NCBI GenBank assembly: GCA_947561715.1
Contig: OX387202.1
Coordinates: forward strand, 13,281,001-13,345,000
Reading direction: 5' to 3'
DNA: 64,000 nt
Origin: Ascidia mentula
Taxonomy: Eukaryota > Chordata > Ascidiacea > Phlebobranchia > Ascidiidae
The position numbers were made by a program, and so were the translations under genes. This document shows positions 1 to 64,000 of the stretch, piece by piece; the stretch's first letter is position 1; each line of letters opens with the position of its first letter. The notes below the pieces were generated by a model. The model worked only from the letters and a program-made list of their open reading frames with translations, was not told the origin of the DNA and made no database searches.

Positions 1-2619
1 AGAGCTGCGGCCGCCATAGGAATAAGAGTGGCGCTGATGAAGACTTTGCTGCTGCGTAGGCGCGGTTTTCGGCCAAAGGCAAGTTGTACGCGATATTCAG
101 GCATTGTGTTTACCATGCGCTTGGCATAAGGCATCCAAGCATCAAAAAACTTGACATACGAAAAGAGAGGAATTTCCTCTTCCCTGTTCATTTGAATTGC
201 CACGTCGGGGTCAGTATTATGGCTGAAGCTAGTGAAGGCGTACACACGACTTTGGCATAGGCGTTTCCCCCAGAGAGTACAGTCATCTTCCGATTTCAAC
301 ACGATACCAGCGTCTGATTTTTGCAGAACGGTATCAAATGCTTCAGACACTACGCCTTGTGCAATGGGCAAAGGAATGGACTCCAGCTCAAAATCCTGGA
401 GTCGTTGAGGGTGGCTATCGGCCTGTTCGAGTTCCAGGTACCACCGTTGGCTGGCGTGGTCGCCGTGCTGGATGCGGTAGCCTTGGTCCATGTTATCCAC
501 AGTTCGTCGGAGTACTTCCGTGTTTTCGTATTTTACTATGAGTTCATAGGTGAGAAGACTTTCCACTGAATAAAGTAGCATGTTTTAATTTAGAGTATTG
601 GATATGGTTGAAATTTATGTTTATACAACCGCTCATTAGCAATTCATGACAAAGTCCATTACATAACACAGTGGTGACAATTTGGAGGATTATACAAGCT
701 ATAATCTATAATGTTTTTGTTTTATCATCAACAGTATGAAGCATCTTGCAATAGTCATTGTGCAAACACAATCAAAATTAAAGTCAAGGACAACAAAAAG
801 TTCATAAACAGACAAGAAAAGTAACACAAACCATACACACATGGTATATTGTAGGCATCCAAAATCATTTTCATTGAATTAATTTTTAATTCACTGGGCT
901 GCCTTTGAAATTCCTCCAGTATCACATCCTTGCCTGCAGGATGCAACACACATTCTGAAAAAGCTCTCGAATTGTAAAAACTACTTCATTATCCCATACC
1001 CTCAGCTGCAATTTCCGCTGCATCTAGAAGTATCTGAAATCCGGCAGTGTTTTCTTCGGTAAGAATCATTTCGGTTTCTGGTTCAATGTCACTGCTGGTT
1101 ATGGTTTCTATGCCTTCCATCTCGATTGGAATTTGCGACATGTCGTCTTCGCTGTTGTTGACAAATATTATTTCCCTTGGTTTGAAAAGCGGGTCTTCCA
1201 CTTTGGGTTCTTGAACTCTTTTTCTCTGCAATAAAATGTGGTTTAAATATTGTACATATATTTTGTATTATATATATGGGAATACTTAACCGGTAAAAAA
1301 CAGTGCAACAACATGCAGGACCCCATGTTTCCTAAATGGGCAAGTTTAATGGCGATTTTATTTTCCCCGCTTATTTGAGTAATTTTTGATTCATTTTAAC
1401 ATAAACAAAAGTTTTAATTGATTTTAATATAAACAAACTTTTGGTTTTGGAGGTTGCACCGATGTAGCTGACTTTTCACTTTCATCATCCGATCTGTTGT
1501 GTAACAAGGCTACACCAAGGTTGCCAGAAGCTCTTATCCAGTCATCGGATATGTTGGGTGGGCCTATAAGTAATTACAGAACATTGCATGACAATTGTTA
1601 CCAAGTTATGTTGTCCACACAATATTTTAGAGCACTTTGATTTTTAGCTTTACCGGCTATGGTTTTGATATCCAACATATTTCCATTCAATGCTTGAATC
1701 TCGACAATGTCTTCAGATTGGTCGCTGTTCGTTGACACACTTTTCATAAACATACGTTTCACTGCGAAAGCACAAACATAAAGAGTTTTTGTGAGCAATT
1801 CATCTAGAAATTGCTTGTGATATAGGAATACTAAATTAGGTGCTGATAGGCAGAAACAGTGTGCACAGCTTTCTGCAGCTCACTATTTATCAATGGCTCA
1901 TTGCGTGTCTAAATTATTATTTAAGTAATTGAAAATTTTTAAATCAGATATTTGGGGTATATGACTAACAAAAAAATGTTTGGCAAGCAACTAGTAATAT
2001 ATGTAACATACAAATAGAATAAATATTGTAATAAAACAAATATTTCAAATGTTGTATTACTTCGAGCCTCCTCCGGTTCCAGAATTTTGTACACTTTGTA
2101 GTTTCCAGTTTGTAAGCCAAGCTGGTGGAGGTTCGTCTGTTCCTCAATTTCCTGGCATTTGTTGATGATGGTTCGGAAGTTACTCTTCATCAAACTTATG
2201 TGCTGTGTCAAGGCCTCTGGCTCTTTCTTGATTTCGGCTCTGTGTTGAGCCCAAGCCTGCAATGTAAATGGCAATTTGTTGTTCATATGCACAAACATGA
2301 GAACTACTTGATAACAGATTTGTTTTTTTCACAACATTAAACACGTTTTGTACAGTTTGCCACTTTTAGTAAAATAACTGACTCAATAAAAAGAAATTGC
2401 AGAATTTTATTATTAAATGTTTTTGGTAAATAAATGAATATAATTGCTTAAGCAGGTAAATACCTTGAAAATTTCATGATGTTCCTCCCAGTGGGGGTAA
2501 TTCTTTTTTGTCCAGGGAAGCTTAAAAACCCTTTTATTTTCGTCATCAATCCACTCCAAATCCAAAAAATTTCCACTAGATATTTGTTTGATAAGCCACG
2601 GCTTAAACTGGGTATCCAT
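1..2619 (-). CDS. Interferon regulatory factor (IRF) family transcription factor, seven exons, 3' end cut by window
   Basis: Exons (minus): 2619-2464, 2256-2061, 1761-1654, 1563-1439, 1225-1000, 954-841, 565-<1. All have GT-AG junctions and every phase matches, giving about 497 codons with no stop. Start is ATG at 2619, five codons before the first domain residues. Residues 1-117 are the IRF DNA-binding domain: all five family tryptophans are present (W8, W23, W36, W44, W54), as is the recognition-helix NFR (78-80) with N84. The exon break after residue 52 matches the usual IRF split. Residues ~118-300 are an acidic linker. Residues ~309-497 are the IRF-association domain, including the LCQSRVY motif and an FG-containing strand near the edge. 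IRFs bind GAAA-type sites in the nucleus and act as dimers. The association domain rules out an IRF1/2-type short protein, but which subclass is unclear. Introns are 45-302 bp. A foldback transposon lies 260 bp upstream. Confidence 0.93.
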
Positions 2620-2879
2620 TTTGTAACACCTTTGTGATACCTTTTGCGCAAAAAGATGCAATATTTACCCACAAGTGCAGAAGTGCTAGTACAGAAGTTC
2701 AGCAAAACATATTACACGGCATATATTCATAACTGCCGTGCAACAAGGTACAACTTATACACGAGCGACTTTTGCCCTCGTAAGTTTTGCAAACTTAGTT
2801 GCTCTTTCGGTTTCGTTTTAAATAAAAGTAAAATACCTTGAACACAAACTTAGAAAAAGCACCTAAGGTGGATTGTAAC
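2620..2879. other. IRF upstream region
   Basis: This AT-rich 260 bp lies between the IRF start codon and the foldback target site. I see no clear TATA box or further coding exon. A non-coding first exon could be here or beyond the transposon. Confidence 0.4.
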
Positions 2880-3119
2880 GAAAAGGGACCACCCTCATTC
2901 TGGCAGAATTCTGGCAGAATAATTTTGCAAATTTGCCACATTCTACAAGGTACAACAGGCATTTACTCAAAAATTGTTTTTTTTTTGGATCAGAATCAAA
3001 TCACAGAGATGAGCAAGCAGATCAAACGTCAAAAAACATTTAAACAACATTTTCCGCAGCTGTATCAATCAAAAATATCGCGAATTAAAAAAATCGCCTG
3101 GTTTTGCGATTCAGCATAA

Positions 3120-5470
3120 TGGCGGCATGCGAAAAACTAGTCTAATACAAAGAATTCTGCTCGGCGTTCTTGCAATAGGTGCCAATATTGACCAATATCA
3201 AGGGAACGGAAATTTAATGCTCTACAACATGCAATTAACAAATTTGAAATTAAGGTGCCGGATGACCTTCAAATCGCCCATTGAAGACGACCCGCTTTGA
3301 GCGAATCAGCAGCGTAATGGCGTAATGTCGGCATGCGAAAAACTTCCCTATTAAAACAATTCTGCTCGGCGTTCTGGCAATAGGTGCCAATATTGACCAA
3401 TATCAAGAGAACGGAAATTTAATTCTCTACAACATGCAATTAACAAATTTGAAATTAAGGTGCCGGATGACCTTCAAATCGCCCATTGAAGACGACCCGC
3501 TTTGAGCGAATCAGCAGCATAATGGCGTAATGTCGGCATGCGAAAAACTTCCCTATTAAAACAATTCTGCTCGGCGTTCTAGCAATAGGTGCCAATATTG
3601 ACCAATATCAAGAGAACGGAAATTTAATTCTCTACAACATGCAATTAACAAATTTGAAATTAAGGTGCCGGATGACCTTCAAATCGCCCATTGAAGACGA
3701 CCTGCTTTGAGCGAATCAGCAGCATAATGGCGTAATGTCGGCATGCGAAAAACTTCCCTATTAAAACAATTCTGCTCGGCGTTCTAGCAATAGGTGCCAA
3801 TATTGACCAATATCAAGAGAACGGAAATTTAATTCTCTACAACATGCAATTAACAAATTTGAAATTAAGGTGCCGGATGACCTTCAAATCGCCCATTGAA
3901 GACGACCTGCTTTGAGCGAATCAGCAGCATAATGGCGTAATGTCGGCATGCGAAAAACTTCCCTATTAAAACAATTCTGCTTGGCGTTCTAGCAATAGGT
4001 GCCAATATTGACCAATATCAAGAGAACGGAAATTTAATTCTCTACAACATGCAATTAACAAATTTGAAATTAAGGTGCCGGATGACCTTCAAATCGCCCA
4101 TTGAAGACGACCTGCTTTGAGCGAATCAGCAGCATAATGGCGTAATGTCGGCATGCGAAAAACTTCCCTATTAAAACAATTCTGCTCGGCGTTCTAGCAA
4201 TAGGTGCCAATATTGACCAATATCAAGAGAACGGAAATTTAATTCTCTACAACATGCAATTAACAAATTTGAAATTAAGGTGCCGGATGACCTTCAAATC
4301 GCCCATTGAAGACGACCCGCTTTGAGCGAATCAGCAGCATAATGGCGTAATGTCGGCATGCGAAAAACTTCCCTATTAAAACAATTCTGCTCGGCGTTCT
4401 AGCAATAGGTGCCAATATTGACCAATATCAAGAGAACGGAAATTTAATTCTCTACAACATGCAATTAACAAATTTGAAATTAAGGTGCCGGATGACCTTC
4501 AAATCGCCCATTGAAGACGACCCGCTTTGAGCGAATCAGCAGCGTAATGGCGTAATGTCGGTATGCGAAAAACTTCCCTATTAAAACAATTCTGCTCGGC
4601 GTTCTGGCAATAGGTGCCAATATTGACCAATATCAAGAGAACGGAAATTTAATTCTCTACAACATGCAATTAACAAATTTGAAATTAAGGTGCCGGATGA
4701 CCTTCAAATCGCCCATTGAAGACGACCCGCTTTGAGCGAATCAGCAGCATAATGGCGTAATGTCGGCATGCGAAAAACTTCCCTATTAAAACAATTCTGC
4801 TCGGCGTTCTAGCAATAGGTGCCAATATTGACCAATATCAAGAGAACGGAAATTTAATTCTCTACAACATGCAATTAACAAATTTGAAATTAAGGTGCCG
4901 GATGACCTTCAAATCGCCCATTGAAGACGACCCGCTTTGAGCGAATCAGCAGCGTAATGGCGTAATGTCGGCATGCGAAAAACTTCCCTATTAAAACAAT
5001 TCTGCTCGGCGTTCTGGCAATAGGTGCCAATATTGACCAATATCAAGAGAACGGAAATTTAATTCTCTACAACATGCAATTAACAAATTTGAAATTAAGG
5101 TGCCAGATGACCTTCAAATCGCCCATTGAAGACGACCCGCTTTGAGCGAATCAGCAGCATAATGGCGTAATGTCGGCATGCGAAAAACTTCCCTATTAAA
5201 ACAATTCTGCTCGGCGTTCTAGCAATAGGTGCCAATATTGACCAATATCATGAGAACGGAAATTTAATTCTCTACAACATGCAATTAACAAATTTGAAAT
5301 TAAGGTGCCGGATGACCTTCAAATCGCCCATTGAAGACGACCCGCTTTGAGCGAATCAGCAGCATAATGGCGTAATGTCAATAAAAACTTCCTTATTACA
5401 ACAATTCTGCTCGTCGTTCTTGTAGTGTAGGTGCCAATATTGACCAATATCAAGAGAACAGAAACTTAAT
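3120..5470 (+). repeat. Left array: 11 copies of a 205-bp unit
   Basis: The anchor GCGAATCAGC recurs at 3301, 3506, 3711, 3916, 4121, 4326, 4531, 4736, 4941, 5146 and 5351, exactly 205 bp apart. Copies differ by only a few substitutions (for example GACCCG/GACCTG). 205 is not a multiple of three and the unit carries stops, so it is not a protein repeat. It contains the near-palindrome ATATTGACCAATAT. Confidence 0.97.
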
Positions 5471-5489
5471 CAGGTAGAATATCTATTCA

Positions 5490-6250
5490 CAATGTAAAGG
5501 AGTTGTCACCCTGTTTCCTAATAGTGGGAAAGGTTTTCTTGATCCCCAAATTATCGCCCGATACCTTTGCTAAACATGGACTACAAGATCTCCTTAAAAG
5601 TCGACAACGCAAGATACGTGGTTTTCTATCGAAGGAGCGACACGGCTTCCAATCGCACCGATATATAGGGTCAAATATCCGGTTGCTGTTCGACATTATC
5701 GACATTAGGGACCATTACCATGTTTCCACATAGGCCTACATGCAAATTTTCGACACCATATTTCTTGGAATCGTTTGACATAGAACGTGGCCAAGATGAC
5801 CCACTCTCCTTAACTTTGTTCGTGGTCTGCATGAATAAAAATCATCCCTGTTTGCATTGTTTTTACAAAAGGTTCGGATACTGATTTCTCAAAAATCTTA
5901 AAAAAATAATTGAATTAAACTTTCTCCCTTCCCTGAAAAAGCCAACATAGTTATGAACCTTTGGGCGACCAGAGGAATAACCCTTATCGGGAAGATAACC
6001 ATAGCCATAATAGGAAAGAAATAAAAGCGTTACCATATCTTAAATTTTGCATGGGCGGGGGTATGATAGATAATGAGAATCATATGTTGCCTCTTAATTT
6101 CAAGCGCTGTTATCCAAACCTTTTAACCAAACAAAACCAATCTCCAAACACGATTTCTGCACCAAAACAGATTTGAGGTGCTCTTAAATTCGTCGGTTGT
6201 TCCATAGCAAAATATTGAAGACTCTTATTTCTTTGTAAACCTTACATTGT
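5490..6250 (+). pseudogene. L1/Tx1-type LINE reverse-transcriptase fragment inside the foldback element
   Basis: Frameshifted plus-strand reading gives a KGVVTLFPNSGKG stretch, then NYRPIPLLN (the [NW]-[YW]-R-P-I-x-L-L motif of RT motif 2a), then an FxxxRGxxxDPLSLTLF block corresponding to RT motif 4 (normally RGxRQGDPLS), then an LWATRG-type block near 5950. Stops and frameshifts show it is dead. The same segment, better preserved, lies inverted at 41340-42185. I place it in the L1/Tx1 group from the wording of these motifs only. Confidence 0.7.
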
Positions 6251-6590
6251 GTCAAAAGTATGGCGATGTCAATAATATGTCCTCATCAACGTCAATGCGT
6301 CATAAGGGACAAACAAAAAGAAAGGCAATCTTCGACCAAAACGAATTTCAATGCCAGGACCAAACTTTATTTTATCAAAATAGGACTAAAGACCGCATAT
6401 CAGCAACTCTATTAAAATAGTTTTGCCCGAGGGGATTGCCCGTCTTGTACTCCTGCGACATAGAGATTCTCAGTTTCGTCACAAGGCAACCGGTGATGCA
6501 TTGGGGTCAATTTTCTGGTTGAATGAGCAAAAAGTCACGTGGTATAGCGATTTTCAGCGTGTTAGGTGCAGTTTTAGTGCATTTTTTGTT
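6250..6590. other. Centre of the foldback element, unassigned
   Basis: About 340 bp between the LINE debris and the right array. A 90-codon open frame runs from here into the array, but it reads into repeat sequence and I take it as chance. Confidence 0.5.
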
Positions 6591-8460
6591 TTAATGGGGA
6601 AGTTTTTCGCATGCCGACATTACGCCATTATGCTGCTGATTCGCTCAAAGCAGGTCGTCTTCAATGGGCGATTTGAAGGTCATCCGGCACCTTAATTTCA
6701 AATTTGTTAATTGCATGTTGTAGAGAATTAAATTTCCGTTCTCTTGATATTGGTCAATATTGGCACCTATTGCTAGAACGCCGAGCAGAATTGTTTTAAT
6801 AGGGAAGTTTTTCGAATGCCGACATTACGCCATTATGCTGCTGATTCGCTCAAAGCAGGTCGTCTTCAATGGGCGATTTGAAGGTCATCCGGCACCTTAA
6901 TTTCAAATTTGTTAATTGCATGTTGTAGAGAATTAAATTTCCGTTCTCTTGATATTGGTCAATATTGGCACCTATTGCTAGAACGCCGAGCAGAATTGTT
7001 TTAATAGGGAAGTTTTTCGCATGCCGACATTACGCCATTATGCTGCTGATTCGCTCAAAGCAGGTCGTCTTCAATGGGCGATTTGAAGGTCATCCGGCAC
7101 CTTAATTTCAAATTTGTTAATTGCATGTTGTAGAGAATTAAATTTCCGTTCTCTTGATATTGGTCAATATTGGCACCTATTGCTAGAACGCCGAGCAGAA
7201 TTGTTTTCATAGGGAAGTTTTTCGCATGCCGACATTACGCCATTATGCTGCTGATTCGCTCAAAGCGGGTCGTCTTCAATGGGCGATTTGAAGGTCATCC
7301 GGCACCCTAATTTCAAATTTGTTAATTGCATGTTGTAGAGAATTAAATTTCCGTTCTCTTGATATTGGTCAATATTGGCACCTATTGCCAGAACGCCGAG
7401 CAGAATTGTTTTAATAGGGAAGTTTTTCGCATGCCGACATTACGCCATTACGCTGCTGATTCGCTCAAAGCGGGTCGTCTTCAATGGGCGATTTGAAAAT
7501 CATCCGGCACCTTAATTTCAAATTTGTTAATTGCATGTTGTAGAGAATTAAATTTCCGTTCTCTTGATATTGGTCAATATTGGCACCTATTGCTAGAACG
7601 CCGAGCAGAATTGTTTTAATAGGGAAGTTTTTCGCATGCCGACATTACGCCATTATGCTGCTGATTCGCTCAAAGCGGGTCGCCTTCAATGGGCGATTTG
7701 AAGGTCATCCGGCACCTTAATTTCAAATTTGTTAATTGCATGTTGTAGAGAATTAAATTTCCGTTCTCTTGATATTGGTCAATATTGGCACCTATTGCTA
7801 GAACGCCGAGCAGAATTGTTTTAATAGGGAAGTTTTTCGCATGCCGACATTACGCCATTATGCTGCTGATTCGCTCAAAGCAGGTCGTCTTCAATGGGCG
7901 ATTTGAAGGTCATCCGGCACCTTAATTTCAAATTTGTTAATTGCATGTTGTAGAGAATTAAATTTCCGTTCTCTTGATATTGGTCAATATTGGCACCTAT
8001 TGCTAGAACGCCGAGCAGAATTGTTTTAATAGGGAAGTTTTTCGCATGCCGACATTACGCCATTATGCTGCTGATTCGCTTAAAGCAGGTCGTCTTCAAT
8101 GGGCGATTTGAAGGTCATCCGGCACCTTAATTTCAAATTTGTTAATTGCATGTTGTAGAGAATTAAATTTCCGTTCTCTTGATATTGGTCAATATTGGCA
8201 CCTATTGCCAGAACGCCGAGCAGAATTGTTTTAATAGGGAAGTTTTTCGCATGCCGACATTACGCCATTACGCTGCTGATTCGCTCAAAGCGGGTCGTCT
8301 TCAATGGGCGATTTGAAGGTCATCCGGCACCTTAATTTCAAATTTGTTAATTGCATGTTGTAGAGCATTAAATTTCCGTTCCCTTGATATTGGTCAATAT
8401 TGGCACCTATTGCAAGAACGCCGAGCAGAATTCTTTGTATTAGACTAGTTTTTCGCATGC
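6590..8460 (-). repeat. Right array: 9 inverted copies of the 205-bp unit
   Basis: The reverse-complement anchor GCTGATTCGC recurs every 205 bp from 6635 to 8275. The right arm has two fewer units than the left, as expected of unequal exchange or slippage inside each arm. Confidence 0.97.
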
Positions 8461-8705
8461 CGCCATTATGCTGAATCGCAAAACCTGGCGATTTTTTTAA
8501 TTCGCGATATTTTTGATTGATACAGCTGCGGAAAATGTTGTTTAAATGTTTTTTGAGGTTTGATCTGCTTGCTCATCTCTGTGATTTGATTCTGATCCAA
8601 AAAAAAAACAATTTTTGAGTAAATGCCTGTTGTACCTTGTAGAATGTGGCAAATTAGCAAAATTAATCTGCCAGAATTCTGCCAGAATGAGGGTGGTGAA
8701 AAGGG

Positions 8706-10497
8706 GTAAAAACCCAAAATGGCTACGCTATTGTTGCATCGCTTGATGTCACAACGTTTCAGGAAAACAAATTTTCCAGGATTATTTTGCAAAATCTGGC
8801 CATTTTCCTACTTTAAAAATTGAGGGGAAAGTAGTTTGGCCAAGTAAAAAATGTGCGTCAATCCTTTTATGCTGGTTAAGGTATGTCATTGTAATGTAAA
8901 CATAAATTGCTAGCAATGTGTCACCTGTATTGTCACACTTCATCACCCAAATCTTTTACCACAACATTTTACAACCGTAGTTGGGATCGTTTTTTTTACC
9001 GGAATGTCAAGAAAAAGGTGGCAAACTGCAGACGCTCTTCTGCGGGCACAATTTGAGAATATCGGTGAAATAGGCAGGCCTATGTCTAAGATCGACCTTG
9101 CCCACCCAAAACAAAAATTTTTTATAAAGATGGGACATTCGAAGTTTTTATCATTTGGGGACATACAGCCAACCTCATCTTGTAGGAGGGAGGAGGAGCA
9201 GAAATGTAACACCCAGGTGTAGCACATCTATACTTGTATATATAGGCGTGTAACGTGATAAGAGTGCATTGTGTTTAATGCCATAGGAAACATTTTTTCA
9301 ACAAAACATGTCTCGCTCGTCTTTACCAGCTGACGCGCAGCTTTTCATCTGGCAAAAGCAAGATAAAAATTTGGGCACTTTTCATAGACATAGGCTATCA
9401 GGACGCAAATGCCGAGAAATGGGTGCAAATAAATAATATAGCAAATTGCTTTCACTGCAGTAGCCCATAAGTGTAGTAATTATATATATTATACGATGTG
9501 CGAAGCGAAGTGCATCAAAAAACAGGGGCCTCAAACATATGTCGTTAATATTATGTTTAAAATAATGAAAAGCAATTTCCGCTCGTTTTCGACTTTGGGT
9601 TAGTTCGTAAACCTGGATATGCTGGCTATATGGACCGATGCGGTCGGATACAAGCGAACTAATTTAATTTCCGTTTGTATAGCCTGGTCATGAACAATAG
9701 AAAGTCGTTTGGACGGAACACCCTACAGTCTTGACTTGTGACGCATATTCGCCGAACTAATGACAATGGTTTACGTTCTGATGCAGGTCAAAGAGTTTGT
9801 GTTTGGTTAAAATGCAAGAAGTGCGAATAGTTCCAACATTTAAAGTCAATGAAACGTATACTGTTATGCTCCGTGTGGGGAAATTACTGTTAAGTAATGC
9901 GAGTTGTAAGGTAGAAAATTGGGATTAAGGTACGTATATCGTATAAAAACAGTTTTACTAATAATGTTTGAATAAGTGTACCGCGTGAATAGTTGTGTAT
10001 ATCGCGTGAAACACGAAGTCAAGCCACTGTGAATAAAAACATTCGCATGCGAAAAAGGGGATAGGCGTGGGGGAGAGTGCGCATGGTTGGAGCAGTTGCT
10101 GGTCAGTTGACGTACCCCCAATATTACGTCACTTAAACTAATATTTCGTCATTAAATTCACTCAACAATATACGTCAAGTTGGCAACATACGGGATAGAC
10201 AAAACACGAGAAAGGTTTGTTCTCAGGCGTCAAAAAACCCTAGTCTGGGCCAATGTCATCGATAAAGTTAAATGAAATAACTTCGGCACCGATAACAGAA
10301 AGTTATGCGGGTTAGCACGTCATAGCCCAGACTTGCCTGTTTCTGTCAACATTACAGTCACCGAACAAATGCTAATGCTTTACGTTTTGGTACAAAGTTT
10401 AAAGGCTTGTTGTTTGCGCTTGGATCGTTGATTTAAATTGCACGAGAAGTGCAAATATAGAATTTAACTTCTCTTTCGTGACCAGTGTTGCGAAGCA
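8706..10497. other. Intergenic stretch with diffuse repeats
   Basis: I see no supported gene. A 42-codon ATG frame at 9309-9437 has no recognisable domain. A stretch near 9680-9860 and another near 10300-10500 share phrases with 22860-23070 (a run like GGTACAAAG-TTAAAGG-TGTTGTTT), pointing to an old dispersed repeat family. Confidence 0.4.
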
Positions 10498-10814
10498 ATG
10501 TTTGTCGTCACATGTAAAATACTGGGATTAGCAGTACCAGACATGGAAAAAGATCGTTTAGACCAGTGGCTCTTATTCAGGTAATTGGTTAACGAAATTA
10601 AGCAACTGTAAATGGAACTTCTCAGAGCAAAAAAAGGTTATTAAAATTAATAATTAAAGCATCACTTAGTAGTCCTTCACGGGGTGGTCGAAACCGCGGG
10701 CCCGACGTGATTTCGTGCGGCCCGCCACATCAGAATATTAACAATTTTAATCGGTTCTCTGTAATATATATATTAAAACGTATACGTTTTTTTATTTATT
10801 TTCAAATTTTACAG

Positions 10815-10880
10815 GGTGGCAACTCATTGACAGATGACGTATGTTACTTTGATAGACTGCCATCGATCGCAGTTAGCTCG
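10815..10880 (+). other. Orphan exon candidate, 22 codons
   Basis: A pyrimidine-rich acceptor ending TTTTACAG precedes and a strong donor GTAAGC follows an open 66-bp segment (22 codons, phase 0 at both ends) encoding GGNSLTDDVCYFDRLPSIAV plus two serines. Length and phase resemble internal exons of the small-protein family downstream, but no partner exon joins in frame: a possible first exon ending at 10580 is in the wrong phase. It may be a relic of another family member. Confidence 0.3.
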
Positions 10881-10980
10881 GTAAGCCTAATTTTAATACT
10901 TGGGGAAACGGTATTGTGGCCCATAAGACAACTGACTGATGTAAATCCTTCTAGACTTGCCATCGTTTTAATGTAATCTT

Positions 10981-11410
10981 CATCCTAAAATATCCCACAA
11001 TTTTCATGTTTACAGCATATTTTTTTATTTAAATATGGAGTAACATTTCCGAATTCAAGACCTCCAAACGTTAAAGCGTCGGTGTCACCAGTAATGTGGT
11101 TGATGCGGGCGAAGTTAACAGGCGAGGGCAGGCAATTCCAAACACGCGCATGTTAGGCGGTAACCGCAACAGAAAAAAGCCAATGGCACGCTTAACACTG
11201 CAGTTCGGCCGTCACAATACAAAAACTAAACAATACAAAAAAGTATTTTGCTTTAGTTTTGAAATAACAAACTGAAAAGTCAAAATTCTCCAAATCAGCG
11301 TCTTAACTGTATAAACGTCATAACTAAAATGTATGACTTTTGTACCAATTTCAAATGGTCGTACGATCAGAGAATGCATGAGCAAACATTTTTTATAGTG
11401 GTTTAAGCAA
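10981..11410. other. Intergenic, nothing recognised
   Basis: AT-rich, many stops in all frames, no repeat or domain recognised. Confidence 0.4.
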
Positions 11411-11416
11411 GTTTGT

Positions 11417-11533
11417 AGTTGAGTGTGTTCGAAAACTAGTCGCAGTTGCAGAAAGCGAAGGTGAGTGGCAGTCGAGACACGCCACTCACCTTCGCTTTCT
11501 GCAACTGCGACTAGTTTTCGAACACACTCAACT
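11417..11533. repeat. Perfect 53-bp inverted repeat with 11-nt spacer
   Basis: Arms 11417-11469 and 11481-11533 are exact reverse complements across all 53 bp; the spacer is AGTCGAGACAC. It ends 42 bp before the start codon of family member 1, so it is in the promoter or 5' UTR. The paralogous start at 23839 has no such structure. It could be a young inverted duplication or a library/assembly foldback artefact. Confidence 0.97.
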
Positions 11534-11575
11534 TAACTTTAAAAAGATTGACAAGTTCGAAAGAAAAGTAAAGAC

Positions 11576-14500
11576 ATGACTTTAAAGAAGCAGTTTCGCA
11601 AATTAAGACGAGGTATTATTCAGAAGGTAATGGCATTTAAGCAGTATTTCTCATGTTGCCGTGGAACTTCAAAGGTAAGAAGTGAGATAAATAACGGGAA
11701 GACACGGAAAGGAAAAATATGCACGCATTTAGTACACAAAGGGTAACTTCACAAGAAGAGGCAAATATCTTGTCAAATGTTTGCAAATGCACTGCAAAGA
11801 TAGTGATTGTTAAGGTCTAATACGTATACAACGTGGTATCATAAAAAGACATTTAACACAGAAAATATTTAAAGTTGCTCCATGGTAGACAGATGTTACA
11901 AAATGTAACCAAAAAGAACTCACAGGGGTGGGAGCAGTGATGACACACACAAATTGTAATAGCACCAAATTCAAAATTCAGGTCACAATGTTGCAAATCT
12001 TGCTTGACACCATCAATATAACATCTGATAAAAGTTTTGGTCCTAGAAGTAAAAGACATGTATTGAACAATATCTTAATCACAAAACAGTAGGCTTTTTT
12101 TAAATTTAGTTGCCAACGCTAAAAAGCAAAAGAAAATTTAAATGCAACAAGAACAGATGGTACAAAAAAAAACAATTATAAAATTGTCAGTTTCAAATTA
12201 AAAACAAGTTCGACTTACAAACTAATAGTTTATTACAATACAATTGTTGCTGTGTAGGATTGGCTACAAGATGAGATAGAAGATGGGCAACAGAACTATT
12301 TGATTGCAGAAAGATCTACAAACATTGTAAGTTAATACACTAATATAGATTAAGCATAAAAACATGAATTTTACCAAAACATAGAAATGGTGCAGTGCAT
12401 GGATAAACAACAGAGTACATGGTAAATATGCCATGCCAATTGTTGGAAAAGGGCATACGTAAAACATTAAGTTGTGTTGAATATCACTTACTTCGTAACT
12501 AATGTCTGCATATCCTCTTCGTTGCACCCAGTCACAGTTTTGTGAACCTTTCAAAGTGCTTCCTAATGTGTAAAAATGATGTTTAAAAGCTTGGTATTTA
12601 CTAGAATAAGGTCTGACACACAACAGGATAGTAAAAAATTTTGGCATGCATCGTCATTTGAGTTAGCACATTACTTTACAAGCCTTGTTTAATGGCATAA
12701 AAAACTTTATGACATAGAGCTGCGCTTTTATGGTAATGGCACTATTGAAAAGATTTTTTTATTTTATTAAATTAAAATATACAAAAAAGGTCGTAACGCT
12801 CATATAAATATTATCCCATAATTCAAGGAACTGGGCAAAACAAACCGCAACACCGAAAAAAAAGTTTAGTCAAAAATATTTTTTAAATAAAATCATGTTT
12901 TCTCCGTAAGGTTGCCCCTAGTTTGGTGCCCAACGGATGGCGGTGATTGTATAGTCACCACAAAGTGGAAGTCTTTGCTTGGCCGTTTGGTCAGCAAAGT
13001 CGTCTGAAAGTCACACCAACTGCACTGATGAGACCTTTTAGGTCCTTACTATAAACCCTTAAGTTTTTCTCTTTGGTAGCAGAATTATCTTGATAGAAAT
13101 GCAAGATATAAATTTGCAGTCATTTGCTTAAAACTGTTTCTGCTAGTAGAAAAGCAGTTCTGAATCTTGATTTTTGGAGTACAATGGTTGAGTGCAAGAA
13201 TGTGGCCATGGTTTTATAAGTTTCGTCAATTTCTATGTTGGTCAAACAATGTTTATTTTTTTAAAGAATCTAAAACTATGCTAAAGTTTAACTTATATTA
13301 ACTTATTGCTTTAGAAACTGACTCATTTAAAACAAACATACACACTAATTACTAAAAAACAGTCTCAAAGCAACTTATTTTTAGTCAAGATTCGTTTGTT
13401 TAAAAACAAATTTGCAGAATCTGCAAAAGGCTTAAATTTTTTTCCCCATGCAATTCATCTTAAAAAGAAGTAGCACATTGCAGTAGTTTGTGCAGTGTAT
13501 TAATAAACTTTGGTCTGTGAAAAAACATAACTTAAAAAGTTGCTTATGTTAATGTATGTTTGTCTGAGTTTTAACAAAAAATGCAAACCTAACCATATTG
13601 TAATGAAACAATTTGACTGTATCTGTGCACTTAATGAGTATTAGGCTATATTTCACATGCTGTTAGGATTGTTTTTCACCTTTGCCACTTGGCTTTAAAC
13701 TAAATATTCATTGCTGTTTCAGTAGAATTATAAATCTTATAGCCATTGGATTCGCAGGCACAATATACCCCGTGAAGCCACTGAGCTCCTGTAGCTCAGT
13801 TGGTAGAGCGTTGGGCCTGGTTAGCCTAGGGTCATGAGTTCAAACCTCACCGGGAGCTTGATTTTTCAGATCTTGCTCTGACTTGTCACCCTACAAACAT
13901 ATTTTAGGCAAAATCAGTTGGTAAAAGTACATGACTGGACCATAGGCGTCGATTGTTTCAGTTTCCAGGTTAGGCCAAGTTAAAAGCGGCCTATAAATTC
14001 TCCGACGTATTCCTATAGGACTTATCTTGCGAGTGCAGAGTCAAATTACAGGCATAGTGCTTTTTGGTGTATACTGAATCGTGCAAAGTTGGTTTGGCAA
14101 AAAAAACCATCAGATTGTCTAAAAACCAACTTCTTTTTTGGGTTTTAAGGTTTTCTTGTTTGTTGTTGTTATTTTCCAAGTGTATTGCCAATCTTGTACT
14201 GGGCATGGGCAAAACGATAATACTTCAATGAACAGAATTAACTCCCCAAGGATATTTTTTCAGCGACCATGATAAGACTTATATACATCACAAAAATAGT
14301 CCATCTCCATAACAGTTTTATTGTACCGTCACTGAACGATCATAGGACGTTGTTGATTCTGTGTTATTTCAAGGCTAGTTTGTAAGATTGTGTGATTATC
14401 TTTCATAGTAACGAAATTTATCCGTTAAGTCCACATGTTGTTGTTGGTATAGCAGAATGTTTTTCTTTAGCGGAAAGTTTTGATTTTGGTACATTACTTG

Positions 14501-16752
14501 AATGAATAAACCGTTCCAAACCATGATAATTAAACAATCGCAGGACACACAGTGAAAACAAAGTGAGAATTCACTTAGTCGCGGAAACCCACAATTGTTT
14601 TGTTGTGCGTACTTCACAATTACAGTATCCACTGTTTGTTGAGCCCCCACAGTTTAATGTGTATTGTTCAAAGTGACTGGGCCCAAGTAATATACAAAAG
14701 GTTTGTAGGCATGCGGTAATATAAATATCGCAAAGAAGGTATCTATGCAAAGCAAATTACCAGAAGCACAAACATAAATTTATGTGGTAAGCCTGCATTC
14801 TGCCTATCATAAGGTTGTCTTGTTCGGCAATCACAAACTCAGTATTACTCAGTACATATCAGTGATCTATCCATGTTTGTTACATTTATGGTCAGAAACC
14901 TTACGATAGAATAAGCAAAGATTTAACAGTTTGCCGGTAAATGCGACTACAAGTGCTCGTAAATTCAATTAATTTACAATGGTAAGTGTGACGGCTAATG
15001 GTCATAATATTGAATGAGTAATTTCAGGCTGTAGTTGTTTTACACACGTGAATGCCACATTGGAAAAAATGTCATGAAAATTTCCTGATAATATTTACTG
15101 ACACGCAAAACAAATTAACCAAACATGAACATATAAAAAACGCTTAAGCTTTAACAACTTTCTACTACCACACATTAACCTTGGGAAAAATACTAATTGT
15201 GTTCAATGTTACACATTGTTATGAGAAAATAGCAGAAAAACGGCAAAAGAAACCTCCATCTATACAAACTAATTTGTTTGCGATTTACATAGAAAATGTT
15301 TCATCTTACTTACATTTTGATTGTGCCTTACGCGAGACATCTCACATTAAGTTCTTGCTTTTCCTGTTAATGGTCACGTCACACTTCTTTTTATTGCTTA
15401 AACTTTCTGACAGACAAACACGAACCAGCAAGTAAACGGTTGGCTGAACACAACGGATGATTCGTGCGCTTTTTCGACTTGTAGCGTTTGCCAACTGATA
15501 GATCACTGCCTTCAATACAAAAACATAAACGAATGTCTAACACATATTGGTTTTCTATTCAGTATAACCACGAAACACTAAAAATTTTTCACCAGTAGGG
15601 TTCAAAATCGCATAAAATGTACACTATACTGACTGCAGTCGATAGTTTCTATGATTGAACAATAACATAATTTTCGGAAAATATTAACACCGGGTCACAT
15701 AAATAGGAGAATACTTGATCCACATATACGCCTAGTATTTAAATTCAAATATATAACCAAAAATAACAGGTGCATGGTTACTTTGTTAACACGTGACCGT
15801 TAACATTCGCACAGATTTCTATTTTGCACAGGCTTAAATGTGGATCAAGTATGCCGACTAATCTGTGTCGCAGTGTAATAGTATTTTCCCTAATTATCTT
15901 CTGTTGGTTCTAGAAACATTTAAAGTAACCTGTGCCAGATCGGCCATTTTCCTACCAAATTCTTAAATTTGACCAAATTCAAAACGGCTTGGCCAGCAAT
16001 TGTGCATTTGGCTGTAATTTCGACCTCTTTTTCCGAATATTGTGCTTAAATATAGATTTGATATCAATTTTTGTAAAATCACCTGGCAATAAAGTAACTT
16101 CTTGTATTCTTTCAATCCTGTTGACTGTTCTGTTCACTTTTTATCACTATGTATCTGTAGGTGCAACAAGAGGTAGCTCAGCGATTGTGGTACATGATAA
16201 ATGGGAACTTAGTTCAACGTTTGAAGCAGGTAGTTCGGGCAGGTGCAACTCCAATTCCTGGTAAGTTAAAAATTGTGATGCAAATAGCTTAATCTAAAGT
16301 GAGGATGACCCGACAGAGAAATTACAAACATAGCCTACAGTCCTGTCTTTACCAAACATAACAATAAGAAAAGTTTTGAAAAATGTAAAGAAAAAAATGA
16401 TTTTATTGGCTTCTATCATAGACGAACCGCTGTGTTACCATCTTATGGGTTTGGTGCCTGTTTTTATTGTGAAATTAATCTTTCCTGTTTGGTTTTCGGT
16501 ACCTTGGTAAAATTAGGTTTTTAACTGCTACTATAGTCATGTCAAAAAAGTGTTTAACAGAAGTTGGGCATGAGACGATTTGTCTGATAAATTAATTTAG
16601 CCACAACATATTAAAAGCAATTGTTGGAAAAAATAGACTTGTACACTTGTATTTGTATTACAGAGGACTTGCTTCGTGTCTTTGAATCACCACAGATATT
16701 GCAGTCTGTGGTTATGGCTCCCACCTCGGATGTTCTTTTGGATGAAATATAA
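11576..16752 (+). CDS. Small-protein family, member 1 (118 residues, four exons)
   Basis: Exons: 11576-11674, 12258-12326, 16161-16260, 16664-16752. All junctions are GT-AG, phases agree (0, 0, 1) and the frame ends at TAA 16750-16752. Exon 1 (33 residues) is basic and amphipathic, starting MTLKKQFRKLRR, and ends in a Cys-Cys cluster (YFSCCRGTSK) that could be palmitoylated. Exon 2 (23 residues) is acidic (DWLQDEIEDGQQ). Exon 3 carries RLWYMINGNL. Exon 4 ends APTSDVLLDEI. There is no signal peptide, so it is probably cytoplasmic or membrane-associated. Member 2 at 23839 has the same exon sizes throughout, which is the main support. I recognise no known domain and give no function. Intron 2 (3.8 kb) could hide a further exon. 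Confidence 0.65.
12690..13770. repeat. Single-copy ancestor of the tandem-array unit (member 1, intron 2)
   Basis: This intronic stretch matches, in pieces, the units of the array at 24771-34480: 12710-13190 matches the second part of each unit and 13200-13760 the first. At 13184-13191 it holds GTTGAGTG, the uninterrupted target of the 752-bp transposon found in the array. A broken hammerhead-like motif (CTGATGA with a GACC/GGTC stem but no GAAA) is at 13025. Confidence 0.7.
13766..13890 (+). mobile_element. tRNA-derived SINE, truncated
   Basis: From 13784 the sequence has an A box (TAGCTCAGTTGGTAGAGC) and a B box (GAGTTCAAACC) inside a tRNA-like head closed by a 7-bp stem, GCTCCTG with CGGGAGC. 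A TTGATTTTTC tail start follows. It is interrupted after about 100 bp. The T stem has a mismatch, so I call it a SINE head and not a functional tRNA. Other copies are at 20060, 22090, 47150 and 53290. Confidence 0.75.
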
Positions 16753-17055
16753 AGGATATGCAGCATTGTCCACAACTCCTTGCCGTCCTTGCTGCCTTTG
16801 TGTGATTCTTTTTTTCTTGCAAATCATGGTTAAAAGCTACATTTTACCAAGTTCACACACGCTATTGTTTTTATCTATAATGTCAAAAATGAGTAATTCG
16901 TTAGATAGTAGTTTTATACTGCTATTTTTTGCTGCCAGGCATACTTATTAATCAGAATTGTTCTTCTGGCACTCAAGTTTCTAGTGTTTATTTGTTTGGC
17001 GTCTTGAAGTTGCTTAGGTTCATATAAAATGTTAGCCTATTTGAAACAATCATCC

Positions 17056-17888
17056 CAGGGCGTCGATTTTTTTCTGCGTGTCGAACATCTTGAGTAAAAT
17101 TGTCGAGCGTGTCGAATAGTAAAATGTCCTAACTGGTAACTAACGCATGAGAACGACCAGGATCACAGGATTCTTGTACTTGCGTAAGTTTGGAATGCAT
17201 GTTAAAATAACGTCAAAACAATAAAAAACCTTGCATGTTGTAGGCTGCTATGTCTCTTTTTAGGTCCGACTTCGATTGAACGAAAATTGGTACTTGTTTG
17301 GTAACAATGCTTCGTGTTCGGTAACAATGCTCCATGTTTGAAAACAATGGTTAGTTTTAGGTTTAACGTGCTTATTCACTGAACGTTTTCGCTGGTTTTT
17401 GCATGGATTTTGTCCAAAAATTCATTGCGATTGCGTTTATTTAGCAATCTATACAGACCAATTTTTAGGTGGGGATCCCAAACGATGATGTCATTAGGTT
17501 TTAAACACTACGTAACCGTCAATTAAATACTGTTGTTCGATTTGAAAAAACAAAATTTCTTCCCAAAAAGTTGTTTCGTTTTGAAATTAACGACTTATGC
17601 TGGCACCAACGTCCTCGAACCACTTTTGCCACCAGGAGGAAAATCGTTGCCGTCCTATCTTCGAAAAAAGAAAACTAGTGAGATCGATGTGAAGGTTGCA
17701 AGATAGGCGATACATTAGGCTAAATTCAGTAATTATAGTAATTCAATTTATGGACTTTTGGTAGATAACAATAGCGTTGATCTGTTCGAGGTACTGTATA
17801 CCGGTCACTTAAAATTTATTCCGTGTCGAACAGTGGCGTCGCGTGTCGAACACCTAGAATGGCGAAAAAGGCATAAATCGACACTCTG
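17056..17888 (+). mobile_element. 833-bp non-autonomous DNA transposon
   Basis: The ends are inverted repeats, CAGGGCGTCGATTT and CAGAGTGTCGATTT (reverse complement). GTGTCGAACA phrases recur near both ends. The paralogous block at 45735 runs straight through, which marks the empty site. A second copy lies inverted at 43290-44172. No transposase is seen. Confidence 0.7.
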
Positions 17889-18546
17889 ATCACAACGAAA
17901 ATTTTGGGCTCTTTCATTTGGCGACCTCCCAATAAACAAATATATTTGATTTGCGACTCCTCTTGTTTGTCGTGCAGAGAAATATAGTAGAAGTAACGCC
18001 TTACTCTATATACATAGTGAAGCAGAACACGCACACAATGTTGGACCTCATACGGCTCAAACAGTGTTGAAACAAAAACCGTGTTACAGCCACACAGTTG
18101 CAAGTTTACACTTTCCATAAATTCTTTCTTCAGGGGTAGCCCGAGTAAAAGATTACGGTTGTTCGATTCGCAGCTAAAAGCTAAATAGTGGCAATTATAA
18201 TGCAAACCTTGAAGAACATTTATCTTGGGCGAAACGTTCCGTCTTCCATATCACGTATAGTCAGCACATGCTATTAGACAAACCAAAAACCCGCAGGTTA
18301 CCCAGACGACTTTATGACGTATAAGTTCAGGAGTAAAGAGGCGAAGGGTGAACATCGTTTTGGTATCTTCTTTGTATAAAAAGATAATCAATTTAAAATT
18401 TGGACTTCGAAAAATTGATTTTCGGTGTATGCTATTCAAGTTACGTGTCATTTCAGGCCAATTATTGTCAAAATTTGCCTTATTAAGGCCAACAACAGTT
18501 TTTATGAAAAAAAATTGCGCAAAATCAAATGATTATAAAAAAATCA

Positions 18547-18955
18547 TCAGTATACTATTCTGAAAGCATCAAATAAAACAAATTTCGTAAAGGTCGGGTT
18601 CGTTTCCGCATACTTGCTCATGTAAATAATATATCTTGCACATAACAACGCACAATTTAAACAAAGTTTACTTGGTATATCAAAATGAATTCCAAATATT
18701 TTTTCTGAATCTGTTAAGTTTAGATTTTGTCGGATTCTTGCGCTTAAAAATGAAATAATATCCTCCCAGTACACAATGACAACGGGGCACGAACAAAAAA
18801 GATGACACACAGTTTCCACCTGCTTCTTGCAAAAAAACGCACATGTTACTCTCCATTCTCCCAAAAAAATGTAGTTGCTCGTTGGTTGTCACGGCATTAA
18901 GATTTAGTTTACTTTGGAAGCTCCTTAGCTTGGTTTCTATTGGTGATATGTACAC
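18547..18955 (-). pseudogene. L1/Tx1-type LINE, C-terminal end of ORF2
   Basis: Minus-strand frames joined by a frameshift near 18840 read ETKLRSFQSKLNLN, then a Cys-rich CCHC-like block with KQVETVCHLFCSCPV and YWEDI. That is the typical C-terminus of L1-class ORF2 proteins (E-T-x-x-H-L-F-x-x-C-P-V). A following LLCARYIIYMSK stretch is the usual helix after it. 5'-truncated and broken. Confidence 0.8.
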
Positions 18956-18959
18956 ATGC

Positions 18960-20030
18960 TTTTAAACAAGGGGCTATGGGGTCTCTTCACTTATCCTTTA
19001 GTCCCAAATATCTTGTGCTCATTTTACCCCATGTTTATTGTTGACAAGAATTAACCTTGATTTGCGTCACCAAGTGGCTTGAACTTTATTGTTGGTCACT
19101 CGTTAGGTGTCATCAGATAACAGAAGCTGGCAATCATCCGCGTTGTCAACCGCAGTGATAGTGAAAAGACTCTCTATTGCCACCCAACGTTAATATTGGG
19201 AAAACATGCAACCATTTGCATTTTTTGGTCCGATTTACGTTAATGAACGTTTCAAACCAAAAGTCAACGTAACAAAAAAGTTCCTTCTACGTTTGACGTT
19301 TGCTGGGAGGCTGCGCATACGATTTAAAGACACTTATACTTCAAGTGAAAGTCAATTTTATATCACTCGATTGGTTAGAACATGTCCTAAGCATCAACGT
19401 CATTCTCAAACCAAAGCGTTTTAATGAGAGTTCGCAATTTAACCGTATGCTGGGTCTCTGCAAAACAATGTCGCGTTCAAGTTTTTGTATTGAGATGTAA
19501 GGTTTGGTCGTAAAGTTTCTGCACGAACTAAATATTTAAACAAGGGTATTGCTTGACTAATAAGTCTCCTTTTAATGAACTTTTAACTTTGACATGTCTT
19601 TGCGGAAAGCGAATTAACTGTAATGGTCTATGAAGCAAAGGTAAAATTTGTTCTACATAATTCGCTGAAGGTTTGTGACTTAGTTTCTTCTTGCGAGCAT
19701 TGATTTACTTGTGGGAAAGCCTCTGCAACCAGTTTGGTTGACAATCGCTACTTGAGAATTCGTGCTGGTTCTTGCATCTAGTTTACTCGGCAAACATCAA
19801 ACGTGAAAGGAACATTTTTGTTTGGTTGACTTTGGGTTAAAACGTTTATCAACGTAAATCGAACTAAATTGGTTGAATGTTTACCAAATAATAAAGTTGA
19901 TAGCCTACAACGTTTTGATTGGACGTTATCTATAAACCAATCACAAATCAGCGTTAAACTATAACGTAACCAACACACGTCTTCTAAACCCAACCTAAAT
20001 TAACGTTCTTTTATTGTAAATCGTAAAACG
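18960..20030. other. Segmental-duplication DNA without a gene
   Basis: Parts of this stretch match 46900-47110 (for example the run around TATCAACGTAAATCGAAC). No exon is supported. Confidence 0.5.
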
Positions 20031-20059
20031 TTGTATCAAACAACCAAAATCAAACGCTT

Positions 20060-20230
20060 GTTGAATATTAAAGCAATGCCATGCTTTCGCATTGCAAGGC
20101 AGGGTCGTCCAACTGCGTATAGGCCCTTTGTATTTGCCCATCTCAGCTTTCGTGTTTTAATCATAAGGTTCACAGGCTTCGCAGCCAAGGAATTGCAGCC
20201 AAGCTTCCCGACAAGTCGTCTAATGCTATT
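20060..20230 (-). mobile_element. SINE tail copy
   Basis: Reverse complement of the SINE tail seen at 53440-53540: the phrases for AGGGCCTACGCAGTGGGGCGACC and TATGCGAAAGCATG are recognisable. The tRNA head is missing. Confidence 0.6.
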
Positions 20231-21780
20231 TATCAAAGGTTGTGTTTTGTGATGACTGTTTTTTTTACATCGGTTGTTTTGGACTTCAATTCGGCTCAAA
20301 ATATGATCTTCTTTGCGGTGATAAAAATATATTTTAACCATCGACATGGACTACAAAATAATCACGCTGCTGTTTGGTCCCGAAATATCGGATTTGTGTC
20401 ACAACTTCGGAGGATGTTTCTAGTTTTTCGCCAGGATGGTTGACCTTTTGTTTTGTACAAAGACGATTTGAAAACGTCCAGCAACGCGCCACACAATTAA
20501 TAATCTGTAGGCTATTTTAGCATAAACGAATGAGCACAACAAGAGGCGAAGTAAAACTAAACACGCAAGTACAATATACGCTCCTATTCACCTACGACTA
20601 GCTTTACGGGCGAAATGTTTACATGACGCGCCCCACCCGGCATTGAATTGAATTTGTATTGTGCCTACACAACACTCTAAGCGTAACGTAAGCCAAACAC
20701 TGAGATTCATATGACAAGGTCACAAGTATTTTTTGCAGACTGAGCAAATAGCTGCTAGATTTAAGCCCAGTAATACGGATGCTTGAGACGCCGCTTATTT
20801 TCACGCGCACAACAGGAGAAATACTAGGAATGTGCCGGACGAATCCGAACCTTTTCTCATTTGGGACGTCCAAAAAAATCCTAGGCTATTTCAAGCTCAC
20901 TAATGACGGGTTACCATCCTAGGTTTTTGCAATCAGCTGTTCTAAGGACGATTGAGCAAAAATGTTTGGAGCAATGTAAATCAGAAAAGCTATGTAATCG
21001 AATATAAGCATTCTAACCTATCTCGTAGTGAGGTCATTCGCTTGAAATGCTATGCAACAAACTTGTCGATCATGCATCGCCATTGTCATTGAAATGGGGT
21101 TTGCGTCTGCTTGGGTATTGCATACTGCGCAGGGAAAGTATCTGGGTTCGTCATTTCCGCGAATTGAATGGGTCACCTCGGTTGTTTCGGATTGTTTGTA
21201 AATGCCTTGAGCGTGAAAGTAATTTGTTGGTTAAGTTGACAACCTTTAACCAATTTAGTTACTAGAGTTTCAGTTGTCAGAGTTTTTGGACGATAAGTCG
21301 TATGTCATAAATATAGACGACATTGTGGTCATGGATTTCAATTTGGCCCAAAACATGACCTTCTTTTTGCGGTAATGAAAATATATGTTAACCATCCACA
21401 TGGACTACAAAATAATCACGCTGCTTTTTGGTATCGGATTTGTGTCGCAAGTTCGGAGGATGTTATTAGTTTTTCGCCAGGATGGTTGACCTTTTGTTTT
21501 GTACGAAGACGATTTGAAAACGTCCAGCAACGCGCCACACAATTAATAATCTGTAGGCTATTTTAGCATTAACGAATGAGAACGATGAGAGGCGAAAACT
21601 AAACACGCAAGTCCGATATACGTGCATACTCGTAAAAAACACAATCTTACAATTAATTACGATATGTAAACCCTGTTCACAATAGCAGGAATGCTGTAAC
21701 ACGATCGGTACTATACGCCAACGCGATATGTGCTGCTGGTTTGGGAAGATATTTTGTTGCCGTTGTTCTCTACAAAGCTT
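20230..21780. repeat. Internal direct duplication
   Basis: 20270-20520 and 21340-21570 share a long near-identical run (GACTACAAAATAATCACGCT through the CAGCAACGCGCCACACAATT region). 47590-47850 is a third copy in the paralogous block. No coding exon is supported. Confidence 0.75.
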
Positions 21781-22084
21781 CACTGAGACTTAGTTGTTAT
21801 AGTAGGAGCTTCTAAATTACATGGCAATAACTCTACAGTGCCATTGTGAGACAAATCTATGCAGTTAGAGGGTGCAGCCAAATGGGGACTTAGCCAAAAA
21901 GCTACACCCAAGTGGAGTGCATTAGTAAAAATACTTTCACCAACCTCAAACGTCGCACAACTACTTTTCCGAATTATAAAAGTTGTAGTGTGTAAAGTAA
22001 CAAGTCGGGAGTATAACACCCCATAATTTGAAGCTTTACCGACTTCATCAATAACGACAACGCAGCAATGTTTCATGCAATGGC

Positions 22085-22385
22085 ATGATCGCCCCACTGC
22101 GCAGGTCCTTACTTGGCGATCATTAGGTTTGCAAGCGTCACAGCCTAGCTGGATCAGCCACTTTTTCCTGACAAGTCGGATCGAGATTTGAAAAATCAAG
22201 CTCCCGGTGAGGTTTGAACTCAGCCCACGCAGTGGTTTCACGGGGTATATTATAACTAAAGGTCCCCGATACGCAAGCGCACAACTTGCCAGACAACCTT
22301 CAAATATACGTAGGAGATCTGTACCACCGGGAGCTTGATTTTCTTGGAGGAAGTGGCTGATCCAGCTGGACTGCAATGCTTCATC
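22085..22385. mobile_element. Two SINE copies in opposite orientation
   Basis: 22085-22265 is a minus-strand SINE (tail then head, with CTCCCGGTGAGGTTTGAACTC as the reversed B box). About 22322-22385 is a plus-strand fragment beginning CACCGGGAGCTTGATTTTC. A 209-codon minus-strand frame (22409-21780) starts in these SINEs and continues into unassigned DNA. Confidence 0.7.
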
Positions 22386-22399
22386 AATAACGTGTAAGA

Positions 22400-23640
22400 T
22401 AACGTCCATGCAGGAAATCGTGGTTTACACGATCAATGTCATATTGTATCCATACTTACCTCTCGAAGCCAACTAAAATACTATTTAACCGGAACAAAAC
22501 CCACCCAAGGTTAAGTCTGGCAAACTTAGAATGAAGTGTGGTCACGTTAAGTGGTAAATTTGTGTCAAAAAAACGTAAATTTGCTTCGTTGTACAATAGT
22601 ACACTGAATTGTAAAACATCACTTCAGGTAAATATAACGAAGAGCAATTTTCATTCGTACTGGTTTGGCTGGTTTTCTTGGGGTTGTTTATTTTTCGTTT
22701 AAAACAGTCGAACAATTGCTCCTGGAACATAATTTATAAAAATAAATGATTGCTATGTATTTTCACCGCAAATCCAGAGCAATATTTTCATAAACTTTAA
22801 CGTAATGTCCATAACCGGACACAGAATACCTCCAGCCTGGGAATTATTGACAGGTTAAAGCCATCCGCGCGTACCAGTCACCCACAATAAAGTTTCGTTG
22901 GGTAAACAGCTGCCAGTCCCAACTCGCCCCGCTTCTGTCAACCTCATACAGTCAGAATAAATACCAATGTTTGGATTCTGTCTGGTACAAAGATTAAAGG
23001 TCTGTTGTTTAGGCCTGTTCGTTAGTTTGAAGTTGAACAAGCAGCGCAAGTTGTGAAGCATTGAGGAGTATACAAACTTATGCTGTCAGGCCCAAGATTG
23101 CGACAAAAGACATGAAAGCAGCAAAAGTCGCCACAAATAGGTGAATGACGCAATTGCGCAACTGTGACTGAAACTTTCGCAAAGTGAATTTAAAAATGCA
23201 TTGTTTTTTAGAGCTATTATATGCGGACAAAGTAGTCACGATTGTTTCTTGCGATCTTTGGTAATATTTTTTGAAACAGACACACGATTTTTCATGTTTA
23301 GCATATTTTCATGCTATACACAACTTAAATGCGTTGTAAAACGAATGGGTATATATGGCTATGATTAGCACTGAACTACCTTTTCCTAATAATACTGTAA
23401 ACAATACATCAACGATTTTTACTTTGCGCATGTGCACAACACGGTTCACGTAGTGGGCTCTGTTTATCTTACTCCAGTAGGCCTAAACTTAACTTTCAAA
23501 AAGTCGCATATCATGTAGATACTGTATTATCATGAAAAGCAATACAAAAATTGAAACGGGAATGGGCAGCCAAAACACCTCAAAAAAACTCGTAATTGCA
23601 AAAATTTCTCTTTTTAGAGCAAAATCACAAAAAAATTTTT
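22400..23640. other. Intergenic, no gene seen
   Basis: AT-rich; 22860-23070 belongs to the same old repeat as 10300-10500. Nothing coding is supported. Confidence 0.45.
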
Positions 23641-23654
23641 GGCCCAACTAGGGA

Positions 23655-23690
23655 GGATATTATATAGACGCAATGAGAAAAAGTGAAACC
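23655..23690 (+). promoter_or_regulatory. Candidate promoter of member 2: TATA-like and IRF-site-like sequences
   Basis: TATTATATAG (23658-23667) is TATA-like. GAAAAAGTGAAACC follows at 23677-23690 and contains AAGTGAAAC, close to the IRF half-site AANNGAAA. Both lie 150-180 bp upstream of the start codon at 23839. Assignment is by motif only. Confidence 0.3.
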
Positions 23691-23838
23691 GCCAGGTGGC
23701 GGAAGAGATCAACGTATATGGAAGAACCTGGGAGAAGTATACAAGTGAACAAGGCTTATTTTGTAAACAAAATCCAAGTACCAAGATAAATAAAACGTGC
23801 ATTTAGACTGAATATACAGTTTAAAAGAAAAGCAAAGC

Positions 23839-26800
23839 ATGTCTTTGAAGATACTCTTTAGCACATTAAAAAGATACATGATTCAGATTGCAATGGCAAT
23901 TATGAAGTATATGCCATGTTGTTGTAAAAGTTCACAGGTAAGAGTATCAAATAAAAAACATTGCACTTGTGCATTTAAATAGCCATAAAGTAGTAAAAGT
24001 TGTTTAAAAAGCACCTTCACACGCAGAAAGAGGCAAAACCAATATAATTTGAAAAAGTTGTATATATATATGTTACTTAACAATTGTTTTTAAAATTACT
24101 GCAAATGGTAGTGTTTAGTAAGGTCCTATGCAAAATATATAATTTGGTATCAGAAGGTATTTTACACTTAAAAAAGATCAATGCAGCTCTGATACTAACA
24201 TATAGGCAGATATTCAATTAACTAGCCAAGAAAACTCACAACATTAAGAGCAGTTATGGTGTGCACACACAAAATTTCTGACTGCAGAAAATTTACTTTC
24301 ACAATGTTGTACCTCTTGAATTCCAACTCAATACAAGTTGTGATAAAAGTTGTAAGTTTCAAATTAAAGCACATAGACTCAAGACTTTACTAGCAGATAC
24401 TGTATTACAATTGTTGTTGTTTAGGAGTCAGCGAAAGGTGTGAAAGAAGATGGGGAATTGATTGAAGTGATTGTGGAGGGTCCTGGAAACACTGTGAGTA
24501 CAAAACTAAATAGATTAAACATCAACTTTAAATTTCACTAAAACATGAAAATAATATTGTGTCTGTGCATGGGTACACAACCAAGAGCATGAATGACAAA
24601 TTTGGCACATTGTGTGTTGAAAACATTGCATGCTTAAAACAGTCCACTAAGTTCAATCTCTTATTTCATAACACATCCTGTGCTCAATACTGGTTTTATG
24701 TGGGGGTCATCAAGCAGTAAATGTAGCATTGTATTTTTTACATTTTTTTAAATTATGCTTTTTTTTTTAATGCAAGGATTTTTTTCTAAGAATCTAATAC
24801 AAGGCTAAACTGAACTTATATTATCTCATTGCTTTACAAACTGGTACATCTAAACAAACACATATATACACTAATTATTAAAAAACAATCTCAAAGCAAC
24901 TTATTATTAGCCCGACAAATTCTGGTGGTCAACCCCCAACATAGTGCACTTAAACTCATGTAACTTACAACATATCCAAAATGGCTTAGAATTCCAGTGA
25001 CATGCTTTTGTTGTGGTCAGTCTCAGGTCTTAGTTGGTAATTTGTGATCTGTAAAAAGAAAAATATTTCTGTACTCCAGAATGACAAAAATACCTATAAT
25101 TTAGTGACGGATCTAGAAAAAATGTTAGGCGGGTGTCCGGTTTGGGAATGCTTATTATTAACGCTGTTATTTGCAGCTACATTTTTTTTTATGTATTTAC
25201 CATGCAATCCAGCTTAAAAAGAAATAGCACATTGCAGTAGTTTGTGCAATACATCAATCAACTTCGGTCTGTAAAAACTAATAACTTTAAAGTTGCTTAT
25301 GTTAATGTGTGTTTGTCTAAGTTTTAACAAAAATGCAAACCGTACCCTATTGTAATGAAACAATTTGACTGTATCTGTACACCTAATGAGAATTAGGCTA
25401 TATTTCACATGCTGTTGGGATTGTTTTTCATCTTTGCCACTCGGCCTTGAACTAAATATTCATCGTTGTTTCAGCGGAATTATAACTTTTATAGCCATTG
25501 GCATAGAGTTTTGCATATCAACCAGGTTGAGCGAGTACAAAATGCTAACTTCAGAAGCTCCTTTGCACGCTATATCATAAAGGTTATAGTATCTTTCATG
25601 TTAACAAGTGTTTAAGCCAGCGATGTAAATAATCGCCGATCGGAAAAATCTAACAAACGTGGTTTCAAATAAATGCCTTTGCGACGAACTCGGCAGTCAA
25701 TTACACAGATGCTAATTTAATTCATGTGAAGCACCTGTATGAGTGTAATTTGAGGTATGTGCCTTCATTTTTACTGTGGTTTAAACCGAACAGAGCCGAA
25801 AAGACTCGATGCGAATGTGTTGCAAAATTTAGAAAAAAAGCCGGGGGTACTCTGCACCCCTGCACTCTCTCCCAGTGCTTATAGCAGCTGTAGCATAAAT
25901 GAACAACAGTCTATAAGTCAGTGGTTTTCAAATTCTTGTTGCTGACGGGTTATTGACCGTTATAACAAATAATTGTTTAAAATGCAGTCATCGCCATGTG
26001 AATGTAGTGAACCTGCAAAGCATCTGATTCGAATACTTCACCTGCAGGACTCGTTCCTGTTTAAGCTGTATCAGTTTTGTGACACAGAGATGTACTTTTA
26101 CGATAATGGCACTATTGTAAAGACTGATTTTTTATTTTATTAAACTAAAATACACAAAAAAGGTCATAACGCTCATATAAATATTATCCTATGCTTACAG
26201 TTTGTTTCCAAAATGGTGACTGTGCGTATTTTATCGAAAAGAAAATGTCATATTTATTCGATTGTATGCAGTGACTCATGAACTTTATAAACCTACTGTT
26301 TAAGTGGATTAATTTTTTACTTGTACAGCTCTATGTTTTAATGACATTCATGTTAAACTCGCTCTTCCGTGCCAATATGTTTTATCACACACAGTTATCA
26401 TCATATCTGACAATTTTAAATGATAGTTTTGTTGTTTGGCACCTAACTTTGCCTTGGGCATTTATTTGGGCTTACAATGGAGGGCGGTCTACAATCAAGT
26501 GAATATAGTGGTAACCATCTGTGGTCTGTAACAGAATATTGGCCAAGCAGAAATGTTGTTTGAAACAAAATACGTTTTTTCCAAAAAAAACTGCTATTTG
26601 GTATTAATCTAAACAAGTGGTTACATAAAACAAGAAGTATTGAATGACTTACCACTACATGGTCGCTTCTAAGCTCCTTTTGTACTGCGTAAAAGAAGGT
26701 GTATAGCATTGAAAATTCATGCTATGTTGAAATGAAAGTCTGGAAGTAAGATATAAATTTGCAGTTATTTGCTCCAAAACTGCTAGTTTCTGTTAGTAGA

Positions 26801-29800
26801 ACAGCAGTTCTGAACCTTGATTTTTAGAGTACAATGGTTGAGTGCATAGGCGCCGAACACGGGTATGCCGCGCATACCTAGACGAAAATGTCGGGTATGT
26901 CGCATACCCGAGTATCTGACCAACGTTCCTCATGCATTTTTAGATTTAGGCGGTTATCACTTTCCCAAAGCAACGAGTTTCTGGACAGCAGGTAATGCAA
27001 CGTATGCTGCAATAGGTAGCGTTTAGTTTAGGCAGTGTGTTCCTAGGTGAACCTCAGTTTAGAGTTTAGAGTCCCTGGCCTTTAAAAGGCATGATCGTTG
27101 CAGTAACAACGAGATGTTTATTGCTTGCTTCGCCAAATACAATACCACAAGGCCCAATTTGCCGCCATACCACACGTTACTTGGTGGCACTGCCTATAGC
27201 GTAATGTTTACCACTTTGTATGCAATAATAAGCATTATGCTCGAAGTAAGTCCTCACGCTCAACATAGGCAGTAAACACAGTTTGCAACAGCGGTTTTAA
27301 TGGGTCTTGGACAGAACCTTGTTCAAACTGACAAATATCGCTGTTGTATTGGAGTTTCTCTTTGTCATTTGAAAAAGGCCCTTTGTTTAATATTCAATGC
27401 GGCGTTGCCGCACATAAACATGCGTTCATTTGGAAAAGGGCTTTGCGTTGCGTGAAGTTCGTAAACTACAAGCCTTAACATAGTATCACGTCCCACCCTA
27501 TCTAACGCCAAGAAAGATATTTTGCATTTTATGACGTCATAACATGACGTCATATAATTTGGTGAACCCGAAAAATTTTTAAAGTTGGCGCCTATGGTTG
27601 AGTGCAAGGATTTTTTTCTAAGAATCTAATATAAGGCTAAACTGAACTTATATTATGTCATTGCTTTACAAACTGGTACATCTAAACAAACACATATATA
27701 CACTAATTATTAAAAAACAATCTCAAAGCAACTTATTATTAGCCCGACAAATTCTGGTGGTCAACCCCCAACATAGTGCACTTAAACTCATATAACTTAC
27801 AACATATCCAAAATGGCTTAGAATTCCAGTGACATGCTTTTGTTGTGGTCAGTCACAGGTCTTAGTTGATAATTTGTGATCTGTAAAAAGAAAAATATTT
27901 CTGTACTCCAGAATGACAAAAATACCTATAATTTAGTGACGGATCTAGAAAAAATGTTAGGCGGGTGTCCGGTTTGGGAATGCTTATTATTAATGAGGTT
28001 ATTTGCAGCTACATTTTTTTTTATATTTACCATGCAATCCAGCTTAAAAAGAAATAGCACATTGCAGTAGTTTGTGCAATATATCAATCAACTTTGGTCT
28101 GTAAAAACTAATAACTTTAAGTTGCTTATGTTAATACGTGTTTGTCTAAGTTTTAACAAAAAATGCAAACCGTACCCTATTGTAATGAAACAATTTGACT
28201 GTATCTGTACACCTAATGAGAATTAGGCTATATTTCACATGCTGTTGGGATTGTTTTTCATCTTTGCCACTCGGCCTTGAACTAAATATTCATCTTTGTT
28301 TCAGCGGAATTATAACTTTTATAGCCATTATTGTAAAGACTGATTTTTTATTTTATCAAACTAAAATACACAAAAAAGGTCATAACGCTCATATAAATAT
28401 TATCCTATGCTTACAGTTTGTTTCCAAAATGGTGACGGTGCGTATTTTATTGAAAAGAAAATGTCATATTTATTCGATTGTATGCAGTGACTCATGAACT
28501 TTATAAACCTACTGTTTAAGTGGATTAATTTTTTTACTTGTACAGCTCTATGTTTTAATGACATTCATGTTAAACTCGCTCTTCCGTGCCAATATGTTTT
28601 ATCACACACAGTTATCATCATATCTGACAATTTTAAATGATAGTTTTGTTGTTTGGCACCTAACTTTGCCTTGGGCATTTATTTGGGCTTACAATGGAGG
28701 GCGGTCTACAATCAAGTGAATATAGTGGTAACCATCTGTGGTCTGTAACAGAATATTGGCCAAGCAGAAATGTTGTTTGAAACAAAATATGTTTTTTCCC
28801 AAAAAAACTGCTATTTGGTATTAATCTAAACAAGTGGTTACATAAAACAATAAGTATTGAATGACTTACCACTACATGGTCGCTTCTGAGCTCCTTTTGT
28901 ACTGCGTAAAAGAAGGTGTATAGCATTGAAAAATCATGCTATGTTGAAATGAGTCTGGAAGTAAGATATAAATTTGCAGTTATTTGCTCCAAAACTGCTA
29001 GTTTCTGTTAGTAGAACAGCAGTTCTGAACCTTGATTTTTAGAGTAGAATGGTTGAGTGCATAGGCGCCGAACACGGGTATGCCATGCATACCTAGACGA
29101 AAATGTCGGGTATGCCGCATACCCGAGTATCTGACCAACGTTCGTCATGCATTTTTAGATTTAGGCGGTTATCACTTTCCCAAAGCAACGAGTTTCTGGA
29201 CAGCAGGTAATGCAACGTATGCTGCAATAGGTAGCGTTTAGTTTAAGCAGTGAGTTCCTAGGTGAACCTCAGTTTAGAGTTTAGAGTCCCTGGCCTTTAA
29301 AAGGCATGATCGTTGCAGTAACAACGAGATGTTTATTGCTTGCTTCGCCAAATATAATACCACGAGGCCCAATTTGCCGCCATACCACAGGTTACTTGGT
29401 GGCACTGCCTATAGCGTAATGTTTACCACTTTGTATGCAATAATAAGCATTATGCTCGAAGTAAGTCCTCACGCTCAACATAGGCAGTAAACACAGTTTG
29501 CAACAGCGGTTTTAATGGGTCTTGGACAGAACCTTGTTCAAACTGACAAATATCGCTGTTGTATTGGAGTTTCTCTTTGTCATTTGAAAAAGGCCCTTTG
29601 TTTAATATTCAATGCGGCGTTACCGCACATAAACATGCGTTCATTTGGAAAAGGGCTTTGCGTTGCGTGAAGTTCGTAAACTACAAGCCTTAACATAGTA
29701 TCACGTCCCACCCTATCTAACACCAAGAAAGATATTTTGCATTTTATGACGTCATAACATGACGTCGTATAATTTGGTGAACCCGAAAAATTTTTAAAGT

Positions 29801-32800
29801 CCGCGCCTATGGTTGAGTGCAAGGATTTTTTTCTAAGAATCTAATATAAGGCTAAACTGAACTTATATTATCCCATTGCTTTACAAACTGGTACATCTAA
29901 ACAAACACATATATACACTAATTATTAAAAAACAATCTCAAAGCAACTTATTATTAGCCCGACAAATTCTGGTGGTCAACCCCCAACATAGTGCACTTAA
30001 ACTCATATAACTTACAACATATCCAAAATGGCTTAGAATTCCAGTGACATGCTTTTGTTGTGGTCAGTCACAGGTCTTAGTTGGTAATTTGTGATCTGTA
30101 AAAAGAAAAATATTTCTGTACTCCAGAATGACAAAAATACCTATAATTTAGTGACGGATCTAGAAAAAATGTTAGGCGGGTGTCCGGTTTGGGAATGCTT
30201 ATTATTAATGCTGTTATTTGCAGCTACTTTTTTTTTTATATATTTACCATGCAATCCAGCTTAAAAAGAAATAGCACATTGCAGTAGTTTGTGCAATACA
30301 TCAATCAACTTTGGTCTGTAAAAACTAATAACTTTAAGTTGCTTATGTTAATACGTGTTTGTCTAAGTTTTAACAAAAAATGCAAACCGTACCCTATTGT
30401 AATGAAACAATTTGACTGTATCTGTACACCTAATGAGAATTAGGCTATATTTCACATGCTGTTGGGATTGTTTTTCATCTTTGCCACTCGGCCTTGAACT
30501 AAATATTCATCGTTGTTTCAGCGGAATTATAACTTTTATAGCCATTGGCATAGAGTTTTGCATATCAACCAGGTTGAGCGAGTACAAAATGCTAACTTCA
30601 GAAGCTCCTTTGCACGCTATATCATAAAGGTTATAGTATCTTTCATGTTAACAAGTGTTTAAGCCAGCGATGTAAATAATTGCCGATCGGAAAAATCTAC
30701 CAAACGTGGTTTTAAATAAATGCCTTTGCAACGAACTCAGTAGTCAATTACACAGATGCTAATTTAATTCATGTGAAGCACCTGTATGAGTGTAATTTGA
30801 GGTATGTGCCTTCATTTTTACTGTGGTTTAAACCGAACAGAGCCGAAAAGACTCGATGCGAATGTGTTGCAAAATTTAGAAAAAAAGCCGGGGGTACTCT
30901 GCACCCCTGCACTCTCTCCCAGTGCTTATAGCAGCTGTAGCATAAATGAACAACAGTCTATAAGTCAGTGGTTTTCAAATTCTTGTTGCTGACGGGTTAT
31001 TGACCGTTATAACAAATAATTGTTTAAAATGCAGTCATCGCCATGTGAATGTAGTGAACCTGCAAAGCATCTGATTCGAATACTTCACCTGCAGGACTCG
31101 TTCCTGTTTAAGCTGTATCAGTTTTGTGACACAGAGATGTACTTTTACGATAATGGCACTATTGTAAAGACTGATTTTTTATTGTATTAAACTAAAATAC
31201 ACAAAAAAGGTCATAACGCTCATATAAATATTATCCTATGCTTGCAGTTTGTTTCCAAAATGGTGACTGTGCGTATTTTATCGAAAAGAAAATGTCATAT
31301 TTATTCGATTGTATGCAGTGACTCATGAACTTTATAAACCTACTGTTTAAGTGGATTAATTTTTTACTTGTACAGCTCTATGTTTTAATGACATTCATGT
31401 TAAACTCGCTCTTCCGTGCCAACATGTTTTATCACACACAGTTATCATCATATCTGACAATTTTAAATGATAGTTTTGTTGTTTGGCACCTAACTTTGCC
31501 TTGGGCATTTATTTGGGCTTACAATGGAGGGCGGTCTACAATCAAGTGAATATAGTGGTAACCATCTGTGGTCTGTAACAGAATATTGGCCAAGCAGAAA
31601 TGTTGTTTGAAACAAAATATGTTTTTTCCCAAAAAAACTGCTATTTGGTATTAATCTAAACAAGTGGTTACATAAAACAAGAAGTATTGAATGACTTACC
31701 ACTACATGGTCGCTTCTAAGCTCCTTTTGTACTGCGTAAAAGAAGGTGTATAGCATTGAAAATTCATGCTATGTTGAAATGAAAGTCTGGAAGTAAGATA
31801 TAAATTTGCAGTTATTTGCTCCAAAACTGCTAGTTTCTGTTAGTAGAACAGCAGTTCTGAACCTTGATTTTTAGAGTACAATGGTTGAGTGCATAGGCGC
31901 CGAACACGGGTATGCCACGCATACCTAGACGAAAATGTCGGGTATGCCGCATACCCGAGTATCTGACCAACGTTCCTCATGCATTTTTAGATTTAGGCGG
32001 TTATCACTTTCCCAAAGCAACGAGTTTCTGGACAGCAGGTAATGCAACGTATGCTGCAATAGGTAGCGTTTAGTTTAGGCAGAGTGTTCCTAGGTGAACC
32101 TCAGTTTAGAGTTTAGAGTCCCTGGCCTTTAAAAGGCATGATCGTTGCAGTAACAACGAGATGTTTATTGCTTGCTTCGCCAAATATAATACCATGAGGC
32201 CCAATTTGCCGCCATACCACAGGTTACTTGGTGGCACTGCCTATAGCGTAATGTTTACCACTTTGTACGCAATAATAAGCATTATGCTCGAAGTAAGTCC
32301 TCACGCTCAACATAGGCAGTAAACACAGTTTGCAACAGCGGTTTTAATGGGTCTTGGACAGAACCTTGTTCAAACTGACAAATATCGCTGTTGTATTGGA
32401 GTTTCTCTTTGTCATTTGAAAAAGGCCCTTTGTTTAATATTCAATGCGGCGTTACCGCAGATAAACATGCGTTCATTTGGAAAAGGCTTTGCGTTGCGTG
32501 AAGTTCGTAAACTACAAGCCTTAACATAGTATCACGTCCCACCCTATCTAACACCAAGAAAGATATTTTGCATTTTATGACGTCATAACATGACGTCGTA
32601 TAATTTGGTGAACCCGAAAAATTTTTAAAGTCCGCGCCTATGGTTGAGTGCAAGGATTTTTTTCTAAGAATCTAATACAAGGCTAAACTGAACTTATATT
32701 ATCCCATTGCTTTACAAGCTGGTACATCTAAACAAACACATATATACACTAATTATTAAAAAACAATCTCAAAGCAACTTATTATTAGCCCGACAAATTC

Positions 32801-35800
32801 TGGTGGTCAACCCCCAACATAGTGCACTTAAACTCATATAACTTACAACATATCCAAAATGGCTTAGAATTCCAGTGACATGCTTTTGTTGTGGTCAGTC
32901 ACAGGTCTTAGTTGGTAATTTGTGATCTGTAAAAAGAAAAATATTTCTGTACTCCAGAATGACAAAAATACCTATAATTTAGTGACGGATCTAGAAAAAA
33001 TGTTAGGCAGATGTCCGGTTTGGGAATGCTTATTATTAATGTATGACTTGCTTAGTAGCTGTAGAGGAATCTAGCCCTCGGTTAGGCATTGTTTTATTAT
33101 CTGCGACAGCAAATTACTTTGGTTTGCATATATCATGAAGCAACACGGCTCAGATTGAAGTCAGCAGATTTATTTGTAAAAAAAATCGATTTCGCTTATG
33201 TAAGCATCGTCAGTTTCTGCAAAAATTACGTAATAGTAACAATAAAAGCAATAAAATGCACACAAAAATCACCCTTGCAACTGAGAGTCTTTTCTTTATG
33301 CTATCACCTCAAGCTCACACTGTGAACTACAGTGTAGTAACGAACCTACAGTAGGTGATAGCGGAGATAAGGAAATAACACGCTCACACATGATCGTAAA
33401 AACCTGAAACACAAACGAGTGTGCCAGAAGCAATGAATGCGACTGAAAATGGGATATAATTAGTAAAAGGTAAAATCGAAATGCAATAAAAATTATCTAA
33501 TTCTTGGAAAAATCATTTTCTGGCAAATAAATCTGCTGACTTCAATCTGAGCCTTGTTGCTTCTTATTATGAATGCTGTTATTTGCAGCTACATTTTTTT
33601 TATATTAACCATGCAATCCAGCTCAAAAAGAAATAGCACATTGCAGTAGTTTGTGCAATACATCAATCAACTTTGGTCTGTTAAAACACATAACTTTAAA
33701 GTTGCTTAATGTGTGTTTGTCTAAGTTTTAACGAAAAATGCAAACCGGACCCTATTGTAATGAAACAATTTGACTGCATCTGTACAGTACAGACAGTACA
33801 CTTAATGAGTATTAGGCTATATTTCACATGCGTTTGGGATTGTTTTTCATCTTTGCCACTTTCAACTAAATATTCATCGTTGTTTCAGCAGAATTATAAC
33901 TTTTATAGCCATTGGCATAGAGTTTTGCATATCAACCAGGTTGAGCGAGTACAAAGTGCTAACTTCAGAAGCTCCTTTGCACGCTATATCATAAAGGTTA
34001 TAGTATCTTTCATGTTAACAAGTGTTTAAGCCAGCGATGTAAATAATTGCCGATCGGAAAAATTTACCAAACATGGTTTTAAATAAATGCCTTTGCGACG
34101 AACTCAGTAGTCAATTACACTAATGCTAATTTAATTCATGTGAAGCACCTGTATGAGTGTAATTAGAGGTATGTGCCTTCATTTTTACTGTGGTTCAAAC
34201 CGAACAGAGCCGAAAAGACTCGATGCGAATGTGTTGCAAAATTTAGAAAAAAAGCCGGGGGTACACGGCACCCCTGCACTCTCTGCCAGTGCTTATAGCA
34301 GCTGTAGCATAAATGAACAACAGTCTATAAGTCAGTGGTTTTCAAATTCTTGTTGCTGACGGGTTATTGACCGTTATAACAAATAATTGTTTAAAATGCA
34401 GTCATCACCATGTGAATGTAGTGAGCCTGCAAAGCATCTGATTCGAATACTTCACCTGCAGGACTCGTTCCTGCTTAGCAGCAAACTGACCACACTTCCA
34501 CACGTCTCAAAATATAGTCATGCCAGAATGTTAAAGGGCGTGTTCTGACACCTAAACACCCCACTAATTTTTATTTAACGGAAACACAATGACAAACACA
34601 TGACTCCAGGTTAGGCCAAGTTAAAGCATTGCTCAGGCTAGCTATATAAGTTCTCCGATGTATCTATATAGGACTTATCTTGCGAGTGCTGAGTCAGTTT
34701 ACCGGCATAGTGCTTTTAAGTGATGTATCGAATCGTCTAAAGTCGGTTTGGCTAAATATCGTTTTATGTTACTGCCAGATTGTTTAAAAACCTATTTGTT
34801 TTTTTGGGTTTTCTTGGATGCTGTTGTTGTTAGTTTCCGTGGCGTGGGCAAAACAATATTACTTCAATGAACACTACTGACCTTTTTTAAAAGATATGTC
34901 TTCAGCGACCATGATAAGAGTTACATCAAAAAAATAATCTGTTTTCTTAACAGTTTTATTGTTACATCACTGAACGATCATAAGGTGCTGTTGATTCCTT
35001 GTTAGTTTCAGACTAGTTTGTAATCGTATATAAGCTGCAGACAGATGGCCACTGTTTCGACCTAAAAGGTCTCATCAGTGCAGCCGGTTTTCGATTAAAC
35101 ATAAATTACATGAAAAATGGTTTTGAACAACTATTTTTGCCGATTTTATCCACGAGCGCGGAAATTATGTGCAAGGCCACTTAAACGTTCCTGCCCCATC
35201 GTACAGATTAAAGACTATCTGCGAAGATTACAGCAGTTGTTACTGGAAGCGTCCAGAATATCTAAAACGTCCGTCGTTACGGTGGCCATGAGGAGGAAAA
35301 CACTGCGTACCGCATAACCTGATGGTTGACACAACTTTGCCAAAAATTCGCTGTAGAGGCTGCTTCACCAGAGAAATACCTGAACAGCTTTGACTGATGC
35401 ATGTTGCTATATTGTTTCGGTTTCGATTAAACTTTACTGGACAAACTAAATTATTTTGCGGCAAGTGCTGCAGCATTTTATTGCGTTCTCCATAAAATGT
35501 GACGTAATAATCTACAGACGAAGAATCCCCCATTGTCACAAAACAATGATACTACAGGAACAAGGAGATAAACTAATGACATTTCCAATCAGGACATTCT
35601 CCAGATAAGCCTCGCTCGCGACAAACATCTTGCGATTTGTATATTGTCCTGAATCTAATTACACGCAACGAAGACGGAAATAGTCTAGCGCTAAAGGTGT
35701 TTTTTTTCACCGCCAGATACCTATTTTAGCCTAAGCCAAACGAGATTATTGGCGTAGTTTAGCAAACCAAACAAGATTATTGGCGTATTGTAGCCTAAGC

Positions 35801-38800
35801 CAAACGTGAAATTGGCGTGACCAAACTCGGACACCCCCCTCATTTTTTTTCTAGATCTGCCACTGGGTATAGCAAAACGTTTTTCTCAAGCGGAAAGTTT
35901 GGTTTTGGCAAAATCAAAACAAATTATTCGACTGAATCTTCGTCAAATAAATCGGCAAATAAATTCGGCAATCTGAGGATTCAGTACATCATTTAATGAA
36001 TACACCGTTCCAATTCATGACAATTACACAATTGCAGGACACAGTGGAACAAAAAGCTAGCATTTGACTATCATGCAATGCGAGATAATGGTGGCCATTG
36101 CAGGAAGGCAGCATAACCTGTGTATTTTGCAAGTTAGGCTGGTCTTCTCTGGGAAATGAGAATCGACGCCTATGACTGGAACCCCACAATTATTTTGTTG
36201 CGCGTACTTCACAATTACGGTATCCACACTTTTTGTGGAGCCCCCACAGTTTAATATGTATTGTTTAAAGTGACTGGGCCCAAGTCACAGTCATGCGGTA
36301 ATATAAATATCACAAAAAAGGTATCTATGCAAATTACGAGTAAGCACAAACATAAAATTATGCAATAACCCTGCATTCTGCTCATCATAAGGTTGTCTTG
36401 TTCGACAACGACAAACTCAGTATTACTTAGTATATACATATCAGTGATCTATCTATGTTTGGTACTCGTACATCTATGGTCAGAAACCTTACGATAGAAT
36501 TAAGCTTTGGCCGTTTGTCGGTAAAAGCAACTACAAGTGCTCTTAAATTCAATTAATTTACAATGGTAACTGTGACGGGCTAATAGTCATAATATTGACT
36601 TGGTAGTTTCAGGCTGTAGTTGTTTTACACGTGTGAATGCGAATTGGAAAAAATGTCATGAAAATTTACTGATAGTAAGCGCAATATTAATTAGTTAATG
36701 TATTAAAATACGAAAAAACATTGCGATCATCCATGCAACTAACGATCGCCGAAAAAATTCTCCGCTTATAAATCAAACTTTGCAATCTGGTGTGAATGCG
36801 AAGACAAAAGAACAATACAAACTCAACTGTGCAGCCAACATGCGACATACATTGTCATTCACTAAACCTTGCATTAAACAACTGTTCCTGTTTTGTTTTT
36901 TTATTGAAAAAAAAACAGCCCCATCCCTCTCATTAATGCATGATGTGAAAAATAAATTAAAAGCAGTTTGCATTGGAAATTTCCAAATAGGGTGAGCAAG
37001 ATTTAATAGACTACGTATGGGGGGCGCGACTGAAGAAATTTAAAAACCACTGATCTAGGGCATTCTAGCGAAACACACCCAACAGTAACAGAAACTGATG
37101 ATGACTTTTGATGAAAAAGTTTTTTGAAACAAATAAACCATAAGCGGTTTGGCAGATTGGAAAGAATATTCCACTTTTTCAAATTTGGCATCCACGCCAA
37201 CAAATTAACCAACACGTGAACATATAAAAAACGATTAAGCTTCAACAACTTTCTACTACCAAACATAAACCTTAGGAAAAATCCTAATTGTGTTCAATGT
37301 TACACATTCTTTATAGAAACAAAGTTTCTATACATGTCATGAAAATAGCAGAAAAACGGCGAAAGAAACCTCCATCTATACCAGATTGGAAAGTTTGCAA
37401 ACTGCGCGGAGGATTTTTTTCTGTTGGTGGTGATTGCGCGGATTGTGCGCGGACTAGCGATTTTTTTGCGCGGATTGTAGTAGATTTTTTTGTTGTTTAG
37501 TGCACTGTGCCTTTAGTAACAAGCCTATTTTCCCTTTGACAAAAAACACTGGAATAATGTATTTTTAAGAACCGATTCATAATACTTTAATGTTATTAGC
37601 GTTTACTTGAATAAAATTGCACTTTTCACAGATGATTATATCCGCTTTTTAAGCGGCTGTCTGGTACAATGACTTGGCGTAGTTGCCACGGGTGGCGAAA
37701 GCTAGTCTGGAGGGTTGCGAGTTGGAATCCCGTGGTCCCACCTTTTTTTCTCCAGGAACTTATTAATGTTTAATTGGTGTTCTTCTTTCTGGCACGGAGC
37801 TACAACGCATTTAACCTAACAAAACCATTTGCCACAAACAACTGTGAAGCAAAAACAAGTGTTTCAAAACGTTTTAACTTTATTTACGCTTGATTTGTAA
37901 CTTGCCAGTTGCCATCACGAAAATTTATGCAAGAAAGGGAAACTTTGGTTCCTAATTTTTTTGTCGTGTAACCACTTTAGAAGCAGCGCCATGCCTATGT
38001 TTACTCCGACGACCTTTCGATACGGGGATGAGTGCCATCCCATGTTTCTTGCTGCCTTTAACATAAAGTTTGGCCATCTCGTATAACGCCTCGTCACACT
38101 GGATTGCATGGGGCATAGACCAATCAACGATTGTTCTGTTTTTGAGAACTTCAAAACTTTTTTCCATTACTCGTAGAATGACTCGACAACTGCTTCAGTG
38201 CCTGTTTTTGCATACATAACATGAAAAACCAAGCAAAATTCCTGACCAATTTTCGCGTATAGCTCGGGGTCGATGTACCTATATGGCGCGGATAAAATAT
38301 CTTTCGTTAAATAAGGCAGCATTAAACGATCTTCCATCACCGAAAGAAACTTTGGTGAACGTTTTAGAAAAGAAGGAAAACTCAAGAAACCGAGTTGTAG
38401 AAACATCAATTTTAGAAAATGGCTCTTAGCTTGGGTCGCAATCTACCGTCTTAATGTGATCAAACATTACGGCAAAGTGAGTTTGAAACATAGGCTAATC
38501 CCCAAACTACATTAAGTAAGGTTGACTGTAACCTCCTATATATGCGCGCAGAAAACTCGGCCCAAGAATTCAAAAACGCATGTTTTTCCAAAAAAAGATC
38601 AAATGGATTTCCAAATTTGACGAATGTGCGTAATTTCGCCATTATAAAATACAGATGGCAAATATTGCATTCACCCCGCTCGACCTTGTCCTTTTTTCGT
38701 TGTTCGTGATTTTCGAGAGAAGGAGAGAAAAAAATCAACGCTCAGGTCAGTGAAGCATATCCAAAAGCCTTCAAACAGAACATTGGCACAGAACAGTTGG

Positions 38801-41800
38801 GGTCTTGGGGAAAAGTCATCAGTGTTGCAAGACTTGGAGCGATTTGTGCGCGGATTAATAATTTTTGCGCGGATTGCTAGTAAAATCACGAAAATTGCGC
38901 GGATTTTTGACCGATTTTGAAAATTCTGCGCGGAGGATAAATCCTCCGCGCACGACATATTTTCCAATCTGGCATCTATACAAACTAATTTGTTTGCGAT
39001 TTACAAAGAAAATGTTTCATCTTACTCACATTTTAATTGTGCCTTACGCGAGACATCTCACATTAAGTTCTTGCTTTTCCTGTTAATGTCCAACGTCCAT
39101 ACTTTTCTCATTGCCAAAACTTTCTGACAGACAAGAACACGAACCACGGTTTGACTAAAATCCTGACTGCCTGACTCGCCTGACTTGCCTGACTTCAACA
39201 GCAGTGTTTCCAAAACTATTTTTAGGAAAAGTTGCCTGATTGCCTGACTTTCGTGATTATGTGTTGCAATTGCCTGGTTTTCGTGAATGTGCGTTGCAAT
39301 TGCCTGACTTGCATATGTTTGTATTTTAAATGCATGACTTTTGTTTTAGTATGGGCGCAGGAATTGCGCAGCTTTTGTGTGATTGGGAGTATTTGCGCTG
39401 TTACTTAGACCCTTGAAAGACCTATAGAAAGTCTGAAGATGAGAATGTTCTGCGAATCCAACACACAATCATGAAAGTCAGGCAATTCCAAAACACAATC
39501 ACGAAAGTCAGGCAATTCCAAAACACAATCACGAAAGTCAGGCAATTCCAAAACACAGAAGTCAGGCAATTCCAATACGCATTCACGAAAGTCAGGCAAT
39601 TCCAACACACATTCAAGAAAGTCAGGCAATTCCAAAACACAGAAGTCAGGCAATTCCAATACGCATTCACGAAAGTCAGGCAATTCCAACACACATTCAA
39701 GAAAGTCAGGCAATTCCAACACACATTCAAGAAAGTCAGGCAATTCCAACACACAGAAGTCAGGCAATTCCAACACACATTCAAGAAAGTCAGGCAATTC
39801 CAACACACAGAAGTCAGGCAATTCCAATACGCATTCACGAAAGTCAGGCAATTCCAACACACATTCACGAAAGTCAGGCAATTGCAACACACAATCACGA
39901 AAGTCAGACAATTGCAACGCACAATCACGAAAGTCAGGCAATTGCAAGCACAGATTGCATGGCTATTTTTCCTGAATTTTTTTTGGAAACACTGGTGCTG
40001 AAGTCAGGCAAGTCAGGCGAGTCAGGCAGTCAGGATATTAGTCAAGCCCCACGAACCAGCAAAGAAAACATCACCCTCATTCTGGCAGAATTCTGGCAGA
40101 ATAAGTTTGCAAATTTGCCACATTTTACAAGGTACAACAGGCATTTACTCAAAAATTGGTTTCTTTTCGATTAGAATCAAATTACAGGGATGAGCAAGCA
40201 GTTCAAACCTCAAAAAACATTTAAACAAAATTTTCCGCAGCGGTATCAATCACAAAAGCCGCGAATTAAAAAAATCGCCTGGTTTTTGCGATTCAGCATA
40301 ATGTCGCCATGCGAAAAACTTTCCCAATACAAAGAATTCTGCTCGGCGTTCTTGTAATAGGTGCCAATATTGACCAATATCAAGAGAACGGAAATTTAAT
40401 GCTCTACAACATGCAAATAACAAATTTGAAATTAAGGTGCCGGATGACCTTCAAATCGTCCATTGAACAGGACCCGCTTTTCGCGAATCAGCATAATGGC
40501 GTAATGTCGGCATGTGAAAAACTTCCCATTAAAACAATTCTGCTCAGCGTTCTTGCAATAGGTGCCAATATTGACCAATATCAAGAGAACGGAAATTTAA
40601 TCTGGTAGAATATCTGTTCACAATCTAAAGGAGTGATCACCCTGTTTCCTAAAAGTGGGAAGGGTTTTCCATATCCCCAAAATTATCGCCCGATACCTTT
40701 GCTAAACCACACACACAATGGCGCAAAAATACAAATTTCTTGGTCTACGACAAGCAGCTTAAACATGTTTTCATAAGATATTCAGTTGTTTTATTTTGAC
40801 CACCGATGTTCAATTTAATAGTTCTTGTCGATTGAAATACGCATAATTGTTGGTAATTGTTTGTTGGTCATGATAGCCATGGGGTTCGGTTTAAATTGTG
40901 AGCTTATTAGTTTCCTCTCCACTGCAGCTTTTGTTTGGAGATTAGCCTTCAGGGTAACCTATCCGCTAATAAGGAGTCCCATAAACCTTATGCTTTGGCT
41001 GGATTTGTATTACCATTCTGTAACCAAGTATACAAGTTCTTTGTGTACCCACAGTGTTGTAAGATATTTCTTGAGACGAATGTTGGCTTTTCTAGTTTGC
41101 GAAGGAACTGCGTCCCACTCCTCATGTAGACTTGCTACAAGCTTCAGAAACTTGACGAAAAATGTTGTGTTTGGCTCAAAACCAAACTCTGTAACGAATA
41201 TACCAATAGGTCAACAAGAGCAAATACTTCCTCTTCGTTAAAATTTTCTAAAAAAATGGTTTACTGCGCTTTTTTATAATTTTGTCAAGCAATGGGGGCT
41301 GCTGCGCATGTGGTTGGGTTTTTGGCTGAGAATTGATATCGCAATACTTTTGTCACAATGTAAGGTTTTCAAAGAAATAAGAGTCTTCAATATTTTGCTA
41401 TGGAACAACCGACGAATTTAAGAGCACCTTAAATCTGTTTTGGTGCAGAAAAAAAAGAGATTGGTTATGTTTCGTTAAAAGGTTTGGATAACAGCGCTTC
41501 AAATTAAGAGGCAACACATGATTCTCATTATCTGTCATACCTGCCCCGCCCATCCAAAATTTAAGATATGGTAACGCTTTTATTTCTTTCCCATTAGGGC
41601 TGTCGTTATCTTCCCGATAAGGGTTATACCTCTGGTCGCCCAAAGGTTCATAACTATGTTGGCTTTTTCAGGGAAGGGAGAAAGTTCAATTCAATTATTT
41701 CCAGATCCTTTTATTGCCACCATAAGTCCGAAGCCCATTAAGGTCCAGTATGTTGAAAAGGTTTATATTGCATGGTTTCAGATATTCGGGCATACGAAAT

Positions 41801-44800
41801 AGGCAGAGAACTTTTCCATATTCACTTTGCAATCAGTCATTTCACCAAAGTCCTATAGAATTTGAAAGATTTTTGAGAAATCAGTATCCAAACCTTTTGT
41901 AAAAACAATAGTATCGTCTGCAAATAGGGTTGATTTTTATTCTTACAGACCATGAACAAAGTTAAGCAGAGTGGGTCACCTTGTCTGACGCCACGTACTA
42001 TGTCAAACGATTCCAAGAAATATGGTGTCGAAAATTTACATGTATGTGGAAACATGCCAATGGTCCCTAATGTCAAACAGCAACCGGATATTTGACCCTA
42101 TATATCGGTGCGGTTGGAAGCCGTGTCGCTCCTTTGATAGAAACCACGTATCTTGCGTTGACGACTTTTGAGGAAATCTTTTTTTCATTGCTAAAACTTT
42201 CTGACAGACAGTAAACACGAACCAGCAAAGAAAACGAACAAACAAGTAAACGGTTGGATGAACACAACGGATGATCCGTGCGCTTTTTCGACTTATGGCG
42301 TTTGCCAACTGATACATCACTGCCTTCATTACAAAAAATATTAACGAATGCCCAACACATATTGGTTTTCTAAACGAAACACTAAAAAATTTCACCAGTA
42401 GGTGTTCAAAATCGCATAAAATGTACACTATACTGACAGCAGTCGATAGTTTCTCTAAATGAACATTAACCTAATTTTCGGAAAATATTAACACCGGGTC
42501 ACAGAAATGGGCGAATACTTGATCCACATATACGCCTCGTATTTAAATTCAAATATATAACCAAAAATAACAGCTAGGTGTATGGTTACTTTGTTCACAC
42601 GTTTTGCACAGGCTTAAAGTGCATATGACACGGCCATGACAACTTTGCGTAAAACTAAAGGTACATCTACAAAAAACATATATCCAAAGTTTTACGGCTC
42701 GTAGAAAACTGCAGAAAAAGTAACGGCGACCAAAAATCGTAAACCTTTTGCGCTGAGGAGAAAAGGACATCACATAAGGCGCATGCGTGGAAAAAATGCA
42801 TTGTTTAGATAGGAGAAGGCGCCTGTTTTTGCAGATATCGAATAGTTTCAAACAGAGGAGAATCCACAGATTACTTTACCTTAAAGGTCAGGACAGGGTT
42901 TTGCATCACACAAAAATTTGTCATTGTGACGTCACGAATCAAAGGCTTATTTGTCCCTAATTAACGGAAGACCATAGGGTATAACAGAACCGACATAATT
43001 GTGAGTGGACAAAACGACAATGCTAAACTAACGGTTTGTCTCTGTCGTGTTTCCAAGAGTCCATGTATCACGTTAGCGATCATAAATGCTGTAACAACAA
43101 GAACACCCTGTCCCAGTAACTGTTTTATTATTACACAACTAAATAAGACATAATAGGTCGGCGGCCATCTGTCTTCAGCTTAAATTAACATCAAAATCCG
43201 TTTATTGCACTTGTTCACTTTTTGTCCCCTGTTTAATGCAATATTATGCTTAAACCAGTTTTACAATGTTTTCCATTCCTACGCAAAGGCAGGGTGTCGA
43301 TTTATGCCGACACGCGACGCCACTGTTCTACACGGACGACGTGAATAAATGTTAAGTTACCGGTATACAGTACCACGAACAGACAAACGCTGTTGTTATC
43401 TACAAATGTCCATAAATTGAATTACTATAATAACTTAATTAAACCTAACAAATCGGTCACGCCAGTCTTGCAACATTCACATCGATCTTACTAGTTTTCT
43501 TTTTTCGAAGATTCGACGCCAACGATTTTCCTATTTAACATGTAGTTATCAATTTTTTGCCGTAGATTTTGCCTGGTGGCATAAGTGGCTCGAAGACGTT
43601 GTTGCCAGTATAAGTCGTTTAATTTCAAACCGCAGACAATTATTTGGGAAGAAATTTGTATTTCGAGTCACTATCAAACAACAGCATTTAACTAAACGGT
43701 TACGTAGTGTTGAAAACTTAATGGCATCATCGTTTGGGATCCCCACCCAAAATAAATTGGTCTGTTTAGATGGCTAAATAAACGCAACCGCAATAAATTT
43801 TCGGACAAAATCCATGCAAAAACCTGTCAGCACTTACTTTAACGTTCAGCGAATAAGCACATTATACCCAAAACTAACCGATGTTTCCAAATATAAGGCA
43901 TTATTACAGAATACGTGGCATTGTTACCAACCATGTTGCATTGTTATGAAACAAGTGCCATTCTTCGTTCAATCGGACCTTAAAAGAGACATAGCAACAT
44001 GCAGGGTTTTTAATTGGTTTGTCGTTATTTTAACGTGATGTGAGTACAAAAATCCTGTAATCGAAATAAGTCTGGCCGTTCGCATGCGTTAGTTACCAGA
44101 TACAACATTTTTGCTATCCCACACGCACGACAAATTTTCTCAAGATGTTCGACACGCAATAAAAAAATCGATGCAAGTAAAAAATTATTCGCGCACGACC
44201 GAAGCGCCTTCTATGACGTCACGCAACAATATCTCGCTTTCCTACGATTTCGTTCTCATTGGCAAAAGTGCGACTTTGATCAGCTGTATCTCAGAAACCA
44301 GTCGACGTATCAAGCTACTTTTTTCGCCAAAAATGTTCTAAAGTTATGAACATCTCTTAGTTTAATTATTAACATGTTTGATTTTTACGTGTCATATGCA
44401 CTTTAAATGTGGATCAAGTATGCCGACAAATCTGTGTCGCAGTGTATTAGTATTTTCCCTAATTATCTTCTGCTGGTTCTAGAAACATTTAAAGTAACCT
44501 GTGCCAGCCATTTTCCTACCAAATTCCTTAAATTTGACCAAATTCAAAACGGCTTGGCCAGCAATTGTGCATTTGGCTGTAATTTTTTCGACCTGTTTTG
44601 TTCCGAATATTGTGCTTAAATATAGATTTTATATCAACTTATGTAAAATCACATGGCAATAAAGTAACTTCTTGTGTTCTTTCAATCCTGTTGACTGTTC
44701 TGTTCACGCCTTTTTATCACTATGTATCTGTAGGTGCAACAAGAGGAAGCTCGGCGATTGTGGTACATGATAAATGGGAACTTAGTTCAATGTTTGAAGC

Positions 44801-45346
44801 AGGAAGTTTGGGCAGGTGCAACTCCAATTGATGGTAAGTTCAAAATTTTGATGCAAATAGCCTATAATATAAAGTGAGGATGGCCCGACAGAGAAATTAC
44901 AAACATACAGCCCTGTCTTTACCAAACATAACAATAAAAAAAGTTTTGAACAATGTTGTGTTCACCATCATGGGCTGTGGTAAAGAAAAAACATGATTTT
45001 ATTGGCTTCTATCCTAGACAAACCGCTGTGTTACCATCTTATGGGTTTGGTGCCTGTTTTTGGTGTGAAATTAATCTTTCCTGTTTTATTTTCTGTACCT
45101 CGGTAAAATTAGGCTTTTAACTGCTACTAGTCATGTCGAAAAAGTGTTTAACAGAAGTTGGGCATGAGACGATTTGTCTGATAAATTAATTTAGCCACAA
45201 CATATTAAAAGCAATTGTTGGAAAAAAGGGACTTGTACACTTGTATTTGTATTGCAGAGGACTTGCTTCGTGTCTTTGAGCCACCACAGATATTGCAGCC
45301 TGTGGTTACGGCTCCCACCTCGGATGTTCTTTTGGATGAAATATAA
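23839..45346 (+). CDS. Small-protein family, member 2 (118 residues, four exons)
   Basis: Exons: 23839-23937, 24425-24493, 44734-44833, 45258-45346, with GT-AG junctions, agreeing phases and TAA at 45344-45346. Exon sizes (99, 69, 100, 89 bp) equal those of member 1. Exon 1 starts MSLKILFSTLKRYM and ends with a Cys triplet (YMPCCCKSSQ). Exon 2 is acidic (GVKEDGELIEVIVEG). Exon 3 carries RLWYMINGNLVQCLKQE. Exon 4 ends APTSDVLLDEI. Exons 1-2 differ strongly from member 1, whereas exons 3-4 are nearly the same. The 5' leader (AAAGAAAAGCAAAGC) also resembles that of member 1. Intron 2 is 20 kb because of a tandem array and transposons. Whether transcripts really cross it is untested; two half genes are possible. 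No known domain. Confidence 0.55.
26845..27596. mobile_element. 752-bp non-autonomous DNA transposon (array unit 1)
   Basis: Ends are CATAGGCGCCGAAC and, inverted, CATAGGCGCCAAC. An exact 8-bp duplication GTTGAGTG flanks it (26837-26844, 27597-27604). The empty site is at 13184 in member 1. A short inner palindrome, ATGACGTCATAACATGACGT, is present. No transposase. The 8-bp duplication suggests the hAT group. Confidence 0.88.
29060..29811. mobile_element. 752-bp transposon, copy in array unit 3 boundary
   Basis: Same element with the same GTTGAGTG flanks (29052-29059, 29812-29819). It was copied by tandem duplication of the unit, not by a new insertion, because the flanks are identical. Confidence 0.88.
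31892..32642. mobile_element. 751-bp transposon, third array copy
   Basis: Same element and same flanking 8-bp repeat (31884-31891, 32643-32650), with a few substitutions. Confidence 0.88.
33041..33571. mobile_element. 530-bp insertion with long inverted repeats in array unit 4
   Basis: The other units read straight from TTATTATTAATG to CTGTTATTTGC; unit 4 is interrupted here. Inside, 33136-33176 and 33521-33562 are inverted copies of about 40 bp (GGCTCAGATTGAAGTCAGCA within them). The left border TTATTATTAATG and right border TTATTATGAATG look like a degenerate target duplication. Confidence 0.7.
34480..35030. other. hAT end followed by DNA paralogous to 13970-14380
   Basis: 34490-34570 resembles the right end of the hAT-type element at 56299 (GTGTTCTGACACC). 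From 34605 the sequence matches the member 1 block (CCAGGTTAGGCCAAGTTAAA). No gene. Confidence 0.55.
35031..35866 (-). mobile_element. Composite insertion with a hammerhead-like core and a hAT terminus
   Basis: The member 1 block lacks this segment (compare 14380-14450). Minus strand 35078-35055 reads CTGATGA, a 5-bp stem GACCT/AGGTC, then GAAA: the hammerhead ribozyme core order. The right end, CTAGATCTGCCACTG, is an inverted hAT-type terminus. 35350-35560 resembles 55840-55990 in inverse orientation. Confidence 0.5.
36000..37370. other. Paralogue of 14490-15260, no gene
   Basis: Intron DNA of member 2 that aligns in pieces with member 1 intron DNA. Open frames here are short and unshared. 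Confidence 0.55.
37381..38972 (-). mobile_element. 1.6-kb DNA transposon with 8-bp target duplication and decayed transposase-like frames
   Basis: Ends are CCAGATTGGAAA on both sides (inverted), with a subterminal TGCGCGGAGGAT also inverted. CATCTATA flanks it (37373-37380, 38973-38980), and the single CATCTATA empty site is at 15258 in member 1. Minus-strand frames at 38409-38167 and 38167-37952, joined by a frameshift, include GTEAVVESFYE and NRTIVDWSMPHAIQCDEAL, a block I associate with transposon-derived proteins of cnidarians and other invertebrates. That association is from memory and unverified. It is broken by stops. Confidence 0.8.
37655..37745 (+). other. tRNA-like sequence inside the transposon
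   Basis: TGGCGTAGTTGCCACGGGTGG resembles an A box and GGTTGCGAGTTGGAATCCC a B box, followed by a T run. No good acceptor stem can be drawn, so it is at most a tRNA relic. Confidence 0.25.
39147..40049. mobile_element. 0.9-kb element with minisatellite core and 9-bp target duplication
   Basis: Inverted ends of about 65 bp: TTGACTAAAATCCTGACTGC left and TTGACTAATATCCTGACTGC right (inverted), followed by CTGACT-rich sequence and GTGTTTCC. CACGAACCA flanks it at 39138-39146 and 40050-40058; the empty site is at 15420. No transposase. Confidence 0.82.
39465..39955. repeat. Minisatellite of GAAAGTCAGGCAATTCCAA units (about 30 and 21 bp)
   Basis: Long (30 bp) and short (21 bp) versions of one unit alternate. 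Both lengths are multiples of three, so three long stop-free frames (176, 180 and 168 codons, on both strands) arise from repetition alone. They are not genes. Confidence 0.93.
40072..42190. mobile_element. Rearranged relative of the foldback element with LINE fragments in both orientations
   Basis: Begins with the foldback terminus CACCCTCATTCTGGCAGA, has one complete and one partial 205-bp unit, then plus-strand LINE sequence (PQNYRPIPLLN near 40680). After unrelated DNA, 42185-41340 carries the same LINE inverted. There is no matching right terminus. CACGAACCAGCAAAGAAAAC occurs at both sides (40050-40069, 42216-42235), a duplication of host DNA around the insertion. Confidence 0.75.
41340..42185 (-). 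pseudogene. L1/Tx1-type LINE reverse-transcriptase fragment, inverted
   Basis: Minus strand reads FDIVRGVRQGDPLCLTLFMV, then (after a frameshift) FADDTIVFTKGLD with the catalytic F/Y-ADD box, then a DCKVNMEKFSA block (the SGLKVNxxKS region) and a WATRGITLIGKIT block. The order agrees with L1-class RT motifs 4, 5, 6 and thumb. Several frameshifts and stops. It is better kept than the copy at 5490. Confidence 0.82.
42190..43285. other. Paralogue of 15390-15830, then unmatched DNA
   Basis: 42190-42610 aligns with the member 1 block; 42620-43285 does not, and belongs to sequence inserted before 44400. No gene is supported. A fragment at 43155-43180 matches the flank of the hammerhead-like core at 35050. 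Confidence 0.5.
43290..44172 (-). mobile_element. Second copy of the 833-bp transposon, inverted
   Basis: Reverse complement of 17056-17888 with frequent substitutions; the terminus CAGGGTGTCGATTTATGCC is at 43290. Same family, older divergence. Confidence 0.65.
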
Positions 45347-45734
45347 AGGATATGCAGCATTGTCCACAAATCCTTGCTGCCTTTGTGTGATTATTTTTTT
45401 CTTGCAAATCTTGGTTAAAAGCTACATTTCACCACGTCCACACACGCTATTGTTTTTATCTATAATGTCAAAAATGAGTAACTCGTTAGATAATAGTTTT
45501 AGTATATTACCTGCTTAAGTGTGTCAGTACAGTGTTTTTTAAACTGGTAAATGGTTCACCCTGCAGCGATTTTTTACCGGTGCATAACTTTTTGTATATT
45601 CAGTTTGCACGTACGGCTAAACTTGCACCTATTTAAAAACATCAGTTGGCAATAGTAGATTAAGCGAGATTTCGTGTTGGGCATCTTGAAGCTGCTTTGG
45701 TTCAAATGAAATGTTAACCTATTTGAAACAATCA

Positions 45735-46320
45735 TCTCACATCACAACGAAAGTTTTTAGGCATCATTTGGCGACCTCCCAATAAACAAATATTTTTAAA
45801 TTTGCGACTCCTCTTGTTTGTCGTGCAGAGAAATATATGGTAGAAGTAACGCCTTACTCTATATACATAGTGAAGCAGAACACGCACACAATGTTGGACA
45901 TCATACGGCGTAAACAGTGTTGAAACAAAAACCGTGTTACAGATCCACACAGTTGCAGGTTTACACTTTTCACAAATTCTTTCTTCAGGGGTAACTCGAA
46001 TATAAGATTACGGTTGTTCGATTCGCAGCTAAAAGCTAAATAGTGGCAATTCTGATGCAAACCTTCAGAACATATATCTTGGACGAAACGTTCCGTCTTC
46101 CATATCACTTATAGTCAGCGCATGCCATTGGGCAAGCCAAAAACCCGCAGGTTACCCAGACAACTTTATGACGTAAGTTCATGGGGTGAACACCGTTTTG
46201 GTATCTTCTTTTGAAAGATAATCAATTAAGAGTTTGGAATTCGAAAAAAATGTTTTTGGTGTTTATCATTAAAGTTACGTGTCATTTCAGGCCAATTATC
46301 ACAAATTGCCTTATTAAGGC
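45735..46320. repeat. Segmental duplication of 17889-18490
   Basis: Near-identical phrases (TGGCGACCTCCCAATAAACA; TCTTGTTTGTCGTGCAGAGA) in the same order as the first block. Shows that duplication extends beyond the gene. Confidence 0.85.
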
Positions 46321-46729
46321 AAACAACAGCGTTGATGCAGCACTGCGATTCGCTGCCAGGATAAACCCTAGACTTTTACCTCAGATTGTAAAACATTGAG
46401 TAAAATACATGCCGTTTTTATAAGAATATGGCGATTCATGTACTCCGACTGCAAGGTGGGCAAGAGCAAATCGTTTCATGTCGACTATTTCAAACAAAAG
46501 CTTCAGTTAAGTAAAGTGTCCCGGGCATAAAAGGTACCCGCAATCATGCAGATCTTCACGAACACAAGGATATGTGTCAAAGGTTAAAATCTGTTAATAA
46601 GAAAAAAAAATATGGCATGAGTACTGTGATGATGGATTGCGACAGACTGTATACCCAACCGTTGTGCAACGTAATAACAAGGTCGTGCGCGCAGAATAAT
46701 TAAATAAATTATAAGATACATCTTTTTGA

Positions 46730-46830
46730 CGCACACCGGGATTTGAACCCAGGATATATTGGAAACGAATACCGATCAGGTTTTCTTCTTGGTACACGGG
46801 CCGGGCGCTTGACCAAAGCTGCCAAACACC
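46730..46830 (-). mobile_element. tRNA-like SINE head, second type
   Basis: Minus strand has TGGTCAAGCGC and a B box ATCCTGGGTTCAAATCCCGG. The same pair occurs at 49960-50075. The long variable part suggests a Leu- or Ser-type tRNA origin. Confidence 0.5.
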
Positions 46831-47149
46831 CGCCTTAGCAGATACCTCTCTGAACCGTAGTGACAGCGTAAAGACTCTTTACTGCAACCTAGTGGCAATA
46901 ATCATACACGAGATTGTGATCTTTATTCAAGTTTTTTTATCAACGTAAATCGAACCAAAAATTTTTAATGGTTGAATGTTTTCCAAATAATAACGTTGAT
47001 ACAACGTTTTAACTATAGACGTTATATATAAACCAACCAAAAATCAGCGTCAGACTAACGTAACCAACGCTCGTCTTCTAAACCTAACCTAATCGTGAAA
47101 CGTTGTATCAACCAACCAAAATCAAACGCTTGTTGAATGTTAAAGTATT

Positions 47150-47350
47150 ACCATGCTTTCGCATTGCTCCTTGCAAGGCAGGATCGTCCAACTGCGCATA
47201 GGCCCTTTATATTTGGCGATCTCAGCTTTCGTGTTTTGATTATAAGGTACACAGGCTTCGCAACCAAAGGTATTGCAGACAAGCTACCCGACAATTGGAG
47301 CGAGGTCTGAAAAATCAAGCTTCCGGTGAGGTTTGAACTCACGACCCTGT
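47150..47350 (-). mobile_element. SINE copy
   Basis: Reversed head (CTTCCGGTGAGGTTTGAACT) and tail as in the copies at 22085 and 53290. Confidence 0.65.
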
Positions 47351-48137
47351 GTATATCAGGCTAAAGCATGCCCTAAGAACGTATAATTTGTCCAATGCTA
47401 TTTAACATAGGTTGTGTTTTGTGATGACTGTTGATTTACATCGGTTGTTTTGCAGCCTAATTGTTTGTAAATGCCTTTGTGTGAAAGTAATTTGATGGTT
47501 AAGTTGACAACACTTTTAATCAATTTGGTAACTTAAATTTTAGTCGTTAGAGTTTTTGGATGATAAGTCGTGTGTTATAAATATAGACGGCATTGTGGTC
47601 ATGGATTTCAATTCGGCTCAAAACATGATCTTCTTTGCGGTGATGAAAATATATGTTAAAATGTTTTAACTAAACGAGGGTTACCATCGACATGGACTAC
47701 AAAATAATCACGCTGCTTTTTGGTATCGGATTTGTGTCACAAATTCGGAGGATGTTTTTAGTTTTCGCCAGGATGGTTGACCTTTTATTTTGTAGCCTAT
47801 GTGAAAACGTCCAGCAACGCGCCATACAATTAATAATCTGTAGGCTATTTTAACATAAACAAATGAGCACGATGAGAGGCGAAAACTAAGGAAAACTAAA
47901 CACGCAAGTCCATATAGGCCTACTCGTGAAAAAAACACAAATCTTACAATTAATCACGATATGTAGATGATTGGCAGATTGGCAGGAAAATTACAACTTG
48001 TCTTATTGGTATTTCGACTTGTGTTTCAAACAAGAAGATTTCACGCCTTTCAACGCACAAAATATTTAGTAACTACCAAAATTTCGGTGTAACAACGTAG
48101 CCTACAACGCCACTGTTTTCGCCTATTGTAATGACAG

Positions 48138-48697
48138 GTGGACAACGAAACTCCATCACCTGGACGCGAATATGAGGTTTATTCCAGTGCTGTTCCATTT
48201 ATTGGTATGTTTATATTAGTCTGTCTGCATTATTTTAGTTTTTCAGATTTTTTCTTTGTTTCCCTTATACAGTAGAGGCTTACATGATATACATGTATTT
48301 TTATGGCATATATTTGGCCTATGATTGCACTGCTCATACAACGAAGCCACATTCCGACCGACTAAACAAATTCAAAATAAAATATTTATGCAAACTGAAC
48401 TGCCACAAAAATGAACAGAAAACAAAAGTATCGGGCATTTTTGGGCTACATGTGTTTTTTTGGTTTCCTATAATTTCAGCCCTGAAAGCTGTATTAGTTT
48501 TCGTTTTCAGGCAACCCCCACCTTCTTCCGGACGCTCATTATCAGATATACAAATGCATGCGCACCCATAAAACTAGATAGTTTTGCGAGTCAAAGAGTA
48601 GGTTTTATTTGAAAGTAAGGAGAAATGTTTTTGTTGCGTAGATGACTTTCCGCGGTCACCGATAGAGCATCCAACCTCGGATGTTCTGTTGGATTAA
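48138..48697 (+). CDS. Third family member: two terminal exons only
   Basis: Exons 48138-48204 (acceptor AATGACAG, donor GTATGT) and 48642-48697 (acceptor TTGCGTAG, stop TAA 48695-48697) join in phase 1. They encode VDNETPSPGREYEVYSSAVP, then DDFPRSPIEHPTSDVLLD. The tail PTSDVLLD is that of members 1 and 2, at the same intron phase, but the W-Y-M-x-x-G-N-L block is missing and the EI end is lost. AATAAA lies at 48818-48823. I could not find its first exons. It may be a separate gene, a relic, or alternative 3' exons of member 2. Confidence 0.45.
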
Positions 48698-48829
48698 TCG
48701 TGATGGATTTTCAATGTCAAGCAGCAAGATATACCTTGTAACCCATCCCAAGGCTTATTCACATGATTGTATGGAGTTTGGCATGCTGTACATTTTGTGG
48801 AAGAATCGGTTGTGCAAAATAAAATCCCT

Positions 48830-49570
48830 TTTTGGTAACGTTTGTGAATATATTTCAATGGCACTCCCTTTTGTTGTGAGTGTTGGCGTGCGCCCTAATT
48901 CCTTTTTTTTTGTTGAAACTCTTTAAGCATGCGGATTAAACGTTTCATTTAGAAAATTGTTAATGGCAGTAAACGATTCAAAACGTTTGTAGGTTTAATA
49001 TAACAAATTGTCTGTTGCTAATAAATCAGCTTCCAACGTGCTCTATGCTCTCTTTCATTAAAGCGTTGGTTAATATTCCCAACAAGTTGAGGGTAGAAAG
49101 GGGGAGAAGTTGGAATGTGCCCAAAATCAAACGATTAGGATTCGGCTAAATCCGAATACCTGCACGGCTGCACCCAAAAGGCTACTCAGCGGAGTCCGAA
49201 TATTTCATGACGTCATAAATTTGCATATTGGACGCAAAACATTACACGCACCATATACATTTTCGATGTAGCAACATATTTTTATTCAGATGTCGTTATT
49301 TACGCGTTAAATTTGCCAGGGTTTTCTTCGTATAATCCCATATTCGTGTAAAGCTCCCAACGACAATGAGCGATTCTAGAACCTTTGCTTAAATTTGGGT
49401 AAAACACAAAAATGTAAGATTCGATGTCAATATTCGTATTCAGTCTGACGCAGCCCCACAGAGAAGTATTTTGGTGCAAAATTTTGAACCTTTTTTTGTG
49501 GGCATTCAGACTAACTTTGCTTTCACAGGATAAAAATTGGTAACATCTTTGTGTGCCCTTTTAAAGCGTG
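48830..49570. other. Intergenic, nothing recognised
   Basis: No exon, repeat or domain could be supported. Confidence 0.4.
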
Positions 49571-49576
49571 CATATA

Positions 49577-49878
49577 TGAACTATAATGCTTGCTGGTACA
49601 CTGCTTTTGTAAGAGACTGACTGGTAAACGACTTTATTAGCACGAGCTTTCGCGAGCTTGATCTCGCTTCATCAGGTGCAGCAAATGGCGTGACAAATAA
49701 AATGCGGCGCTAAAAACAAGAAAGATAAAAGAAAAAACGCACGAAGAGGTGATCATTGTTGGTCACTTAGTGCCTGTGGCATCTTGGTGCGTGTATAGTG
49801 ACTCATGTAGCCCCAGTCTCTATTGAGACCGTGACTGACTAGAGTCAAACTTAGTGCACCAGCAAGCATTATAGGCAT
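49577..49878. mobile_element. 300-bp element with inverted ends and a hammerhead-like core
   Basis: Ends are TATAATGCTTGCTGGTACACT and its near-exact inverse at 49855-49876. Minus strand 49675-49648 reads CTGATGA, then A plus stem GCGAG/CTCGC, then GAAA, followed by GCTCGTGC. GCAC just upstream can pair with GTGC. This order is that of hammerhead ribozymes, described in terminal repeats of Penelope-like elements and in retrozymes. No reverse transcriptase is present. Confidence 0.55.
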
Positions 49879-49959
49879 AGACCAGAGACGGACACGGCAA
49901 ATTGAAGAAATTGATACATGAACTATGTAAGGTTGGCCATTAAAACGCTGCGAGATGTT

Positions 49960-50075
49960 TTTTTACCACACCGGGATTTGAACCCAGGATATTCTGGCAA
50001 CGAATCCCGATCGGGTTTTCACGCCTCTGCAATTATCAAATCTAATTATACATGGGTCTGGCGCTTGACCAAGAA
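49960..50075 (-). mobile_element. tRNA-like SINE head, second type
   Basis: Same layout as 46730-46830: TTGGTCAAGCGCCAGAC and a B box ATCCTGGGTTCAAATCCCGG on the minus strand. Confidence 0.5.
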
Positions 50076-50079
50076 ATTG

Positions 50080-52400
50080 TATCACGATTGCATGAAAATA
50101 AACTCTTTGTCCCCCATCGCTTGGCACTCCAAACCATCACAAAACTTTGGCGATAAATTGGACATTTTGATAAAACCAAACATGTAAAACTTTAACTTAG
50201 GATCTAATTTTTGTTTACCCGCGAATTGTACCTGACTTGGAAACACAAATTTGTACGACTGTCTTCGCATGACTCTACAGCCAAAATTCCCGAGCACACG
50301 ACTGCTTTAGTCGACCACAAATGTCACATTAAATGAAGATTATTATTTAAATGAAGTTATTAAATGAAAGTATGAGAGTTATTCGTATAGCAAACAACAA
50401 AACTTGTAACTAAATAAATTTCGTTTCGTAATTCCGTATGCCTGAAATCAAAATTTCGTAGTAATTCTGGTCCGCGGGATAAACTATAACGGTTTGTTAT
50501 GGCTCGCGACTAAATAAAGTTGAACCACACTGACTTAGGCATTTGGGAGGGGCGATGGCCCATTTGGCCACTTCTTGGTTAAACTTTTAGATAATGCGTT
50601 CTGAAACCTCCTTTGATCCAACACTATTTCAGATAAATCATTTTTTTTAAAGATGAAACAACTTCAGCAGATGTCCATCAGCAAAAACAAGGGCTGAGTT
50701 ATTAATTTAAATCGAAATAGAATCGAAATAGAGTTCGATATCGAAATAGAATCAGAGTGGCATCGAATAGAATCGTATGGAGTGGTATTTTAACAATGCA
50801 TTACATCGCTTTTTAAACACGCTTGCAACGATACACAAAGTAACTTCTTCAAGTAAAAAAAGGTGGTCCAGTCATGGCGTCCTAGTACACTGTAGAGTCC
50901 AGAAAAGACGGATACACTGAAATCACGCCAAAAGATTTTGGAAAAACAAGTGTTTATCAAATATAAAATAATGGATGTAAGTCAAGTAGCGAATCACAAG
51001 TTCCATCGGCGCCGTTGTATTGATTTCGATCTCGTAGAATGTGTAAGGTAAAATGCAGCTCTCCAGAAAACATATCTGCAAAACACGCTAAGGAAAAACT
51101 TTCATTTAACTTTGGATAATGAAGCAAGTTTCGTTATCAATCCAAGATAACGCCCAATTCCTCATGAGAAAAAAGGGTTTACGTAATATAGCAAGTCCAA
51201 TTGTAGCTCAACGTATGTTAGTACAGTTAATTTCCGGCGCAGTACAATAAATTGTTCCACTTTGTGTTACTCTTGCGACTACAAACTTCCTTGAGGGCAA
51301 CTATAACGCAAGCATGTACAGTTCATTATCAAATACCATTAGGGCGAATCCAAACAGGAGTGTTCCGCTACGTTTATGTTTACAAGCGTAGCCCAAAAGA
51401 GAAAGTTCTTGACCAGTTAATTGTTGGTTGGTACTGCGCCTATTTCGGAGGCAACTTGAATATGTCTTTCAAATATATAGCGCAAACTAAAGTATAGTAT
51501 TAACATCCAGGACCTTTCAGTATCAAGGAGTTGCATCAAACCATTTCAAAGTATATTAAAGTATAGAAAGTAACGAAAAAAGTTATGCTGTTTGGGGTGA
51601 AGCGCAAGAAAAAAGGAGCAGTGTTTTCGGCAAGTTGAAAGCTTAGGATCACACGGTAAGTCGTACTGACAAACAATTTACACCCAGTAAACTGCAACGA
51701 TAGAACCTCAGATGGCTCAAAACTTTATCGTGAGGCGTGGAATTCGTTCCTAAATCTCACTTTGGAGTTTATTGTCTATTTTAGTGTTAATACCTTTTTC
51801 AGTAATCTAATATTCTCAGTCGTCCCTTCCGATTCAATATATTATTAGGCCTTGTAAATCCAAACAGTTATACGTTACAGACTTAGTAATGCATCGAATC
51901 TCGTGGTATCGAATACAATAATATAGAATAGCCAAGCACCAGCTATTTACAAATTTAAATGCATTCAGGACTTGATAACACACTGCCATCAACATTGGTT
52001 TGTATTTAATTTGCTTCACCAGCGTCCGAAATCATTTAGGCAACCAACGAGTCAGACGAAAAAATCAGGAACCGATTCTGGTTTTGGGCGGGTCATAGAA
52101 ATAAAAAGCAGTTTTTATCGACTTTCAGAAGATAGAAGAAAAATACAGTAAGTGTCGCACAGCCAAAAAACAAACAAAAATCATGTTGGTATGGTTGGGA
52201 AAAGCGTTACAAGAAACGTATAATATTTGCGGGCTTGTTTTTTACAATGCAATATTTAATTGTTAATTTCAAATCCAACACTGCGCCAGTACGGAGCAAA
52301 AATACACGATATTGTTATGTTTTCCATAAAAAAAAAAAAAAAATTTCACTTCCGTTTTTTAAACAAGACGAATGTATAAATTGAATTTTTGAAAATACAA
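50080..52400. other. Intergenic, no gene seen
   Basis: AT-rich. An 81-codon frame at 51252-51497 has no recognised domain. 50700-50770 has a short ATCGAAATAGA-type repeat. Confidence 0.4.
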
Positions 52401-52407
52401 CACAACC

Positions 52408-55400
52408 ATGTCATTGAAGGAAGAACTTGTCAAGTTTGGCGTTAACGTTAAACGTAGTGCCACTAATCTTATGAAGGTGATCCAACTGAAAAAAAAAAGA
52501 AAATAAAACTAAAAGTTCACACGGCTTACAATTGACATTTAAATGCAGGGCCTGGATTGCTGCCAGATATTTGGGAGAAAAAATAAAAGGGACATTGAAG
52601 AAAATTATGAGGTATGCAAATCTATACTTTTGCCACAGATTTTGCACTCAATACATGCTGTTCTGAATAATTTGCAGAAAATTTTTAGTGCATAATCTGT
52701 GTTTTTCTTTTTCTTGTGAACTTTATATGTGAATAGGTTACTTACATGATGTGTAAAAATAATAATGTGTGTGTTTTCTTCTTCTCTGGAGATTTGTCTG
52801 TCCTCATTTCCTAGAACATTACTTCTTGATTCCTCCAAAAATATGCAATAATAGTTGCTCCATTACATGTAGAAACTATGTGGGAAAACACTTCTATTAA
52901 TTTTTAGGATAAAAACAGACATTTAAGTCAACTTTGCACATGCTAATTAGGGAGGACCGGGGATAGCTCAACGGTTTTTGAAAATTGCTCATATATTTTT
53001 AAAATTATGTAGGACATTCCTTAATTTAATTTCGTTGCGAGTAGTAAAGCATTCCCAAAAACAGAAAGTTTTTTGTTCGTTTTAGCTCACTTAATATTCC
53101 CAGTTAGTTCGTTTTTAAAACAGGTCTCAAATGTACTAACATCGGACATGATTGGGAATAGTTCGAAAAGTAAATTTCAACAGACATTTGTTTGCTTGTT
53201 AAAACAATTACTCCAATTTGATTAACTGTGACTGATATAGAACCTCACACATATACAAATTGAAAAACTTGGTTTCACTGAAGTGTAACTTGGCCACTAT
53301 ATACCCTGTGAAACTGTTGAGATCCTGTAGCTCAGTTGGTAGAACGTTCAGTCCGGTCAGCCCAGGGTCATGAGTTCAAACCTCACCGGGAGTTTGATTT
53401 TTCCGATCTTTCTCTGACTTGTCAGGATTTGTGGCTGATCCAGCTTGGCTGCGTAGCCTGTAAAGATCGAAATATGGAGCTGAGATCACCAATATAAAGG
53501 GCCTACGCAGTGGGGCGACCCTGTCTGATATGCGAAAGCATGATAATGCTTCTGCATGTGCAAATAAGAAAGTTTTTAGCCTGTAATTTTATAAACTTCA
53601 CATATAGAGGACCACTTCCCAATAGCTGTGCATAAAAATGTATTGTAATTATTCCCAAACAATTATGACTTACCATTTCAGAACTATCTGCAGCCCAATG
53701 AAAACACAGGTTTTATAGCAGATGAAGGTAATGGACATTCAGTAATTCATCAGGTAAGTTTTTTAACACCCTAAAATTACATGATCAACTTTCAATTTGC
53801 TTATTTAAATTACCAATCATATGTGAATTTGCAATAACACACTCACCAGTCTAAACTACAATGCTGATGCAAGGATTTTCCTTGGAAGGATGGGAATAAT
53901 GGACTTTTATCATAATTATTTTTCTGGGTTATCGCTTTGTTGTCAGTGTGAAGTGTTACATGGTACACATAAAACTGTAAAAAAATTATAATTTAATTCA
54001 TTACCACATTATAAATTCTAATTTATTTTTTAGTTAAAGTAAGACCATAAAACTGACAAAACAAAAACGATTTTTGACGCTCCTCACTAAAATGGTTAAA
54101 TAGTGTTGGACAATGCAAACAGGAGTAATTCAGAATTGATAAATTTGACCCATCTTGCAAAATGTTAATAGTTACAAACAAAACATGTGTCCTATTGTGT
54201 ATAATGCACATGTAAATCATGGTTAGCAAACTGCTTGGTTTTGGAACTAATGCGGCAGAGCGCTTCGATGATAGTAGACAAATCCTGCAGAAATGGACAA
54301 TAAAAATTACTCTTGAAAGGAAATAATTGGTACCAACACCATCTTGGTCGAATTAAGTTAAATGGTGGAATGGCTTTCAGCACAATCACACATCAGATGG
54401 GTAAAGTGGGCCAGTATATTTCCTAACAATGACAAATTGCTGGAAAAAAACTTTTCAGACTATCAACCGAACAACTTCTTGAGAAAACCAAAGTGTATGT
54501 CTAAACTGTTACGATAAAAGTCAGAAACTTAGGGGGAAAGTTTGGGAAGGTTTTGCTAAACACAATTATCAATAAACTAACGCCAGAGCTTAAAAAAGTA
54601 GGGGACAGCCGTACATAATCAGGAGAAAGATGGTTAATGGAATGTTTTGTCCCGAGAAGGTCATCACCACATACAAGTAGCACTACTATGCCCTTGGTTG
54701 CAAATACTGCAGTACATCAGATTCCGGTTCAAATGGTAACTTGTCAAAACGGAAATCTTTTGACGATTTATAGATGACATAATCTTGTCGTACAAGGATA
54801 GATCAATCAGAAAACACCCTAAAACATTTTCAACAATCACAGACTGCACTTAATTTTTAGAAGAATAAACATGACACAAGCATGCAGTGCACTTGAATCT
54901 TTGGACATTTGCCATCTCAAAAAAGATTCGTGGTTGGGTTTGAAAGCCAATGACTTCGTCAAGATGAAAAGTGTGGGGCATACATTTATCTATGGAACGT
55001 CACACCATTCTCAACACATCTTTAGAGCAATTGTATATAGAGAGTCTATAAGAAAATGCCGCCTAAACGTGGAGCAAGAAGACTACATAGCAAACCTCAA
55101 TTGTCTTCAGAAAAGTACACCATTTCAGAATTCCCAAAGCGCATCACAAAAAGGCTCACCGCAGTTGCTAGTAATTGAAAGACAAATTTTTAAAAGTTTG
55201 CGTCCAAGCACCAGTGCATATATTGGGGGTACATTCTTCCCATGCTATATGTCTCTTTAAATCAAAGACAGAAAACTGGAAAAAAACAGGACATTGCATA
55301 GCTGGCCAACTTTCTTCAGAGCAACTGTTCGAGGCCACATGGAAGCTGTGGCCTATGTGGACAATTCAAGGGTCCTAAAAGCATGGTGGATGAGTTTCAC

Positions 55401-58400
55401 CATGTCAGCACTCTGTCTCGTTTGGTGAGGCTCCATGAGCAACTAAATATGCTATGATAAACATGTGCGACAAACAAAACAAGTTTTCCACCAGATGGAA
55501 TGAACACCTGAAAGAAAATGGCTAACAACGGATCGAGAAAAAATGAGGTGGTGTCTGAGTTTGTTCACACCAATTATCGCGTTTGGGTTGGGCTAAAATA
55601 CGTACCACAGCAAGTATGAATACAACCCAAGCGCCAGACTATCTGTCCTTTGGCATGAAATTGTTTTTGGGAAAATATACGAATCGCAGAAAGTTGTCGC
55701 GAACACGACTTATCTGGAGGTGAAGAATGTCTAATTGCACATGACATAAGAGTTTATCTCCAAGTTCCTTTAGAAGCATTGTTTTGTGACAATGGGGCAT
55801 TCTTTGTCTGTTAATTATTTTGTCACATTTTACTTGCAATAAATGCTGCAGTAATTGCTAAAAAAATATTTAGTTTGTCCAATAAAGTTTTACTGAAACC
55901 GAAACGAGTTTAGCATTATGCATCAGTCAAAGCTGTTTAAATATTTCTCCGCTGCAGCAGCTTCTACAATGAGTGATACAGGTTGTTCATGTTAAGAGTC
56001 AGACACATAGAAATCATCTGAAGTTGTTTTGCATCTACATTCTTCTATACAGGATCCCATTGGCCAGTTTGCATTCTATACACAAAGAAAAGCTATTACT
56101 TATACAGGAGCCATGGATACCTACCAGAAAGAAAAGCAGTCAAGAGTTTTATCATCTTTTTTCAATGGATAAGGCAAAGGATTTTGAAAATGCCTTCACA
56201 TTAAATCATGGTGATGTTGTTCAGCAGATGGAATTACATTCAAGTGAAATGGATAAGTTACACTGCGAATTTTTGACAACCATTAGGTTATGTGGCGCAG
56301 TGGCGGATCTAGAAAAAATATGAGGCGGGTGTTCAGTTTCGGTATTTAATTAATGAAGCCGTTAGATGCGGTTACAATTTTTTTTGGACATTTACTGCAT
56401 GTAAATTCAGCTTTAAAAACAGACACCTAATTACAATAGTTAAGCGAAATATCGAACAACTTCTGCGAAACACAAGACTTTTTAATTGCTTTTGTGCATG
56501 AGCGCTTGTCCAGTTTAACGAAAAACGCAAAAACAAACCCTATGTTACGAAACAATGAGATTGCATCTGCATGGGCGTATCTAGACCCCTCGGACCCCCG
56601 CCCCCCCCCCCCCTTTTGTGAACTATTTTTGTATGTTTTGATAGCTGAACCGCCTAAGGACGAAATGTCGTTTCTAGTGGTCCGATTTTTGTAATGGCAA
56701 GCGGTTTTCTTGTGTGTAAAGTCAATTAGTTTAGTTGTTAAACACGTTGCCAATATTATGCATGTTGAAAACAACTGTTAGCGCTCGCATAGGTGCAAAG
56801 AGGAATATAAGGTCACTGCTTGGAAAATAGTTTTTATTTGTATGTTTTCTTGATAACGTAAGCCCACATTTGATCCCTTTTGGTTGCAAATATATTCAAG
56901 CCTTTCTTTGGAAGTAGTACTAATAAAACTATGGCGCAAGCACTACCGCAAAAACTCGCATCGAGTGTTCCATAGCGTTACACAATTGCACAGGCCAGGA
57001 AGCCACCGGTTATGTGACGATTTGCGCCAACACTGGCGTTCGTATTTTGCAATGCTCGACCACAATTAACCTTAGTTTACACCGGAAAATCGGGGAATTC
57101 CCAAAAAAATTCTGGATACGCCTATGTGCATCTGTATCATCAACGAGTATCAAGTATTGTGGTGGAATCGTTTTTAAACTGTGCCTATTAAAAACAAATC
57201 TGTAAAGGTATAGGACGTGGTCTTGCACCATTAAATCCACATAGATGTTTCAGCGTTAGATAAACATTTGAAAATACATTAAAAACAGACGAAATACAAA
57301 ATACTCGTTTAGCTGCATATATTATCAACAATTATATCAAACAATTATAACTCTTACAGCGTGCAGCTTCTGTATACAAATTGTTGCAGAAATAAACAAA
57401 TAAACTTATAAGGTCGCGCTTTCAAAAACGGTATTGTTAACAGTTATTTACCAACGGCACAACAAACGATTGTTTCATAAGCGGTCATCGCTGCGTGAAT
57501 GCAGCGCTCGCGACTGAAGAACAAAGCAACTGCGGAGACGAACGCTTGGTCCAAGTGTTCATTCCTGAGTAGCGGGAAATTAACCGCACTTTTACACCCC
57601 TTTAAAACAATGTCCAAAATGCGGAGGGGGGGTGTTCTGACACCAAAACACTCCCCCTAGATCCGCCACTGAATTGTAGCGCACAGTGTTCATGGTCACC
57701 ATGACGACAAACGTTTGGACTCCCACTTCTCGGATTCTTAGTTGATATATGTGGAGACCAAATTAGAGAAAAGTTCATACAAGACATCAACAAGGCAGTT
57801 TATTTTTCAATTATAGAGGACAAAACTACTGATGTTGTGGGACATGAGCATCTTTCTATTGGGGTGTGTTATGTCAGCAAGAAAACTGAAAACCCAACCC
57901 ACTGTGAATACCATACTCACGCGGTCAGGGTTACAATGGAGCAGCAAAAATGTCTGGGCAATTTGGTGGAGTTCAGGCTTTGATTTCCCGGTCCCTCTAA
58001 AAACCCATTGTAGGCATTGAGGCTAGGTATTGTAAGTGTCGTAGACATTGTAGGCATCAACTCAATGCCTGCAAGGTCTATTATGCCTACAATGCCTAGA
58101 CTCAATGCCTACGACACCTACAATACCTAGCCTCAATGCCTACAACACCCACAATACCTAGACTCAATGCCTATGACACCTACAATACCTAGACTCAATG
58201 CCTATAGACTCAATGCCTAGACTCAACGTGTACAATGCCTACAACACCTAAAATACCTAGACTCAATGTCTACGATGCCTTTAGACTCAATGCCTAGACT
58301 CAACGTGTACAATGCTTTCAACACCTAAAATACCTAGACTCAATGTCTACGATGCCTACAATGCCAAGGTGCATACAATTCCAAGACTCAATGCCTACAA

Positions 58401-60295
58401 TGCCTAGACTCGATGCGTACAATGCCTACGATTCGTACAATGCCTACTATGCCTTCGATGCCAACAATGTCTAGACTCAATGCCTACGATGCCTACAATG
58501 GCATTTTAGAGGCACCCTTGATTTCCCAGAAATATCCACTGGCACTGTATATGCACTGCTCCTCACACAGTCTAAATCCTGCTTTGGGTCTGTGTACAGT
58601 GCGGGACAGACACCATGCATTAAAGATAATGTCAGTCAATTTTATAAAGGCTTACTTCCAAATGTCAGTTAATTTTGGAATCAGCAATTCGACAAGAGTT
58701 TGCTAATGACCCAACCATGAAGTCTGTACTAAAAAACAAAACCATGTGCAAAAGACATTGGTGCAAAAAGTTTCTGAAATTTCCCCAATAATTCCCTGAT
58801 TTATAAGAATAACATGTTTATTGCTATTTCATGAAAAACCAATGGTTTGTCCCCACAACAAATATTAACATCACATGGCCTAGAAAAAATCTTTGACACC
58901 CTATCAAATCACCAACCAAAACCTAGTCTCTAAAAACACAACTAATTCAACAGACAACTAAAATGTCAAACAAAACGACATTTTAAAAAGCAAAATAATT
59001 TAAACTTACAAAAAGCAAAACAATTGAAAAAACAACTCACCGACTTCATAAACTCGACGATGCGAAAAAGAAAAGATTAGTTTCCTACATATACATAATA
59101 CGATACGGGATACAGACAGACAAGGAACCCTAATTTTATCCACTAAGTGGCGCTACTTTGTTTCCTACATCTTTTTTTATTTTTTTTTTATATTTTTTTT
59201 CCTGAACAAGCACGGCACAAACATACACCACTAAAGACGATATTAATGAAATACAGGCAGAATAAATTACTCCTTTGAAACCTAAATTGGTTAAATATAA
59301 GAAACAATTTTCTATTTTTGAATTTGCCTAATTTCACTCGCCATAGAATACTGTTTATATTTTCTATGTAAAAATCCCTCTAAATTCCCTTTGGAAAATA
59401 CTAATACACCATAACACAGCCAGATGGCAAACCCTGATCCGCATATGAGTCTAAGTATTGCACAAATTCAAGCGAATATATAATAAATACAGTTTGGGTG
59501 CACCAGGGTATGCAAATTTAAATGTTACCCCATTTTTTCATTTTCTACATACACCGCAGTGTAGACTCTGAACTCCCGGCCTGCGAGGGCCAAGTCTCAT
59601 AAAGGGTAGCCAGCTGTTTTGAATCACGCCGTTTCCTTTTCCCAGTGTATTAACATCACTGTAACGACGGTTTTCTATAAAAAATCCACGATCAACAACA
59701 CAGCCGACAATAAACGCTAGCAAGCACTTACCAACTGTTTTTTAACAGTCCACGTTTACTTATGACAGCTTAATTTGCAGCAAACAAATGAACAATAACA
59801 TTTAAGTCAAAATTATCTCCTGAAAGGGGTAAATAAACAATTTAACAGACACAAACTATTTTACCCTACCAGCACGCTGCAAACAAGTGAACTAATCACC
59901 ACCATACAACAATGGCATTCGAAAAGAAGTGTTACGCATTAAGATCATTGTTACGCCACTGTCAATTACACATAATGAACGTGGGGGGGTTACACGCAGC
60001 ATCCCCCATGTTTCACAAAACCAAACTGCACATCAGATGAGAAAACTTGCTGTTCCTTTGAATATCAATTTTAGATACGGTCACATTCCATAAACCCTGG
60101 AAAGCATCTTGAGGCACTCTTCATAATTTATATTGTTTTCTCCTTAAAATTGTATTTTACAATGATGTTACCTAATGGCCGATTTATGAGGTTATATTTT
60201 GTTGCAGGATAGCAACTGGCGTTGGTTTATGGTGGGTGGAAACCTGGCATATGGTTTTATGCAGGAGATATACGGAGATGCAGAACCGATAGATG
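52408..60295 (+). CDS. Small-protein family, member 3 (divergent, last exon outside window)
   Basis: Exons: 52408-52476, 52549-52611, 53682-53753, 60208-60295, all GT-AG, phases 0, 0, 0, 1. Exon 1 begins MSLKEELVKFGVNVKR. Exon 2 supplies the Cys-Cys cluster (GLDCCQIFGRKNKRD). Thus one exon of members 1 and 2 is split in two here. Exon 3 is acidic (NENTGFIADEGNGHSV). Exon 4 has WRWFMVGGNLAYGFMQE, aligning with the RLWYMINGNL exon and ending in the same phase. The acceptor CTGGCCCACAG at 60845-60855 probably belonged to the last exon but is cut at the tandem-duplication junction; the intact one should lie past the edge. Intron 3 (6.5 kb) holds a hAT pseudogene. No known domain. Confidence 0.5.
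53290..53560 (+). mobile_element. Most complete SINE copy, tRNA-derived
   Basis: Head: CCTGTAGCTCAGTTGGTAGA (A box) and GTTCAAACCTCACCGGGAG (B box). Then TTGATTTTTC, a GTGGCTGATCCAGCTTGGCT body and a tail ending near TGCGAAAGCATG. Lies in intron 2 of member 3. Confidence 0.78.
54600..54850 (-). pseudogene. Possible BEL/Pao retrotransposon gag fragment
   Basis: Minus strand ends a 61-codon frame with CSICNQGHSSATC, a C-x2-C-x3-H-x4-C knuckle of the kind found in BEL/Pao elements. The reading continues with stops. Only one short motif supports this. Confidence 0.3.
54871..55260 (+). other. 129-codon open frame, unassigned
   Basis: A stop-free frame in intron 3 of member 3 that I do not recognise. 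A second frame (55175-55378) overlaps it, and no splice sites or homologous copy in the window support it. Probably decayed mobile-element sequence. Confidence 0.2.
56299..57674. mobile_element. 1.4-kb hAT-type non-autonomous element
   Basis: Termini AGTGGCGGATCTAG and, inverted, AGTGGCGGATCTAG. Flanks TGTGGCGC (56291-56298) and TGTAGCGC (57675-57682) form an 8-bp target duplication with one change. Internal sequence is related to the hAT-derived part of the array units at 25104, so several divergent copies exist here. Confidence 0.82.
58005..58500. repeat. Degenerate minisatellite (TGCCTACAATGCCTAGACTCAA units)
   Basis: Shuffled 10-12 bp modules (CTCAATGCCTA, ACAATGCCTA, ACACCTACAATA) repeat over about 500 bp, splitting the transposase pseudogene between the GVQA and HCSSHSLN blocks. 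Confidence 0.88.
58711..60200. other. Intron DNA without a gene
   Basis: AT-rich; includes a T-rich run at 59170-59210. No exon supported before 60208. Confidence 0.45.
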
Positions 60296-61030
60296 GTAAA
60301 AACAAATTTTAATTGTTGATTTTAGACAGCAACTGATTCTTACATCACGCAGTTACTGGCAGGAAGTATATTTTTGCGTAGTACAGTATGTGCGTTACAT
60401 ATCAACAAAAATCAGTAACTTTAAATAAGAATTTTCTCCTATTGAGGTTATTTCTCTAAAACATGAATCAGTCGTTAAAGGTCAATTGTATACTTTTTAC
60501 AAAAATATACTTTTGTATACACTGGGTATATGCTACGAGTTGCTGGGCAAAACACATTTTTGATGAAACCATCGTTATAAGCTTTAATTGTTCGATTCAA
60601 TGGGTGACAAGACACATTTTGTGGATGACAAAGCAAAAATGTCGTGTCTCGATGCATTTGGCCAAGGGTCACTATACTACAGCGCGCGGGATGGATACGA
60701 CCGGAAAGGCTAATCTTGATACCCAAACGAAAAAATTGTGTTTACATTGCACTGTCCAACAAATGTTGGTTTTATTCTGCAAATCACGATATTTTAGGCA
60801 ATTTTTGCATCTTGTTTAGAACCTTATTTTAAATTTAGAATTTTCTGGCCCACAGGAATAAAGAAAAGCAGTCAAGAGTTTTATCATCTTTTTTCAATGG
60901 ATAAGGCAAAGGATTTTGAAAATGCCTTCACATTAAATCATGGTGATGTTGTTCAGCAGATGGAATTACATTCAAGTGAAATGGATAAGTTACACTGCGA
61001 ATTTTTGACAACCATTAGGTTATGTGGCGC

Positions 61031-62406
61031 AGTGGCGGATCTAGAAAAAATATGAGGCGGGTGTTCAGTTTCGGTATTTAATTAATGAAGCCGTTAGATG
61101 CGGTTACAATTTTTTTTGGACATTTACTGCATGTAAATTCAGCTTTAAAAACAGACACCTAATTACAATAGTTAAGCGAAATATCGAACAACTTCTGCGA
61201 AACACAAGACTTTTTAATTGCTTTTGTGCATGAGCGCTTGTCCAGTTTAACGAAAAACGCAAAAACAAACCCTATGTTACGAAACAATGAGATTGCATCT
61301 GCATGGGCGTATCTAGACCCCTCGGACCCCCGCCCCCCCCCCCCCTTTTGTGAACTATTTTTGTATGTTTTGATAGCTGAACCGCCTAAGGACGAAATGT
61401 CGTTTCTAGTGGTCCGATTTTTGTAATGGCAAGCGGTTTTCTTGTGTGTAAAGTCAATTAGTTTAGTTGTTAAACACGTTGCCAATATTATGCATGTTGA
61501 AAACAACTGTTAGCGCTCGCATAGGTGCAAAGAGGAATATAAGGTCACTGCTTGGAAAATAGTTTTTATTTGTATGTTTTCTTGATAACGTAAGCCCACA
61601 TTTGATCCCTTTTGGTTGCAAATATATTCAAGCCTTTCTTTGGAAGTAGTACTAATAAAACTATGGCGCAAGCACTACCGCAAAAACTCGCATCGAGTGT
61701 TCCATAGCGTTACACAATTGCACAGGCCAGGAAGCCACCGGTTATGTGACGATTTGCGCCAACACTGGCGTTCGTATTTTGCAATGCTCGACCACAATTA
61801 ACCTTAGTTTACACCGGAAAATCGGGGAATTCCCAAAAAAATTCTGGATACGCCTATGTGCATCTGTATCATCAACGAGTATCAAGTATTGTGGTGGAAT
61901 CGTTTTTAAACTGTGCCTATTAAAAACAAATCTGTAAAGGTATAGGACGTGGTCTTGCACCATTAAATCCACATAGATGTTTCAGCGTTAGATAAACATT
62001 TGAAAATACATTAAAAACAGACGAAATACAAAATACTCGTTTAGCTGCATATATTATCAACAATTATATCAAACAATTATAACTCTTACAGCGTGCAGCT
62101 TCTGTATACAAATTGTTGCAGAAATAAACAAATAAACTTATAAGGTCGCGCTTTCAAAAACGGTATTGTTAACAGTTATTTACCAACGGCACAACAAACG
62201 ATTGTTTCATAAGCGGTCATCGCTGCGTGAATGCAGCGCTCGCGACTGAAGAACAAAGCAACTGCGGAGACGAACGCTTGGTCCAAGTGTTCATTCCTGA
62301 GTAGCGGGAAATTAACCGCACTTTTACACCCCTTTAAAACAATGTCCAAAATGCGGAGGGGGGGTGTTCTGACACCAAAACACTCCCCCTAGATCCGCCA
62401 CTGAAT
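61031..62406. mobile_element. hAT-type element, duplicated copy
   Basis: Identical to 56299-57674 at +4732; carried by the tandem duplication. Confidence 0.85.
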
Positions 62407-62736
62407 TGTAGCGCACAGTGTTCATGGTCACCATGACGACAAACGTTTGGACTCCCACTTCTCGGATTCTTAGTTGATATATGTGGAGACCAAATTAGAG
62501 AAAAGTTCATACAAGACATCAACAAGGCAGTTTATTTTTCAATTATAGAGGACAAAACTACTGATGTTGTGGGACATGAGCATCTTTCTATTGGGGTGTG
62601 TTATGTCAGCAAGAAAACTGAAAACCCAACCCACTGTGAATACCATACTCACGCGGTCAGGGTTACAATGGAGCAGCAAAAATGTCTGGGCAATTTGGTG
62701 GAGTTCAGGCTTTGATTTCCCGGTCCCTCTAAAAAC

Positions 62737-63232
62737 CCATTGTAGGCATTGAGGCTAGGTATTGTAAGTGTCGTAGACATTGTAGGCATCAACTCAATGC
62801 CTGCAAGGTCTATTATGCCTACAATGCCTAGACTCAATGCCTACGACACCTACAATACCTAGCCTCAATGCCTACAACACCCACAATACCTAGACTCAAT
62901 GCCTATGACACCTACAATACCTAGACTCAATGCCTATAGACTCAATGCCTAGACTCAACGTGTACAATGCCTACAACACCTAAAATACCTAGACTCAATG
63001 TCTACGATGCCTTTAGACTCAATGCCTAGACTCAACGTGTACAATGCTTTCAACACCTAAAATACCTAGACTCAATGTCTACGATGCCTACAATGCCAAG
63101 GTGCATACAATTCCAAGACTCAATGCCTACAATGCCTAGACTCGATGCGTACAATGCCTACGATTCGTACAATGCCTACTATGCCTTCGATGCCAACAAT
63201 GTCTAGACTCAATGCCTACGATGCCTACAATG
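62737..63232. repeat. Degenerate minisatellite, duplicated copy
   Basis: Identical to 58005-58500. The lack of any slippage difference between two unstable arrays is itself notable. Confidence 0.88.
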
Positions 63233-64000
63233 GCATTTTAGAGGCACCCTTGATTTCCCAGAAATATCCACTGGCACTGTATATGCACTGCTCCTCACAC
63301 AGTCTAAATCCTGCTTTGGGTCTGTGTACAGTGCGGGACAGACACCATGCATTAAAGATAATGTCAGTCAATTTTATAAAGGCTTACTTCCAAATGTCAG
63401 TTAATTTTGGAATCAGCAATTCGACAAGAGTTTGCTAATGACCCAACCATGAAGTCTGTACTAAAAAACAAAACCATGTGCAAAAGACATTGGTGCAAAA
63501 AGTTTCTGAAATTTCCCCAATAATTCCCTGATTTATAAGAATAACATGTTTATTGCTATTTCATGAAAAACCAATGGTTTGTCCCCACAACAAATATTAA
63601 CATCACATGGCCTAGAAAAAATCTTTGACACCCTATCAAATCACCAACCAAAACCTAGTCTCTAAAAACACAACTAATTCAACAGACAACTAAAATGTCA
63701 AACAAAACGACATTTTAAAAAGCAAAATAATTTAAACTTACAAAAAGCAAAACAATTGAAAAAACAACTCACCGACTTCATAAACTCGACGATGCGAAAA
63801 AGAAAAGATTAGTTTCCTACATATACATAATACGATACGGGATACAGACAGACAAGGAACCCTAATTTTATCCACTAAGTGGCGCTACTTTGTTTCCTAC
63901 ATCTTTTTTTATTTTTTTTTTATATTTTTTTTCCTGAACAAGCACGGCACAAACATACACCACTAAAGACGATATTAATGAAATACAGGCAGAATAAATT

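Follow-up and report, generated by a model that had tools for sequence, protein, structure and literature searches.

This locus raises the question of whether a set of short exons in the genome of Ascidia mentula forms a family of related genes and, if it does, what kind of protein the family makes. The window, that is, the whole stretch of 64,000 nucleotides analyzed here, had been said in a preliminary description to hold two four-exon loci with equal exon lengths, matching phases and a shared tail, along with a third tail and a split-exon relative, which together were put forward as a new system. Its status as a system is not supported, but a real-looking cluster of related genes, judged from sequence, was found: four full genes, here called A, B, C, and E, and a remnant, D. 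The parts of A and B are as follows.

11576..11674, + strand: A exon 1, with the start codon, the predicted basic helix and Cys27-Cys28; sequence MTLKKQFRKLRRGIIQKVMAFKQYFSCCRGTSK
12258..12326, + strand: A exon 2, an acidic stretch that includes NYL
16161..16260, + strand: A exon 3, with WYMINGNL
16664..16752, + strand: A exon 4, with the PTSDVLLDEI tail followed by the stop
23839..23937, + strand: B exon 1, with the start codon and CCC
24425..24493, + strand: B exon 2, paralogue of A exon 2 and equal to it in length
44734..44833, + strand: B exon 3, recent copy of A exon 3
45258..45346, + strand: B exon 4, recent copy of A exon 4, including the stop

The introns of gene A are of the GT-AG type, and the spliced model of its four exons gives a predicted product of 118 residues. 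AlphaFold2, run with a two-row alignment, predicted exon 1 as a single helix over residues 3 to 25 that stops immediately before Cys27-Cys28 (mean pLDDT, 80; pTM, 0.36), and exon 3, folded alone, is likewise helical by prediction (pLDDT, 81); both exons were modeled singly. Used as a DNA query, the 5′ part of A retrieved A itself, one arm of a hairpin upstream of A, and otherwise only B.

Results confirmed that A and B, both on the + strand, have identical exon lengths (99, 69, 100, and 89 nucleotides), identical phases and a shared tail, as real-looking paralogues would. The four equal lengths had been offered as proof of paralogy, and here the two ends of the gene differ. The segments spanning exons 3 and 4 are 90% identical over a gapped alignment of 1,120 columns that includes the intron and flanks; gaps aside, mismatches amount to 7/100 in exon 3 and 4/89 in exon 4 (11/189 together), 20/396 in intron 3, 9/322 upstream, and 8/155 in the 3′ flank. 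This block, about 95% identical, is a recent copy; therefore, the equal lengths of exons 3 and 4 are no independent evidence of paralogy. Exons 1 and 2 are older copies, differing without gaps at 29/99 and 27/69 positions (56/168 in total), and intron 1, while still alignable, is interrupted by 30 gap events. A free alignment of exon 2 inserts two offsetting gaps (23/68 mismatches), yet the lengths are nonetheless equal. Equality of exons 1 and 2 despite the gapped intron 1 is thus the informative part of the earlier argument. The 5′ and 3′ exons of B are separated by a repeat-rich intron of 20 kb, much of which is occupied by repeats, and their presumed joining rests on order and phase.

The remaining members lie further downstream and in part outside the window, for which positions are given on the window's scale.

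48138..48204, + strand: D exon, resembling E exon 4; sequence VDNETPSPGREYEVYSSAVPFI
48642..48697, + strand: D tail exon, encoding PTSDVLLD and the stop; it shows an in-frame gap of 15 nucleotides against E
52408..52476, + strand: C exon 1; sequence MSLKEELVKFGVNVKRSATNLMK
52549..52611, + strand: C exon 2, with Cys27-Cys28; sequence GLDCCQIFGRKNKRDIEENYE
53682..53753, + strand: C exon 3, reading NYLQPNENTG...
60208..60295, + strand: C exon 4, 88 nucleotides, first of three identical copies
70387-70472, outside the window: C tail exon, the fifth
72482-72538 and 72611-72685, just outside the window: 5′ exons of E
86389-86463, 86633-86699, and 87055-87131, outside the window: 3′ exons of E

The split-exon relative turned out to be a genuine relative, but as a third gene, C, with five exons reaching beyond the window. 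Three copies of its exon 4 with the same sequence start at 60208, 64940, and 69673 (the latter two outside the window) at a spacing of 4,732 to 4,733 nucleotides; the copy closest to the tail, the third, was used in the gene model, and any of them gives an identical predicted protein. C has no LLDE end, so the tail is not constant across the family. The third tail is also real, but it belongs to D, a truncated copy of the 3′ part of E, which itself lies outside the window. Between D and E, the exon has 4/67 mismatches and no gaps, the intron has 38/342 mismatches and 18 gap events, and the tail has 7/64 mismatches and the one 15-nucleotide gap. A search for 5′ exons of D found none, and the donor of the preceding exon is gone, as judged by eye on the D/E alignment.

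Flanks were scanned over 80 kb on each side of the window, 224 kb in all. A faint similarity to C exon 2 (E-value, 0.65) first pointed to the 5′ exons of E, which were then located by direct reading of the DNA. They form the sole pair of a start exon and a Cys-Cys exon no more than 300 nucleotides apart on both strands of the 224 kb under a strict donor/acceptor rule, a count that omits the corresponding pair of C, which fails this rule. Order and phase again are the basis on which we infer that the 5′ and 3′ exons of E are joined, across a repeat-rich intron of 14 kb. The predicted product has 116 residues, begins with MGLIKA, and carries CCC at residues 23 to 25.

Together, the four predicted proteins (116 to 125 amino acids) have in common an M-x-L start, Cys-Cys(-Cys) within residues 23 to 29, an acidic middle, and a PTSD tail that is extended to PTSD-x-LLDE in A, B, and E. 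Invariant across their alignment are M1, L3, Cys27-Cys28, and P109-T-S-D112 (numbering of A); in B and C, too, the cysteine pair occupies residues 27 and 28. The shared plan proposed earlier therefore holds for the cysteines, the acidic middle, and PTSD. E departs from it in lacking the W-[YF]-M-x-x-G-N-L core, the middle being variable in the family, and C in lacking LLDE. Both the 5′ halves and the 3′ halves are related in 6/6 gene pairs, and homologous, phase-matched exons with intact frames occur at several loci, which identifies a family of paralogues. An in-frame stop lies 15 to 30 nucleotides upstream of each of the four ATGs, which makes it improbable that the exons form the 3′ end of some longer protein. 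AG dinucleotides occur between this stop and the ATG in A, B, and E, whereas C has none.

Residues 1 to 33 carry a net charge of +10, +5, and +3 in A, B, and C, against −7, −10, and −9 for the remainder. Amphipathicity exceeded that of shuffled sequences in C (0.016) and B (0.042) and was not significant in A (0.19). Mean hydrophobicity of residues 1 to 26, computed for three members, was −0.22 for A, −0.05 for C, and 0.26 for B. By this mean alone, B is borderline, and the N termini of A and C, being polar and charged, show no clear transmembrane segment. Gly2 is found in E only and is lacking in A, B, and C; the start of E, MGLIKA, is compatible with an N-myristoylation pattern.

Similarity searches bore out the absence of a known domain within their limited sensitivity. 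No Pfam family exceeded its cut-off for the cluster proteins; the Rubicon homology domain (E-value, 0.048) and LINC-PINT (0.12) fell under their curated cut-offs, and the NCBIfam bacterial hydroxylase model PRK07608, which matched one of the four members (0.0068), was regarded as chance. No PDB chain reached an E-value of ≤10 against a profile of the family (A, B, C, and E from its third exon on), and E matched a PDB replication-associated protein at 0.49 only. The protein database was searched with A, which gave 4 candidates, and with the four-row profile, which gave 226; none had an E-value of ≤10. This database includes Phallusia, Clavelina, Ciona, and Styela, and its prefilter demands exact 5-residue words, which fast-evolving orthologues could escape. 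Protein searches of the 196-Mb genome with A, C, partial E, and full E found the family in this cluster only (best E-values outside, 2.04, twice, and 3.46), though they are insensitive enough that the A query missed the C, D, and E exons in its own cluster and distant members could escape. The exact tail pattern is confined to this cluster. With up to two mismatches, it occurs at 11 places, 4 of them in the cluster; a reversed control pattern also gave 7, so the 7 outside the cluster are no more than chance would yield, and at 2 of them that were inspected, a second family exon was not seen nearby. Literature searches retrieved no such family in titles or the starts of abstracts, nor any paper for the tail strings, and the family is thus undescribed in the searches made.

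The cluster had also been placed beside a gene for an interferon regulatory factor (IRF).

2080..2610, − strand: exons of an IRF DNA-binding domain, a neighbour outside the family

These exons do lie about 9 kb from A, but on the opposite strand and past a pair of 205-bp satellite arrays that run in opposite directions. Across the genome, 18 IRF-domain matches are spread over several sites, of which only this one was seen to have the family beside it. Matches to the ISRE consensus showed no excess over background within 300, 600, or 1,000 bp upstream of the four ATGs. The best sites within 600 bp had two mismatches in A, C, and E and one in B, a level of one or fewer being reached by 31% of background windows; B alone has two to three one-mismatch sites within 300 to 600 bp. 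Overall, these results do not support a tie between the family and the IRF gene beside it. For another neighbour, a ceramide synthase open reading frame, Phallusia mammillata (58%) is the nearest of the named database entries, followed by Clavelina and Ciona (54%), and one further entry stands at 65%; this agrees with an ascidian source, apparently one with no proteins of its own in that database.

Coding status was evaluated from substitutions, frames, and codon usage. For A/B exons 1 and 2, dN and dS were 0.44 and 0.43 (NG86; dN/dS, 1.05) or 0.40 and 0.24 (LWL85), with differences of 20/20/16 by codon position; for exons 3 and 4, they were 0.073 and 0.024 (NG86) or 0.066 and 0.038 (LWL85), with 5/5/1, so that 10 of the 11 differences fall at positions 1 and 2, too few for a test. 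Protein change between A and B shows no visible restraint, and a dN/dS near 1 fits relaxed constraint and diversification equally. Neutral simulations with the observed substitutions of exons 1 and 2 left a fraction of 0.046 stop-free when indels were omitted; with gaps set to half the rate of the intron, a fraction of 0.00075 of 20,000 runs had neither an indel nor a stop and 0.0003 retained the ATG as well, and at the full rate, no run did. These figures are tilted toward the coding case, gap counts depending on alignment penalties and B having been noticed for being open. Codon-usage scores exceeded those of 96.5% (A), 99.5% (B), 98.5% (C), and 99.8% (E exons 3 to 5) of 1,500 stop-free random sets.

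The main rival to a working family is its decay, in which A to E would be neutral, largely unexpressed remnants of genes that once functioned. The exons of A and B do change about as introns and flanks do, both in the recent block and at the dN/dS of exons 1 and 2, and D has no detected 5′ exons and, by eye, no donor, C has its exon 4 in triplicate, and repeats fill much of a B intron. We nevertheless hold decay to be unlikely, given four intact frames with splice sites, frame-keeping that would hardly be expected if exons gained gaps as fast as the intron, coding-like codon usage, an in-frame gap in the D tail, and a D/E exon with nominally fewer mismatches than its intron. That chance open frames with splice-like ends merely resemble a family is very unlikely: the exons are short, and the first two of E were noticed through so weak a match, but ordered, phase-matched paralogy recurs at four loci, and the exact tail occurs nowhere else.

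Function invites two further readings. As a special case of the explanation we prefer, the proteins could be cytosolic adaptors of an immune or allorecognition type, under diversifying selection and either regulated by the adjacent IRF or working together with it. Tandem clustering, fast protein change, near-identical A/B 3′ ends beside diverged 5′ ends, the proximity of the IRF gene, and possible tyrosine motifs noted by eye (YENY in C; YEPL and YEVY in E) are consistent with this, but we regard it as doubtful, as ISRE sites are not enriched, the IRF exons lie on the other strand past satellite arrays, and the dN/dS values do not establish an excess over 1. Least probable of all, and rejected, is that exons 3 and 4 are a relic armadillo repeat of the importin-alpha kind. 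This was raised by a phmmer match to the designed repeat protein 4rzp (E-value, 1.8e-9; exons 3 and 4 alone, 2.5e-10), a score inflated by summing five near-identical repeats that singly give 11 to 150; no Arm match was found in Pfam or with the family profile, and E does not keep the exon 3-4 pattern.

The explanation we prefer, with roughly even odds of being right, is a lineage-restricted, fast-evolving tandem family of small membrane-tethered proteins, comprising A, B, C, and E and the truncated D. If transcribed, each gene would make a cytosolic protein of 116 to 125 residues. A basic helix with a cysteine pair behind it, as predicted here, and Gly2 in E are the anatomy of a peripheral inner-leaflet protein held by S-acylation. 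The conserved Cys27-Cys28 after the predicted basic helix suggests an S-acylated anchor: the N-terminal 25 or so residues would form the helix and, together with S-acylation (palmitoylation) of Cys-Cys(-Cys), may tether the protein to the inner membrane face, with N-myristoylation of Gly2 perhaps adding to this in E. The variable acidic middle could serve as a linker or docking region. The PTSD tail would be the natural site for binding a common partner, since it was kept while most else changed.

Small lipid-anchored scaffold proteins such as LAMTOR1/p18 and SH4-type anchors are comparable to the predicted proteins in being short and cytosolic, with an N-terminal cysteine pair, an acidic body, and, as in E, Gly2. 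Unlike them, this family gave no Pfam or PDB match, lacks Gly2 in three of four members, has cysteines placed behind a basic stretch of about 25 residues as its putative anchor, and carries a PTSD tail of its own. The transmembrane adaptors LAT, PAG1, NTAL, and LIME1 have a cysteine pair for S-acylation next to a membrane segment and then an acidic, tyrosine-bearing tail, a plan that the family may resemble in its cysteines and tail; A and C show no clear transmembrane segment by mean hydrophobicity, and the family is much shorter, with fewer tyrosine motifs. Tandem, fast-evolving, lineage-restricted orphan families as a general class show the same clustered paralogues, low identity, lack of detected outside homologues, dN/dS near 1, and partial and truncated copies; this one did not appear in the titles and abstract openings searched. 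A further proposal, quite unlikely in our judgment, is that these are ascidian-specific inner-leaflet adaptors under diversifying selection, in which duplication or gene conversion keeps the 3′ tail exons of neighbours alike while the 5′ anchor and linker exons diversify, for immune recognition or self/non-self signaling.

If expressed, the genes would constitute a new protein family, missing from the profile libraries searched and found through exon anatomy. Homology is a poor guide to the immune and allorecognition genes of ascidians, and a four-gene cluster that duplicates, loses exons, and shares 3′ ends may offer a compact test bed for the origin and divergence of orphan membrane proteins in these animals.

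Around the small Cys-Cys protein genes (plus strand), the following side features were observed, given in window numbering unless stated otherwise:

3117-5470 and 6586-8468: 205-bp satellite, two arrays in opposite orientation
11417-11533: perfect inverted repeat of 53 bp with a loop of 11 nt
24598-34160: repeats at spacings of ~2.2 and ~2.8 kb
39457-39952: 30-bp minisatellite
40331-40630: related copy (62%) of the 205-bp satellite
60208 to 69760 (numbering continued past 64,000, beyond the window): tandem triplication, unit of about 4732 bp
OX387202.1, about 13409600-13417000, downstream of the cluster: four tandem ceramide synthase (LAG1-like) ORFs

The triplicated stretch carries the 88-nt exon 4 of gene C, along with blocks of minisatellite. 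It also holds a repeated ORF whose appearance, judged by eye, is transposase-like. Copies 1 and 2 are identical over at least 3.7 kb, reflecting either a very recent event or an effect of the assembly.

In gene B, the ~2.2- and ~2.8-kb-spaced repeats, most members of which are 96-100% identical, take up a large part of the 20-kb sequence proposed as intron 2. Several frames of the 30-bp minisatellite are open on both strands, and the long, repetitive ORFs that result are unlikely to be genes. Downstream, the ceramide synthase ORFs (about 365-410 residues each) appear to be intronless; one of the four was identified as a ceramide synthase by search.

Both 205-bp satellite arrays, where most units are 97-99% alike, separate gene A from the IRF gene. 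The inverted repeat ends 42 bp upstream of the gene A ATG, and a genome search with it returned its own two arms, with no further copy reported. Folding of this repeat into a hairpin, within either the promoter or the 5' UTR, is conceivable.
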